Origin: Owenia fusiformis
Taxonomy: Eukaryota > Annelida > Polychaeta > Sabellida > Oweniidae
Assembly (NCBI GenBank): GCA_903813345.2
Contig: CAIIXF020000012.1
Location: 33,616,572-33,680,571, forward strand
DNA length: 64,000 bases
Direction: 5' to 3'
In this document: piece by piece, positions 1 through 64,000 of the stretch
Layout of the letters: every line of letters begins with the position of its first letter
How positions within the stretch are numbered: position 1 is the first letter of the stretch
Translations under genes and position numbers: made by a program
The notes under the pieces: generated by a model
The model's database searches: none
What the model was told of the DNA's origin: nothing
The model's input: the letters and a program-made list of their open reading frames with translations, nothing else

Positions 1-377
1 ATATGCTGATGCTTTAGCAACAAAAGACCTCTGCTCACAAGAAAATTTTTAAGCTGGCCACTTATTTGACATTGTCATCAATTGTCATAAAGAATGTAAT
101 TTTTGATAACTTAGATGCAAGTCAAGGATTTGGTTGATATTTTGTGGGCTAATGTCCCATGTAATGACACCTTTGCTCAAGAACAAAATGGCTGCTAAAT
201 TTAGAATGGCTACCTTTATATACAGGGTCCAACACTTTTCAGGCTGATGTGACGTGATGTCCTATGGACATAAAACTACTATTCTACTTCCTGCTCATTT
301 CTATTATGAAATTTTAATATGATGGGATTTGCTACTCCAGGGAATTGCTGTTTTCTAGTTATTTATCTTTATTGTAG
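1..377 (+). other. DHX37 intron, repeat-derived (unit 1)
   Basis: Non-coding sequence upstream of the first C-terminal exon. It holds diverged tandem copies of a roughly 115-bp dispersed repeat recognisable by phrases such as 'tttggtt..aaattt', 'gctgatg' and 'aaaatggctgct'. The same stretch is nearly identical at 45,778-46,155 and more diverged at 31,368-31,660, so units 1 and 3 are the closest relatives here. Confidence 0.6.
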
Positions 378-498
378 TAAACTCAGTTCTACTAGCAGTT
401 AATGTTATCATGGATCCAAAGATGGCACACCCTAGTGAACTACAGGCGAAACTTTTATGTCAAATTATCCTGACAGGGCTTTCTGATCACATTGCAAG
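378..498 (+). CDS. DHX37: DHX37 exon a (OB-fold start), unit 1
   Basis: 121-bp internal exon after acceptor 'ttattgtag' and before donor 'gtattt'. With the one base left by the preceding exon (LTNA|V) it reads VNSVLLAVNVIMDPKM, ending LTGLSDHIAR. This matches the DHX37 segment where HA2 passes into the OB-fold; DPKM and the GL.DH.AR element are family landmarks. DHX37/Dhr1 is a nucleolar DEAH helicase of small-subunit rRNA processing. The frame is open. The exon that should precede it lies outside the window. Confidence 0.85.
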
Positions 499-633
499 GT
501 ATTTATGTCACATTTTAATTTCAGCAATTCCTCAAAATACCCAGTTGCTAAATCAGTAAGTTCAAGGATTGTGCACAATTGGATTTGAGTCATGTGGTGT
601 TTAATTTTACTATTTTGTTGACTGATATTTCAG

Positions 634-697
634 AAAACTTCCAGAACCAAATACTGGAACAAATGAAGAAAAGAAAAGGTTAAAGATGGCATATCAG
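634..697 (+). CDS. DHX37: DHX37 exon b, unit 1
   Basis: 64-bp exon between 'gatatttcag' and 'gttagt'. Joined in phase to exon a it reads RKLPEPNTGTNEEKKRLKMAYQ in part: a charged, low-complexity loop of the OB region. Equivalent exons of identical length lie at 32,118 and 46,412. Open frame. Confidence 0.8.
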
Positions 698-1321
698 GTT
701 AGTTTCATGCTTTCTTTAACTCATTTTAATTTTACGGATTATACTACTTGGTCACATAGAGGCTCGTACCCAGGATTTGCCAACGGTGGGGGGGGGGCAC
801 TTTTTGAAAAATGTCAAAGGGCTTCACTTTTGACTACTTTAGCCCAAAAAAGATCCAAATCATTTGGAAAGGGCTCAAAATGGTGAAACACTGCACGATT
901 TTGAAAGAAATTTTGGCCAGGGGGTGTGCTTGAACCCCTCAAACTCAAACCCTTGGCTACAAGCCTGATGTAACAGCATTTAATTTTGTGTTTTCCTGTG
1001 ACTTTAGAAGACAATAGAACATTTTTTAAGTTTTACAACAATATTTTCAATGTTCAGACTTGAGATTTAGGCCATTTTATCTGCACATACTTGAGCCTGA
1101 TTTAAAAGTGCTGATATTTCCTAACCTTTGATTAATAATGGCCATGTTCACTTGATTTGCAGTTCCATTTTTTCTCATTCTCAAGTGTTTGAAAATCACC
1201 AACCTATTCCAAAATACAAGTGGGTACTCGGCTCAATTGCTTTAATGCTTGGTAGATCACTGCTCCATGCTCAATGGGATTCATTGGCATTTTGATCATT
1301 AGATTTGCATAATTGTTTTAG
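698..1321 (+). other. DHX37 intron b-c, unit 1
   Basis: Intron conserved in all three units (32,182-32,846 and 46,476-47,092), almost identical to the unit-3 copy apart from G-run length near 787-797. No coding signal was seen. Confidence 0.7.
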
Positions 1322-1436
1322 AGTATACACCTAGAGGAGCCTGTCTACATACATCCCAATTCTGTGCTATACAAACAAAACCATGAATATGTAGTGTTCC
1401 AAGACATCACAGAAACATCGAAACTCTACATGAGAG
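1322..1436 (+). CDS. DHX37: DHX37 exon c, unit 1
   Basis: 115-bp exon between 'tgttttag' and 'gtgaga'. It reads SIHLEEPVYIHPNSVLYKQ, then HEYVVFQDITETSKLYMRG, matching the DHX37 OB-fold segment with the IHP.SVL and VV.Q.I.ET.K.YM.G pattern. Open frame, identical in length to the unit 2 and 3 copies. Confidence 0.88.
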
Positions 1437-1741
1437 GTGAGATCAGCTAAATTGTATTTTCATAACTGCATATGATAAATCGGACAAACTTTGGATGAGC
1501 TGACGAGGATAAAGTTAGAAAGAAGGGAAACTTTCAGAGAGAGGGTGCTAAGAAGGAAGAAAAACATCCGACACCTGGCACCATGTCAAGCGTTTATATA
1601 CTAACACATATTAGTACTCACAAACTTAATGGCAGATAAAGAATAGAATTGAAATGATATATACATGTAATGAATATATAAACTCGTACATGCATAATTA
1701 TATAAACCTGAAAATCATTACAGTATTCTCCAATATTGTAG
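1437..1741 (+). other. DHX37 intron c-d, shortened in unit 1
   Basis: Conserved intron. Compared with 47,208-47,789 it lacks about 280 bp between roughly 1595 and 1605, so unit 1 has a local deletion. No coding content seen. Confidence 0.6.
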
Positions 1742-1879
1742 GTGTTTCCGTGATAGAGGCAGAGTGGCTGCCAGTGTTTGTGCCCCATGGTTGTACATTT
1801 TCTAAACCCCTTGACTCACCTCCGCCAAGATACGATAGTTCATCAGGGAATGTTCTTGCACACATGACGAGTACATTTG
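1742..1879 (+). CDS. DHX37: DHX37 exon d, unit 1
   Basis: 138-bp exon after 'aatattgtag' and before 'gtaagt'. It reads GVSVIEAEWLPVFVPHGC followed by a proline-rich stretch and GNVLAHMTSTFG. This corresponds to the VS.VE..W.P...P..C block of DHX37. Open frame and intact splice sites, unlike the unit-3 copy at 47,790. Confidence 0.87.
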
Positions 1880-2144
1880 GTAAGTTCCCTGATATTTTTA
1901 TTTGTATCATCCATAATCTTTGAAAAATCTCTTCTCTCACAAGTAGTGACATATAGTTATCGTCTCCAACTTTTTATGGATTATGTTTTGCGTTTGATGT
2001 TTTGTGGGCAGCATTTGGTGATTGGCTGTTAGCACCTGTTACAAATAGCAGGTGGTGACATTATGCATGTTAATGCCTTGTTAAACTTGCCTTTAAAGAT
2101 GATGCTCTGAATGATAATAATGGTAAGTGAGACATTTTGCACAG

Positions 2145-2511
2145 GGGTCCGTTGTTCGGAAATCCCTGCAGTTGAGCTTGAGTACCCAGAGTGAATAGAC
2201 CGCGTCAAGTATTTTGCTAGGTTCCCATTGGTATATGTTGTATGTTAATAGAGACACTTTATTACAGGGGTTCGTTGTTGGGAAATCCCTTCAGTTGAGC
2301 TGGAGTACCCAGAGTGTATAGACCGCGTCAAGTATTTTGCTATGTTTCCATTGGTATATGTTGTATGTTAATAGAGACACTTTATTACAGGGGTCCGTTG
2401 TTGGGAAATCCCTTCAGTTGAGCTGGAGTACCCAGAGTCCATAGACCGTGTCAAGTATTTCGCTAGGTTCCCATTGATATGTTGTATGTTAATAGAGACA
2501 AATTATTACAG
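2145..2511 (+). repeat. 123-bp array: acceptor plus 5' part of exon e (3 partial copies)
   Basis: Three truncated copies of exon e precede the full exon. Each begins with a 3' splice site ('ttattacag' or 'ttgcacag') followed by GGGTCCGTTGTT or a near variant, runs to about GCTAGGTTC, and passes directly into the intron-end sequence of the next copy. Acceptors fall just before 2145, 2268, 2391 and 2512 (periods 123, 123, 121). None of the first three has a donor. Unit 2 has two partial copies and unit 3 only a degraded remnant. Confidence 0.9.
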
Positions 2512-2680
2512 GGGTCCGTTGTTGGGAAATCCCTGCAGTGGAGCTGGAGTACCCAGGGTGCATAGACCGTGTCAAGTATTTCGCTAGGTTCATTTTAGAG
2601 GGACTTGTATGTCCGAAGCTGAAGTGCTTCAGAGAGGATCTGCTGTCTGCGCCTGCCACCATGAATAAGTCATGGGCCAA
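2512..2680 (+). CDS. DHX37: DHX37 exon e, full-length copy, unit 1
   Basis: 169-bp exon following the last acceptor of the 123-bp array; donor 'gtaagt'. It reads VRCWEIPAVELEYP, then IDRVKYFARF and later LLSAPATMNKSWAK, matching the DHX37 C-terminal region (P.IEV.FP..IDRYKHFARF in the vertebrate protein, recalled from the family). Only this copy has both a complete body and a donor. Confidence 0.87.
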
Positions 2681-2754
2681 GTAAGTAATTATGTAGCACA
2701 TATCTTTGAGATGCATTGACAAAATATAGCTACTTAAGCAATTCATTGTGTATA

Positions 2755-3535
2755 CCGTATTCTCTGTAATTAGCGCCCAGGGCGTTTAGAAAATTGAAAA
2801 TACATTATTTAGACCATTCTAATAAGCGCCCATGTATGAAAGAAATCAGAAATCCCGAGGAATTTCATGTATGGCAATTTTTCTTGACAAGAATGCATTT
2901 TCTTCAACATATTTTTATAATAATATGACAAGTGCTGTCATACGGAGAGAATACGGTAAAGATCGCTTAGACAATATTGACAGTGGTTGAAGACCCGTCT
3001 ATGTCTAATTTATTTCCGGCACGCCCACTTTGTCATTATCGCCGATTACCTTCAATATTTCCACTAGAGACTGCTGGATATCGATCTAAAGTTATACATT
3101 ATTTCTAATTTGATGAGAGATCATCATTATTCGTGCAAAAGTCGTGTAAAAGTCGAGAAACATTAAAAAGAAACCAGAAAGTTCACGACCTTGACATGCG
3201 CAGAACATCTGCGCAGTAGCTTTTGAAATTTCTGAATGCCGATAAAGAACAATTCCTTCATTCATTATGGACTATTTGGAGACAATATTAGCATGGTATG
3301 GTGTGGGAAGCACCCATCGATAGATATGTATCGAGAGGATGCATAGAATTACAAAACGCGTCGTGTTTACAGCAGTTTTAAGGTAAGTACTCTATTATCG
3401 CCCGCTCCTGGATTTTGAGAAATATTTTTTTCCTGATATATTCTTCAATTCTTGTTGATTCCTCGATGTTTCTTGAACTTTGTGAAGCGGGGTGGGCGCT
3501 TATTAGAGAGTGGGCGGTAATTACAGAGAATACGG
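2755..3535. mobile_element. TIR element (MITE), 781 bp, in intron e-f
   Basis: Terminal inverted repeats CCGTATTCTCTGTAATTA at the left and the reverse complement at the right, flanked by TA duplications (2753-2754 and 3536-3537). Units 2 and 3 carry the uninterrupted intron ('gtgtatatct.gattt'), an empty site consistent with a 2-bp TA target. No transposase was recognised, so it is probably non-autonomous; the GCGCCCA-rich subterminal sequence also forms part of the inverted repeat. Confidence 0.88.
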
Positions 3536-3781
3536 TATTTCGATTTGCAATTTGTATTAATCATATTCGTTTAAGACATGTCCCATAACACATAGAGAAA
3601 AACCTGTCTAATTCAAATGCCACTTGGAGTGAGCTGGAGTGATCTGATTGGCTAGTGTTCACATTTTGTGTTTTTAACATGGAATTATGTAACAGTATAT
3701 GGGATTGAAAAAAGTGTTTAAATTGACAGTTGTTCAGATTTAGTGGTTATACAGTAAATATTTGATGTTTATTTCTTTCAG

Positions 3782-3879
3782 ATTGCAGCCTCGTACAGAG
3801 AGTCTACTGAAAGAATTATTAACAGAACAAGTTGACTGCAAAACTAAACTGTTAAAGATCTGGGAAAGTCAACCTACAT
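3782..3879 (+). CDS. DHX37: DHX37 exon f, unit 1
   Basis: 98-bp exon between 'tctttcag' and 'gtaagt'. It reads KLQPRTESLLKELLTEQVDC, then ending WESQPT. LQPRTESLL is a DHX37 C-terminal landmark. Open frame. Confidence 0.9.
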
Positions 3880-4431
3880 GTAAGTCACTTGATTTTGTAG
3901 CTAATGATGTCAATACTTGATTGTGAATAAAGTCTTATATGAATGTTGAAAGTTGGGTATTGTACTATATAAAGAGACCAAAATCAAATAAAAGATTGAC
4001 TCAATTAGGTATAAGGGGACACCAAGGACAATGCTACACTTCTTCCCCAGTTAAGATACCCCTCCTGAAATGTGGCTTTAGATTATAATTGGATACTTAT
4101 ACAAAAAGGGATGTATTAAACTTGACCCTAGACTATTTAGTAAATGCCTGTTTTCCAATACAATATGTACTGAAGCATATGCTACATCTCTTCAAAATTT
4201 GTTCATACCTAACAATAGGTATCAATGTAGGTTAGAATTTTTTTTCAATTCTTTAATGTATCTAGACTAATTTGGCAACACTTGTTTCTTGTATTTGATC
4301 TTAGCCTGATGGTCCGTTGTTTGGAAACATACATGGCACACCCCTTTTTAATGAACTCACCTGAAATAAACACTAGTCAACATAGCTATTTTTTGTATAC
4401 ACTTCAAGAGGATCATTTTTTTCTATTTCAG
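3880..4431 (+). other. DHX37 last intron, unit 1
   Basis: Conserved intron, equivalents at 34,870-35,418 and 48,840-49,381. No coding signal or inserted element recognised. Confidence 0.65.
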
Positions 4432-4508
4432 ATTTATTATCTGCCTACATGCAGTGGATCCCACAATCTCGGCATTTAGAACTAGAAGCCATGTGGCCAC
4501 CATTATAG
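4432..4508 (+). CDS. DHX37: DHX37 terminal exon g with stop, unit 1
   Basis: After acceptor 'tctatttcag' the exon completes the protein: YLLSAYMQWIPQSRHLELE, then AMWPPL and TAG. The YLL..Y..W.PQ.....E..WPP ending is the conserved DHX37 C-terminus. The 3' part of this exon, including the stop codon, is then repeated downstream. Confidence 0.9.
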
Positions 4509-5260
4509 AACTGACAGTGTTGCTATGGCAACACAGTTATGCACAGATCCCGCAATCTCGGCACTTAGAACTAGAAGCCTTGTGGCCACCATTATATGAC
4601 TGACAGTGTCACTATGGCAACACAGTTTATGCAGCAGATCGTACAATTTCGGCATTTAGAACTAGAAGCTGTGTGGCCACCATTATAGGACTGACAGTGT
4701 TGCTATGGCAACACAGTTTATTAAGTGGGTCCCTCAATCTCGGCACTTAGAACTAGAAGCCATGTGGCCATAATTATAGAACTGACAGTGTTGCTATGGC
4801 AACACAGTTTATGCACAGATCCCGTAATCTCGGCACTTAGAACTAGAAGCCTTGTGGCCACAATTATATGACTGACAGTGTCACTATGGCAGCACAGTTT
4901 ATGCAGCGGATCGTACAATTTCGGCACACTAGAACTAGAAGCCCTGTGGCCACCATTATAGGACTGAGAGTGTCACTATGGCAACACAGTTTATGCAGTG
5001 GATCCCTCAATCTCGACACTTGGAACTAGAAGCTGTGTGGCCACCATTATTGGACTGACAGTGTTGCTATGGCAACATGTTTTTTGCAGTGGCAAAATCT
5101 CAGCACTTAGAACTAGAAGTAAGGTCAACTGGCAGTGTTGCTATGGCAAGACTGTTTTTGCAGTGGATCCTACAATTATGGCACTTAAAACTAGAAACCA
5201 TATGGTCAACGAAATAGGACTGGCAGTATTGCTATGGCAACACAGGTTAAAACATTGTAA
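4509..5260 (+). repeat. ~91-bp array derived from the terminal exon and 3' UTR
   Basis: Eight or so diverged copies of the segment from the terminal exon (CAATCTCGGCACTTAGAACT, then the WPPL-stop equivalent) plus 3' UTR ('actgacagtgttgctatggc'). The TCGGCA landmark recurs at 4469, 4558, 4649, 4740, 4830, 4921 and 5013 (spacing 89-92 bp). Units 2 and 3 carry shorter versions. Because the stop codon of exon g comes first, these copies would be 3' UTR in a transcript. Confidence 0.85.
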
Positions 5261-5986
5261 ATAATGTTGAATGACAGCAATGGTTATAATTGATATAATT
5301 GTCTGAAGGTTGCATGTACATACTAGGCATACTAGGAAAAATTATATGAATATGAAATAAGAAATTATAAAAAACTATGTTTCATTTGTGTTATGTAACT
5401 GTATATTGATTTTAATACTTCATACCCATCTAACTCCTGTATTTGGTAATTTAGTGCCTGTCAGTTTGTTAACTAAAATACTTCATGTTCTCATATTCTG
5501 TCAACATGTACCAATACCAACGTTTTTTTTCATGAGACACTAGGATTTAGATCAAAACAAAAGTAGTAATTCCATGTCACTGTTATAACTCCATGTATTC
5601 CTACTTATGTTCTAGGTACATAACGAGCGGGAATATATAGTGTATCTAGGGAGTGTTCACCAAGGTCCGGGACCAGGATTGATACACGCTGTATTCATCC
5701 CGGACCCGCTTCTGAAAAGCAAACTCTATTTACATTTTACTCAATTCACGAAATATTTATTATATTTCAAACTTTTTTTTTTTTATTTTAACTTTTTAAT
5801 ATCAATTCATTAATCTGCTCCGGAAAAATATGAGTTTAAAAGTTTCACAAACTTAAAAACTACCTTTTAAGACCGGGAAAAGGCGTACTTTAAAGTACAT
5901 ATTTGAATTTTGGAACTTTATGAGGTATTATGTACCAAGAACCTCAGTTGGTATGGAAAACATCTGTCCCTATGGAGATACACATA
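5261..5986 (+). other. Downstream flank with a conserved open segment of unknown identity
   Basis: The sequence after the C-terminus is shared with 36,081-36,800 and 49,961-50,690. After an acceptor-like 'gttctag', a frame opens at 5616 and reads VHNEREYIVYLGSVHQGPGP and on to VFIPDPLLKSK, staying open to about 5795. In the 50.3-kb copy this segment carries a 3-bp in-frame insertion, which suggests former coding. I do not recognise the protein. The block ends at about 5986, where it is fused directly to a helicase exon fragment. Confidence 0.45.
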
Positions 5987-5992
5987 TACCCA

Positions 5993-6038
5993 AGAGATCA
6001 CTAGACGTCCAGTAGATGACCTTCTGCTTCTAATGAAG
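5993..6038 (+). pseudogene. DHX37: Truncated DHX37 exon (HA2 start), unit 2
   Basis: Only the 3' end of the exon intact at 54,360-54,456 remains: [15 protein letters not shown] followed by donor 'gtaagt'. The LYSSAVF...part and its acceptor are missing; the left side is fused to the post-C-terminal flank of unit 1. The EITRRPV.DL element is the family signature at the end of RecA2. It lacks an acceptor, so it is not an exon as it stands. Confidence 0.85.
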
Positions 6039-6060
6039 GTAAGTGAAAGAGGAGGAAATA

Positions 6061-6563
6061 CTGTAAAACGGGTATTGTTAGCGAGGGGTAATTGTTAGCG
6101 ATTGTTAGCGATCGCTATAGTTTTGCTAAAAATTCAATTCGCTAAAATAAACCGGGGTTAAAATAAACCGGGCGCTAAAATTTGCAAATTCCCGGGAAAC
6201 TACATGAATACTAGTATTTAAGGAGCTTTTCGTTCAGTGCTCGACTTCCGGTTTGTAATTTGAAAAAGGTAAATATTTTTAAATCGTATGTTTCTTTCAA
6301 TATCTGAAGGATAAATAGCCATCGATCATGAGATTACAGTATTTTGGATCAATACCATGTGCGTTAGAAGTCTTACATTTTGATAATTCCTCTGTCATGT
6401 CCGTTATTCATTCTTTTGCCATAAATGATAAAATTTCTAATGCATTTCGCTAATTTGATTTTTTAAAGATTAATCTTCATTTCGCTAAAATTTCCCGCGC
6501 TAAAACCCCCTAAAATTGAAAAATCGCTAAAATTTCCCAGTGTCAAAATTACCCGTTTTACAG
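6061..6563. mobile_element. TIR element (MITE), 503 bp
   Basis: Ends are CTGTAAAACGGGTA and its inverse (TACCCGTTTTACAG), flanked by TA at 6059-6060 and 6564-6565. The matching intron at 54,457-54,500 is uninterrupted and aligns with no length change if one TA is removed, giving a clean empty site. The interior contains repeated 'gctaaaat' and 'ttagcga' words and no coding frame. Confidence 0.88.
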
Positions 6564-6836
6564 TACCCAGAATTCATAGGTGAACCAATTTCCGTAAGCT
6601 ACGTGTAAAAATGAACATACAGAAAATCTTCTTTCTACTGAGATTGGTTCATATTTTAATTCTGGGATATTTCCCTGTTATTCTATGATTCCATGAACAC
6701 TTGAGTGATTCTTCTTTATATAGATGTCATCTTTTAATGATAGTGTTACTGACTGTTTCGTGAAAAAATACTGTATGTCACTGTAGTTTTGATAAATCAA
6801 AAAGTTTATTTAGAAGCTTTTCTTATGTTTTTGCAG

Positions 6837-6902
6837 GACCTCAATATTGATAAAGTGGTGAATTTCCCATTTCCCAGCCCTCCAGATAGACTAGCTTTGA
6901 AA
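6837..6902 (+). CDS. DHX37: DHX37 HA2 exon i, unit 2
   Basis: 66-bp exon after 'tttttgcag'. It reads DLNIDKVVNFPFPSPPDRLA and ends LK, the conserved V.NFPFP.PP element of DEAH HA2 domains. The last exon base is A instead of G (AAA|gtaggc against AAG|gtaggc at 54,810), which weakens the donor without changing lysine. Confidence 0.85.
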
Positions 6903-7405
6903 GTAGGCTTTTTTAATTTCCAAGTTTATTTCAAACAATCATTGAATGTTTAAAATAGATTGAATTCCCAAGGTTAATACATTAGTGGCAAGAAAGTGAA
7001 ATGTATTGAGTCATTTCATCGTAGATTGTATTACATTTTAGAGCTCAATGTTTTCTGTGTTTGAGTATTATGAATAAATGTAGTTCATTTGAATGATGAA
7101 AAGCTGTTCCTCCCATGTTGTTATCTGCCAATTTTGCATAGATATGATGTACCAATACAAGTCACTTATCAACCAATCAAAATAGGACAGAAATGCTACC
7201 AATTCATGCAAAATACCAATCACAGTTAAACCTGTGCAATTCAAACACTTTTTTGCTACCTCTTAAAGGTGTTCCACTTGGGAGGTTCTCTCCACTTGCA
7301 GACGTTCATTTAACATTATGCATCGCATGAAAATACCCTATCACATTCAACAGTATTAAGTATTAAGTCATTTGGTTATATGTAGTGGGACTCTGAAAAG
7401 TGTTA
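6903..7405 (+). other. DHX37 intron i-j, enlarged, left part
   Basis: The homologous intron in the last unit (54,811-55,028) is only about 220 bp. Here an extra ~400 bp precedes the TIR element at 7408. No termini were recognised for this extra sequence. Confidence 0.5.
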
Positions 7406-7407
7406 TA

Positions 7408-10400
7408 CGGTCATTCCACATATAAGAAGACATTCGTGTCGCCAAGGGTTTTTTCTCAAGCGTTAATAGATATATATAAAAACTTTTTAAGAACACCTAC
7501 TTAGGACCAATACCCACTTGTACAACCACCAAACAGCAAATTTTAATTGTTTGGTAGTAAGTGAGAATTTTTTCTAACTTAATTTGATGACAAATTCCTC
7601 AGGTACGTTATGTCGCCAGAGTGCATAGTGATGTTTTATAAGCATAACTGAAGTAGTTATAGATTTCAGAACACATCCAAACTTCTTGAAAAGATACCTG
7701 TGGGTGTATACTGTATTTTACCAACGTTTCGAGTAATTTAATCCTTTCTAACCTAATAATCGGATGCCCGGAACCCATGTCGCCAGTTTTTTTTCTAAAA
7801 TACCACTTTAGATATTTTAATTTCTAGAGAATGCACGAATCACTTAAATGTTTAACCCAAAGTGATAATTTATCAGAAAATGATTTATCAAAATGCATGC
7901 AAAACTTTGTACGGAAAGTGCGAAATAAGTTGATTACCTCAGCAATAAATGCTGGTAACTCAGTGGAGGAGATCATCCCGTGATCCCATGATACGCCATA
8001 CTTTATTTGCAGTCAAAGGAAATGGGATTTCTTCCTAATAATCCCTAAATAATACAGCAATCGTGTAAGTACAACACCTGTATCTTTTGCCTAAGCAAAG
8101 CTGGTTAATTAAAGATCTAGGATATCCCGATTCGGTTGAAAGATATTCTATATAAACAACTTAATTGGTCATTGTTAAAACATGATGTCAACTTTTTTCC
8201 CAAATCACATACGACTTGAGTTTTACATCAATTAAGGTACGTTGCTTTTGATAACGTCGCTTAATACTTGTTTTATTTCTGTCTTAATAGTGGTAACTAA
8301 CCCGGGAATTCACAATTTGTTGCAGAATATGGCCAAGACTAAAGCATAAATTCCAAAGAATTATAAAGAAAGAAAGAAAAGAATCGAGGGACAAAAATAC
8401 CTTGAAAAGGAACGTATCAGAAGAAGATGGAAAACAATTGAAATAAGATGATGAAAATCGCCGCCAGTGACATGCAATTGATCTTGCAAAAGTGGAGCAC
8501 ATCTACAGTGTGTCTCAAAAGAAATGTTACACTTACAAAAAGTTCAATATCTTTCATAATTTTGACTTTTCCCCTAAAATGTACTTTGGATACCAAAAGA
8601 CAAATCTTTCTCAAATAATTTGACACCATCAGATTCAAAATCTGTCCTTGATTGGCTCCTGGGGACAGCTTTTAGTGTCCCATGGTCAAACCTGACTTGC
8701 GCCAACTTCTAAGTGATTGGATGGACCAAATGACAAAAGAGGAACAGTTTCTTTAACATTTAACTTTCTTCTGAGTAGAAGCTTGACCTTTACCGGAGTC
8801 ATTCTGTAATTTTCCTATTTGTCTTACATATGATCATTGGGTCTATCCACATACACATGATGAAGAAACATGCATGTTCTCCAAAGCAAATCTGAGATAC
8901 CCTTGCTCATGCGCACATGCATTGTAATATCACACTGATTCTATCAATTGTTTTTGCAGAAGTTCATAAGGTCAGTTTGTGATGATGTAAAGCGCTTTCA
9001 GAGGCCCTTCAAAAAATAAAGGTTGTTAAGTGGGGTGACCCTGGGGGCCAATCCATTTTGTAATTCAATGCTATCTTCTGATTTCCAAAGAGTTCTACCA
9101 AACAATCTGCCACAGGCTTTTGTACCATCCTGTTGCCATCATAACAAAATTGAACACTCTGACAATGAAATCTTGTATTTCTATCCAGAAAAGAAACAAC
9201 TGGATCATTGATCATATCAAGCATCCACACCAAAAAAGAATTGATCACCACATATCCAACCACTGAGAAATTGACGCAAATCAGATTTCACATGAGTTTA
9301 TAAAATCTGTCCTGTGCAGTCAATCATGGACGGATTTTGAATCTGATGGTGTGAATTTATTCGAGAAAGACTGGTCTTTCGGCATATAAGTATATTTTGG
9401 GAAAAAAGTCAAAATCATGAAAGATATTGAACTTTTTGCAAGTGTAACATTTTTTGAGACACACTGTAGTGAAAACGTTGGGTAAAATCTTAAGCTTATT
9501 CCAGTGAAATAGACATTTGACATTTGTAAAGGAACGAAATGTCTTAGATTTAAGCGACGTTCTCTTTCATTTGCCTCTACTATGAAGCATTTTATGTTTT
9601 GTTGTTTAAGATGTTGTTATTGTTTGTAGTTGGTCATATCATGAGTTTATATTCTTCTAAACAAATAAGTAAATGATATTGATCGAGTTAAAACGTTTTG
9701 ATAATGATATTAAGATACGTTATTATTTTCAAAGTAATTTTGTATCTCTATTAAAAGATATAAAATGGTTTATGGTGACAATACAATGGAAAGGAGCTTG
9801 TGTTTTAAGACTTTGGATATATACGAGAAAGATACGGTGGATTAACAATTGCGTCAATTTTTACTTTAAGCGACGTTGTTTTGCACTGACAAGTTTAACT
9901 TATTTCTGATTATTACTAGATGTCTTTGCCACATACAAATATAGGATGATTTGAAAGCGAAATCACACAGTTTCATTGTATGCCCAAAATAACTTCTCAC
10001 ATGTTGTGTTAAACATCATGAGAAAACATGACAGTGTTGCGTTTTGTAAAACAATTTTTTTGAGAAGCGACTGCATTTATGCATTACAACGTACTTATAT
10101 GTTATGTCTTGATTGAAATGCTTAGTGATTTCCCAAATGCAATTTATAGTTTTGTTTCTTAGTGACTTATAGAATAGAGATTACCAGAGGAAGACATCGC
10201 ATATCAAGTTAGCTAAAATCTCCATAGAATAAAAGAGGTATCGAGAACGAATCTTAAACTATACGCTTTTTATAATTTTACACCTCTTATTTTCAAAATA
10301 GTGTAACTTTTGATATATAAAAGTTAAAATGCCAAAACTTTGGGATTTTATAGAGGATACATAAAACAAAATCAAAATCTGAAAATGAATGCAATGAAAC

Positions 10401-10458
10401 GAAGTTCATTTTTCAAAAGTTTGGAACCTTAAATGTCTCCTTATATGTGGAATGACCG
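7408..10458. mobile_element. 3.05-kb TIR DNA element, non-autonomous, with nested insertion
   Basis: Terminal repeats CGGTCATTCCACATATAAG at the left and the exact inverse at the right (continuing with one mismatch through AGACATT). The flanks are 'gtgttata' and 'tataaatattg'; the uninterrupted intron at 54.94 kb reads 'gtgttatagatattg', which fits a 4-bp TATA duplication better than TA. Internally it repeats 'tgtcgcca' and 'aagcgacgtt' words. No transposase recognised. After subtraction of the nested 961-bp element it is about 2.1 kb. Confidence 0.85.
8506..9466 (-). mobile_element. Tc1/mariner-like element, decayed, nested in the 3.05-kb element
   Basis: TIRs begin CAGTGTGTCTCAAAA, flanked by TA (8504-8505, 9467-9468). 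The inverted similarity extends about 140 bp inward on both sides. A minus-strand relic near 9011-9263 reads KMDWPPGSPHLTTFIF, resembling the WPP.SPDLTP.DFF block around the last catalytic Asp of mariner-like transposases, but Asp is replaced by His and the frame is short. It is a dead copy inserted into another transposon. Confidence 0.8.
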
Positions 10459-10577
10459 TATAAATATTGAAGTGTCACTTTATAGGTCTCAAAGCAGAAT
10501 GTATCTGATATTTGAACAAAACAAAGTATTGATATTTGAGCATACAGATACCTTGACATTGATGTAATTCATTTCAG

Positions 10578-10754
10578 GCTGCTGAAAAATTACTGCTATC
10601 ACTAGGGGCCTTGGAGGCCCCTGCTAAACCTAAAAAAACACACGAAAATCCCAGAGTGCTGAAATGGACAATCCTAGTGCAAGAATATGTCCTTTAGGGC
10701 GTGCCATGGCATGTTTCCCAGTGGCTCCTTGATATGGCAAGATGCTATCTCTTG
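10578..10754 (+). pseudogene. DHX37: DHX37 HA2 exon j, frameshifted, unit 2
   Basis: Begins AAEKLLLSLGALEAPAKP after 'atttcag' as in the intact exon at 55,029-55,206, but is 177 bp instead of 178: one base is lost in the A-run after AAACCT. The shifted frame meets TAG at 10,695-10,697. Independently, the CGA arginine of APRYGKM is TGA here. The donor ('gtacgt') is retained. Confidence 0.9.
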
Positions 10755-11217
10755 GTACGTAGACACTTAAAATACATAAATATATACATGTAAGCACAAA
10801 TGCCAAAGGGAAGGGTGACTAAAAACTTTAAAGAAACCCAGCAAGAAAAGCAAACTGTAAGTGTAAATCTGTCATATGAAAAGTAGACCCTATATATCCC
10901 AAAACTATAATCTAACGTGAAAAGAAACAATGTCTGACATCCCCCTCCCCCCCTCCAATCGAGAACCAATATCACAATCCAGGACCAGAACACCAAGGGA
11001 GATTTCATTCATACTGAAGTCATTACAATACATGTTGAAGAAAAATTGAAACATACAAGCTGTAATATATGCAAAATCAATGCAGAAATGGAGATTGAAT
11101 TATGGCCGATAAGTGACACCAATGTTTTTCTCTTTGAACATTCTAAACGAAAAAAGGTAAACTTGAACAATATTCTCTCCCAAATAATTTAAAATCTGAA
11201 ATTGCATTGTTTTTTAG
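10755..11217 (+). other. DHX37 intron j-k, unit 2
   Basis: About 270 bp longer than its homologue at 55,207-55,399; the extra part (about 10,785-11,045) includes a C-run near 10,940-10,952. No coding content or clear termini seen. Confidence 0.5.
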
Positions 11218-11384
11218 GCCATCAACACAACCTTCTGCCCTATGTGATAGCCCTAGTCGCTGCCCTGTCTGTGCAAGAACTTTTTGTGGAGATAGGAGAG
11301 CCACCTATTGATGAAGCTGAGAAGCAAGCATGGAAGAATCGGGTTGGAAAAATGGTCATGTTGAATAAGACATGGGCGGGGCAG
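11218..11384 (+). CDS. DHX37: DHX37 HA2 exon k, unit 2
   Basis: 167-bp exon after 'tttttag', donor 'gtatat'. It reads GHQHNLLPYVIALVAALSVQ, then ELFVEIGEP and ends MLNKTWAGQ. LLPYVIALVAALSV is the hydrophobic HA2 helix of DHX37. Differs from the last unit by a lysine to asparagine change before KTWAG. Phase fits the following GQSALLGD exon. Confidence 0.88.
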
Positions 11385-12054
11385 GTATATTATATTAGCT
11401 AACTCTTAAATTAATCAATGTATACCCTCCCCTCCAAAAGTTTGTCAGCGGAAGGTTTTAATTTGATAGTATATCAAATACTGTCAATGAATTTAGTTCC
11501 TTAATTACAATTGTTCCGAAATATATGACTGATGATTTATTATGTCACTATTAGAAGAGGTGACATGGTGACCTGTCACATGTTGACAGGTGACATGTTG
11601 TTATGGTCTCCAACTTTTTTTGTGGACTGTGATTGGCATTCGGCGTCTATAACAAATGCCAGGTGGGGACATTTTGCATGTCAATGCCTTGTTTTAAATG
11701 GCGACACAAAAACATGCTTTAAAATGTTTTTATGGTCTCCAACTTTTTTGAACTGTGTTCGGCATTCGGCGTCTGTAACAAATGTTGGGTGGGGCCATCG
11801 TTGTAGAATAAAGTGTATGGGAAATGAATGGCAAGTCTACAACTATATTAACACCTTTATATTAAACCAGTTCTGAACCTGGTAATTATTTTGCTCTTGT
11901 AATATGCTTATGGTTTTTTATGTGCAGGTTTTTTATGTGCATAATTTTTGTAGAGAATAAATGAAAAAAATAAGTAAAAAGATAAAGTAATGAACTTGAG
12001 CTATCAGTCATCCAGACCACCTCATTTTGTACTATATTATTAATACATTTTCAG
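11385..12054 (+). other. Intron before the 93-bp array, with dispersed repeat
   Basis: Contains two tandem copies (around 11,590-11,690 and 11,730-11,800) of a dispersed repeat marked by 'tatggtctccaactttttt', 'ggcattcggcgtct' and 'taacaaatg'. The intron ends with the same intron-end sequence that is reiterated through the following array. Confidence 0.65.
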
Positions 12055-14372
12055 GGCCAAGGTGCATTGCTAGGTGACCTGATGGTGCTTTTGAAGGCAG
12101 TAGGAGCATGTGAATACGGTTGTACTGTATTATTAATACATTTTCAGGGCCAAAGTGCATTGCAAGGGGACCTGATGGTGCTTTTGAAGGCAGTAGGAGC
12201 ATGTGAATAGTGTTGTTTTGTATTATTAATACATTTTCAGGGCCAAAGTGCATTGCTAGGGGACCTGATGGTGCTTTTGAAGGCAGTTGGAGCATGTGAA
12301 TACTGTTGAACTGTATTATTAATACATTTTCAGGGCCAAAGTGCATTGCTAGGGGACTTGATGGTGCTTTTGAAGGCAGTAGGAGCATGTGAATACTGTT
12401 GTACTGTATTATTAATACATTTTCAGGGCCAAAGTGCATTGCTAGGGGACCTGATGGTGCTTTTGAAGGCAGTTGGAGCATGTGAATACTGTTGTACTGT
12501 ATTATTAATACATTTTCAGGGCCAAAGTGCATTTCTAGGGGACCTGATGGTGCTTTTGAAGGCTGTAGGAGCATGTGAGTAGAGTTGTACTGTATTATTA
12601 ATACATTTTCAGGGCCAAAGTACATTGCTAAGGGACCTGATGGTGCCTTTGAAGGCAGTAGGAGCATGTGAATACTGTTGAACTGTATTATTAATACATT
12701 TTCAGGGCCATGGTGTATTGCTAGGGGACATGATGGTGCTTTTGAAGGCAGTAGGAGCATGTGAATACTGTTGTACTATATTATTAATACATTTTCAGGA
12801 CCAAAGTGCATTGCTAGGGGACCTGATGGTGCTTTTGAAGGCAGTTGGAGCATGTGAATACTGTTCTTTTGTATTATTTCAGGGCCAAAGTGCATTGCTA
12901 GGGGACCTCGTGGTGCTTTTGAAGGCAGTTGGAGCATGTGAATACTGTTGTTTTGTATTATTTCATGGCCAAAGTACATTGCTAGGGGACCTGATGGTGC
13001 TTTTTAAGTCAGTAAGAGCATGTGAATACTGTTTAACTGTATTATTTATACATATTCAGGGCCTAAGTGCATTGCTAGGGGACCTGATTGTGTATTTGAA
13101 GGCAGTTGGAGCATGTGAATTCAGTTGTACTGTATTATTAATACATTTTCAGGGCCAAAGAGCATTGCTAGGTGACCTGATGGTGCTTTTGAAGGCAGTA
13201 GGAGCATGTGAATACTGTTGTTTTGTATTATTTCAGGGCCAAAGTACATTGCTAGGGGACCTGATGGTGCTTTTTAAGGCAGTAGGAGCATGTGAATACT
13301 GTTGTTTTGTATTATTAATACATTTTCAGGGCCAAAGTGCATTGCTAGGGGACCTGATGGTGTTTTTGAAGGCAGTTGGAGCATGTGAATACTGTTTAAC
13401 TGTATTATTTATACATATTCAGGGCCTAAGGGCCTAATACATTTTTATGGCCAACGAAAGTGCATTGCTAGGAGACCTGATGGTGCTTTTGAAGGCAGTA
13501 GGAGCATGTGAATACTGTTGTACTGTATTATTAATACATTTTCAGAGCCAAGTGCATTGCTAGGGGACCTGATGGTGCTTTTGAAGGCAGTAGGAGCATG
13601 TGAATACTGTTGTACTGTATTATTAATACATTTTCAGGGCCAAAGTGTATTGCTAGGTGACCTTATGGTGCTTTTGAAGGCAGTAGGAGCATGTGAATAC
13701 TGTTGTACTGTATTATTTATACATTTTCAGGGCCAAAGTGCATTGCTAGGGGACCTGATGGTGCTTTTGAAGGCAGTAAGAGCATGTAGTACTGTTGTAC
13801 TATATTATTAATATATTTTCAGGACCAAAGTGCATTGCTAGGGGACCTGATGGTGCTTTTGAAGGCAGTAGGAGCATGTGAATACTGTTGTACTGTATTA
13901 TTAATACATTTTAAGGGCCAAAGTGTATTGCTAGGGGACCTGATGGTGCTTTTGAAGGCAGTTGGAGCATGTGAATACTGTTGTTCTGTATTATTAATAC
14001 ATTTTCAGGGCCAAAGTGCATTGCTAAGGGACCTGATGGTGCTTTTGAAGGCAGTTGGAGCATGTGAATACTGTTGTTCTGTATTATTAATACATTTTCA
14101 GAGCCAAGTGCATTGCTAGGGGACCTGATGGTGCTTTTGAAGGCAGTAGGAGCATGTGAATACTGTTGTTCTGTATTATTAATACATTTTCAGAGCCAAG
14201 TGCATTTCTAGGTGACCTGATGGTGCTTTTGAAGGCAGTAGGAGCATGTGAATACTGTTGTTTTGTATTATTTCATGGCCAAAGTGCATTGCTAAGGGAC
14301 CTGATGGTGCTTTTGATTGCAGTAAGAGCATGTGAATACTGTTGTACTGTATTATTAATACATTTTCAGGGC

Positions 14373-15000
14373 CAACCTGCATTGCCAGGGGACCTGATGG
14401 TGCTTTTGAAGGCAGTTGGAGCATGTGAATACTGTTGTACTGTATTATTAATACATTTTCAGGGCCAAAGTGCATTGCTATGTGACCTGATGGTGCTTTT
14501 GAAGGCAGTTGGAGCATGTGAATACTGTTGTACTGTATTATTAATACATTTTCAGGGCCAACCTGCATTGCCAGGGGACCTGATGGTGCTTTTGAAGGCA
14601 GTTGGAGCATGTGAATACTGTTGTACTGTATTATTAATACATTTTCAGGGCCAAAGTGCATTGCTATGTGACCTGATGGTGCTTTTGAAGGCAGTTGGAG
14701 CATGTGAATACTGTTGTACTGTATTATTAATACATTTTCAGGGCCAACCTGCATTGCCAGGGGACCTGATGGTGCTTTTGAAGGCAGTTGGAGCATGTGA
14801 ATACTGTTGTACTGTATTATTAATACATTTTCAGGGCCAAAGTGCATTGCTATGTGACCTGATGGTGCTTTTGAAGGCAGTTGGAGCATGTGAATACTGT
14901 TGTACTGTATTATTAATACATTTTCAGGGCCAACCTGCATTGCCAGGGGACCTGATGGTGCTTTTGAAGGCAGTTGGAGCATGTGAATACTGTTGTACTG
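14373..15000 (+). repeat. 186-bp higher-order repeat within the 93-bp array
   Basis: Two unit variants alternate: one with ACCTGCATTGCCAGG and one with AAAGTGCATTGCTATGTG. The first type starts at 14,375, 14,561, 14,747 and 14,933, exactly 186 bp apart, and the copies are virtually identical. This marks recent amplification of a dimer. Confidence 0.9.
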
Positions 15001-18000
15001 TATTATTAATACATTTTCAGGGCCAAAGTGCATTGCTAGGGGACCTGATGGTGCTTTTGAAGGCAGTAGGAGCATGTGAATAATGTTGTACTGTATTATT
15101 AATACATTTTCAGGGCCAAAGTGCATTGCCAGGGGACCTGATGGTGCTTTTGAAGGCAGTTGGAGCATGTGAATACTGTTGTACTGTATTATTAATACAT
15201 TTTCAGGGCCAAAGTGCATTGCCAGGGGACCTGATGGTGCTTTTGAAGGCAGTTGGAGCATGTGAATACTGTTGTACTGTATTATTAATACATTTTCAGG
15301 GCCAAAGTGCATTGCTAGGGGACCTGATGGTGCTTTTGAAGGCAGTTGGAGCATGTGAATACTGTTGTTCTGTATTATTAATACATTTTCAGGGCCAAAG
15401 TGCATTGCTAAGGGACCTTGTGGTGCTTTTGAAGGCAGTAGGAGCATGTGAATACTGTTGTTTTGTATTATTTCATGGCCAAAGTGCATTGCTAAGGGAC
15501 CTGATGGTGCTTTTGATTGCAGTAAGAGCATGTGAATACTGTTGTACTGTATTATTAATACCTTTTCAGGGCCAAAGTGGATTGCTTAGGGACCTGATGG
15601 TGCTTTTAAAGGCAGTAGGAGCATGTGGATACTGTTGTACTGTATTATTAATACATTTCAGGCCCAAAGTGGATTGCTTGGGGACCTGATGGTGCTTTTG
15701 AAGGCAGTAGGAGCATGTGAATACTGTTGTACTGTATAATTAATACATTTTCAGGGCCAACCTGCATTGCTTGGGGACCTGATGGTGCTTTTGAAGGCAG
15801 TAGGAGCATGTGAATACTGTTGTACTGTATTATTAATACATTTTCAGGGCCAAGGTGCATTGCTTGGTGACCTGATGGTGCTTTTGAAGGCAGTTGGAGC
15901 ATGTGAATACTGTTGTACTGTATTATTAATACATTTTCAGGGCCAAAGTGCATTGCTAGGGGACCTGATGGTGCTTTTGAAGGCAGTAGGAGCTTATGAA
16001 TACTGTTGTACTATATTATTAATACATTTTCAAGGCCAAAGTGCATTGCTAGGTGACCTGATGGTGCTTTTGAAGGCAGTTGGAGCATGTGAATACTATT
16101 GTACTGTATCATTAATACATTTTCAGGGCCAAAATGCATTGCTAGGGGACCTGATGGTGCTTTTGAAGGCAGTAGGAGCATGGGAATACTGTTGTACTGT
16201 ATTATTAATACATTTTCAGGGCCAAGGTGCATTGCTTGGTGACCTGATGGTGCTTTTGAAGGCAGTTGGAGCATGTGAATACTATTGTACTGTATCATTA
16301 ATACATTTTCAGGGCCAAAATACATTGCTAGGGGACCTGATGGTGCTTTTGAAGGCAGTAGGAGCATGTGAATACTGTTGTACTGTATTATTAATACATT
16401 TTCAGGGCCAAAATGCATTGCTAGGGGACCTGATTGTTTTTTTGAAGGCAGTTGGAGCATATGAATACTGTTGTACTGTATTACTAATACATTTTAAGGG
16501 CCAAGTGCATTGCTAGGGGACCTGATGGTGCTTTTGAAGGCAGTTGGAGCTTGTGAATACTATTGTACCGTATTACTAATACATTTTAAGGGCCAAGGTT
16601 CATTGCTTTGTGACCTGATGGTGCTTTTGAAGGCAGTGGGAGCATGTGAATACTGTTGTACCGTATTATTAATACATTTTCAGGGCCAAAGTGACTTTGA
16701 TTCTGTGATTTATTCTATCTAATTGCCATTTTATTGTCAGATGGAGCATGTGAATACTGTTGTACTGTATTATTAATACATTTTCAGGGCCAAGGTGCAT
16801 TGCTATGTGACCTGATGGTGCTTTTGAAGGCAGTAGGAGCATGTGAATACTGTTGTACTGTATTATTAATACATTTTCAGGGCCAAAGTGTATTGCTAGG
16901 TGACCTGATGGTGCTTTTGGAGGCAGTTGGAGCATGTGAATACTGTTCTTTTGTATTATTTCAGGGCCAAAGTGCATTGCTAGGGGACCTGATGGTGTTT
17001 TTGAAGGCAGGCGGAGCATGTGAATACTGTTTTTTTTGTATTATTTCAGGGCCAAAGTGCATTGCTAGGTGACCTGATGGTGTTTTTGAAGGCAGTTGGG
17101 GCATGTGAATACTGTTGTTTTGTATTACTAATATATTTTAAGGGCCATGTGCATTGCTAGGGGACCTGATGGTGCTTTTGAAGGCAATTGGAGCATGTGA
17201 ATACTTTTGTACTGTATTATTAATACATTTTCAGGGCCAAAGTGCATTGCTAGGTGACCTGATGGTGCTTTTGAAAGCAGTTGGAGCATGTGAATAGTGT
17301 TGTACTGTATTATTAATACATTTTCAGGGCCAAAGTGGATTGCTTGGGGACCTGATGGTGCTTTTGAAGGCAGTAGGAGCATGTGAATAGTGTTGTACTG
17401 TATTATTAATACATTTTCAGGGCCAAAGTGGATTGCTTGGGGACCTGATGGTGCTTTTGAAGGCAGTAGAAGCATGTGAATAGTGTTGTTTTGTATTATT
17501 TGTACATTTTAGGGCCAACCTGCATTGCTAGGGGACCTGATGGTGCTTTTGAAGGCAGTAGGAGCATGTGAATAGTGTTGTACTGTATTATTAATACATT
17601 TTCAGAGCCAAGTGCATTGCCAGGGGACCTGATGGTGCTTTTGAAGGCAGTAGGAGCATGTGAATACTGTTGTACTGTATTATTAATACATTTTCAGGGC
17701 CAAGGTGCATTGCTAGAGGACCTCATGGTGCTTTCGAAGGCAGTAGGAGCATGTGAATACTGTTGCACTGTATTATTATTACATTTTCAGAGCCAAAGTG
17801 CATTGCTAGGGGACCTGATGGTGCTTTTGAAGGCAGTAGGAGCATGTGAATACTGTTGTACTGTATTATTAATACATTTTCAGAGCCAAAGTGCATTGCT
17901 AGGGGACCTGATGGTGCTTTTGAAGGCACTAGGAGCATGTGAATACTGTTGTACTATATTATTAATACATTTTCAGAGCCAAGTGCATTGCTAGGTGACC

Positions 18001-18216
18001 TGATGGTGCTTTTGAAGGCAGTAGAAGCATGTGAATACTGTTGTACAATATCATTAATACATTTTCAGAGCCAAGTGCATTGCCAGGGGACCTGATGGTG
18101 CTTTTGAAGGCAGTAGGAGCATGTGAATAGTGTTGTTTTGTATTATTTGTACATTTTAGGGCCAACCTGCATTGCTAGGGGACCTGATGGTGCTTTTGAA
18201 GGCAGTTGGAGCATGT

Positions 18217-18896
18217 TTTGTTTTTTTATACATTATCAATTTATTTCATCATAATCATGTTTTACAAGAATGGCTTGCCAATCGCTTATAAAGCATTATA
18301 GGCTAAGCTAGAAAATACATAAATTTAATTACAAATGTAAATGCATGTAGTATGGAAGAATAGCAGCAATTTGGATAAGAAATGGGAAATAGGACAGGCT
18401 GGGGTCATGTGTCATAGTCTCAGTGAGGGAATAGTAGGCATAGTTAATACTTGCTTGGCTTGGAGGGTCCCATAGAGAATTATGATTATGTTAAGAGTTC
18501 TCCAGTAAGAAATTGGCAACAAGAGCAAAAAGTTCATTATTTTGTGCCAGCGATAAATCGTCACTGCCATGTTTCAGAAAATCTATAAATTGGCTTTTGT
18601 TCCTTATAGCTAAAGGCTTGTAAGTCTCTACAAGTGCAAGAAAAGTGTTCCTATTTTGTGCTTTATTTGGACAATAAAAGAATAAATGTTTTGGAGTTTC
18701 AGGCACACCACAAGCGCAGTTTGGTGTTTCAATATAAGTAAAGTTGTGGCCATATAGCTGAGCTTTAGTGAGCAAGTCAACTCTGAATCTATTGAGAATT
18801 ATTTCTTGATTTCTTTTTAACTTTAATTTAGTAGTTGGTAAAAAGGAGGGCTTAGGGATTTTATTTTTTTGTAAGTTATTGAAGCTGGTAATTGGT
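18217..18896 (-). mobile_element. 5'-truncated LINE tail inserted in the 93-bp array
   Basis: A minus-strand frame (18,491-18,907) contains PNCACGVPETPKHLFFYCP, the C-x-C...H-x4-C zinc-finger-like motif found near the C-terminus of non-LTR retrotransposon ORF2. The element is flanked by a 13-bp target-site duplication AGTTGGAGCATGT (18,204-18,216 and 18,897-18,909), which is itself array sequence. The A-rich 3' end of the element lies at the low-coordinate side. Confidence 0.92.
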
Positions 18897-19316
18897 AGTT
18901 GGAGCATGTGAATACTGTTCTACTATATTATTAATACATTTTCAGAGCCAAGTGCATTGCTAGGTGACCTGATGGTGCTTTTGAAGGCAGTAGGAGCATG
19001 TGAATAAGGTTTTACTGTATCATTTATACATTTTCAGGGCCAAAGTGCATTGCTAGGTGACCTGATGGTGTTTTTGAAGGCAGTAGGAGCAAGTGAATAC
19101 TGTTGTACTGTATCATTTATACATTTTCAGGGCCAAAGTGTATTCCTAGGTGACCTGATGGTGCTTTTGAAGGCAGTAGGAGCATGTGAATACTGTTGTA
19201 CTGTATTATTAATACATTTTCAGGGCCAAAGTGCATTGCTAGGGGACCTGATGGTGCTTTTGAAGGCAGTAGGAGCATGTGAATACTGTTGTACTGTATT
19301 ATTAATACATTTTCAG

Positions 19317-19473
19317 GGCCAAAGTGCATTGCTAGGGGACCTGATGGTGCTTTTGAAGGCAGTTGGAGCATGTGAATACGCTGGCTGCTCCACAGACTTC
19401 TGCTTCCAACATGGCATAAGGCATAAAGCGATGATTGAAATACGCAAACTCAGATCTCAGCTCACCAATGCAG
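19317..19473 (+). CDS. DHX37: DHX37 HA2 exon, terminal complete copy of array, unit 2
   Basis: 157-bp exon starting at the last acceptor and ending with donor 'gtatgg'. It reads [20 protein letters not shown], then [19 protein letters not shown] and ends LRSQLTNA. This is the DHX37 HA2 C-terminal (ratchet) segment; MVLL.AVGA.EYAGC..FC is conserved. It joins in phase to exon a (VNSVLP) at 31,661, with 12 kb of intron, a lectin gene and a LINE in between. Confidence 0.9.
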
Positions 19474-20539
19474 GTATGGAAGGGTCATGTTGCTATGAAT
19501 GATTGTAGCATTTTTTGCTCACACAATAAGCATATGGAATAACTAAGCATCTTTTTGTCCATCCATCCATCCATCCATCCATCCATCCTTCCATCCATCA
19601 GTCTGTTCTTCTGCCAACATAGGTGGTACAAATTAAAACTGTTTTTTGTATTAAGAAGTGTCTTCATTCATTTTTATGTCACCATCAAAAACGGTGACGT
19701 ATTTTTATAGTCTCCAAGTTTTTTGTAGCCTGTGTTTGGCATTTGGCATTCAAACATCGGCAGATATGACAGGGTTCGGGTTGACAGATTTGATTTATAT
19801 TCTATAGGCTGATATCTTATGTATAAGGAAACTCAATATGGCTGCTTAATTCAAAATGTCCCCCATTTTGTGTAAAAAAAAAATCTTTGATGACTCAAAT
19901 ACAAGTTGTCACATTTAGTTCAAATATGCTGATGCCTTAGGACATAGAAGATTCAAGATGGCTGCTTATTTTCATTATTGCTCCAAATTTTGGGGTAATA
20001 GCTTTATTTTTGTTCACTAGGATACGAGTTATCAGACTTGGTCTAAACTTAAAAAGCTGATGTCTTGTAGAAACAGGATTTCTATCCACTCAATTCAAAA
20101 TGGCTGACATTTTTCTTAAAAAATATAATTTTTGATTTCTCAAGTCCCAATATTTGTATAATGTCAATTTCTTTAATATATAACAACCAGCCGATTCTTG
20201 TGGTAATTACTGGAAGACCAAAATGGCATATTTAGGTTTTTTGCCAAGTACCTAGTAAATGGGTAGAATAAGATCTGAAAATGGCAATAAGTGGGACGAC
20301 ATTAAGGGGTCTTTGAGGATAGGTAGATTAAAATCTGACAATAAAATGGCAATTAGATAGAATAAATCACAGAATCAAAGTCACTTATAATTCCATACAT
20401 TTCTATTATAGTATATTTAAATTTTCATTTCAATAGTCATTCATCATCCCAATATGTTCTACTTCATCATAGCCCCAGCTCAAGTGTTCTCTGTATATTG
20501 TATGGGGCATTTTGTTTCATATTAGAGTGCAAGATATTC
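19474..20539 (+). other. DHX37 intron with CCAT microsatellite and dispersed repeats
   Basis: Holds a (CCAT)n run at about 19,557-19,600, one copy of the 'tagtctccaagttttttgtag' dispersed repeat near 19,710, and several diverged copies of the ~115-bp 'gctgatg...aaaatggctg' family (19,740-20,150). Homologous introns lie at 41,096-42,065 and 60,849-61,906. Confidence 0.65.
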
Positions 20540-23201
20540 TTATTTAGGACAAACTTTCATGTCAATCTTTTTAAAAGAATAATTCCAATTGTCAGGTGAG
20601 CCAATTCTGTTTGGCCAGTTGTACCATATCACACACTCACCATCAGTAGGGCACTTAGCATTAGTACTATAAAAACCAAACAGATTTGAATGGAAGCAGT
20701 TATTATACCACCAAGCCCCTTTGTTCCGAACAGCACAATTGATACTATCTCTATCATGATCACGGTCCTTTGTACTAAATGCCATACCATTGTGGCGAGC
20801 AAGAGAGTCCCCAGCAGTTCCACTATAACCTCCAATTGTCAGTCTGTAGTTATCACTTTCATCACTAATATCAAACATGGAGTATTCAGCATGACGTGTT
20901 TCACTCTGTGGGGGCCACATGGTAAGATCAACTCTGAGACTGTAGTTGCCTTGACTTAATAGACCATGAAGATTGTTCAGGCCAATGAAATATTCTCCTT
21001 CTGGGTTACCGAATCCTGACTGATACTCATTCCAGCCTCTGTAGAAATCAACACTCCCATCAAATCGCCTTGCCATGTAGACACACCCACCGCTACAGTA
21101 CACTCTGAATGCATTTTGTCCTGGTGGTTGGATTGTTCTAACACCAGTAAAGCATGTGTCATCACTACAGTCATGAGGGAAATATACTGAAATACAATAA
21201 AGGCATCATGTAGTTAAAGTTTGAAAATATTCTCCAAATTGAATTTTTTGAATTTTAATCTTTTAATTTTCTGCGATTGAAACAAAAAACAGATTCCAGA
21301 TCATCAAATACAGCATTTCACATTTTATTATTTTTTCCTTTCCAAGTAGTTGCTTTGACATGATATCTTAATTAAGGAAATTATGAATGGGAAAATTAAG
21401 ATACTAAAGTCCTTTGCAAAATTCTTCTAGAATTACCCATGGCAAAGTTTGCATGTGTTCTTTTTCTCTATTAAGTTCTCTTTTGACATCTTGAATTTCT
21501 TAGTACTCGCATAACATTTACTTGATTTTTTCATATTTTTTACCTTGCTAACGATACACTCTTGGGCTACTTTGTACAGATTTTCAGTGAATTTGGTTTC
21601 GGTTGCTGAGAAAATACTTGTCAAAAACTGTCTCATTGTCTGAGACACCCAATATATATATGTACCAATATCCTATCTTCTCTCATATTTCTTCAACTAA
21701 TTATTGTAATTTCTCAACACAAAATAGATTACAATGTATGGTATGCATTAGTGAAATTATGAATTGGAATTGGCATCTAAAATTAAATTTCTGTAATGTA
21801 TTGGCCAGCCTTATTGACCCAGGCAGATACCAGCTTGTCGATAAAGTGATATCACTTTATGATCTGATATTCGTTTTTCATCTGGTGATATGGATTGGAG
21901 GGGGAGTAGCTGATTTTCGCTAGATAATTCAACAAATCTGGAAGATATATTTTTACTATTGTCATTGTTGGTTTTGTAAAATACATTACCATATGTTCTA
22001 TAATAAATAATCGAAAATTATTAGAATTGAACTGAAGGGGTTGAATGAGGGGAAGTATTGGAGTAATTTGTCTATAAGACATATGATAAGAGATGTAACT
22101 TGACTTTATTTCCAATAACTCCAACTGTACCTAATTTTCACTTTCAGAGTTGTAACATCAAAATGTTACTAAGTTACTGAGTTCAATTTTCAAATACACA
22201 AATTCATGGAAATTTCTTTCAGCCTAAAGACATATTACACCCCCCCCCCTCCGTTCACCCCCTCCCGCTTTGTTCAATTCTAATTATATTTTATAATTAT
22301 ATTTTATGCAATGGCATTGATTTTGTTATGAAAACATCACTATTAGTATTGATTGCAGGTCGTGTAGACCATTGTCGCTTGATTTACAGCAAAAACATTG
22401 ACATTTGCACATTGGTGATGCTGCACCTTTTCTAATAGATCTTATATCTTAGAAGCCTATTGGATCAAAAACAGTCAATGAAGACCTAACACATGTAACA
22501 TATTTCCCTGTGTCATGCGCCTATTCATTTAGCAATTCAATTGTAAACTTTCTGTTGAAAAAATTAATCTTGCAGATTTATGGCATTTTCTAGCAAAAAT
22601 CAACCACTCCCCCTCCGTTCATTTCTTCCGATCATTAGGCGTGATAATACTAGACTAAAAATTGAAACAACTTCATACTTCGTAAATAGTGCTCTTCCAA
22701 GCGATCTCTTATACGAGTTACATCAGCTTTCATCTCATCAACCTTGTCATTTACTTCTTCTACTTCATCATTTACTTGTTCCACTTTTTCATTTACTTCT
22801 TCCACTTTATCATTTACTTCTTCTACTTTATCATTTACTTCTTCCACTTTATCACATACATCTTCTACTTTATCATTTACTTCTTCTACTTTATCATTTA
22901 CTTCTTCCACTTTATCACATACTTCTTCTACTTTATCATTTACTTCTTCTACTTTATCATTTACTTCTTCCACTTTATCATTTACCTTTTCCACTTTTTC
23001 ATTTACTGCATTTATTTGTTCTTCATCTCTTGTGCAGCAGTTTTGTATATCAGATTTTAGTTCACTAAGCTGTGTGCTCAAGCTTGTATCAAGGTTGTCA
23101 ATATGCGTTTTCTTGCATGTACTAGGCTTCTTGGCTTTTTTCTCCAAATGAACATCTCCAACGAGGAATACTATTAACAATACTTTCGTAATCAGATACA
23201 T
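20540..23201 (-). CDS. Fibrinogen-related protein (coiled-coil FREP), copy 1, nested antisense in DHX37
   Basis: Two visible exons. Exon 1, complement(22679..23201), starts at MYLITKVLLIVFLVGDV, a plausible signal peptide; an upstream in-frame Met at 23,276 lacks a counterpart in copy 2. It continues with Cys-containing STCKK and NCCTRDE segments and 13 heptads of the V-N-D-K-V-E-E type (coiled coil, Val at a and d). Its donor is a weak GAA|GTATGA. Exon 2, complement(20540..21186), follows 'gtatttcag' in matching phase and encodes a ~215-residue fibrinogen-like domain: HDCSDDTCFTG, YCSGGCVYMARRFDG, the calcium-site-like DRDHDRD, then GAWWYNNC and SNLFGFY, ending KVCPK. Such secreted lectin-like proteins act in innate recognition in molluscs (family knowledge). 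No disabling change is visible. Confidence 0.85.
21187..22678 (-). other. FREP copy 1 intron
   Basis: Intron between the coiled-coil exon and the fibrinogen-domain exon. It is shared with FREP copies 2 and 3 and carries a C-run next to 'tccgttcac' (22,239-22,262). No other gene was recognised. Confidence 0.6.
22736..23008 (-). repeat. 21-bp coding minisatellite encoding FREP heptads
   Basis: Thirteen 21-bp units, each one coiled-coil heptad (VNDKVEE and variants). A 63-bp super-repeat is visible, with a VCDKVEE heptad after every two VNDKVEE-type heptads in the central part, giving regularly spaced cysteines. Copy 2 has only six such heptads. Confidence 0.9.
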
Positions 23202-24347
23202 GATTGTAGCAAGATGTGTGTTGATCAGAAATTGACTGTGCTCAGTTAAAGTTGATTTACTCGAGAATGAAAACATTATTTTTACTTTGCATGCATCATT
23301 AATTTAGCCGCTTTGCATCAAGCATATAATTATGTGCAATATCACTGTGATTCAAAACATATATGGGGCCAGGTCGATATTTGAATGTCCATCAAAAATG
23401 TAATTAATTTAGTGAAGGCTTTACCCCCCCTCCCCTCTCCTCTTCTAACGAATGTCAAAATGATGATTCTCACGCAGTAAAAGTAAGTCAAAATGTTGAT
23501 TTAAATGCATTGTACAAGTACAAGCCCTGTATACAATATTTGCAAGTGCGATAAACAACTCATATCATATTCTCTTACATATCTGATGTGGCTGATACCT
23601 TAATTGATAACTTATTCATTGTAAATTCTCACACGTTTTCTATATGCCCCAGGTCCTCTTTTTTTATTATTACTCTGGCAACCATTTATAATTGAGTATT
23701 TCTGTTATACTAAATATTTTTGTGGGATTTAATCATCATTGCATATTATACATTTTGTGACAATTACAGTAAAAAAAAAGTTGAAAGCACCTTTATCATT
23801 ATGAGATATGTATTTAAATATATGCTATTGTATCATAAGGACTTATCTCAACAAAAATGCTAATTAACAAGGGTAGAGCATATCTTTAACAGTACATTAT
23901 TTAATCAATTGATTTTGTGATCATCAGAAAATAGATGAGGTAATATATTAAACAATGATGTTTGAAAGTATTTTTCATCTCTGATCTCCGTATGTACATA
24001 TCATTTATAAAACCCATCACAACTATTTATTGCTCATTTATAAGTATTGAATATTGTTTGAAGTTTTGTATTAAGTAATTTTCACTTCATCTCCATATTT
24101 ACATATAATGAATAACAAAGCCAACATTGTAACTATTTATTGCTCATAGTATTGATATGTGCGTTTTTCATCCTTGTAAGATACCTTTCTACTTTTCATT
24201 ATTTGGATGTCGTATATTGTGACATATTGTTATATTATCTAACTTTTTGTAGATGGTGTTTGGTGTTCGGGGTATAATTGCATCGGTAACAAATTCTAGC
24301 AACTTCCAATAACTTCACAACCTTCAAATTTTTACTGTGAACATATA
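23202..24347 (+). other. DHX37 intron / FREP upstream region
   Basis: Sequence upstream of FREP copy 1, homologous to 44,064-45,190. It probably contains the FREP promoter; no confident TATA/Inr was assigned. A copy of the dispersed 'gttatattatctaacttttt' repeat lies near 24,228-24,290. Confidence 0.5.
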
Positions 24348-25372
24348 CCAGGTCGTTCAATAAGTTCATGCAATAACATTCTCATTCTTTTATTTTTCAA
24401 TGTTTCTCCTTAAAACTTTCACAAAGCATAGAAAAAATACCTACTCATTGAAAAACAAAAAAATAAATAGCTTTGTTTTGATTCGACAAAAGTTATGGTT
24501 GCTATGGTAACCCGTGTTTTGGTCACACGGGGCAATTTATGAGGTGAAAAAAGTTTAATTTTGATTGAATTCCTGTGATTTATTAGTTGCACATTAGATA
24601 CACTCTATAAAACATTGTCTTTTCAAATTGAAGTTCCTATCAAGCATGTCACTACACTAAATGCATAGTTCCTGGTGCTTCACCCATTCTTCGTATTGAG
24701 CCCTAAAGCCACAATGGAATTTAGTGTGCCACCTTAAGCGAGCTCTACAAAAAGCAATAGCCTGAAATTACACCCTTCTCCAAGCTATTTCACCAAGACA
24801 ATGCCCCATGTCATCGAGCAGATATGGTTCAGGATACCATCTGAGATACCCTACAATGGAGATTTTAGACCAGGCTGCATACTCCCCTGATAAGGCTGTA
24901 TTGGACTTTGGGGCGTTCAATAGGATGAAAGATGAACTGAGGTGATTGTTATGCAAGCATGACAGAGCTCACTGCAGCTGTGCAGAGTGCAATGTGCACT
25001 GAATTCCCTTGGGGCTTTAGGGCTCAATATGAAGAATGGGTGAAGCGCCAGGAACTATGCATCCAGTATAAAGAGGAATATTTTGAGCTTTTAATGAAGT
25101 GACATGCTTGTTAGAATGTGCAACTAATATAATATCACAAGAATTCAATAAAAATTAAACTTTTTCACGTCATAAACTTGCCCCGCGTGACCAAAATACA
25201 GGTTACCATAGCAACCATAACTTTTGACCAATCATAATAAAGTAATTTTTTTTGTTTTTCAATGAGTAGGTATTTTTTCTATGATTTGTGAAAGTTTCAA
25301 GGAAAAACATTAAAAAATAAAAAAATGAGAATGTTTTTACATGAACTTATTGAACGACCTGGTATAAGCATG
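24348..25372 (+). mobile_element. Foldback mariner-like element, 1.03 kb, inactive
   Basis: Termini CCAGGTCGTTCAATAAGTTC and exact inverse, flanked by TATA. The inverted arms extend about 370 bp: the left arm is an inverted copy of the right end, including the end of the transposase region. The plus strand near 24,790-24,955 still reads FHQDNAPCHRADMVQDT and, in a shifted frame, ILDQAAYSPDKAVLDF, the H.DNAP and YSPD catalytic blocks of mariner transposases, with stops between them. The 45.19-kb homologue is an empty site. Confidence 0.88.
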
Positions 25373-26139
25373 TCATGAGTTCCAACATATTTCTGCCAAT
25401 AGCTATTACCATGGCAACATATTGAAGGCTAGAAGAGCCATCTTTTTTCAACTTGATTATTCAAGTTTACCATTTTTTCAAAAGCATCTCATCTGTAGCA
25501 ATTATTACACTTTAGTAACCATTTGCAAGTGGTGACATTTTTGGCAATTTTTACTTGTGTAATATTTATGTTTATTTTGCTTTAACTGGAAAAGTAATTT
25601 GGCACAATTCTGTTGAAATTTTATATTTAAATTCTTAGAAGCATTTTACACTTTCCAATGACATGGTTAGTAAGTTTTTCAAAACTGATGTATACGAACA
25701 CCTTGGTAATTTTCCCATCAAAGGAACTTCAGGGGATATAGAGAACATGGCTGCCATCTTTAAAAATGGTGGCTGGTTAAAATACACACTTTTTATGATT
25801 TTTGCTGTAACTCGCAATTAAAATAGTGGGGTGATTTTGTTTATATTTGATGAACAAATTTTAAAAGTTTAAAGAGATTGGGTCTCCTAAAAACACAATT
25901 AGAGTTATCCCCTGATTTTTTCGTGTTTTATGTAAAACAAGTTTGTTTATCAACTTATCAATTCTGAGGCTTGAATTAATTCGTTAACAGTATCAATTGG
26001 ATGATTGTTCCTAGCCATCAATTTCCACTTACATCAATAGAAATTCAAATTCAAATTTAAAAAGCCCGCTCAAATTTGTTCTAGTCTGATTGGCTTTTTC
26101 CTTCAGATTATTTTGGCTCAGAGAAGCCATATTAATTAC
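25373..26139 (+). other. Intron sequence upstream of the LINE
   Basis: From 25,373 to about 25,868 it matches 45,190-45,727. From about 25,870 onwards it has no counterpart in the other units until about 31,313, so it belongs to the inserted (or elsewhere deleted) block that contains the LINE. Confidence 0.55.
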
Positions 26140-26266
26140 TTCTAAGGGGTTACAATTTCAATTTTTCAATTTTATTTATTATACCATCACCCAAATAAAG
26201 GGTATTAGGCAAAAGTACATACAGTAAATAAGTATTTAACAATTAAGTATTTCATAACAAACATAT

Positions 26267-29200
26267 TTACAATTGCTTCCCAGCCTCATTTAGAAACTTA
26301 CATAATGCTAACAATACTTTACTATCAGATTGTAACAGCTTGGCATATTTAAAAGTACTAATGTTTTTACAAAAATATTGGGGTAAGTATTGTTTTCTAA
26401 TGCTTTTAACAGACTTACATTCTAATATAAAATGAAATTCATCTCCTAATGAATTGTTATTACATAGTTCACAAAATCTCCTATTTCTTTCTACATTTCT
26501 ATACCTACCCCTCTCAATAGGTAATTTTGTGTTGGACATTCTGTATTTTGATAAAATAACTCTATATTTTTGAGGCAGTGAAAATAAGTAGTCTTCAAAC
26601 TTGAATTCTGTTTTAAAAATTCTATAATTAAAACCTATGTTACTATTACTTACATCATTTTCCCACGATTGCCTGAACTGGTCTTCTAGCCTTAATTTTA
26701 CCATTTTAACAAATTTTGAAAAATGCGAACTACTAGGATTTAACCAAATGTTTGTCATTCCAAGATTATCTAATGACTTCTTGACATAATTCAGCCAGTC
26801 AGACTTCACAAGATTTTTATCAAAATAACTTCTATATATTTTGTACATCTTTGCCGAGAGCGTTTTTTCATTGTTAGAGCTTAATCTATACCAATATTTT
26901 AATATACAGAAATCAAATTTTACCCTTAATGGCATTCTCCCTAACTCACCATAAACCATAAAGGTTGGTGTTGATGCTTTGACTTTAAGGATATACTTTA
27001 AAAACTTTAAATGTAATTTTTCTATTTTGTATTGTTGATAAAGCCCCATACCTCAGCCCCATATAACAAAATGGGGGCAACAAGTGTATCAAAAAGATGT
27101 AATTGTGTCTTAATTGGTAACTAATATCTATTACCCTGGCTAAGTATAGCAAACATGGCCTTTTCTGCCTGGCTATATACATTTTTAATATTTTGATTGA
27201 ATCCACCCTTTTGATCAATAATAACTCCAAGATATTTAAAAACAGTCACATTTTCCAGTTTAATTCCATCCAAAACTACATTTTGAATACCTTTTCTACC
27301 TGTTTTACTATTACTAAAAACCATAACCTTGGTTTTATCTAAGTTGATGTGGATTTTCCATTTTTTACAATATCGTGATAATTCAGAAAAGGCCTTTTGC
27401 AAATTGGTCATAGAATTAGCAAATATCACAGTATCATCTGCGTATAATAAAACAAGCAACTTTAAAAGTACATTTAGTTGTGCGTCATCCATAAGTGGAA
27501 TAGGTTCACAACTATTGTCAAGTAAAAAGGCTTCTACATCATTTATAAACAAAGCATAGAGCAAAGGGGAGAGATTTTCTCCCTGACATAGCCCTAAAGA
27601 TGAGCTAAAAAAATCAGACTTTTTAACATTATCATGAGATACACAACTCTTAATATTATTATACATATTCTGGATTACAGTTAAAAACCTTCCTTCGATT
27701 CCATAACATTTAATTAGTTTGTGCCATAGGCCAGCTCTCCACACAGAGTCAAACGCAACCGAATAATCTACGAATCCACAATAAAGTTTTTGCTTCTTAG
27801 TCAAAAGAATATCAATCAAGCATTTCAAAACAAAGATGTGATCAGTTGTGGAATGAAACTTCCGAAATCCACACTGATTAATATTTAACAATTCCATTGA
27901 ATTTACGAAGTCAGTCAGTCTTACATTCAACACATGAGTGAATAATTTAGCACAACAGCTTAACAATGTTATACCTCTATAATTTTTGGGATCGTTCAGA
28001 TTACCCTTTTTCTTGAAAATCGGTTTAATAATTCCTTTCAACCAGTCACTAGGCATAACTCCACAGGTTAACACTTTATTAAACAATTTCACCCATACGT
28101 CAATCAATAATGATTTACTGTACTTAATATACTCATTTAATATATTATCCATACCTGAAGACTTGCCATTCTTTAAGGATTTGATAGCTGAATAAATTTC
28201 ATCAGCTGTGATGTCACAATTAAGAAGTTTAATATTCAAGTCATAAGCAAAGCCTGTCTCATACTGAGAAGGCATGTCTTCTGGTATCTCATGTGATGCA
28301 TCAGATGAGTACAAGCTTTCAAAATGATCCCTTAAGAGATCAAGGTTGACTTCATTGAATTCTTTTTTTGACTTTGGATTTAAAATTTTCCAATACCTTT
28401 TACTATCATTCTTTTTGAGATTCAATAATTTTTTGTTAAATTGCCTCTTGTACTCTTTCTGTGCTTTGATGCGTTGCTTTTTGTATTGTTTGTTTTTACG
28501 TACCATGTCTTGCTTATCTAGTTCACTTTTAGTCCTAAGATACCTATTTTTAGCATTATTATATGATCTCCTTTTTAGATGACATGTTTTATCAAACCAT
28601 TTATTAACATTTTTACCATTTTTAAAAACGTCTTGTTTACATGTTTTTACTGATAACCCTGATTTATCAGCAGCAGACAAAATACATTCATTTAGCTTTA
28701 CATTTAAATCGTCAACAGATGTTGATGGATCATCTAACAATACATTTAGTTGCTTTATAACTTCAGTATCTAAATTTGTTTGAAAATCATCAGCCTTATC
28801 GTTAGACCATATATATTTAAAATGATTGTCATTTGCCACAAATGAGATATTCTGATCATCACAGATTAAAGTTTGATTCTTACATGTCATAGACAAGTTA
28901 ATGAAGCAATGAACGTCAGAATAATCTTGGTTAAATTGTTCTATCTCAACATTTTTCAGATCTGGTGTGCATATTAGACCTGTTGATAATATAATATAGT
29001 CTGTTACAGAACCCTTTCCTTTAAAACATGTAATATTTTCACTATTCTTTCCAAATCTCCCATTAGCAATAAATAAATTATTTGCTTTACACATTTGTAT
29101 CAGTCTATTCCCAAAATTATTTACCCTGTGTGAGTCATGTGAAACTCGTTTCACTTTAACATTGTAATTCTCAAGCTGATCTATTGCATTAAAAAATTCT

Positions 29201-29754
29201 ACCATTTTGTCATCAATGCAATGCGTCATATACTTGTCAATTTTAGCATAATCTTCCATTGAACCTGTATGTGAATTTAAATCCCCCAAGAGGCAGAGTT
29301 CTTCATTTTCATTTTGCAAACTAAGCATCTCTGATTCAATTTTATCAAAACAGTTATAGTCAGAGTACAGTGATCCTTCAGGTGGGATATATACACCTCC
29401 TAATAGCATTGGATGACCACATAATTGACTATCAATCCTCAACCATAGGACACAATCACATTTGTTTTCAATATATTTGATATGTTTCTTAAATTGTTGT
29501 TTTACAGCTACAAGAATCCCTCCAGATTTTTTAACAGACATCTTCTTTCTAATTTTGAAAAATGTTATATATCCAAGTTCTTTTAAATCCCTTGAAATAT
29601 TTATCTCATCAACTTTATCCAGTTTTGTTTCAGTTAAGGTAAGGATATCATACTCTGAAATTTTGACTCTGAAGTCTGGATTGGATAATTTCGATTTTAA
29701 TCCACAAACATTTATATGGCCAAACTTTCTAAGAGGGAGAGACTGGGAGGATTC
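26267..29754 (-). pseudogene. LINE ORF2: endonuclease-reverse transcriptase, disrupted
   Basis: Endonuclease landmarks in order: INVCGLKSKLS, LTETKLD, GGVYIPPEGS, LCLLGDLNSHTG, VTDYIIL and YSDVHCF. Reverse transcriptase landmarks: IKPIFKKKGNLNDPKNYRGI, QCGFRKFHSTTDHIF, FVDYSVAFDSVW, LSPLLYALFINDVE and the catalytic LYADDTVIF. The C-terminus has YGELGRMPL and CELCNNN..GDEFHFILEC. Lesions: an in-frame TAG at 27,121-27,123 inside GNRY|LPIKTQLHLFDTL, and a frameshift near 27,050 (EVWG to GLYQQYKIEKLHL). The frame is open upstream of the Met at 29,541 back to the ORF1 stop, and the first endonuclease motif lies in that Met-less stretch. Confidence 0.9.
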
Positions 29755-30810
29755 CTATCTCATTGTGTGAGTCCCTCTACCACCTCTAGCTCCACCTCTG
29801 GCAGTAGATGCACCACCTCTAGCTCCACCTCTTGCAATAGGGGCATTTGCGCCACCCCTTCCACTTCTTCCTCTAGTCACTGTGTCAGCATCCTCATTGA
29901 TGTCATCATCATCCCAGTTGTTTCTGCTCCAGTCATCTCTGTTCCAATTATGTCTTCGTTCTCGACCTGCAGGTGTCAGACGACCACTACCTGTGAATGT
30001 GTATTGGTTACCATTGGGTATGTTTGAGAGGATTTCACGGCAATTAATTTCAATGAGCCTTTCTGCATGTGACTTAGCACCATGAATGTATATATTCTTA
30101 AATTTCTCAGTCTGTCTTAGCTTCATTTTACTCTGGAGTATAGCGATTTTATCATCCCTTGTGGCTACCTGAACTTTGACAACACCTGGACGACCATTCC
30201 TTGATTTGGTTCTCTCTACATCTGTTATAATTTTGTGGTCCATTTTTAGACCTTCCTGCAGCAATACAGAGATTTTGCCCCTCAGATTCTCATTTTCAGA
30301 GGCTGGTACATTAGTTACTATGATAGAATTCTGAGGATCAAACCTCTGTGATGTCGCAGGGACTGCTCTAACCTCCGTTTGTTGTTTTTCAACTGTTTCA
30401 ATCCTCTTGGTTATGTCCCCCAGCTTCTTATTCATATCTAGGTCGAACCGCTGTATACCGTGTTTTATGGCATTAATTTCAGAATCAACCTTGGCAGTGA
30501 TCATCGCCTCAAATTTGGCAAATGTAGCTTCAATGGATTTTCTTGCAGATTCAATTTCTCCCTTGATCACTTCACGGATATCTGCCAGATTTAACTGATT
30601 TTCATTTTTCCCAGTGTTAGTGATTTCTGTTTCACCATTCACTTGCTTAGAGTTTTCAGTATCACTACAAGGCTCACTTTCGTTATCAGTTTCCATTGTG
30701 TCTTTAGAAATGTTTGACTCACTGTCGTCTTTGTTTGTTTTATTCTTGTTTTTCTTTTTCATCTGTTTCTTTTTCTGAGTCTTACGATTTTGGCTTTTTG
30801 GGGATGTCAT
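29755..30810 (-). CDS. LINE ORF1 nucleic-acid-binding protein
   Basis: 351 residues, uninterrupted. The N-terminus is lysine-rich (KKKQMKKKNKNKTNK), then acidic, then a predicted coiled coil (about residues 85-150, REVIKGEIESARKSIEATFA region). An RRM-like segment starts at NSIIVTNVPASENENLRGK, and the C-terminus is RGG-rich (GGARGGASTARGG). This resembles L1-type ORF1 proteins that trimerise and chaperone RNA; no CCHC knuckle is present. It ends ATG AGA TAG, and ORF2 continues in the same reading frame directly after that TAG. Confidence 0.85.
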   Translation of the reverse strand: MTSPKSQNRKTQKKKQMKKKNKNKTNKDDSESNISKDTMETDNESEPCSDTENSKQVNGETEITNTGKNENQLNLADIREVIKGEIESARKSIEATFAKFEAMITAKVDSEINAIKHGIQRFDLDMNKKLGDITKRIETVEKQQTEVRAVPATSQRFDPQNSIIVTNVPASENENLRGKISVLLQEGLKMDHKIITDVERTKSRNGRPGVVKVQVATRDDKIAILQSKMKLRQTEKFKNIYIHGAKSHAERLIEINCREILSNIPNGNQYTFTGSGRLTPAGRERRHNWNRDDWSRNNWDDDDINEDADTVTRGRSGRGGANAPIARGGARGGASTARGGARGGRGTHTMR

Positions 30811-30840
30811 TCTGACTGTTCTTTCCTATTTTAATCAATT

Positions 30841-31660
30841 AGATGCATATCAAAAAAATATTTTTTCTGAATTATATAATACAAATCTTACAATGTTATA
30901 TTCTATTTATCCAACTTTCATTTGGGATGCCTTACCGATTACCATTGATATTGAAATGAACTGCTTAGATTGCTTATATTCATCAACATCTCACACATGT
31001 ATCAGTAAGCTCAGAGGTATTTTAGAGGCTATCAACTTGCAAAACATAAATGCACCAAATTTTGGTTTTATGTCAGCATTGCGAACCATGAATGTATATA
31101 AATCCCCAAATCTGTTTTCGACTTATTGCATTCAATTTGGACAGTTGGTTGTTCTTTTGGTTGTCCTGTTAATATCCTCAATATATTGGTGATATCCTGC
31201 TTATGATTTGGTCTCAAGATATATCTAAGGTATATATGATGTTTTATGAGCAATTATATTTGGACATTGCTGATTGTCCAGAATAGAAATCTGGACGACT
31301 CGGTCTCTCGTAGGTTCAGAGTTGCAAACTCAAACACTGGTTGCTGGATTTGGTTCAAATTTCATATGCTGATGTGTTAGCGACATAGGACCTCTGCTCA
31401 CGAGAGCTGGCCACTTATTTGACATTGTCACCTATTGTCATGAAGAATGTAATTTTGATAAATTAGATACAAGTCAAGGATTTGGTTCAAATTTTGTAGG
31501 CTAATGGTATATGAATGAGATCTTTGCTCAAGAACAAATTTTCAAAATGGCTGCTCAATTTAAAATAGCCACCTTTTTAAAAGGATATACAGGATCAAAA
31601 ACTTTTCAGTGTGCCTAATGATGATAAAACTTCTTATTTCATTATTTATCTTTATTGTAG
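30841..31660 (+). other. LINE 5' flank and intron before exon a, unit 2
   Basis: 30,841-31,313 has no match in the other units and may be LINE 5' UTR or other inserted DNA. From 31,314 ('cagagttgcaaactcaaaca') it matches 45,732 onward and is the ~115-bp dispersed repeat family preceding exon a. Confidence 0.5.
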
Positions 31661-31781
31661 TAAACTCAGTCCTACCATCAGCTAATGTTGTCATGGATCC
31701 AAAGATGGCGCCCCCTAGTGAACTACAGGCGAAGCTTTTACGTCAAATAATCCTGACAGGCCTTTCGGATCACATTGCAAG
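31661..31781 (+). CDS. DHX37: DHX37 exon a, unit 2
   Basis: 121 bp, acceptor 'tttattgtag', donor 'gtattt'. It reads VNSVLPSANVVMDPKMAPPS and ends LTGLSDHIAR. It retains Arg (LLRQIILTGL) where units 1 and 3 have Cys, and looks the most conserved of the three. Open. Confidence 0.88.
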
Positions 31782-32117
31782 GTATTTATGTCTTATTTAA
31801 GTAAAAGATACTTAATTTCAGTAATTCCTCAAAATACCCAGTTGCTAAATCAGTAAGTTAAAGATTTGATAATTTAGTGAGAATTTAGAAATGTTATCCA
31901 GAATAGAGTGTGAACGAGGTCTGTCAACATGAAATAATCCATATGAAATGGAAGCAATCATCGGTGAAGATGACTTGTGGATTTTAATCATATATTATAA
32001 AGTTTCCATGAATAACCACAATCGGATTTGACTCATCATTAAGTTTCCATGAATAACCACAATTGGATTTGAGTCATGTGGTGTTTAGGTTTATTGTTTT
32101 GTTGACGGATATTTCAG
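31782..32117 (+). other. DHX37 intron a-b, unit 2
   Basis: About 200 bp longer than in units 1 and 3. It includes a short duplication of 'agtttccatgaataaccaca' at about 32,000 and 32,041. No coding content. Confidence 0.6.
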
Positions 32118-32181
32118 GAAACTTCAGGAACCAAGTACTGGAACAAATGAAGAAAAGAAAAAGTTAAAGATGGCATATCAG
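32118..32181 (+). CDS. DHX37: DHX37 exon b, unit 2
   Basis: 64 bp, acceptor 'atatttcag', donor 'gttagt'. It reads KLQEPSTGTNEEKKKLKMAY and Q. Open and in phase with exons a and c. Confidence 0.83.
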
Positions 32182-32846
32182 GTTAGTCTTCACGATGTAT
32201 TCTGTATGTTGGTCTATCATTATTAATTCATTGTAATGTTACTCATTGTACGACTTGTCAAGACAGGAAACATACAGGCTCATATCCAGAATTTGCCAAG
32301 GTTTACTTTTTAAAAAATTTCAGGGGGCTCATTTTTTACTACATTGTCCCAATTAGGATCAAAATCACTGGAATAGTGATCAAAATGGTGAAAAACTGCA
32401 TGATTTTGAAAGAATTTTTGGCCAGGGGCGTTTGCTCGAACCCCTCAAACCACGCCCCCCTGGCTACTGACGTAACAGAATTGTATTATGTGTTTTCCTC
32501 TTACTTTAGAAGACAATAAAACGTTGTTTATAGTTTGAATATTTACAACAATATTTTCAATATCCAAACTTAAGCTTTAGGCCATTTTGTCTGCACATAC
32601 TTGAGCCTGATTAAGAAGTCCTGATATTTTTAATCTTTGATTCATAATGTCCATGTTCACTTGCTTTGCAGTTCCATTGTTTTCTCATTCTCAAGTGTGT
32701 GCAAATCGGATATCAAATGGGTAAAAACCTATTTCAAAATACAAGTGGTTACTTGGCTCACTTGCTTTAATGCTCAGGAAATCACTGCTCAATGCTCAAT
32801 GAGATTCATTGGCATTGTGATCATTAGATTTGCATAATTGTTTTAG
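32182..32846 (+). other. DHX37 intron b-c, unit 2
   Basis: Homologous to 698-1321 and 46,476-47,092 but visibly more diverged. Nothing coding seen. Confidence 0.65.
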
Positions 32847-32961
32847 AGTATACACCTAGAGGAGCCTGTCTACATACATCCCAATTCTGTGCTATACAAA
32901 CAAAACCATGAATATGTTGTGTTCCAAGACATCACCGAAACATCGAAACTCTACATGAGAG
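32847..32961 (+). CDS. DHX37: DHX37 exon c, unit 2
   Basis: 115 bp, acceptor 'ttgttttag', donor 'gtgaga'. It reads SIHLEEPVYIHPNSVLYKQ, then YVVFQDITETSKLYMRG. Identical protein to unit 1. Confidence 0.88.
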
Positions 32962-33584
32962 GTGAGATCAGCTAAATTGTATTTTCATAACCGCATATGA
33001 TAAATCGGACAAACTTTGGATGAGCTGACGAGGATAAAGTTAGAAAGAAGGGAAACTTCCAGAGAGAGGGTGCTAAAAAGGAAGAAAAACATCCTACACC
33101 TGAGACCATATTAAGTGTTTATAGAACAAAACATCAGTTACAACTTCAAAACTTCACTTTACTGGATGTCGCAAATGTATGCATATGGTCCAACTCCACA
33201 GTTATCACCAATCATGGGTCTCACACCACTCTCAATACATATAAATATATGGCAGAAACAAACATGTGAGCCAATGGGAAGACCATTATTCAAGTGGATG
33301 AAGAAATATATACAGGACTTATAATCCTCCTTCCTTTGGGCTAGATGTGTTCCCTGTTAGAAAGACAAAGTGTTAGAAAGACAAAATATCAGAAAGACAG
33401 AATATCAGAAAGACATGAGGGAAAATTGTTATGATTTTATAAATTGATGGTCACATATTAGTACTCACCAACTTAATGACAGATAAAGAAGAGAATAGAA
33501 ATGACATTATAATGAATGTATAAACCTTATACATGCATAAATATATAAACCTGAAAATCATTACAGTATTCTCCAATATTGTAG
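32962..33584 (+). other. DHX37 intron c-d, unit 2
   Basis: Contains a short imperfect tandem repeat ('atcagaaagacag', about 33,357-33,418). Otherwise conserved intron sequence. Confidence 0.65.
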
Positions 33585-33722
33585 GTGTTTCTGTGATAGA
33601 AGCAGAGTGGCTGCCAGTGCTCGTGCCCCATGGTTGCGCATTTTCTAAGCCTCTTGACTTACCCCCTCCTAGATACGACAGTTCTTCAGGAAATGTTCTT
33701 ACACACATGACGAGTACATTTG
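33585..33722 (+). CDS. DHX37: DHX37 exon d, unit 2
   Basis: 138 bp, acceptor 'aatattgtag', donor 'gtaagt'. It reads GVSVIEAEWLPVLVPHGC and ends LTHMTSTFG. Open with intact splice sites. Confidence 0.87.
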
Positions 33723-34035
33723 GTAAGTTCCCAGATATATACTTATCTGTATCATCCATAATCTTTGAAAAATCTCTTCTGTCACAAGTGGTGACATATA
33801 ATTATCGTCTCCAACTTTTTTATGGATGATGTTTGACGTTTGATGTTTAATGGGCAGCATTCGGTGGTTGGCATTTAGCATATGTTACAAATAGTATGTT
33901 GTGACATTTTGCCTGTTAATGCCTTGTTAAACTTGCCTTTAAAGATGATGCTCTGAATGATACCATGAATGAGGCAAGTGAGACGTATTGCCTCATTGGT
34001 ATATGTTGTATGTAAATAGAGACACTTTATTACAG
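33723..34035 (+). other. DHX37 intron d-e, unit 2
   Basis: Contains one copy of the dispersed repeat family ('tatcgtctccaacttttt', about 33,795-33,930). No coding content. Confidence 0.6.
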
Positions 34036-34281
34036 GAGTCCGTTGTTGGGAAATCCCTGCAGTTGAGCTGGAGTACCCAGAGTGTATAGACCGTGTCAAG
34101 TATTTCGCTAGGTTCCCATTGGTATATGTTGTATGTAAATAGAGACACTTTATTACAGGAGTCCGTTGTTGGGAAATCCCTGCAGTTGAGCTGGAGTACC
34201 CAGAGTGTATAGACCGTGTCAAGTATTTCGCTAGGTTCCCATTGGTATATGTTGTATGTTAATAGAGACACTTTATTACAG
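34036..34281 (+). repeat. 123-bp array, acceptor plus partial exon e (2 partial copies), unit 2
   Basis: Partial copies start at 34,036 and 34,159, and the full exon at 34,282: exact 123-bp spacing. Both partial copies begin GAGTCC rather than GGGTCC and are near-identical over the full unit, which suggests one recent duplication. Neither has a donor. Confidence 0.9.
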
Positions 34282-34450
34282 GGGTCCGTTGTTGGGAAAT
34301 CCCTGCAGTTGAGCTAGAGTACCCAGAGTGTATAGACCGTGTCAAGTATTTCGCTAGGTTCTTTCTAGAGGCTCTTGTATGTCCTAAGCTGAAGTGCTTC
34401 AGAGAGGATCTGCTGTCTGCGCCTGCCACCATGAATAAGTCATGGGCCAA
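34282..34450 (+). CDS. DHX37: DHX37 exon e, full copy, unit 2
   Basis: 169 bp, acceptor 'tttattacag', donor 'gtaagt'. It reads VRCWEIPAVELEYPECIDRV, then KYFARFFLEALVCPKL and ends MNKSWAK. Open. Confidence 0.88.
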
Positions 34451-34771
34451 GTAAGTATTTATATAAAACATATCCTCGAGATGCATTGACAAAATATAAC
34501 TATTTAAGCTATTTATGTGTATATCTAGATTTGGAATTTGTATGAGTCATATTAGTTTAAGACATGTGCCATAACACATAGAGAAAAACCTGTCTAATTC
34601 AAATGCCACTTGGAGTGAGCTGTAGTGTTCTGATTGGCTGGTGTTCACATTTTGAGTTTTTAACATGGAATTATGTAACAGTATATGGGATTGAAAAAAG
34701 TGTTTAAATTGACAGTTGTTCAGATGGATTTACTGGTTTTACTGTAAACATTTGATGTTTGTTTCTTGCAG
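34451..34771 (+). other. DHX37 intron e-f, unit 2 (empty site of the 781-bp MITE)
   Basis: Uninterrupted version of the intron that carries the TIR element at 2755 in unit 1. No coding content. Confidence 0.7.
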
Positions 34772-34869
34772 ATTGCAGCCTCGTACAGAGAGTCTACTGA
34801 AAGAATTATTAACGGAACAAGTCGACTGCAAAACTAAACTGTTAAAGATCTGGGAAAGTCAACCTACAT
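34772..34869 (+). CDS. DHX37: DHX37 exon f, unit 2
   Basis: 98 bp, acceptor 'tttcttgcag', donor 'gtaagt'. It reads LQPRTESLLKELLTEQVDC and ends WESQPT, the same protein as unit 1. Confidence 0.9.
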
Positions 34870-35418
34870 GTAAGTCACTTGATTTTGTAGCTAATGATGT
34901 TAATACTTGATTGTGAATAAAGTGTAATGTGAATGTTGAAAGCTGGGTACTGTACTATATAGAGACCAAAATCAAATAAAAGATTGACTCAATTAGGTAT
35001 AATGGGACACCAAGGACAATGCTACACTTCTTTCCTAGTTAAGATTCCCCTCCTGAAACGTGTGTTTAGATTTTAATTGGATACTTATACAAAAAAGGGA
35101 TGTATTAAACTTGACCCTAGACTATTTTAGTAAATGGCTGTTTTCCAATACAATATGTACTGAAGCATATGCTACATCTCTTCAAAATCTGTTCATACCA
35201 AACAAGGTATCAATGTAGGTTAGATTTTTTTTTCAATTTTTTAATGTAACTAGACTTATTTGGCAACACTTGTTTCTTGTATTTGATCTAAGCCTGATGG
35301 TCCGTTGTTTGGAAACATACATGGTACACCCCTTTTTAATGGACTCACCTGAAATAAACACTAGTCAACATAGCTATTTTTTCGTACACTTCAAGAGGAT
35401 CATTTTTTTATATTTCAG
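34870..35418 (+). other. DHX37 last intron, unit 2
   Basis: Conserved intron with no recognised insertion. Confidence 0.65.
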
Positions 35419-35495
35419 ATTTATTATCTGCCTACATGCAGTGGATCCCACAATCTCGGCATTTAGAACTAGAAGCCATGTGGCCACCATTATAG
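35419..35495 (+). CDS. DHX37: DHX37 terminal exon g with stop, unit 2
   Basis: 77 coding bp after 'tatatttcag'. It reads YLLSAYMQWIPQSRHLELE, then AMWPPL, TAG. The C-terminal half of unit 2 (exons a-g) is completely open with correct phases. Confidence 0.9.
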
Positions 35496-36080
35496 GACTG
35501 ACAGTGTTGCTATGACAACACAGTTTATGCATTGGGTCCCTCAATCTCGGCACTTAGAAATAAAAGCCATGAGGCCACCATTATAGAACTGACAGTGTTG
35601 CGATGGCAACACAGTTTATGCAGCATATCTCACAATCTCGTCACTTACTAGAAGCCATGTGGCCACCGTTATATGACTGACAGTGTCACTATGGCAACAA
35701 AGTTTATGCAGCGGATCGTACAATTTCGGCACTTAGAACTAGAAGCCATGTGGCCACCAATCACTATAGGACTGAAAGTGTCACTATGGCGACACGGTTT
35801 ATGCAGTAGATCCCTCAATCTCGGCAGTTAGAACTAGAAGCAGTGTGGCCACCATTATGGGACTGACAGTATTGCTATGGCAACATGTTTTTTGCAGTGG
35901 CAAAATCTCGGCACTTAAAACTAGAACAAGGTGGTCATCAATATAGACAAGTGGCAGTGTTGCTATGGCAACACTGTTTTTACAGTGGATCCTACAATTA
36001 TGGCACTTAAAACTAGAAGCCATATGGTCAACGAAATAGGACTGGCAGTATTGCTATGGAAACACAGTTTAAAACATTGT
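35496..36080 (+). repeat. ~91-bp array of terminal exon / 3' UTR, unit 2
   Basis: About six diverged copies of the terminal-exon segment (landmarks 'ctcggcactta', 'gtggccacc' and 'ctatggcaaca'). Confidence 0.82.
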
Positions 36081-36998
36081 AAATAATGTTGAATGACAGG
36101 CAGTGTTTATGATTGGGTGTTGCATGTACATACTAGGCATACTAGGAAAAATTATTTGAATATGAAATGAGAAATTATTAAAAACAAATTAATGTTTCAT
36201 TTGTGTTATGTAACTGTATATTAATTTTAATACTTCATACCAATCGAACTCCTGTATTTGGTAACTTAATGCCTGTCAGTTTGTCAACTAAAAATCTTCA
36301 TGTTCTCATTTTCTGTCAACATGTACCGATGTTTCTTTTCATCAGACACTAGGATTTAGATCAAAACAAAAGTAGTAATTCCATGTCACTCTTATAACTC
36401 CATGTATTCCTACTGATGTTCTAGGTACATAACGAGCGGGAATATATAGTGTATCTAGGGAGCGTTCACCAAGGTCCGGGACCAGGATTGATACACGCTG
36501 TATTCATCCCGGACCCGCTTCTGAAAAGCAAACTCTATTTACATTTTACTCAATTCACGAAATATTTATTATATTTCAAACTTTTTTTTTTATTTTAACT
36601 TTTTAATATCAATTCATTGATCTGCTCCGGAAAAATATGAGTTTGAAAGTTTCACAAACTTAAAAACTACCTTTAAAGACCGGGAAAAGGCGTACTTTAA
36701 AGTACATATTTGAATTTTGGAACTTTATGAGGTATTATGTACCAAGAACCTCAGTTGGTATGGAAAACATCTGTCCCTCGGGAGATACACATATTTCCCT
36801 TTGATAAACCCTATACCCAAAACCTCCCAGTACATAACCCTTATATATCTCTATTATAGTACATTTAGAGAGCATTTAAATTATTTAATTCAATCATATG
36901 TCATCCCAATATCTTGTCCTTCACCATAGCTTCTATCCAAGTATTCTCTGTGTATTGTGTGGGACATTTTGTATTGTATTAGAATATTCAAGATACAC
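36081..36998 (+). other. Downstream flank, unit 2, with the conserved open segment
   Basis: After acceptor-like 'gttctag', a frame opens at 36,425 with the same VHNEREYIVYLGSVHQGPGP peptide as at 5616. A second conserved stretch near 36,720-36,790 reads MRYYVPRTSVGMENICPSGD in one frame. Identity unknown; possibly an exon of a neighbouring gene captured in the duplication. Confidence 0.4.
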
Positions 36999-37133
36999 TT
37001 AATTACGACAAACTTTCATGTTGCTCTTTTTGAAAGAATAATAATAATTGTTTGGTTAGCCAATTTTGTTTGGCCAGTATAACCATGACACACATTGAGC
37101 ACAAGCAGGACAGATAGCATTATTACTATGAAA
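36999..37133 (-). pseudogene. FREP fibrinogen-domain 3' fragment, downstream of unit 2
   Basis: Minus strand reads FHSNNAICPACAQCVSWLY, then WPNKIG, a TAA stop, and PNNYYYSFKKSNMKVCRN with the terminal stop. It matches only the last ~45 residues of the fibrinogen domain of the intact FREP copies. No upstream part is present. Confidence 0.88.
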
Positions 37134-38528
37134 ACCAACACAAAGAATAAAGGTTTGTAAATGCTTGTATGGATCAATTGGGGCCGGGAAGAAAGGGAAG
37201 TGGAATGGAGCAGATTTTGGAACTTGCCTTCGGAATTCTAAATTTATAGAAATAAGAACTTATTGACTTATTTCAGTTTGTAAAGATTTCCAGTCTGTTA
37301 TCATATAATTGATTCAAAATCATGTTATTTTGAATTTTTATATATCATGTAATTCAAGTGAACTTTTACAACATCAACTTTCATGTCATATCTTAAAAAT
37401 ATTGTTTTTATGTCCCCACCACATAGTGTGGGGCCATATTGTCGGCCTAGGCGCGTCCGTCTGTCCGTCTGTCTGTCTGGTCGTCTGTCTGTCTGTCCGT
37501 CTGTCCGTACGTCCGGCAGTTTTCTCCAAAACCGCTACAGATATCACCTTCAAATTTTCAGGGATAACTTATGAGTGCATACAGATGTGGATGAAAAAAA
37601 ATTAACTCGATACCTACTTCCTGTCGGCCATTTTGAAGTCAAATGCTAAAATCCTTGTCTGCAAACTTTAAGAAAAACGGCTTCACAGTTGCTTTTAAAA
37701 CTTTAAAATCTTGTTCACCTCACTTCATTCTAGATCTGATTAGGTTTTGGACCTGTTAGCTCAATCATGTCAGCCATTTTGAATGTTTTAAGAAAAGTTA
37801 GCGCACGATAATACTTTGTATCATATTAAATGGTGTTTTCAGTTTTCATACTTTAACTATTTAGTAGCTTTATAAATAATTTCAGGTGTACTTTGTTGTA
37901 AAAGCCTATGTTATTGTTAACAGTAGTTATATCTGATAATTTTGTAAGAAGAAATCAGCAAAAACTAATAATCACTTTTTTATTGTCGGCCATTTTGGAT
38001 TTTTCCATCCTAAAATCTTGTCTGTAAAGTCTTGTCTACGCGTTTTCAGGTGAACCGTTTGGTAGATCAATTTCAAATTTTCAGGGATGATTCTTAGTAT
38101 GTAAATCTAGATCTGATTAGTTTTTGGGCATTCTGGGTAAATGTCAAGGCAGCCATTTTGGATTTTCCGTCCTAAAATCTTGTCTGTAAAGTCTTGTCTA
38201 CGCATTTCCAGGTGAACCGTTTGGTAGATCAATTTCAAATTTTCAGGGATGATTTTTAGTATGAAAATCTAGATCTGATTAGTTTTTTGGCATTCTGGAT
38301 AAATGTCAAGGCAGCCATTTTGGATTTTCCGTCTTAAAATCTTGCCCGTAAAGTCTTGTCTACGCGTTTTTAGGTAAACTGTTTGGTAGATCAATTTCAA
38401 ATTTTCAGGTATGATTCTTAATATGAAAATCTAGATCTGATTAGTTTTTGGGCATTCTGGGTATTTTCCATCCTCAAATTGTGTCGGTAAAGTCTTGTCT
38501 ACTCATTTTTAGGATAACCATTTGACGG
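37134..38528. repeat. Dispersed repeat with (GTCC/GTCT)n and ~162-bp tandem repeat
   Basis: Starts near 37,410 with 'tgtccccaccacatagtgtg' and a (GTCC/GTCT)n run (37,457-37,512). From about 37,990 a unit marked by 'ccattttgga', 'cttgtctacgcg' and 'agatctgattagttttt' repeats with spacing 163, 161 and less (about 3.3 copies to 38,500). This style of repeat is common in bivalve genomes (general knowledge). No coding content. Confidence 0.7.
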
Positions 38529-38538
38529 GATCACCCAT

Positions 38539-39034
38539 TTTTTTTTTTTTTTTTTTTTATATTTGATTTATTTCATAGTAAAGTAGAATTATTACATACA
38601 CATGTTGCGGCTTTGCAATGAAGCATTATAAGCCACAATTAAATAATAACAAGATTTAAAAAGAAAGTATGACAATGAATTTGCAATAAACAAAAGAATT
38701 ATTGTGTACAAAATTATACAGTTAGTGGTGGAAGAAATACTTACACGCTTGCACACCTTTGAATAAAAGCTGAGGTGAGCCTTAAAATTTCAATATTAAC
38801 TTCTTTTGGCAGACTTCTGTCTCCATACAAAAACAATGATAATTTGTCTTGCTGGTTTTTAAATGCTGGGTAATTAAAATTTAGAAGAGTAAGTGCATCC
38901 TCTAAATCTTTAAGATATTGTGATCTAAGGTTACAAGAGAACATGACATGAATGGATGTTTCATTGCTATACCCACATTTGCATGTAGGGGATGGTACAT
39001 TAGTAAAATTGTGGGCGTAAAAATGGGACTGGAA
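38539..39034 (-). mobile_element. 5'-truncated LINE tail with poly(A) and 10-bp target duplication
   Basis: Minus-strand insertion: a poly(T) run at 38,539-38,558 is the poly(A) tail. The frame at 38,741-39,067 contains YAHNFTNVPSPTCKCG and HVMFSCN, the same C-terminal ORF2 motif as the array-inserted LINE at 18.2 kb. Flanking duplication GATCACCCAT at 38,529-38,538 and 39,035-39,044. Confidence 0.92.
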
Positions 39035-39044
39035 GATCACCCAT

Positions 39045-39742
39045 AGGTGGGGACATTTTGTACACATTTGTGTTCTTGTATAGATTTACTACCGCTCTCA
39101 AGAGGGCAATTCAATCAAAATGCCAATTTTCTTCCAAAATATTGTCCATCTGTTGATGGATGTTATATCATATGTTTATTTGGAAGATTTGCTACTCTGA
39201 TGTCAAGTAGTAAATCTTGTTCTTTATTGGATATACGGTCCCCTCCAAAAGTTTGGCAACAGAAGGTTTTAATATGATAGCTGTCAAATACTGTCAATGA
39301 ATTTAGTTCCTTAATTACAATTGTTCAGAAATATAGGACTGATGAATTGTTATGTCCCTATTAGAAGAGGTGACATGGTGACCTGTCACATGTTGACAGG
39401 TGACATGTTGTTATGGTCTCCAACTTTTTTGTGGACTCTGATTGGCATTTGGCGTCTGTAACAAATGCCAGGTGGGGACATTTTGCGTGTCAATGCCTTG
39501 TTTTAAATGGCGACACAAAAAATGTTTTAATATGTGATCAACCTGAAACTTCTGTTTGCCAAACTTTTGGAGGGGACCATATAGCTTTATTATTAAAGTT
39601 GTAGAAAAGAGGTATAGGAAGTGAATGACAAGTCTATATATTTAGTCTAACTATATTTAAACCTATTTGTTTTTATGTACATCATTTTTGAAGAGAAGCC
39701 CAGCCCACCTCATTTTGCACTATATTATTAATGCATTTTCAG
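39045..39742 (+). other. Fused intron remnants at an internal deletion junction
   Basis: 39,083-39,235 matches 51,300-51,450, just upstream of the helicase linker exon. From about 39,240 ('cccctccaaaagttt') it matches 55,605 onward, the intron before the array. About 4.2 kb carrying the motif V, motif VI and HA2 exons is therefore missing here. Confidence 0.75.
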
Positions 39743-40938
39743 GGCCCAAAGTACATTGCTAGGTGACCTGATGGTGTTTTTGAAGGCAGTTAGAGCATAT
39801 GAATACTGTTTTATATTATTTCAGGGCCAAAGTGCATTGCTAGCTGAACTGATGGTGTGTTTGAAGACAACTGGCAAGTCTATGACGATATTGAAACCTA
39901 TTTACGTTATGTAGTACTACATAATATTTGGAGAGAAACCCAGCGCACCTCATGTGCAATGTATTATTAATGCATTTTCAGGGCCCAAGTGCAAAGGCAG
40001 CTGGAGCGTGTGAATACTGTTCTTTTGTATTATTTCAGGGCCAAAGTGCATTGCTTGCTGACCTGATGGTGTATTTGAAGGCAGGTGGAGCATGTGAATA
40101 CTGTTCTTTTGTATTAATTGTATTATTTCAGGGCCAAAGTGCATTGCTAGGTGACCTGATGGTGTCTTTGAAGGCAGATGGAGCATGTGAATTCTGTTCT
40201 TTTGTATTATTTCATGGCCAAAGTGCATTGCTAGGTGACCTGATGGTGTCTTTGAAGGCAGCTCGAGCATGTGAATACTGTTCTTTTGTATTATTTCAGG
40301 GCCAAAGTGCAATGCTTGGTGACCTGATGGTGCTTTTGAAGGCAGTTGGAGCATGTGAATACTATTGTACTGTATTATTAATACATTTTCAGGGCCAAAG
40401 TGCATTGCTAGGGGACCTGATGGTGCTTTGAAGGCAGTTGGAGCATGTAAATACTGTTGTACTATATTATTAATATATTTTCAGGGCCAAAGTGCATTGC
40501 TAGGGAACCTGATGGTGCTTTGAAGGCAGTTGGAGCATGTAAATACTGTTGTACTATATTATTAATATATTTTCATGGCCAAAGTGCATTGCTAGGTGAC
40601 CTGATGGTGTCTTTGAAGGCAGCTCGAGCATGTGAATACTGTTCTTTTGTATTATTTCAGGGCCAAAGTGCAATGCTTGGTGACCTGATGGTGCTTTTGA
40701 AGGCAGTTGGAGCATGTGAATAGTGTTGTTTTGTATTATTAATACATTTTCAGGGCCAAAGTGCATTGCTAGGGGACCTGATGGTGCTTTGAAGGCAGTT
40801 GGAGCATGTGAATACTGTTGTACTGTATAATTAATACATTTTCAGGGCCAACCTGCATTGCTAGGTGACCTGATGGTGCTTTTGAAGGCAGTAGGAGCAT
40901 GTGAATACTGTTGTACTGTATTATTAATACATTTTCAG
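39743..40938 (+). repeat. DHX37: 93-bp exon/acceptor array, short version (~13 copies)
   Basis: Same unit as at 12,055, more heterogeneous. The first copies have a GGGCCC variant (+1 base), one copy lacks most of its exon part (39,985-40,010), and many copies use the shorter 'tattatttcag' intron end (84-bp type). A three-unit block at 40,276-40,450 recurs at 40,634-40,800. Confidence 0.92.
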
Positions 40939-41095
40939 GGCCAAAGTGCATTGCTTGGGGACCTGATGGTGCTTTTGAAGGCAGTAGGAGCATGTGAATA
41001 CGCTGGCTGCTCCACAGACTTCTGCTTCCAACATGGCATAAGGCATAAAGCAATGATTGAAATACGTAAACTCAGATCTCAGCTCACCAATGCAG
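40939..41095 (+). CDS. DHX37: DHX37 HA2 exon, terminal complete copy, third segment
   Basis: 157 bp with donor 'gtatgg'. It reads [20 protein letters not shown], then [19 protein letters not shown]. Open, and in phase with exon a at 46,156. Confidence 0.88.
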
Positions 41096-42065
41096 GTATG
41101 GAAGGATCATGTTTATATGAATGATTGTAGCATTTTTTGCTCACACAGTAAGCATATGGAATAAATAAGCATCTGTCTGTCCATCAGTCCATCCATCTAT
41201 CCATCCATCAGTCTGATCTTCTGCCAACATACATGTAGGTGGTACAAATTAAAACTGCTTTTTGTATTAAGAAGTGTCTACATTCATTTTTATGTCACCA
41301 TCAGAAATTGTGACATATTGCTATGGTCTCCAAGTTTTTTGTAGCCTTTGTTCGGCATTTGGCATTCAAAGGTAGGCAGATTTGACAGGGTTCGGGTTGA
41401 CAGATTTGATTTATGTTTTATAGGCTGATATCTTATGTCTAGGAAAACTCAATATGACTGCTAAATTCGAAGTTACCCCACTTTTTGTAAAAAATAATCT
41501 TTGATGACTCAAATACAAGTAGTCGCATTTAGTTCAAATTGGCTGATGCCTAAGGACATAGAAGATTCAAGATGGCTGCCAATTTTCACAATTGCTCCAA
41601 ATTTTTGGGTAACAGCGTTATTTTTGTTAACTAAGATAAAAGTTGTCAGATTTGGTTTAAACTTAAAACCCTAATGTCTTGGAGAAATAGGATTTCTATC
41701 CACTCAATTCAAAGTGGCTGACATTTTTCTTAAAAAATGTAATTTTTGATTTCTCAATATTTGTATAATGTCAATTTTTTTAATATATAACAACCAGCCG
41801 ATTCTTGTGGTAATTGTTGAAAGACCAAAATGGCACATGTAGGGTTCTTTGCCATTACCTAGTAAATAGGTAGAATAAGATCTGGAAATGGCAATAAGTG
41901 GGACGACATAAAGGGGTCTTTGAGGATAGGTAGATTAAAATCTGACAATAAATTGACAATTTAAGATAGAATAAATCACATAATCAAAGTCACGTATAAC
42001 TCCATACATTTCTATAATAGTATATTTAAATTTTGAAGTCATTTATTATCCTATTATGTTCCCCT
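41096..42065 (+). other. DHX37 intron upstream of FREP copy 2 (3' side)
   Basis: Homologue of 19,474-20,539, with a shorter CCAT-like run (41,180-41,215) and the same dispersed repeats. Nothing coding. Confidence 0.6.
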
Positions 42066-44063
42066 TCACGCCCATTTAGGACAAACTTTCATGTCAATCT
42101 TTTTAAAAGAATAATACCAATTGTTAGGTGAGCCAATTGTGTTTGGCCATCTGTACCATATCACACACACAATACCAGTAGGGCACCTAGCATTAGTACT
42201 ATAAATACCAAACAGATTTGAATTTAGGCACCTATTAAACCACCAAGCCCCTTTGGAATAATGAACAGCACAATTGTCGCCCCATTTATCATTATCACGG
42301 TCGTTTGTGGTAAATGCCATACCATTGTGGTAACGAAGAGAGTTCCCCGCAGTTCCAGAATAACCTCCAATTGTCAATGTGTAGTTATCGTGTTCATCAC
42401 TCACATCAAATTTGTAGTATTCAGCATACCTTGTTTCACTCTGTGGGGGCCACATGGTAAGTTCAACTCTGAGTTTATAGTTCCCTTGAGTTACTAAACC
42501 ATGAAGGTTGTCCAGGCCAATGAAATATTCTCCTCCTGGGGAACCAAATCCTGACTGGTACTCTGTCCAGCCTCTGTAGAAATCAACACCCCCATCAAAT
42601 CGCCTTGCCATGTAGACACACCCACCACTACAGTACACTCTGAATGCATTTTGTCCTGGTGGTTGGATTTTTCTAACACCAGTAAAGCATGTGTCATCAC
42701 TACAGTCATGAGGCAAAGGTACTGAAAAACATAAAGGCATCATATAGTTAGAGTTTGAAAATATTCTCCAAACTAAATTTTTTCATGACTGCATGAAGAA
42801 ATAATAATAAATATTTGATGACCGACTTTATACTCACGTCTGGTGATCAGAAGAAATGAATGGAGGGGGAGTAGCTGATTTTCGCTAGAAAATTCAACAA
42901 ATCTGGAAGATTTATTTTTACTATTGTCATTGTTGGTTTTGTAAAATACATTACCATACGTTATATAATAAATAATCAAAAATTATTAGAATTGAACTGA
43001 GGGAGGGTAACGGGGGGGGGGGGGGGGGGGAGTGAACGGAAAGGGAGTATTGGAGTAATTTGTCTATAAAACATATGATAAGAGGTGTAACTTGACTTTA
43101 TTTCCAATAACTCCAAATATACCTAATTTTCACTTTCAGAGTTGTAACATCAACTTATTACTGAGTTACTGAGTTCAATTTTCAAATACACAAATCCGTG
43201 GAAATTTCTTTCACCTTAAAGACATATTACCCCCCCCCCTCCGTTTCCCCCCCCCCTCTCCTCCCACCTCTGTTTAATTTCAATTATCTATCTAACGTAT
43301 GGAAACTTATTTTGAAAAACCAGCAGTGGCATTAAATTTGTGATGAAAACATCACTTTTAGTCGCTTGATTTACAGCAAAAACATTGACATTTGCATGTT
43401 GGTGATGCTGCACCTTTTCTAATAGATCGTATATTTTAGAAGCCTCTCGGTTAAAAAAAATCACAGAAGACCTTAGATATTTCCCCGTGTACTGCCCCTA
43501 TTAATTTAAGAATTCAATTGTAAACTTTCTGTTGGAAAAAATAAATCTTGCAGATTTGTTGCATTTTTAGCAAAAATCAACCACTCCCCCTCCGTTCATT
43601 TCTTCCGATCATTGAGCGTGATACTACTAGATTAAATATTGAAACAACTTATATAATAGTAGTAAGCTGTCTTACCTTCTGATTTACTTTGTAAATTGTC
43701 CTGTATCCTTTTCAAGTGATCTTTTATAAGAGTTACATCAGCTTTCATCTCATCAACCTTGTCATTTACTTCTTCCACTTTATCATTTACTTCTTTCACT
43801 TCATCATTTACTTCTTCCACTTTATCATTTACTTCTTCAATTTTATCATTTACCTTTTCCACTTTAACATTAACTGCATTCATTTTTTCTTCATCTCTTG
43901 TGCAGCAGTTTTGTGTATCAGATTTAAGTTCACTAAGCTGTGTGCTCAAGCGTGCATCAAGGTTGTCAATATGCATTTTCTTGCATGTACTGTTTTTTTT
44001 TAGTTTTTTTTGCAAATGAACATCTCCAACGAGGAATACTATTAACAATACTTTAAGATACAT
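42066..44063 (-). CDS. Fibrinogen-related protein (coiled-coil FREP), copy 2
   Basis: Exon 1, complement(43676..44063), starts MYLKVLLIVFLVGDVHL (signal peptide), then TCKK and NCCTRDEE, six VNDKVEE-type heptads, and DHLKRIQDNLQSKSEG with donor GAAG|GTAAGA. Exon 2, complement(42066..42721), after 'tttttcag' in matching phase, encodes the fibrinogen-like domain: PHDCSDDTCFTGVRKIQPPG, YCSGGCVYMARRFDGG, DRDNDKWGDNCA, GAWWFNRC, SNLFGIY, ending KVCPKWA (three residues longer than copy 1). No disabling change visible. Relative to copy 1 it has fewer heptads and a better donor. Confidence 0.86.
42722..43675 (-). other. FREP copy 2 intron
   Basis: Shares the sequence of the copy-1 intron but is shorter by about 500 bp. 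It contains a long G-run (about 43,012-43,030) and C-runs near 43,231-43,257, both prone to length error in assembly. Confidence 0.6.
43749..43874 (-). repeat. 21-bp coding minisatellite, six heptads (FREP copy 2)
   Basis: Six 21-bp units encoding VNxKVxx heptads, against thirteen in copy 1. No cysteine-containing heptads are present. Confidence 0.88.
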
Positions 44064-46155
44064 GATTCTAGCAAGATGCGTGTTGATCATATATTGACGG
44101 TGCTTGGTTTAAGTTGATTTACCTGAGAATGAAAACATATTTTTTAATTTGCATGCATCATTAATTTAACCGCTTTGCATCGAGCAGATAATTATGTGCA
44201 ATATCACTGTGATTTAAAGACATGCTATACCTTCCAGAGCACATATCTATGGAGAACAAGGTTATGTGAATAGAGTGCCATTTCACTTTTGACATGAACA
44301 AATTGGTAGTCAAAACATATATGGGGCTGGGTCAATATTTGAATGTCCTCCAAAAAAAGATATTTAATTTAGTAAGGGATTTTACCCCCCCCCCTCCCTC
44401 TCCTCTTCTAACGAAGGTCAAAATGTTGATATCTTATTATGTACAGGTATTTGAACATCAGGTGTATGATGCCATTCTCACACGTTTTCTACATGCCAAA
44501 AGTCCTCTGATTTTTTATTACTCTGGCAACCATTTATAATTGAGTATTTCTGTTATACCAAATATTTTTGTTATATTTTTGACAATTTCAATAAAAAAGT
44601 TGAAAACACCTTTATTATTACCTGCATACGAGATATGTATTTAAATATATGCTTTCGTATCATAAGGACTTATCTCAACAAAAATGCTAATTAACAAGGG
44701 TAGAGCATGTCTTTAACAGTACATTATTTAATCAATTGATTTTGCGATCATCAGAAAATAGATGAGGTAATATATTAAACAATAATGTTTGAAAGTATTT
44801 TTCATCTCTGATCTCCGTATGTACATATCATTTATAAAACCCATCACAACTATTTATTGCTCATTTAAAAGTATTGAATATTGTTTGCAGTTTTGTATTA
44901 AGTAATTTTCACCTCATCTCCATATTTACATATAATGAATAACAAAGCAACATTGTAACTATTTATTGCTCATTTAAAAGTATTGATCTGTTTGTTTTTC
45001 ATCCTTGTTAGATACCTTTCTACTTTTCATTATTTTTTATGTTGCATATTGTGACATATTGTTATATTATCCAACTTTTTGTAGATGGTGTTTGGTGTCG
45101 GGGGGGGGGGGTATAATGGCATCGGTAACAAATTCTAGCAACTTCCAATAACTTAACAACCTTCAAATTTTTCCTGTGAACAGATATAAACATTTCATGA
45201 GTTCTTACACATTTCTGCCAATAGCTGTTACCATGACAACATATTGAAGGCTGAAAGAGCCATCTTTTTCTACTTGATTGTTCAAATTTACCAATTTTTA
45301 CAAAATCATCTCATCTGTAGCAATTATTACACTTTTGTTACCATTTGCAAGTGGTGACATTTTGGCAATTTTTTGTTATTTTGCTATGACTCAAATAGTC
45401 ATCATGGTTCAATTTTGTTGAAATTTTATATATGAATTCTTTGAAGCATTTTTTTCCAATGACATGGTCAGTAGATTTTTCAAAACTGATTGTCATTTGT
45501 TATTTTACATTTTCCGCTATTCTGAGAAAGTAATAGAATGATGTTGTTGACATTTTATATATGATAACTCAGATGAATACTACACTGTCTAATGAAAATT
45601 CGGCAAATAGATGACAATTTCAAAAAATGGCAGTCATGGTCTTCTTTTTATGATTTTTGCTGTAACTCGCAATAAAAATATTAGGGTGATTTTGTTCATG
45701 TTTGATGAACAAATTTTAAAAGTTTAAGGCTCAGAGTTGCTAACTCAAACACTGGTTGCTGGATCTGGTTCAAATTTCATATGCTGATGCTTTAGCAACA
45801 AAAGACCTCTGCTCACAAGAAAATTGTTAAGCTGGCCACTTATTTGACATTGTCATCAATTGTCATAAAGAATGTAATTTTTGATAACTTAGATGCAAGT
45901 CAAGGATTTGGTTGAAATTTTGTGGGCTAATGTCCCATGTAATGACACCTTTGCTCAAGAACAAAATGGCTGCTAAATTTAGAATGGCTACCTTTATATA
46001 CAGGGTCCAACACTTTTCAGGCTGATGTGACGTGATGTCCTATGGACATAAAACTACTATTCTACTTCCTGCTCATTTCTATTATGAAATTTTAATATGA
46101 TGGGATTTGCTACTCCAGGGAATTGCTGTTTTCTAGTTATTTATCTTTATTGTAG
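44064..46155 (+). other. DHX37 intron / FREP copy 2 upstream region
   Basis: Homologous to 23,202-25,868 joined to 31,314-31,660, but without the mariner and the LINE block: an empty-site reference for both. Contains dispersed repeats near 45,050-45,140 and 45,730-46,020. Confidence 0.65.
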
Positions 46156-46276
46156 TAAACTCAGTTCTACCAGCAGTTAATGTTATCATGGATCCAAAGA
46201 TGGCACCCCCTAGTGAACTACAGGCGAAACTTTTATGTCAAATAATCCTGACAGGGCTTTCTGATCACATTGCAAG
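46156..46276 (+). CDS. DHX37: DHX37 exon a, unit 3
   Basis: 121 bp, acceptor 'tttattgtag', donor 'gtattt'. It reads VNSVLPAVNVIMDPKMAPPS and ends LTGLSDHIAR. Open. Confidence 0.87.
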
Positions 46277-46411
46277 GTATTTATGTCACATTTTAATTTC
46301 AGCAATTCCTCAAAATACCCAGTTGCTAAATCAGTAAGTTCAAGGATTGTGCACAATTGGATTTGAGTCATGTGGTGTTTAATTTTACTATTTTGTTGAC
46401 TGATATTTCAG

Positions 46412-46475
46412 AAAACTTCCAGAACCAAATACTGGAACAAATGAAGAAAAGAAAAAGTTAAAGATGGCATATCAG
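46412..46475 (+). CDS. DHX37: DHX37 exon b, unit 3
   Basis: 64 bp, acceptor 'atatttcag', donor 'gttagt'; KLPEPNTGTNEEKKKLKMAY plus Q. Open. Confidence 0.82.
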
Positions 46476-47092
46476 GTTAGTTTCATGCTTTCTTTAACTC
46501 ATTTTAATTTTACTGATTATACTACTTGGTCACATAGAGGCTCGTACCCAGGATTTGCCAACAGTGGGGGGGCACTTTTTGAAAAATGTCAAAGGGCTTC
46601 ACTTTTGACTACTTTAGCCCAAAAAAAGATCCAAATCATTTGGAAAGGGCTCAAAATGGTGAAACACTGCACGATTTTGAAAGAAATTTTGGCCAGGGGG
46701 TGTGCTTGAACCCCTCAAACCCTTGGCTACAAGCCTGATGTAACAGCATTTAATTTTGTGTTTTCCTGTGACTTTAGAAGACAATAGAACATTTTTGAAG
46801 TTTTACAACAATATTTTCAATGTTCAGACTTGAGATTTAGGCCATTTTATCTGCACATACTTGAGCCTGATTTAAAAGTGCTGATATTTCCTAACCTTTG
46901 ATTAATAATGGCCATGTTCACTTGATTTGCAGTTCCATTTTTTTCTCATTCTCAAGTGTTTGAAAATCACCAACCTATTCCAAAATACAAGTGGGTACTC
47001 GGCTCAATTGCTTTAATGCTTGGTAGATCACTGCTCCATGCTCAATGGGATTCATTGGCATTTTGATCATTAGATTTGCATAATTGTTTTAG
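46476..47092 (+). other. DHX37 intron b-c, unit 3
   Basis: Almost identical to 698-1321. No coding content. Confidence 0.65.
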
Positions 47093-47207
47093 AGTATACA
47101 CCTAGAGGAGCCTGTCTACATACATCCCAATTCTGTGCTATACAAACAAAACCATGAATATGTAGTGTTCCAAGACATCACAGAAACATTGAAACTCTAC
47201 ATGAGAG
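47093..47207 (+). CDS. DHX37: DHX37 exon c, unit 3
   Basis: 115 bp, acceptor 'ttgttttag', donor 'gtgaga'. Same protein as unit 1 except that the TCG serine of TETSKLYM is TTG leucine. Open. Confidence 0.86.
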
Positions 47208-47789
47208 GTGAGATCAGCTAAATTGTATTTTCATAACTGCATATGATAAATCGGACAAACTTTGGATGAGCTGACGAGGATAAAGTTAGAAAGAAGGGAA
47301 ACTTCCAGAGAGAGGGTGCTAAAAAGGAAGAAAAACATCCTACACCTGACACCATATCAAGAGTTTATAGAACAAAACATCAGTAACAATTTCAAACTGT
47401 TCTATTTTCACTAAATGGGATGTCGCACAAGTACACATATGGTCAAACTCCACAGTTATCAATCATGTGTCTCACACCACTCTAAATACATATAAATATA
47501 GAGCAGTAACAAACATGTGAGCCAATAGAAAGGCCAGTATTAAATTGAATGAAGAAATATATACTCCTTGGGATAAAATGTGTTCCCTGTTAGAAAGAAA
47601 AAATATCAGAAAGACATGAGGGAAAATTGTTATGATTTTATAAATTGATGGTCACATATTAGTACTCACAAACTTAATGGCAGATAAAGAATAGAATTGA
47701 AATGATGTATACATGTAATGAATATATAAACTCGTACATGCATAATTATATAAAGTTGAAAATCATTACAGTATTCTCCAATATTGTAA
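47208..47789 (+). other. DHX37 intron c-d, unit 3
   Basis: Full-length version of the intron shortened in unit 1. It ends in a mutated acceptor (see exon d, unit 3). Confidence 0.65.
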
Positions 47790-47927
47790 GTGTTTCTGTG
47801 ATAGAGGCAGAGTGGCTGCCAGTGTTTGTGCCCCATGGTTGTACATTTTCTAAACCCCTTGACTCACCCCCTCCTAGATACGACAGTTCTTCAGGAAATA
47901 TTCTCGCACACATGATAAGTACATATG
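47790..47927 (+). pseudogene. DHX37: DHX37 exon d with lost acceptor, unit 3
   Basis: The 138-bp body is open (VSVIEAEWLPVFVPHGC, then NILAHMISTYG), but the acceptor 'attgtag|G' of units 1 and 2 is 'attgtaaG' here: the G of the AG is A. The next AG is one base downstream, and using it would shift the frame and give V-F-L-stop. Either the exon is skipped or the copy is non-functional. Further changes (T to I, F to Y) are consistent with relaxed constraint. Confidence 0.85.
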
Positions 47928-48277
47928 GTAAGTTCCCAAATATTTACTTTTCTGTATCATCCAGAATCTTTGAAAATTCTCTTCTCTCACAAGTAGTGAC
48001 ATATAGTTATCGTCTCCAACTTTTTATGGATGATGTTTGGCATTTTGATGTTTCATGGGCAGCATTCGGTGGTTGGCTGTTAGCATCTGCAACAAATGGC
48101 AGGTTGTGACATTATGCATGATAATGCCTCGTTAAACTTGCCTTTAAAGATGATGCTCTGAATGATACCATGAATTAGGCAAGTGAGACGTATTGCCAGA
48201 GTGCATAGACCGTGTCAAGTATTTAGCTAGGTTCCCATTGGTATATGTTGTATGTTAATAGTGACACTTTATTACAG
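47928..48277 (+). other. DHX37 intron d-e, unit 3, with remnant of the 123-bp unit
   Basis: Dispersed repeat ('tatcgtctccaacttttt') near 48,008. At 48,196-48,240 a remnant of the 3' part of partial exon e ('agtgcatagaccgtgtcaag') remains without an acceptor. Confidence 0.65.
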
Positions 48278-48446
48278 GGGTCCGTTGTTGGGAAATCCCT
48301 GCAGTTGAGCTGGAGTACCCAGAGTGTATAGACCGCGTCAAGTATTTCGCTAGGTTCCTTTTGGAGGGACTTGTATGTCCTAAGCTGAAGCCCTTCAGAG
48401 AGGATCTGCTGTCTGCGCCTGCCACCATGAATAAGTCATGGGCTAA
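48278..48446 (+). CDS. DHX37: DHX37 exon e, unit 3
   Basis: 169 bp, acceptor 'tttattacag', donor 'gtaagc'. It reads VRCWEIPAVELEYPECIDRV, then KYFARFLLEGLVCPKLKPF and ends MNKSWAK. Single copy in this unit. Confidence 0.88.
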
Positions 48447-48741
48447 GTAAGCATTGACAAAATATAACCTATTGAAGCAATTCATTGTGTATATCTGGAT
48501 TTGCAATTTGCATTAGTCATATTAGTTTAAGACATGTCCAATAACACATAGAGAAAAACCTGTCTAATTCAAATGCCACTTGGAGTGAGCTGAAGTGATC
48601 TGATTGGCTGGTGTTCACATTTTGAGTTTTTAACATGGAATTATGTAACAGTATATGGGATTGAAAAAAGTGTTTAAATTGACAGTTGTTCAGATGGATT
48701 TACTGGTTTTACTGTAAACATTTGATGTTTATTTCTTTCAG
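48447..48741 (+). other. DHX37 intron e-f, unit 3 (empty MITE site)
   Basis: Uninterrupted homologue of the intron carrying the 781-bp TIR element in unit 1. Confidence 0.7.
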
Positions 48742-48839
48742 ATTGCAGCCACGTACAGAGAGTCTACTGAAAGAATTATTAACAGAACAAGTCGACTGCA
48801 AAACTAAACTGTTAAAGATCTGGGAAAGTCAACCTACAT
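48742..48839 (+). CDS. DHX37: DHX37 exon f, unit 3
   Basis: 98 bp, acceptor 'tttctttcag', donor 'gtaagt'; LQPRTESLLKELLTEQVDC, same protein as the other units. Confidence 0.9.
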
Positions 48840-49381
48840 GTAAGTCACTTGATTTTGTAGCTAATGATGTTAATACTTGATTGTGAATAAAGTGTTATGT
48901 GAATGTTGGAAGCTAGGTACTGTACTATATAAAGAGACCAAAATCAAATAAAAAAATGACTCGATTAGGTATAATGGGAAACCAAGGACAATGCTACACT
49001 TCTCTCCTAGTTAAGAAATGTGACTTTAGATTATAATTGGATACTTATACAAAAAAGGGATGTATTAAACTTGACCCTAGACTATTTAGTACATGGCTGT
49101 TTTCCAATACAATATGTACTGAAGCATATGCTACATCTCTTCTAAATCTGTTGATACCTAACAAGGTATTAATATAGGTTAGAATTTTATTTCAATTCTT
49201 TAATGTAACTAGACTAATTTGGCAACATTTGTTTCTTGTATTTGATCTAAGCCTGATGGTCCGTTGTTTGGAAACATATATGGCACACCCCTTTCATAAT
49301 GGACTCACATGTAATAAACACTTTGGTCCACGTAGCTATTTTTCTTGTACACTTCAAGAGGATCATTTTTTTATATTTCAG
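48840..49381 (+). other. DHX37 last intron, unit 3
   Basis: Conserved intron, no insertion recognised. Confidence 0.65.
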
Positions 49382-49458
49382 ATTTATTATCTGCCTACAT
49401 GCAGTGGATCCCACAATCTCGGCATTTAGAACTAGGAGCCATGTGGCCACCATTATAG
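49382..49458 (+). CDS. DHX37: DHX37 terminal exon g with stop, unit 3
   Basis: 77 coding bp after 'tatatttcag'; YLLSAYMQWIPQSRHLELG, then AMWPPL, TAG. One glutamate is glycine relative to units 1 and 2. Confidence 0.88.
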
Positions 49459-49960
49459 GACTGACAGTGTTGCTATGGCAACACAGTTTACGGAGCGGAT
49501 CTCACAATCTGGGCACTTAGAACTAGAAGCCATGTGGCCACCATTATATGACTGAAAGTGTCACTATGGCAACACAGTTTATGCAGCGGATCGTACAATT
49601 TCTGCACTTAGAACTAGAAGCCGTGTGGCCACCATTATAGGACTGAGAGTGTCACTATGGCAACACAGTTTATGCAGTGGATCCCTCAATCTCGGCACTT
49701 AGCACTAGAAGCCGTGTGGCCACCATTATGGGACTGACAGTGTTGCTATGGCAACATGTTTTTGCAGTGGCAAAATCTCGGCACTTAGAAGTAGAAGCAA
49801 GGTCGTCATCAGAATAGACCACTGGCAGAATTGCTATGGCAACACTGTTTTTGCAGTGGGTCCTACAATTATGGCACTTAAAACTAGAAGCCATAGGGTC
49901 AACGAAATAGGACTGGCATTATTGCTATGGCAACATAGTTTAAAACATTGTATATAATGT
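49459..49960 (+). repeat. ~91-bp array of terminal exon / 3' UTR, unit 3
   Basis: About five further copies of the terminal-exon segment with landmarks 'ctcggcacttag', 'gtggccaccatta' and 'ctatggcaaca'. Confidence 0.82.
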
Positions 49961-50887
49961 TGAATGACAGGCAGTGGTTATGATTGATATTTTTGTCATA
50001 AGGTCGCATGTACATACTAGGCATACTAGGAAAAATTATATAAATATGAATTAAGAAATTATAAAAAAAAAACGTTTCATTTGTGTTATGTGTACCATGC
50101 AACTGTATATTGATTTTAATACTTCATATCCATCTAAATCCTGTATTTGGTAATTTAATGCCTGTCAGTTTGTTAACTAAAATACTTCATGTTCTCATCT
50201 TCTGTCAACATGTACCAAAGATTTTTTATCAGACACTAGGATTTAGATCAAAACAAAAGTAGTAATTCCATGTCACTGTTATAACTCCATGTATTTCTAC
50301 TGATGTTCAAGGTATATAACAAGCGGGAATATAAAGTATATCTAGTAGGGAGTGTTCACCAAGGTCCGGGACCAGGATTGATACACGCTGTATTCATCTC
50401 AGACGCGCTTCTGAAAAGCAAACTCAATTTACATTTTACTCAATTCACAAAATAGAAATTATCTTTCAAACTTATGCTTTTTATTTTAAATTTTTTATTA
50501 TCAATTCATTGATCTGCTCCTGAAAAATATGATTTTGAACATTTCACAAAACTTGAAAACTACCTTTTAAGACCGAGAAAAGGCGTACTTTAAAGTACGT
50601 AATTGTATTTTGAACTTTATGAGGTATTATGTACCAAGAACCTCAGTAGGTGTGTCAATCATCTGTCCCTCGGGAGATACACATGTTCCCCTTGGATAAA
50701 CCCTGTACCCAAAACCTCCCAGTACATAACCCTTATATATCTCTATTATAGTACATTTAGAGAAAATTTTGATTATTTAATTCAATCATATATCATCCCA
50801 ATATCTTGTCATTCATAGCTTCTATCCAAGTATTCTCTGTTTATTGTGTGGGACATTTTGTACTGTATTAGAATATTCAAGATACTC
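49961..50887 (+). other. Downstream flank, unit 3, with diverged conserved open segment
   Basis: The unknown open segment starts at 50,312 (VYNKREYKVYLVGSVHQGPG) with one extra codon relative to the other copies and ends sooner, at a TAG. The acceptor-like AG is retained as 'gttcaag'. Confidence 0.4.
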
Positions 50888-51022
50888 TTATTTAGGACAA
50901 AATTTCATGTTGCTCTTTTTGAAAGAATAATAATGATTGTTTGGTGAGCCCATTTTGTTTGACCTGTATATCCATGACACACATTGAGCACGAGCAGGAC
51001 AGATAGCATTATTGCTATGAAA
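50888..51022 (-). pseudogene. FREP fibrinogen-domain 3' fragment, downstream of unit 3
   Basis: Minus strand reads FHSNNAICPARAQCVSWIY, then GSPNNHYYSFKKSNMKFCPK and stop. Open over its ~45 residues (no internal stop, unlike 36,999-37,133) but without the rest of the domain. Confidence 0.87.
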
Positions 51023-51469
51023 ACCAACACAAAGAATAAAGGGATGTAAGTGCTTGTATTGATCAATTGGGGCTGGGAAGAAAGGGAAGTGGAATGGAGC
51101 AGATTTTGGAACTTGCCTTCGGAATTCTAAATTTATAGAATTTAGAACTAATTGACTTATTTCAGTTCGTAAAGATTTCCAGTCTGAAATCGTAAAAATT
51201 GATTAAAAATCATGATATTTTGAAGTTTTATATATCATATAAGACAAGTGAACTTTTACAACATCAACTTTCATGTCACATCTTAAAAATATTGTTTTAT
51301 AGATTTACTACCGCTCTCAAGAGGGCAATTCAATCAAAATGCCAGTTTTCTTTAAAAATATTGTCCAGCTGTTGATGGATGTGATATATGTTTAGTTCAA
51401 GAATTTGCGACTCTGATTGGAAGTACAAAAATTTTGCACTTCATTGAATTGTAAAATAACTGGCTCCAG
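51023..51469 (+). other. Junction region before the fourth DHX37 segment
   Basis: 51,300-51,450 is intron sequence shared with 39,083-39,235. The switch from post-C-terminal flank to helicase intron lies near 51,295. No coding content. Confidence 0.55.
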
Positions 51470-51477
51470 CTGTACAG

Positions 51478-51642
51478 GAAAAAGACAAAGACTCTAGTCA
51501 GGCGAAAACAAAAATTCCCAGGGTGCAACTTGATGATTATTCTGTTCTCCCTGAAGATGATGAGGTGTCGGAGCAAGATGGTGGTCATGGTAACAACCAA
51601 TCAGATGAAGAGCTCTCAGAGCCTGATGACGATGATACATTT
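51478..51642 (+). CDS. DHX37: DHX37 acidic linker exon, fourth segment
   Basis: Starts after 'tgtacag' (an alternative acceptor 'ctccag' lies 8 bp upstream), donor 'gtaaga'. It reads EKDKDSSQAKTKIPRVQLDD, then YSVLPEDDEVSEQDGG and SEPDDDDTF: the acid-rich insertion between RecA1 and the VLPLYS element of RecA2 in DHX37 proteins. It is the most upstream helicase exon in the window; the motif I-III exons are absent. Confidence 0.75.
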
Positions 51643-51973
51643 GTAAGATTATCAATAATTTGTACAATAACTAAATTACTGATAAAAGTTGAGATTATAA
51701 CATTCGTCAAAATTGGAAATGTAACTAGATAAAATTGAAGTTGTCTCAAGACATTTGAAAGTTTCCTACAAATGATAAAGATTTTCTCCAAAATGAGATT
51801 CACTGGTTTGCCATCATTTTACCCAACTGAAAATCTATGCATTCCACTTGAAGGTTTATGCAAGTTGTATTACATTTATTGTATTCTAGGATGGTATGAT
51901 CAATTATATTGCCCAAGGAATAATTCCAAGATCCTGGCCCTCATATAGAATAACCTCTACTTATTTATTCTAG
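51643..51973 (+). other. DHX37 intron, fourth segment
   Basis: Ordinary intron, nothing recognised. Confidence 0.6.
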
Positions 51974-52063
51974 GATGATGTATCTAGAGAGCCAGGTGAC
52001 TCGCAGAACCCGATATATGTCCTTCCTCTCTACTCCATGTTACCAACACATAAACAAGCCAAG
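51974..52063 (+). CDS. DHX37: DHX37 RecA2 exon (motif IV region)
   Basis: 90 bp, acceptor 'tattctag', donor 'gtaaat'. It reads DDVSREPGDSQNPIYVLPLY, then SMLPTHKQAK. VLPLYS.L....QAKVF is the conserved RecA2 block of DEAH helicases. Confidence 0.88.
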
Positions 52064-52350
52064 GTAAATGCATCTATATATTTGTATTGCTTTGAATTGG
52101 GTTCCATATGGATGTTTTCAGTGATTCGCTTAAGTGCTTATGAGAAAAATACCTATTTGACCTGTATAAGTGTTTCCTATATGCTGGGATTGTCGGAGTC
52201 AACAGGAAGGGCAAAGCAAGCCATATGATATGAAAAAATCGATTCTGTTTAAGATAAATTCACCGTTTCTGGATTGCTGTGCATTTTTATTAAATATAAC
52301 TTTATTCTCAAAGTTATTCTGGAAATTCCTATGTATTCTTTGTATTGTAG

Positions 52351-52458
52351 GTGTTTGAGTCGCCCCCTGCTGGCCATAGACTAGTAGTTGTTGCTACAAA
52401 CGTTGCAGAAACTTCACTCACAATACCAAACATTAAATATGTGGTTGACACTGGAAAG
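52351..52458 (+). CDS. DHX37: DHX37 RecA2 exon with motif V
   Basis: 108 bp, acceptor 'tgtattgtag', donor 'gtaggt'. It reads [20 protein letters not shown], then [27 protein letters not shown] is helicase motif V, which couples ATP state to RNA binding. Its 3' 78 bp plus the donor are repeated three more times downstream, in frame. Confidence 0.92.
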
Positions 52459-52719
52459 GTAGGTACACTAGTAGTAGTTGCTACAAATGTGTCAGAAACG
52501 TCACTTACAATACCATACATTAAATATGTGGTTGACACTGGAAAGGTGGGTAAACTAGTAGTAGTTGCTACAAATGTGGCAGAAACATCACTTACAATAC
52601 CATACATTAAATATGTGGTTGACACTGGAAAGGTGGGTAAACTAGTAGTAGTTGCTACAAATGTGGCAGAAACATCACTTACAATACCGAACATTAAATA
52701 TGTGGTTGACACTGGAAAG
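52459..52719 (+). repeat. DHX37: 87-bp in-frame array of motif V exon plus donor (3 extra copies)
   Basis: Unit: about 9 bp of intron start (gt[ag]ggta...) fused to the LVVVATN...DTGK coding segment. Alternative donors follow 52,458, 52,545, 52,632 and 52,719, exactly 87 bp (29 codons) apart. The frame is open throughout, so use of the last donor gives a 369-bp exon with four motif V copies joined by VG[TK] linkers. Confidence 0.92.
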
Positions 52720-53239
52720 GTAGGCAGATTAAGATTAAACCATTATGTCTTCGATGAAATTCCCAAATATTTCCCAGAAACTAGATCTAGATAAATACTG
52801 ACAAGAAAAATATCAAAAGTTGTTGAATATGTTCCTTTTCGTTCAACAAGAGAGAATATTTGCTTAATAATGTTTTTTTGGGGATCATTTAGTTCCTGAC
52901 TTCTTAAGCATAGATGTATAGATGCATTTACCAGTGCAGAATGCAATTGCGGTAAAACTTGTATATTTTTTGATTCTGTTTTTAGCAAACCTTGACATTT
53001 GAACACCTGCTAATTCAAACACTTTTGGCTGGTCCCAATGGTGGTCAGACTAGCTAGATAGGTTTTACTCTACAGGTCCATAGCCAGGATTTGCCAAGAG
53101 TGTTCACTTTTTGAAAAATTCCAGGGGGGTTATCTTGTGAACATTCTGGTCCACAAATGGCCAAAAACACTTAAAAGTGCTCAGAATGCTCTATATGAAT
53201 ATTACATGTAGTTGAATTATTTGATTGCTCATCTTTCAG
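52720..53239 (+). other. DHX37 intron after motif V
   Basis: Ordinary intron; the motif V frame runs on to a stop at about 52,794. No insertion recognised. Confidence 0.6.
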
Positions 53240-53364
53240 GTGAAGACGAAGTTCTATGATAAAGTGACAGGCGTGTCCTCCTTTAAGATCACATGGACAT
53301 CTAAGGCATCAGCCAATCAGAGGGCAGGAAGAGCTGGTCGAACAGGTCCGGGTCACTGCTACAG
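53240..53364 (+). CDS. DHX37: DHX37 RecA2 exon with motif VI
   Basis: 125 bp, acceptor 'atctttcag', donor 'gtaagg'. It reads [19 protein letters not shown], then [24 protein letters not shown] is DEAH motif VI with its arginine finger. Present once only in the window. Confidence 0.93.
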
Positions 53365-54359
53365 GTAAGGTTGCATCTGATTTCGACTTATAAAAGTCAC
53401 AAGGGTGACCAAGATTACAAGCCATGTACATATAATGTCCACCTATTTGATCTCAGATGACTGTCATTGAAAGGAGCATGTAGGTTATCGCAAACAATTT
53501 CAAACAATTCTAACTTGAATTATGAATATTTTCTGATCATGAACATGGGTGTATCTTTTAGATCCATTCATTATCTTCAAGAAAAGTATATATAATCATA
53601 ATTTAGTTAATCAGACCTAAGTGATATTGAAGGGGCAATGGACCAATCAACATACTTTTTCAAAAATGTTGAGCTAATTTTCATCAAAAATGCAACCTAT
53701 TAATATATTGTTGAATGCATAATTAGAATGTGCTTTGAGACATGTTCGATTTCCTAGAGGGAAAATTTGATTGCTCCGGGGACTTTAAAGATATTCAATT
53801 TGGATGACCAAAATGAACTGAAACCAATGGATAGCATGAGATTTTTCAATGGAGAAATAACATTGGGAACACTTATCTTAATGCAATTAAGTTTTTCTTT
53901 CAAGAACTATTTGATACATCAAAATAAAGAATAGTAATGCATTAAACATTGTAAAAAATGATTGCATTTTTGGTGAAAATGGGGTCAACATCTTTGAAAA
54001 AGTGTGTTGATTGGTTAATTGCTAATTAAATATCTCCGAGTTTGTTTGAATTTATTATTACTGTGCATAATTTTCTTTGAGATAATGAATTGATCTAAAA
54101 GATAAACTTGTCTTCATTGTCAGAAAATAGTCATAATCCAAGATATAACCTTCTGAAATTGTTTGTGATAACCCACATGCTCCTTTTCCAACTTTTCTCT
54201 GTTTTGAGAAATAAATGATTTTGAAGTCAGTCACATTTGTATATATGAGTATGTTGTTTAGACGTCACCTTGTGAGTGGTGTATTCTTCATGTATTATTT
54301 GGCTGTACATGTTCAGTGAGTAATGTTTCTTTTTTCTTTCATTGACAAATTTGTTGCAG
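53365..54359 (+). other. DHX37 intron, fourth segment
   Basis: 995-bp intron with no repeat or element recognised. Confidence 0.6.
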
Positions 54360-54456
54360 GTTGTATTCTTCAGCTGTGTTCAATGATGAATTTGAACTGT
54401 TCTCTTCCCCAGAGATCACTAGACGTCCAGTAGATGACCTTCTGCTCCTAATGAAG
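54360..54456 (+). CDS. DHX37: DHX37 exon h (RecA2 end / HA2 start)
   Basis: 97 bp, acceptor 'tgttgcag', donor 'gtgagt'. It reads [19 protein letters not shown], then [13 protein letters not shown]. Complete version of the fragment at 5993. Confidence 0.92.
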
Positions 54457-54744
54457 GTGAGTATAAAGAGGGGAAAATACCCGAAATTCAAAGGTGAACC
54501 TATTTCCGTATATGTAAAAATGAACATACAGAAAATCTTCTTTATACTGAGATTGGTTCATATTTTAATTCTGGGATATTTCCCTATTATTTCATGATTC
54601 CATGAATACTTCAGTGAATCTTCTTTATATAGATGTCATCTTTTAATGATATTGTTACTGACTGTTTTGTGAAAAAAATAATGTATGTCACTGTAGTTTA
54701 TAAATCAAAAAGTCTATTTAGGAGGTTTTCTTATGTTTTTGCAG

Positions 54745-54810
54745 GACCTCAATATTGATAAAGTGGTGAATTTCCCATTTCCTAGCCCTCCTGATAGACT
54801 AGCTTTGAAG
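54745..54810 (+). CDS. DHX37: DHX37 HA2 exon i, fourth segment
   Basis: 66 bp, acceptor 'tttttgcag', donor 'gtaggc'; DLNIDKVVNFPFPSPPDRLA, LK. Intact donor context (AAG|gt). Confidence 0.9.
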
Positions 54811-55028
54811 GTAGGCTTTTAATTTTCAAGTTAATTTCAAACAATCATTGAATGTTTAAAATAGATTGAATTCCCAAGGTTAATAGATTAATATTAGTGG
54901 TATTTTGAATTTGGTAATATGTTGTGGGACTCTGGAAAGTGTTATAGATATTGAAGTGTTTCACTTTACAAAAACAAACTATTGCCTTGATATTCTGCAT
55001 ACAGATACCTTGATGCAATTCATTTCAG

Positions 55029-55206
55029 GCTGCTGAAAAATTACTGCTATCTCTAGGGGCCTTGGAGGCCCCTGCTAAACCTCAAAAACCCACACGAAAA
55101 TCCCAGAGAGCTGAAATGGACAATCCCAGTGCAAGAATATCTCCTTTAGGGCGTGCCATGGCATGTTTCCCAGTGGCTCCTCGATATGGCAAGATGCTAT
55201 CTCTTG
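55029..55206 (+). CDS. DHX37: DHX37 HA2 exon j, fourth segment
   Basis: 178 bp, acceptor 'atttcag', donor 'gtacgt'. It reads AAEKLLLSLGALEAPAKPQ, then ARISPLGRAMACFPVAPRYG and KMLSLG. ALGALE and LG..M..FPV.PR..KML are HA2 hallmarks. Intact, in contrast to 10,578-10,754. Confidence 0.92.
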
Positions 55207-55399
55207 GTACGTAGACACTTAAAATACATAAAACATACAAGCTATAATATATGCAAAATCAATGCAGAAATGGAGATTGAATTATGGCCGATAAGTGACA
55301 CCAATGTTTTTCTCTTTGAACATTCTAAACGAAAAAAGGTAAACTTGAACAATATTCACTCCCAAATAATTTAAAATCTGAAATGGCATTGTTTTTTAG

Positions 55400-55566
55400 G
55401 CCATCAACACAACCTCCTACCCTATGTGATAGCCCTAGTCGCTGCCCTGTCTGTGCAAGAACTTTTTGTGGAGATAGGAGAGCCACCTATTGATGAAGCT
55501 GAGAAGCAAGCATGGAAGAATCGGGTTGGAAAAATGGTCATGTTGAAGAAGACATGGGCGGGGCAG
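55400..55566 (+). CDS. DHX37: DHX37 HA2 exon k, fourth segment
   Basis: 167 bp, acceptor 'tttttag', donor 'gtatat'; GHQHNLLPYVIALVAALSVQ and ending MLKKTWAGQ. Open. Confidence 0.92.
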
Positions 55567-56261
55567 GTATATTATATTAGCTAACTCTTAAATTAATCAA
55601 TGTATACCCTCCCCTCCAAAAGTTTGTCAGCGGAAGGTTTTAATTTGATAGTATATCAAATACTGTCAATGAATTTAGTTCCTTAATTACAATTGTTCAG
55701 AAATATATGACTGATGAATTATTATGTCACTATTAGAAGAGGTGACATGATGACCTGTCACATGTTGACAGGTGACATGTTGTTATGGTCTCCAACTTTT
55801 TTTGTGGACTGTGATTGGCATTAGGCGTCTATAACAAATGCCAGGTGGGGACATTTTGCATGTCAATGCCTTGTTTTAAATGGTGACACAAAAACATGCT
55901 TTAATATGTTGTTATGGTCTCCAACTTTTGTGAACTGTGTTCGGCATTCGGCGTCTGTAACAAATGTCGGGTGGGGCCATCGTTGTAGAATAAAGTGTAT
56001 GGGAAATGAATGGCAAGTCTAAAACTATATTGACACCTTTTTATATTAAACCAGTTCTGAACTCACTCTGACCCTTGTGATATATCCTGGTAATTATTTT
56101 GCTCTTGTAATATGCTTATGGTTTTTTATGTGCAGCTTTTTATGTGTATAATATTTGTTGAGAATAAATGAAAAAAATAAGTAAAAAGATAAAGTAATAA
56201 ACTTGAGCTATCAGTCATCCAGACCACCTTATTTTTTACTATATTATTAATACATTTTCAG
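55567..56261 (+). other. Intron before the 93-bp array, fourth segment
   Basis: Homologue of 11,385-12,054 with the same pair of dispersed repeat copies (about 55,780-55,880 and 55,910-55,980). Confidence 0.65.
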
Positions 56262-59200
56262 GGCCAAAGTGCATTGCTAGGTGACCTGATGGTGCTTTTG
56301 AAGGCAGTAGGAGCATGTGAATACGGTTGTACTGTATTATTAATACATTTTCAGGGCCAAAGTGCATTGCTAGGGGACCTGATGGTGCTTTTGAAGGCAG
56401 TAGGAGCATGTGAATAGTGTTGTTTTGTATTATTAATACATTTTCATGGCCAAAGTGCATTGCTAGGGGACCTGATGGTGCTTTTGAAGGCAGTAGGAGC
56501 ATATGAATAGTGTTGTACTGTATTATTAATACATTTTCAGGGCCAAAGTACATTGCTAGGAGACCTGATGGTGTTTTTGAAGGCAGTTGGAGCATGTGAA
56601 TAATGTTGTACTGTATTATTAATACATTTTCAGGGCCAAAGTACATTGCTAGGAGACCTGATGGTGCTTTTGAAGGCAGTAGGAGCATATGAATAGTGTT
56701 GTACTGTATTATTAATACATTTTCAGGGCCAAAGTACATTGCTAGGAGACCTGATGGTGCTTTTGAAGGCAGTAGGAGCATATGAATAGTGTTGTACTGT
56801 ATTATTAATACATTTTCAGGGCCAAAGTGCAATGCTTGGTGACCTGATGGTGCTTTTGAAGGCAGTTGGAGCATGTGAATACTGTTGTACTGTATTATTA
56901 ATACATTTTCAGGACCAAAGTGCATTGCTAGGTGACCTGATGGTGCTTTTGAAGGCAGTAGGAGCATGTGAATACTGTTGTACTGTATTATTAATACATT
57001 TTCAGGGCCAAAGTGTATTGCTAGGTGACCTTATGGTGCTTTTGAAGGCAGTAGGAGCATGTGAATACTGTTGTACTGTATTATTTATACATTTTCAGGG
57101 CCAAAGTGCATTGCTAGGGGACCTGATGGTGCTTTTGAAGGCAGTAAGAGCATGTAGTACTGTTGTACTATATTATTAATATATTTTCAGGACCAAAGTG
57201 CATTGCTAGGGGACCTGATGGTGCTTTTGAAGGCAGTAGGAGCATGTGAATACTGTTGTTCTGTATCATTAATACATTTTCAGGGCCAAAGTACATTGCT
57301 AGGGGACCTTGTGGTGCTTTTGAAGGCAGTAGGAGCATGTGAATACTGTTGTTTTGTATTATTTCATGGCCAAAGTGCATTGCTAGGTGACCTGATGGTG
57401 CTTTTGAAGGCAGTAGGAGCATGTGAATACTGTTGTTTTGTATTATTTCATGGCCAAAGTGCATTGCTAAGGGACCTGATGGTGCTTTTGAAGGCAGTAG
57501 AAGCATGTGAATACTGTTGTTTTGTATTATTTCATGGCCAAAGTGCATTGCTAGGTGACCTGATGGTGCTTTTGAAGGCAGTAGGAGCATGTGAATACTG
57601 TTTTACTGTATTATTAATACATTTTCAGGGCCAAAGTGCATTGCTTGGGGACCTGATGGTGCTTTTGAAGGCAGTAGGAGCATGTGAATACTGTTGTACT
57701 GTATTATTAATACATTTTCAGGGCCAAAGTATATTGCTTGGGGACCTGATGGTGCTTTTGAAGGCAGTAGGAGCATGTGAATACTGTTGTACTGTATTAT
57801 TAATACATTTTCAGGGCCAAAGTATATTGCTTGGGGACCTGATGGTGCTTTTGAAGGCAGTAGGAGCATGTGAATACTGTTTTACTGTATTATTAATACA
57901 TTTTCAGGGCCAAAGTGCATTGCTAGGTGACCTGATGGTGCTTTTGAAGGCAGTAGGAGCATGTGAATACTGTTTTACTGTATTATTAATACATTTTCAG
58001 GGCCAAAGTGGATTGCTTTGGGACCTGATGGTGCTTTTGAAGGCAGTAGGAGCATGTGAATACTGTTGTACTGTATAATTAATACATTTTCAGGGCCAAC
58101 CTGCATTGCTAGGTGACCTGATGGTGCTTTTGAAGGCAGTTTGAGCATGTGAATAGTGTTGTTTTGTATTATTAATACATTTTCAGGGCCAAGGTGCATT
58201 GCTAGGTGACCTGATGGTGCTTTTGAAGGCAGTAGGAGCATGTGAATACTGTTGTACTGTATTATTTATACATTTTCAGGGCCAAAGTGCATTGCTAGGG
58301 GACTTGATGGTGCTTTTGAAGGCAGTAGGAGCATGTGAATACTGTTGTACTGTATTATTAATACATTTTCAGGGCCAAAGTGCATTGCTTGGGAACCTGA
58401 TGGTGCTTTTGAAGGCAGTATGAGCATGGAGATACTGTTGAACTGTATTATTAATACATTTTCAGGGCCAAAGTGCATTGCTAGGGGACCTGATGGTGCT
58501 TTTGAAGGCAGTAGGAGCATGTGAATAGTGTTGTACTATATTATTAATATATTTTCAGGGCCAAAGTGCATTGCTAGGTGACCTGATGGTGCTTTTGAAG
58601 GCAGTTGGAGCATGTGAATACTGTTATACTGTATTATTAATACATTTTCAGGGCCAAAGTGCATTGCTAGGGTACCTGATGGTGCTTTTGAAGGCAGTTG
58701 GAGCATGTGAATACTGTTGTACTGTATTATTAATACATTTTCAGGGCCAAAGTGCATTGCTAGGTGACCTGATGGTGATTTTGAAGGCAGTAGGAGCATG
58801 TGAATACTGTTGTACTGTATTATTAATACATTTTCAGGGCCAAAGTGCATTGCTAGGGGACCTGATGGTGCTTTTGAAGGCAGTAGGAGCATATGAATAG
58901 TGTTGTTTTGTATTATTAATACATTTTCATGGCCAAAGTGCATTGCTAGGGGACCTGATGGTGCTTTTGAAGGCAGTAGGAGCATATGAATAGTGTTGTA
59001 CTGTATTATTAATACATTTTCAGGGCCAAAGTACATTGCTAGGGGACCTGATGGTGCTTTTGAAGGCAGTTGGAGCATGTGAATACTGTTGTACTGTATT
59101 ATTAATACATTTTCAGGGCCAAAGTGCATTGCTAAGTGACCTGATGGTGCTTTTGAAGGCAGTAGGAGCATGTGAATACTGTTGTACTGTATTATTAATA

Positions 59201-60691
59201 CATTTTCAGGGCCAAAGTGCATTGCTAGGTGACCTGATGGTGCTTTTAAAGCCAGGAGGAGCATGTGAATACTGTTGTACTGTATTATTAATACATTTTC
59301 AGGGCCAAGGTGCATTGCTTAGGGACCCGATGGTGCTTTTGAAGGCAGTAGGAGCATGTGAATACTGGTGTACTATATTATTAATACATTTTCAGAGCCA
59401 AGTGCATTGCTAGGTGACCTGATGGTGCTTTTGAAGGCAGTAGGAGCATGTGAATACGGTTGTACTGTATTATTAATACATTTTCAGGGCCAAAGTGCAT
59501 TGCTAGGGAACCTGATGGTGCTTTTGAAGGCAGTAGGAGCATGTGAATACTGTTGCACTGTATTATTAATACATTTTCAGAGCCAAGTGCATTGCTAGGT
59601 GACCTGATGGTGCTTTTGAAGGCAGTAGGAGCATGTGAATACTGTCGTACTGTATTATTAATACATTTTCTGGGCCAAAGTGCATTGCTAGGGGACCTGA
59701 TGGTGCTTTTGAAGGCAGTAGGAGCATGTGAATACTGTTGTACTGTATTATTAATACATTTTCAGGGCCAAGGTGCATTGCTTAGGGACCCGATGGTGCT
59801 TTTGAAGGCAGTAGGAGCATGTGAATACTGGTGTACTATATTATTAATACATTTTCAGGGCCAAGGTGCATTGCTTAGGGACCTGATGGTGCTTTATAAG
59901 GCAGTAGGAGCATGGGAATACTGTTGTTCTGTATTATTAATACATTTTCAGGACCAAGGTGCATTGCTTAGGGACCTGATGGTGCTTTTGAAGGCAGTAG
60001 GAGCATGTGAATACTGTTGTACTGTATTATTAATACATTTTCAGAGCCAAGTGCATTGCTAGGGGACCTGATGGTGCTTTTGAAGGCAGTAGGAGCATGT
60101 GAATACAGTTGTTCTGTATTATTAATACATTTTCAGGACCAAGGTGCATTGCTAGGGGACCTGATGGTGCTTTTGAAGGCAGTAGGAGCATGGGAATACT
60201 GTTGTTCTGTATTATTAATACATTTTCAGGACCAAGGTGCATTGCTTAGGGACCTGATTGTGCTTTATAAGGCAGTAGGAGCATGTGAATACTGTTGTAC
60301 TGTATTATTAATACATTTTCAGGACCAAAGTGCATTGCTAGGGGTCCTGATGGTGCTTTTGAAGGCAGTAGGAGCATGTGAATACTGTTGTACTGTATTA
60401 TTAATACATTTTCAGGGCCAAGTGCATTGCTAGGGGACCTGATGGTGCTTTTGAAGGCAGTAGGAGCATGTGAATACTGTTGTTTTGTATTATTAATACA
60501 TTTTAGGGCCAAAGTGCATTGCTAGGTGACCTGATGGTGCTTTTGAAGGCAGTAGGAGCATGTGAATACTGTTGTACTGTATTATTAATACATTTTCAGG
60601 GCCAAGTGCACTGCTAGGGGACCTGATGATGCTTTTGAAGGCAGTAGGAGCATGTGAATACTGTTGTACTGTATTATAAATACATTTTCAG
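56262..60691 (+). repeat. DHX37: 93-bp exon/acceptor array (~48 copies), fourth segment
   Basis: Same unit as at 12,055. It shares rare variants with that array, notably the GCATGTAGTACTG unit followed by 'atattttcaggaccaaag' (13,788-13,830 and 57,151-57,195), so at least part of the array predates the segmental duplication. Several units have 'tatttcatggcc', where the acceptor AG is lost. Many units contain GAATAG stops. Confidence 0.94.
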
Positions 60692-60848
60692 GGCCAAAGT
60701 GCATTGCTAGGGGACCTGATGGTGCTTTTGAAGGCAGTTGGAGCATGGGAATACGCTGGCTGCTCCATAGACTTCTGCTTTTAACAAGCCATAAGGCATA
60801 AAGCGATGATTGAAATACGTAAACTCAGATCTCAGCTCACCAATGCAG
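60692..60848 (+). pseudogene. DHX37: DHX37 HA2 exon, terminal array copy with nonsense codon, fourth segment
   Basis: 157 bp with intact acceptor and donor. It reads [20 protein letters not shown] and [10 protein letters not shown], then TAA (60,782-60,784) where the other two segments have CAA (FCFQHGIRH). Further changes (C to W, H to A) surround it. The only segment retaining motifs V and VI therefore has a stop in this exon. Confidence 0.9.
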
Positions 60849-61906
60849 GTATGGAAGGATCATGTTTATATGAATGATTGTAGCATTTTTTGATCACAAA
60901 GTAAGCATATGGAATAACTAAGCACCTGTCTGTCCATCAGTCCTTCCATCCATCTGTCCATCAGTCTGTTCTTCTGCCAACATATGTGTTACAAATTAAA
61001 ACTGCTTTTTGTATTAAGAAGTGTCCACATTCATTTTTATGTCACCATCAGAAACTGTGACATATTGTTATAGTCTCCAAGTTTTTTGTAGACTGTGTTC
61101 GGCATTTGGCATTCAAAGGTCGGCAGATTTGACAGGGTTCGGGTTGACATATTTGATTTATATTTTATAGGCTGGTATCTTATGTATATGTATGTATAAC
61201 TCAATATTGCTGCTTAATTCCAAATGTTCCCCATTTTTTGTAAAAAAATAATCTTTAATGACTGAAATACAAGTAGTCACATTTAGTTTAAATATGCTGA
61301 TGCCTAAGGACATAGAAGATTCAAGATGGCTGCTTATTTTCATAATTGCTCCAAATTTTGGGGTTATAGCATTATTTCGTTAACTGAGATACAAATTATC
61401 AGCTTTGGTCTAAACTTTATAAGCTGATGTCCTGTAGAAATTGGATTTCTATCTATTTAATTCAAAATATATAGCTGACATTTTTCTTAGAAAAATATAA
61501 TTTTTGATTTCTCAAGTACCAATATTTGTGTAACGTCAATTTCTTTAATATATAACTGCCGGTCGATTCTTGTGGTGATTGTTAAAAGACAAAAATGGCA
61601 CATTTAGGGTTCTTTGTCAAGTACCTAGTAAATGGGTAGAATGAGATCTGAAAATGGCAATACGTGGGACAATATTAAGGGGTCTTTGGGTAGAGGTAGA
61701 TTAAAATCTGACGATAAAATGGCAATTAGATAGAATAAATCACAGAATCAAAGTCACCTATAACTCCATACATTTCTATTATAGTATATTTAAATTTTGA
61801 AGTCATTTATCATCCCAGTATGTTCCCCTTCATGCCCACCTGCCCACGTTCAAGTGTTCTCTGTAAAGTATATTGTTTGTTTCATATTAGAATATGCAAG
61901 ATACTC
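60849..61906 (+). other. DHX37 intron, 3' side of FREP copy 3
   Basis: Homologue of 19,474-20,539 with dispersed repeats; short CCAT-like run near 60,940-60,962. Nothing coding. Confidence 0.6.
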
Positions 61907-62553
61907 TTATTGAGGACAAACTTTCATGTCAATCTTTTTAAAAGAATAATACCAATTGTTAGGTGAGCCAATTTTTTTTGGCCAGAAGCCCCATACCACA
62001 CATTCAGCTTTAGCAGGGCACTTAGCATTAGGACTATAAAAACCAAACAGATTTGAATAGGCGCAAGCATTATGCCACCAAGCCCCTTTGCGAAAAACAG
62101 CACAATTGTCGCCCCATTTATCATTATCACGGTCGTTTGTGGTAAATGCCATACCATTGTGGTAAGCAAGAGAGTCCCCTGCATTTCCTCTATAACCTCC
62201 AATTGTCAATGTGTAGTTATCACTTTCATCACTCACATCAAATATGGAGTATTCAGCATACCTTGTTTCACTCTGTGGGGGCCACATGGTAAGTTCAACT
62301 CTGAGTTTGTAATAACCTTGATATAATAACCTGTGAAGGTTGTCCAGGCCAATGAAATGTTCACCTACAGGGCTACCGAACCCCACTTGGTACTCTGTCC
62401 AGTCTCTGTAGAAATCAACAGTCCCGTCAAAGCGCCTTGCCATGTAGACACAACCACCACTACAGTACACTCTGAATGCATTTAGTCCCCGTGGTTGGAT
62501 TATTCTAGCACCAGTAAAGCTTGTGTCATTACTACAGTCATGAGGCAAAGTTA
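61907..62553 (-). CDS. Fibrinogen-related protein copy 3, fibrinogen-domain exon (partial gene)
   Basis: After 'tttttcag' the exon encodes PHDCSNDTSFTGARIIQPRG, YCSGGCVYMARRFDGT, DRDNDKWGDNCAVF, GAWWHNAC, SNLFGFY and ends KVCPQ. The first-motif TCF cysteine of copies 1 and 2 is serine (NDTSFTG). The coiled-coil exon should lie at or just beyond the right window edge, judging by the copy-1 intron length (~1.49 kb). Open. Confidence 0.85.
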
Positions 62554-64000
62554 CTGAAAAACAATAAAGGCATTAAAGTTGCTTTTTGAAAAACTGTGAA
62601 TTTTAATTTTAATTTTTTTTCAATTTTCTGCGATTGAAACAAAAAAACAGATTCCAGATCATCAAATACAGCATTTCACATTTCATTATTTTTTCTTTCC
62701 AAGTAGTTGCTTTGACATGATATCTTAATTAAGGAAATTATGAATGGGAAAATTAAGATACTAAAGTCCTTTGCCAAATTCCTTCTAGAATTACCCTTGG
62801 CAAAGTTTTCATGTGTTCCATTTCTCTATTAAGTTCTCATTGTGTTGCTCTGGTATTAGGATCTTTAATTTTGACATCTTGAATTTCTTAGTACTCTCAT
62901 AACATTCACTTGATTTTTTTCATATTTTTGTACCTTGCTAATGATACACTCTTGGGCTACTTTGTACGGATTTTTAGTGAATTTGGTCCATCAGTTGCCG
63001 AGAAAATAGTTGTCAAAAGTGTCTCATTTTTTGAGACACCCAACATATATACTCGTATGTACCAATATCCTATCCTGTCTCATATTTTTTTTAAAATAGA
63101 TTAGAATGTTTTTTATGCATTAGTGAAATTATGAATTGAAAATTGGAATTGGCATCTAAAATTAAATTTCTGTAATGTATTGGCCAGCCTTATTGACCCA
63201 GGCAGATACCAGCTTGTCGATAAAGTGATATCACTTACATGATCTGATATTCTTTTTTCATCTGGTGATATGGATTGATTGTCAATGATGACCAACTTTA
63301 TACTCACGTCTGGTGATCAGAAGAAGTGAATGGAGGGGGGAGTAGCTGATTTTCGCTAGAAAATTCAACAAATCTGGAAGATTTATATTTGCTATTGTCA
63401 TTTTATAATAACCTTATATAATAAATAATTGAAAATTATTAGAATTGAACTGGGGGGGGGGGTGAATGGAGGGGGAGTATTGGAGTAATTTGTCTATAAG
63501 ACATAATAATGATAAGAGATGTAACTTGACTTTATTTCCAATAACTCCAAATGTACCTAATTTTCACTTTCATAGTTGTAACATCAACTTGTTACTGAGT
63601 TCAATTTTCAAATACACAAATCCGTGGACATTTCTTTCACCTAAAAGACATATTACTCCCCCTCCATTCACACCCCCCCCCCTCCACCCTCTGTTCAATT
63701 TTCTATCTAACGTATGGAAACTTATTTTGAAAAACCAGCAATGGCATTAATTTTTGTGATGAAAACATCATTTTTAGTATTTATTACAGGTCGTGTAGAC
63801 CATTGTCGCTTGATTTACAGCAAAACCATTGACATTTGCATGTTGGTGATGCTGCACCTTTTCTAATAGATCTTATATCTTAGAAGCCTATTGGATCAAA
63901 AACAGTCCTAGAAGACCTAACACATGTAATACATAATTCCCTGTGTCGTGCGCCTATTCATTTAGCAATTCAATTGTAAACTTTCTGTTGAAAAAATAAA
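62554..64000 (-). other. FREP copy 3 intron, running off the window
   Basis: Matches the copy-1 intron (21,187-22,560), including G- and C-runs near 63,451-63,462 and 63,666-63,684. No exon is visible before the window ends. Confidence 0.6.

Follow-up and report, generated by a model that had tools for sequence, protein, structure and literature searches.

Mirage minisatellites, in which an exon-intron boundary is duplicated in tandem, have been described in amphioxus. The accessible portions of the reports place them in the globin genes BflGb6 and BflGb9 and in Adh3 (PMC3087553), as well as in TnC and PGBD5 (PMC3902484), and RT-PCR suggests that splicing is normal (PMC3087553). We analysed a window, the whole stretch of 64,000 nucleotides considered here, on contig C12 of the annelid Owenia fusiformis, which holds arrays at the edges of DHX37 exons. 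Like the amphioxus mirages, as far as the available text describes them, these are tandem duplications of exon-intron boundaries that occur at either edge and vary in copy number, here between paralogues, the amphioxus units measuring 10-160 bp. Unlike them, they affect six exons of one gene with up to ~70 units, and O. fusiformis adds a type over stop codon and 3'UTR as well as arrays in several unrelated genes. What we describe looks like a known kind of repeat, apparently harmless, that is more extensive in O. fusiformis and also affects further genes, and its presence in several annelid genes suggests that mirages are more than a peculiarity of lancelets. In the literature searched, as far as its text was available, we found no report of mirages in annelids; minisatellites within an intron are described for an earthworm in the accessible part of PMC12783039.

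Intron gain by tandem duplication likewise involves a duplication that crosses an intron-exon boundary, but there a new intron arises with a donor taken from an exonic segment, whereas here long arrays are seen. Repeats in human segmental duplications (PMC2812944) are also variable tandem repeats at exon edges of segmentally duplicated genes; the human cases, however, are primate-specific and transcripts support altered structures, while DHX37 is old and conserved. A conserved gene that is apparently intact despite several near-identical splice acceptors before one exon (dozens in partial copies) offers a natural test of correct splice-site choice by cells, and the arrays could plausibly supply material from which new introns arise.

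Arrays at exon edges in the window

The sequence-only reading had reported four array types, with periods of 87, 93, 123 and ~91 bp, each unit consisting of a partial exon and its flanking non-coding edge. TRF confirmed all four in place, with scores of 587 to 9337 and unit matches of 75 to 98%, and chance is therefore excluded. Reading of the units bore out their composition, namely a partial exon fused to an intron edge, or to stop codon and UTR, and all four types straddle exon edges. The further claim that these are four exons of one gene stands in so far as four exons are arrayed in the window; the window itself, however, comprises parts of four partial DHX37 copies and no complete gene.

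All these exon-edge arrays lie on the forward strand. The C-terminal exon E23 carries arrays of acceptor plus exon head with a period of 123 bp, at 2141..2591 (3.7 copies, the last being the full exon, 2512-2680) and at 33994..34361 (3.0 copies, full exon 34282-34450), and AGGT is found close to the unit junction. Acceptor plus exon head are likewise repeated at the HA2 exon E18. Its largest array, with a period of 93 bp and 66 anchored units at 12027..18216, is split by an insertion of ~680 bp (18217..18896, no strand assigned) and continues with 5 units at 18897..19379, the full E18 lying at 19317-19473. By eye, an antisense ORF overlapping the insertion resembles the terminal part of a reverse-transcriptase protein from a LINE. 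Further E18 arrays are located at 40033..41001 (93/84 bp, 10.7 copies; 13 anchored units when counted from 39744; full E18 40939-41095) and at 56237..60754 (93 bp, 48.9 copies), where the last full E18, 60692-60848, contains an in-frame TAA. In the motif V exon E12 it is the exon tail and donor that are repeated, with a period of 87 bp and 4.0 copies at 52380..52724, and here the first copy is the full exon (52351-52458). The last exon, E25, has its tail, stop codon and 3'UTR repeated with a period of 91 bp at 4449..5119 (7.4 copies), 35436..36071 (7 copies) and 49399..49942 (6 copies). The normal C-terminus is the first copy, 4432-4508, in the first of these arrays, and the first copies of the other two lie at 35419-35495 and 49382-49458. 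Tandemly duplicated, mutually exclusive exons were considered and rejected, since each unit that was read bears one exon edge and not both splice sites.

Full-length DHX37 and its tandem modules

A single full-length DHX37 is located upstream of the window (C12:33481365-33505628). In its model of 25 exons, whose limits were placed by hand from frame and AG/GT signals, the reading frame stays open for 1,170 aa, and the product aligns with human DHX37 (PDB) in one stretch; exons E1-E9 are seen solely in this gene, outside the window. Not four but six of its exons are arrayed, the four types of the window being joined by the motif I exon (138 bp period) and the motif Ia exon (87 bp period). In this model one complete exon is retained at the cluster end, and the array units span exon-intron boundaries on the acceptor side as well as on the donor side, with the exception of the E25 stop array, which lies over the end of the CDS. 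Contig C12 carries ten tandem DHX37 3' modules, including the four that are partly inside the window. Because all nine DHX37_C matches fall in this cluster, a second DHX37 elsewhere was rejected; a motif V match at C11:12255848 belongs, by eye, to a different DEAH helicase. Between E18 and E19 a nested gene is found, an antisense Fibrinogen_C ORF at 20540..21103, with a second nested example at 42066-42743. An ORF at 61907-62548, outside the domain scan, resembles these two.

Modules 4 and 7 have identical sets of unit lengths in their 91-bp arrays, and divergence is lower among the first 91-bp units of different modules (0.056) than among the units of an array (0.242). For these reasons the arrays of the same exon in different copies were probably inherited through segmental duplication, and separate events are unlikely.

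Arrays in other genes

Edge-straddling arrays are not peculiar to DHX37. In 30 control loci, which were centred on exons without exon annotation, we counted eight arrays (period of at least 50 and score of at least 150, cut-offs chosen after viewing the list), and four of the eight straddle exon edges, in ATRX-like and DDX3-like genes; in the remaining four, coding sequence was not recognised by eye. The ATRX-like arrays have periods of 129, 122 and 87 bp, with the assignment to ATRX checked for the 129-bp exon alone, and the DDX3-like array has a period of 112 bp. Gene-family scans yielded a kinesin array (159 bp, 18 units) and an ISWI-like array (137 bp). No arrays were found among the 47 of 149 DEAD candidates and the 19 of 194 ABC candidates that were scored, and the 65 of 210 myosin head candidates scored gave 12 matches that all correspond to a single exon region and lie irregularly ~0.3-1.9 kb apart, and no short array. 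Copy number again varies between paralogues, one ATRX-like exon having 6 units in one and 2 in the other. Among 12 classified exon arrays, eight combine acceptor and exon head, three exon tail and donor, and one exon tail and stop, while none is internal to an exon.

Probable origin and tolerance of the arrays

We consider it likely that the arrays are mirage minisatellites, survivors of random tandem duplication that are tolerated through splice-site choice across the exon. As the sequence-only reading had argued, one slippage event is insufficient and several separate duplications are required. Short tandem duplications would arise at several places in DHX37, and the resulting arrays would lengthen and shorten through unequal exchange or slippage. 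A duplication over exactly one splice site or stop codon would leave one complete exon, which would be the last copy in acceptor arrays and the first copy in donor or stop arrays. If the acceptor and donor that are nearest across the exon pair up, surplus copies would act as intron or UTR and would be near neutral; for competing 5' splice sites a preference for cross-exon proximity is reported in the accessible part of PMC9225289. Most exon-internal duplications would be purged by selection, and this filter, together with locally frequent tandem duplication, could produce the pattern seen. The DHX37 arrays would date from the single full gene or from before it, and the 3' half of DHX37, together with its intron-nested fibrinogen-like gene, would then have been tandemly duplicated into ten modules with the arrays carried along.

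Even without any targeting, the edge pattern can result from such a survivorship filter. In full-length DHX37, a locus picked for its arrays, five of the eight arrays straddle edges where 1.7 are expected (P = 0.011), an excess that a filter on its own leaves partly unexplained; the absence of exon-internal arrays there carries little weight because the expectation is only 0.36. A mutational mechanism aimed at exon-intron boundaries, for example one coupled to transcription, R-loops or splicing, would let duplications begin there more often, and the control arrays at edges and the same structures in amphioxus also speak for it. We nevertheless regard it as unlikely, given the way the DHX37 and control loci were chosen, the four control arrays in which coding sequence was not recognised, and the few junctions compared by eye, which have ~0-6 bp of microhomology and lack a shared motif. 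Rather doubtful as well is a bias to exon boundaries through a mechanism shared with lancelets, which would make mirages a recurrent splicing- or transcription-linked process in distant animals and not survivors of random duplication.

The sequence-only reading had also raised selection on frame, whereby multiples of three would be kept because translation of read-through isoforms yields DHX37 with repeats. Indeed, all five splice-edge periods of DHX37 (138, 87, 87, 93 and 123) are multiples of three (P = 0.004; five of six with the stop array added, P = 0.018), the motif Ia and motif V arrays and long HA2 runs are open in frame, and N/S counted per HA2 unit is 0.62-0.67 of neutral in large sets, a value that shared ancestry can distort. 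However, HA2 units lose frame, 29 of their 166 spacings measuring 92 bp, and distinct HA2 variants look neutral, with N/S in four groupings at 1.04-1.59 times what neutrality predicts (N/S figures leave out the intron part of the unit, which is misaligned by unit-length variants) and contain 23 stops against 16.7 expected overall. When the exon frame is read onward, a stop closes the C-terminal and motif I units, two of the five arrays with a period divisible by three. In other genes three of six periods are multiples of three (P = 0.32), and the kinesin unit, although divisible by three, is by eye closed by a stop. Frame selection was rejected as the main cause on these spacings, variants, stops and periods, and we hold it to be highly improbable. 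Only a little less remote is a functional role of the nine partial 3' modules, be it as alternative 3' ends within a single large gene, with arrays helping in the choice, or otherwise. Differences in E19-E25 are mainly synonymous (pairwise omega-like values 0.08-0.35; shared variants N 14, S 34), and copies 6 and 8 are free of stops and frameshifts. Copies 2, 3, 4, 5, 7 and 9, on the other hand, are each disrupted in one or more exons by a stop or a frameshift, some of the frameshift calls possibly being alignment-edge effects; in these counts and in the omega-like values what is called copy 5 combines modules 5a and 5b, which are split in the private and shared-variant counts. Changes private to one copy, copy 1 excepted, number N 21 and S 14 in E19-E25, roughly half the neutral value (P = 0.047), and in E10-E17 N 10 and S 3 in copy 4 and N 3 and S 0 in copy 7. 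An assembly artefact might be suspected for long arrays known from one assembly, but it is barely credible where the units of an array diverge by 1-28% on average, an insertion splits one array and copy numbers are unlike between paralogous modules, HA2 arrays ranging from 4 to 66 units.

A 21-bp array inside the coding sequence of a nested coiled-coil ORF is exon-internal, and it may be tolerated because its unit is seven codons long.

Exon-edge arrays in the DHX37 cluster

The window corresponds to C12:33616572-33680571 in an animal genome of 498 Mb (525 contigs); 239 kb were analysed at the locus, including 175 kb fetched around the window. The C-terminal DHX37_C exon gave nine matches, all within C12:33504912-33710582. 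Full-length DHX37 lies at C12:33481365-33505628 and is described by a 25-exon model (E1-E25) with AG/GT borders and an open frame of 1,170 aa; the exon borders were adjusted by hand until the frame was open, hence its openness is partly by construction. The model product matches human DHX37 in a single stretch (residues 254-1169, 1,199.6 bits). E1-E9 are found only in the full-length gene, while E19 is present in ten tandem modules. The sequence-only reading had assigned four arrayed exons in the window to one gene. The four array types are indeed present there (TRF), and by sequence reading each unit combines part of an exon with either the adjoining intron edge or the stop codon and 3'UTR; the window, however, holds parts of four modules, none of them complete. 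Moreover, the full-length gene carries six arrayed exons, more than had been noted: E4 (motif I, 138 bp, 16 units), E5 (motif Ia, 87 bp, 4 units), E12 (motif V, 87 bp, 2 units, read from sequence), E18 (HA2, 93 bp, 7 units), E23 (C-terminal, 123 bp, 8 units) and the last exon, E25 (91 bp, 8 units, TRF). The best PDB match of the motif V exon is DHX37, and its array has 4 units in the window copy. HA2 arrays range from 4 to 66 units each, the largest being interrupted by ~680 bp and followed by 5 further units.

Tandem duplications of exon-intron boundaries have been described in amphioxus as "mirages", for which RT-PCR suggests normal splicing (PMC3087553; see also PMC3902484). Creation of an intron by a boundary-crossing duplication in potato (PMC4974935) and repeats at human exon edges (PMC2812944) have been reported, and choice of the 5' splice site reportedly shows a preference for cross-exon proximity (PMC9225289). 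We infer that this preference may extend to the acceptors of the arrays described here. The DHX37 arrays are a real and striking case of an already known kind of repeat, larger than the amphioxus mirages and probably in a different phylum.

Reading frame and a possible boundary preference

Arrays with a period of at least 30 take up 44,383 of 239,000 bases in the DHX37 cluster (for the full-length gene, 5,842 of ~25,500), compared to 4,044 of 96,150 in control loci; therefore, the cluster is unusually array-rich. In the full-length gene five of eight TRF arrays straddle an exon edge, where random placement with the same unit lengths gives 1.7 (P = 0.011; two overlapping TRF rows merged), and five of seven do so when a 48-bp array is removed (P = 0.008). 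The test left out the motif V pair, which is absent from the TRF list, and a nested 21-bp array. Because the locus was chosen for its arrays, this boundary preference is suggestive only; some targeting of exon boundaries, as proposed, may exist.

The strongest point in favour of the sequence-only reading is that all five splice-edge periods in DHX37 are multiples of three (P = 0.004), or five of six with the stop array added (P = 0.018). Including other genes, 8 of 11 splice-edge arrays have such periods (P = 0.009), an excess driven by DHX37; elsewhere the periods are 129, 122, 87, 112, 159 and 137 bp (3/6, P = 0.32). Selection on frame, the other explanation put forward, finds no good evidence. 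HA2 spacings are 92 bp in 29 of 166 cases and 84 bp in 20. Among the 169 of 183 HA2 units kept after the alignment filter, N/S counted per unit is 0.62 of the neutral expectation overall, 0.64 and 0.67 in two large arrays and 2.19 in the full-length gene (7 units). Since per-unit values are weighted by shared ancestry, we prefer distinct variants. For these the ratio is 1.29 in the whole set, 1.59 in the full-length gene, and 1.04 and 1.28 in the large arrays. Stops in the whole set number 23 against 16.7 expected. Motif Ia and motif V units are open in the exon frame and HA2 units mostly so; in motif I and C-terminal units stops close the frame when it is read on from the exon.

Arrays in other genes

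Of 85 Helicase_C matches the best 30, each in a locus of ~3.2 kb, served as controls; these loci are partly linked (L043 and L044 are neighbouring paralogues; L046 and L048 lie 0.6 kb apart). They contain eight arrays at period >= 50 and score >= 150 (TRF), half of which span an exon edge. An ATRX-like gene has two of these (assignment tested for one of the two exons), its nearby paralogue has one, and the last belongs to a gene identified by eye as DDX3-like. In the remaining four no coding sequence was recognised by eye. The neighbouring ATRX-like copies (C2:7808373-7875782; L043, L044) both carry exon-edge arrays, with differing unit numbers. Family scans added two exons, both then read in the sequence: one of a kinesin, matched 18 times at a period of 159 bp (122/218 candidates scored), and one of an ISWI-like gene, matched 5 times at ~137 bp (79/79). 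No further short-period set was found among the matches to Helicase_C (150/155 scored), myosin (65/210), DEAD (47/149) or ABC (19/194). At C9:37986009-37994334 twelve consecutive matches to one myosin-head exon region are irregularly spaced and are perhaps alternative exons.

Partial modules and nested elements

Differences between copies in E19-E25 are mostly synonymous (omega-like 0.08-0.35), with N 14 and S 34 among shared variants; private changes, copy 1 (the full-length gene) left out, are N 21 and S 14 (P = 0.047). For E10-E17 shared variants are N 14 and S 10 and private variants N 22 and S 26, the latter including N 10, S 3 in copy 4 and N 2, S 13 in copy 9. Copies 2, 3, 4, 5, 7 and 9 each have a stop or frameshift in at least one exon; copies 6 and 8 have none in the exons compared. 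In our reading, the modules either have a constrained history in common or undergo exchange with the functional copy, and are now mostly relaxed; some partial modules may still be functional. The coding part of E25 (in the window at 4432-4508, 35419-35495 and 49382-49458, for instance) shares 96-100% identity with copy 1 in eight other modules, against 72-95% for the preceding intron in the seven modules that matched; therefore, even synonymous sites have changed little.

Antisense Fibrinogen_C ORFs lie between E18 and E19 of two modules (window 20540-21103 and 42066-42743), and a third module holds a similar ORF (61907-62548; the domain scan covered the first two). This nesting suggests joint duplication of a fibrinogen-like gene and the 3' half of DHX37. 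Near the fibrinogen-like ORF, a 21-bp array within an ORF (window 22747-23007 and 43762-43875, coding on the minus strand) encodes seven-residue repeats of a coiled-coil stretch, probably a stalk of variable length, with 12.4 and 5.4 units in the two paralogues (TRF). One module also has LINE-like ORFs between its E18 and E19 (window 26267-30810, minus strand; reverse transcriptase and an upstream ORF, by eye). Two copies of a 132-bp array in opposite orientation form large inverted arrays at L006 and again at L016 (joined-region 50714-54139 and 219021-222995, respectively).

Follow-up and report, generated by a model that had tools for sequence, protein, structure and literature searches.

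Partial DHX37 Gene Copies in the Window

The stretch of Owenia fusiformis DNA analysed here (64,000 nucleotides, hereafter the window; GC content 29–42% per kb, lower than is usual for Branchiostoma) carries four partial copies of the DHX37 gene (copies A–D), all in a single orientation. A three-frame reading of the regions at 1–15 kb and 42–57 kb against solved structures, and then tblastn with the exon peptides, recovered fourteen DHX37 exons (E1–E14 in the numbering of this analysis), which cover the protein from around human residue 580 onward to its C-terminus and were assigned to the copies by their order. Unless noted otherwise, exons and the arrays at their edges lie on the plus strand. 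Copy A comprises E9–E14 and is cut by the window start; it may be part of a complete gene starting to the left of the window. Copy B (nt. 5994–35492) runs from a truncated E4, which forms its 5′ end (nt. 5994–6041; tblastn and duplication blocks), to E14. Copy C holds E8–E14 (40–49.5 kb), with no E1–E7 detected in the window by structure reading or tblastn, and copy D starts with E1 at nt. 51989, again at about human residue 580, and runs off the window after E8. These searches revealed no exons preceding these in B, C or D within the window, and all three thus appear to be 5′-truncated there.

Exon E6 of copy B (nt. 10572–10756; structure reading and tblastn) contains a frame change and an in-frame TGA, the frame change sitting at a run of A, such that it could be a sequencing error. 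The following exon, E7 (nt. 11217–11384; DHX37 alignment and tblastn), is the upstream neighbour of the longest array described below. Joined to the last copy in that array, it gives 108 residues that align without gaps to DHX37 (E values of 1.1e-34 for mouse and 4.6e-32 for human). Using E7 and E8 together as a query, we found no protein with more than one LGDLM motif among 49 homologous proteins (one motif in 34, none in 15). The point corresponding to the E8 start was inspected in eight of the 49: five proteins have Q|G there after unrelated sequence, one has K|G, one continues in the manner of E7, and one begins only beyond this point; the unrelated sequence before Q|G in five of eight homologues is what would be expected if they had the same intron.

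Anatomy of the E8 Arrays

Between E7 and the body of E8 in copy B lies a 93-bp tandem repeat (array B, nt. 12027–19379), which TRF resolved into two blocks (nt. 12027–18216, 66.9 copies, score 8478; nt. 18897–19379, 5.2 copies). Wrap-around alignment of each array to the cyclic consensus gave 72 scored units for array B, mostly of 93 bp with 92- and 84-bp variants, which bears out the approximately 70 copies reported for nt. 12055–19473 in a preliminary description of this DNA, whose coordinates proved exact. Each unit consists of the 3′ end of intron 7 with its AG acceptor (TATTAATACATTTTCAG), followed by GGCCAAAGTGCATTGCTAGGGGACCTG..., the first 63 bp of E8, and the gapless alignment to mouse and human DHX37 upholds the earlier reading of the unit as an acceptor fused to the start of a DHX37 exon. 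The E8 acceptor is in phase 0 (AG|GGC). The last array B unit is the sole one to continue into the rest of E8, its exon part and a single-copy remainder together forming the authentic exon of 157 nt (nt. 19317–19473; DHX37 alignment and tblastn), which ends at the donor CAG|GTATGG (GT at nt. 19474).

Array B is split by a 680-bp insertion (nt. 18217–18896, minus strand) with a 13-bp direct repeat (AGTTGGAGCATGT) on both flanks. The insertion looks like the 3′ end of a 5′-truncated LINE; a Pfam search of it returned no match. One array B unit also includes 54 bp that reproduce, exactly and in reverse, an intron stretch lying 3.6 kb further downstream (nt. 20333–20386).

Sister arrays occupy the same boundary in copies C and D. 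Array C (nt. 39713–41001; TRF at nt. 40033–41001, unit alignment) contains 11 clean and about 3 degenerate units and leads into the single-copy remainder of E8 (nt. 41002–41095; tblastn), while array D (nt. 56237–60754; TRF, unit alignment) contains 49 units and leads into an E8 remainder with an in-frame stop (nt. 60755–60848; tblastn). The last unit is therefore joined to an intact E8 in B and C, and to a stop-bearing E8 in D. The unit number differs among these homologous arrays, at about 72 (B), 13–14 (C) and 49 (D), a comparison between gene copies in one assembly that agrees with the earlier estimates of ~70, ~13 and ~48.

Statistics on the units were computed on 130 full units from B, C and D, with the three exon-proximal ones included and related units pooled; this set leaves aside four of 134 pieces, which were partial or heavily interrupted, and the degenerate units of array C. 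The lengths were 93 bp (91 units), 92 bp (22), 84 bp (13) and other (4). Within the window, the unit was detected nowhere but in arrays B, C and D and at the degenerate head of C, and we consequently rejected a dispersed satellite as its identity. Searches of Rfam at gathering thresholds and of phage records gave no match, nor did scanning contig collections from viruses and prokaryotes for exact 27-base matches, which has little bearing on an animal.

Splice Signals and Reading Frames of the Units

The acceptor AG is kept in 119 of 132 scored units (67/72 in B, 9/11 in C and 43/49 in D). Only six of these units (4/72, 2/11 and 0/49, respectively) combine an AG with a frame that stays open to the exon end, the other 113 of the 119 leading to a premature stop or a wrong frame if used. 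With 39 of the 130 units departing from 93 bp in length, reading through the array would not generally preserve the frame, contrary to what had been proposed from the period of the repeat.

Over positions −20 to +3, 36 of array B's 71 upstream acceptors have exactly the sequence of the last one, so local strength cannot pick out the last site there, and the idea that it is strongly superior locally was rejected. Matches to the last acceptor are few in C (2/10) and absent in D (0/48), where local differences could accordingly matter. Donors were scored with a human donor matrix, and all of the following scores are to be read on that scale. The authentic E8 donor scores 4.56, and a GT at nt. 12575 inside array B scores higher (4.93). 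Competitive GTs were otherwise lacking, with the rest of array B below 3 and none reaching 4 in C or D. The GTAGGA site common to many units scores below 2, and a single GT in B exceeds 4; we rejected the view that each unit is a mini-exon equipped with a donor. The earlier claim that only the last copy possesses the rest of the exon and a donor is thus correct for the exon and nearly so for the donor, the GT at nt. 12575 being the exception. With only one strong GT inside the arrays, acceptor choice made across the exon would favour the last unit.

Selection on Units and Exons

The distinct changes among the 130 units comprise 57 nonsynonymous, 17 synonymous and 4 stop changes, compared to 54.7, 19.2 and 4.1 expected without selection, and an omega of 0.5 or less was rejected for the units (P = 7e-4). 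Variant types per column are similarly numerous throughout, at 1.17 in the intron part and 1.33, 1.19 and 1.19 at the three codon positions. Among 92 adjacent nucleotide pairs, the AG ranks 49th in conservation (39th when units with more than two gaps are set aside, leaving 114). The pattern of change among the array units fits neutrality, and the units look non-coding. Some 70 acceptors that matter, as the preliminary description envisaged, are difficult to reconcile with units free of coding selection, an AG that is not specially kept, and host copies that appear 5′-truncated in the window, two of them with lesions; the change pattern does not support the idea that 70 acceptors form a functioning device. 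The per-unit difference rate does peak at third codon positions (0.062, compared to 0.041 and 0.029 at the other two and 0.040 in the intron part), an excess that arises because a few variants are common and several of these are synonymous. Such common variants may be old, dating from times when the units were coding or from exchange with the coding exon.

The array in exon 6 of Dscam1 is built of whole alternative exons, all of which have a donor and are subject to selection. Many acceptors in series are common to Dscam1 exon 6 and the DHX37 arrays, whereas the DHX37 units lack donors (with one exception) and show a neutral change ratio. Mutually exclusive exons of the Dscam1 type call for an acceptor and a donor in every unit, and were rejected given a single GT above 4 in array B and none in C or D.

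In contrast to the units, the C-terminal exons of copies A–C are under purifying selection. Across E9–E14, synonymous and nonsynonymous differences number 28 and 13 (A–B), 18 and 11 (A–C), and 22 and 17 (B–C), where 24–25% synonymous would be expected, corresponding to omega values of 0.15, 0.20 and 0.24 (P from 3e-9 to 2e-5). E8 itself is hardly covered by this measure of constraint, its remainder showing 2 synonymous and 0 nonsynonymous differences between B and C, and 2 and 4 between C and D. Copy D is comparable to B only in E5, E7 and the E8 remainder, which together differ by 6 synonymous and 5 nonsynonymous changes.

History and Turnover of the E8 Arrays

Stretches that include the array ends and their flanks show homology among B, C and D (about 87–93% identity), and B (nt. 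13608) and D (nt. 56976) have in common an ordered run of 3 distinctive units; across 200 shuffles, the longest shared B–D run reached 2 units, whichever of three thresholds was applied. The homologous flanks and the shared run indicate that the array probably predates the separation of the gene copies. No unit order common to C and either B or D was seen. Array B also contains an exact alternation of two units repeated 3.5 times (nt. 14340–14990), which shows recent turnover.

We also counted matching neighbour pairs between B and D. Of the 200 shuffles, none equalled this count at threshold 0, 1 did so at threshold 1 and 45 at threshold 2, so that it is unremarkable at the loosest threshold.

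Arrays at Other Boundaries of DHX37

Tandem units also lie at three other exon edges of these gene copies. At the E12 acceptor, a 123-bp unit occurs in copy A as three extra acceptor and E12-start units followed by the authentic E12 (nt. 2141–2681; TRF, tblastn), in copy B as two extra units and the authentic E12 (nt. 33994–34451; TRF, tblastn), and in copy C as one partial upstream remnant before E12 (nt. 48196–48447; tblastn). On the donor side, E2 of copy D is followed by three extra copies of the exon end and 5′ splice site in an 87-bp array (nt. 52351–52724; TRF, tblastn), whose four units have donor scores of 5.9, 5.78, 5.78 and 4.62 on the human matrix. Finally, E14, which encodes the C-terminus and stop, is followed by a 91-bp array of the coding end and 3′ flank in copy A (nt. 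4434–5119; TRF, tblastn), with the corresponding E14 and 3′-end arrays of copies B and C at nt. 35421–36071 and nt. 49384–49942 (TRF, tblastn).

Comparison with Known Boundary-Spanning Repeats

The preliminary description knew of no system of this kind; the anatomy is, however, matched by the mirage minisatellites of amphioxus, tandem repeats that span exon–intron boundaries in the Adh3, globin, troponin C and PGBD5 genes (PMC3087553, PMC3902484). As in the DHX37 arrays, mirage units join an intron end to an exon start, or an exon end to a donor. The two reports describe length instability, partial homogenisation, several affected genes, and many units that retain splice signals (PMC3087553, PMC3902484). 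The DHX37 arrays present the same features: units cross the exon–intron boundary at E8 and E12 (acceptor side) and at E2 (donor side), the authentic boundary stands at one array end and is joined to an intact exon in B and C, the splice signal is found in many units though not in all (AG in 119 of 132), and the three E8 arrays differ in length and are partially homogenised, here between gene copies.

The differences are chiefly of scale. Of the mirage globins BflGb6 and BflGb9, the former has 3–6 units of 150–160 bp (PMC3087553), compared to about 72, 49 and 13–14 in the E8 arrays; the units of Adh3 measure 10–72 bp, as against mostly 93 bp here; and the PGBD5 mirage has 2–7 and 3–6 units in two assemblies (PMC3902484). 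A further difference is that DHX37 is one gene with arrays at E2, E8, E12 and the 3′ end. Regular splicing appears to be undisturbed by mirages, to judge from globin RT-PCR and, for Adh3, from older data (PMC3087553); PMC3902484 infers accurate splicing for PGBD5 and cites troponin C, where regular splicing likewise has earlier data behind it. Given that the globin mirages have 3–6 units, this regular splicing may not extend to about 70.

Two further reports describe related events. In the potato RdRp gene (PMC4974935), as in DHX37, what was duplicated is the 3′ part of an intron, acceptor included, together with the 5′ part of the exon that follows; there, a single duplication created a new intron with a recruited donor, whereas the DHX37 arrays have many units and give no evidence of a new intron. 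Human segmental duplications (PMC2812944) likewise exhibit minisatellite expansion at the exon–intron edges of recently duplicated genes, with units averaging 30 bp in four copies and 27 reported intron modifications, weighed with transcript evidence. Boundary arrays of this sort are a proposed source of new introns. Our searches of the openly licensed literature, which did not use the gene name, turned up neither arrays of this type in DHX37 nor any as large as these.

Interpretation of the E8 Arrays

We consider it likely that the E8 arrays are mirage-type intronic minisatellites whose growth was driven by unequal exchange, and that splicing uses the site closest to the exon. Under this proposal, a segment spanning the last part of intron 7 and the first 63 bp of E8 would have been tandemly duplicated in an ancestral gene copy, would then have expanded and contracted by unequal exchange or slippage, and would have been carried along when the 3′ part of DHX37 was itself duplicated in tandem. 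The repeat would be functionally intronic, with only the unit joined to the exon remainder coding and the others drifting as non-coding DNA. In transcribed copies, exon definition would most likely couple the acceptor nearest the exon body to the one good donor downstream of it, and the outcome would be a normal E8 of 157 nt.

Alternatively, B, C and D might be dead, untranscribed fragments in which no splicing choice is ever made, the arrays being plain minisatellites in pseudogenes. The truncations argue for this, with B beginning within E4, C showing no detected E1–E7, D starting from about human residue 580, and no earlier exons of the three found in the window, as do the frame change and stop in E6 of B and the stop in E8 of D. 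However, purifying selection is evident on the C-terminal exons of A–C in every pair, B–C included (omega 0.24), from which it follows that these exons were coding for much of their divergence; the frame change in B, at its run of A, could be a sequencing error; and similar arrays flank E12 of copy A, maybe a complete gene. We regard this alternative as possible, though somewhat doubtful. It is very improbable, on the other hand, that the arrays or their unit numbers are products of misassembly. Tandem repeats are error-prone in assemblies, and the BflGb6 mirage was described as aberrantly assembled in the amphioxus genome draft (PMC3087553), yet the three arrays here have private variants, with different unit types in C, array B encloses a transposon-like insertion with a flanking direct repeat as well as the 54-bp templated insertion, and an ordered block of units is common to B and D.

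A functional role for the array could take two forms. As a splicing device, serial acceptors would titrate factors, delay splicing, or generate NMD isoforms that set the DHX37 level, and the kept AGs, the many B acceptors identical to the last, and the premature stop or wrong frame behind all but 6 of the 119 AG-bearing units speak for it. Against it, the AG is no better conserved than the average adjacent pair, the unit number varies widely between gene copies, and the mirages described so far reportedly leave regular splicing intact (PMC3087553, PMC3902484), leaving this role highly unlikely. The array could instead be read through as one long exon to give a protein of 31-residue repeats, for which one may cite that the 93-bp consensus has no stop in the exon frame, that the plus strand of the arrays contains ORFs reaching 307 aa, and that common variants are enriched at third positions. 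The ratio of distinct changes is nonetheless neutral, 92-bp and stop-bearing units interrupt the frame, so few units are open to the exon end (4/72, 2/11 and 0/49), and the 307-aa ORF found no relative among 7996 candidates scored. With neither frame nor amino acids conserved across units, a coding tandem-repeat exon is strongly disfavoured by the change pattern, and we give the repeat protein almost no credence.

The E8 arrays show that boundary-spanning minisatellites can reach about 72 units in a gene with constrained C-terminal exons (copies A–C). To our knowledge, array B is the longest ladder of near-identical acceptors. Were the copies expressed, about half of the upstream acceptors in B would equal the true one and position relative to the donor would decide between them, making this locus a clean natural experiment on exon definition.

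Possible Amplification Specific to Exon Edges

Among five independent arrays in the window with units of 60–200 bp and at least 2.5 copies, four touch a DHX37 exon, the fifth being a 162-bp array (nt. 37989–38463) that touches none. This enrichment corresponds to P = 0.0013 if the chance of overlap is taken as 0.13, a crude null, and the computed overlaps of 0.137–0.161 would give P of about 0.002–0.003; the test is post hoc with n = 5, and excludes 126-bp repeats with fewer than 2 copies and 21-bp coding repeats. The scale of the E8 arrays, and the presence of acceptor (E8, E12), donor (E2) and 3′-end (E14) arrays in one gene, are unusual. Tentatively, and as the lesser expectation, amplification in this genome might be specific to exon edges, possibly placing the phenomenon in an animal beyond the cephalochordates, and might have yielded an acceptor ladder that tests exon definition over about 70 sites.

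The E2 donor array of copy D gives mixed evidence for plain drift. Relative to its first copy, copies 2, 3 and 4 each carry 6 synonymous changes, along with 2, 1 and 0 nonsynonymous changes, respectively, such that the last copy encodes the same peptide as the first.

Duplicated Genes and Possible Recent Exchange between DHX37 Copies

Intron 8, which follows exon E8, holds an opposite-strand ORF with a fibrinogen C-terminal domain (Pfam PF00147) in all three of the partial DHX37 copies B (20540-23303), C (42066-44108) and D (61907-62572), each on the minus strand. These ORFs resemble FREP-type lectin genes, and it looks as though they were duplicated along with the helicase. In copies B and C, a coiled-coil-like ORF made of a 21-bp repeat adjoins the fibrinogen-domain ORF.

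Positions 1-1598 of copy A share 98.3% identity with positions 45779-47369 of copy C, while the next block falls to ~91%, a step in the aligned sequences that suggests a recent exchange between the two copies.

Other Tandem Repeats

The array of E2 exon ends with their 5′ splice sites in copy D (52380-52724) showed six synonymous and no nonsynonymous differences between its first and last copies, with one or two amino-acid changes in the middle copies. An array with a 91-bp unit, comprising the DHX37 coding end, the stop codon and 3′ flank, lies in copies A (4449-5119), B (35436-36071) and C (49399-49942). Between copies B and C, a 162-bp tandem repeat (2.9 copies; 37989-38463) overlaps none of the mapped DHX37 exons.

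LINE-like Elements and Insertions

The LINE-like element at 26267-30825 (minus strand) contains an ORF with a reverse transcriptase domain (PF00078); the ORF adjoining it upstream and another ORF downstream had no match in Pfam. Within array B, which repeats the intron 7 end and E8 start, an insertion at 18217-18896 has a 13-bp direct repeat on both flanks and a T-rich left end, and is probably the end of a 5′-truncated LINE; a Pfam search with its minus-strand ORF returned no match. A single unit of array B also carries a 54-bp templated insertion (16689-16742), which copies, exactly and in reverse, the intron 8 sequence at 20333-20386.
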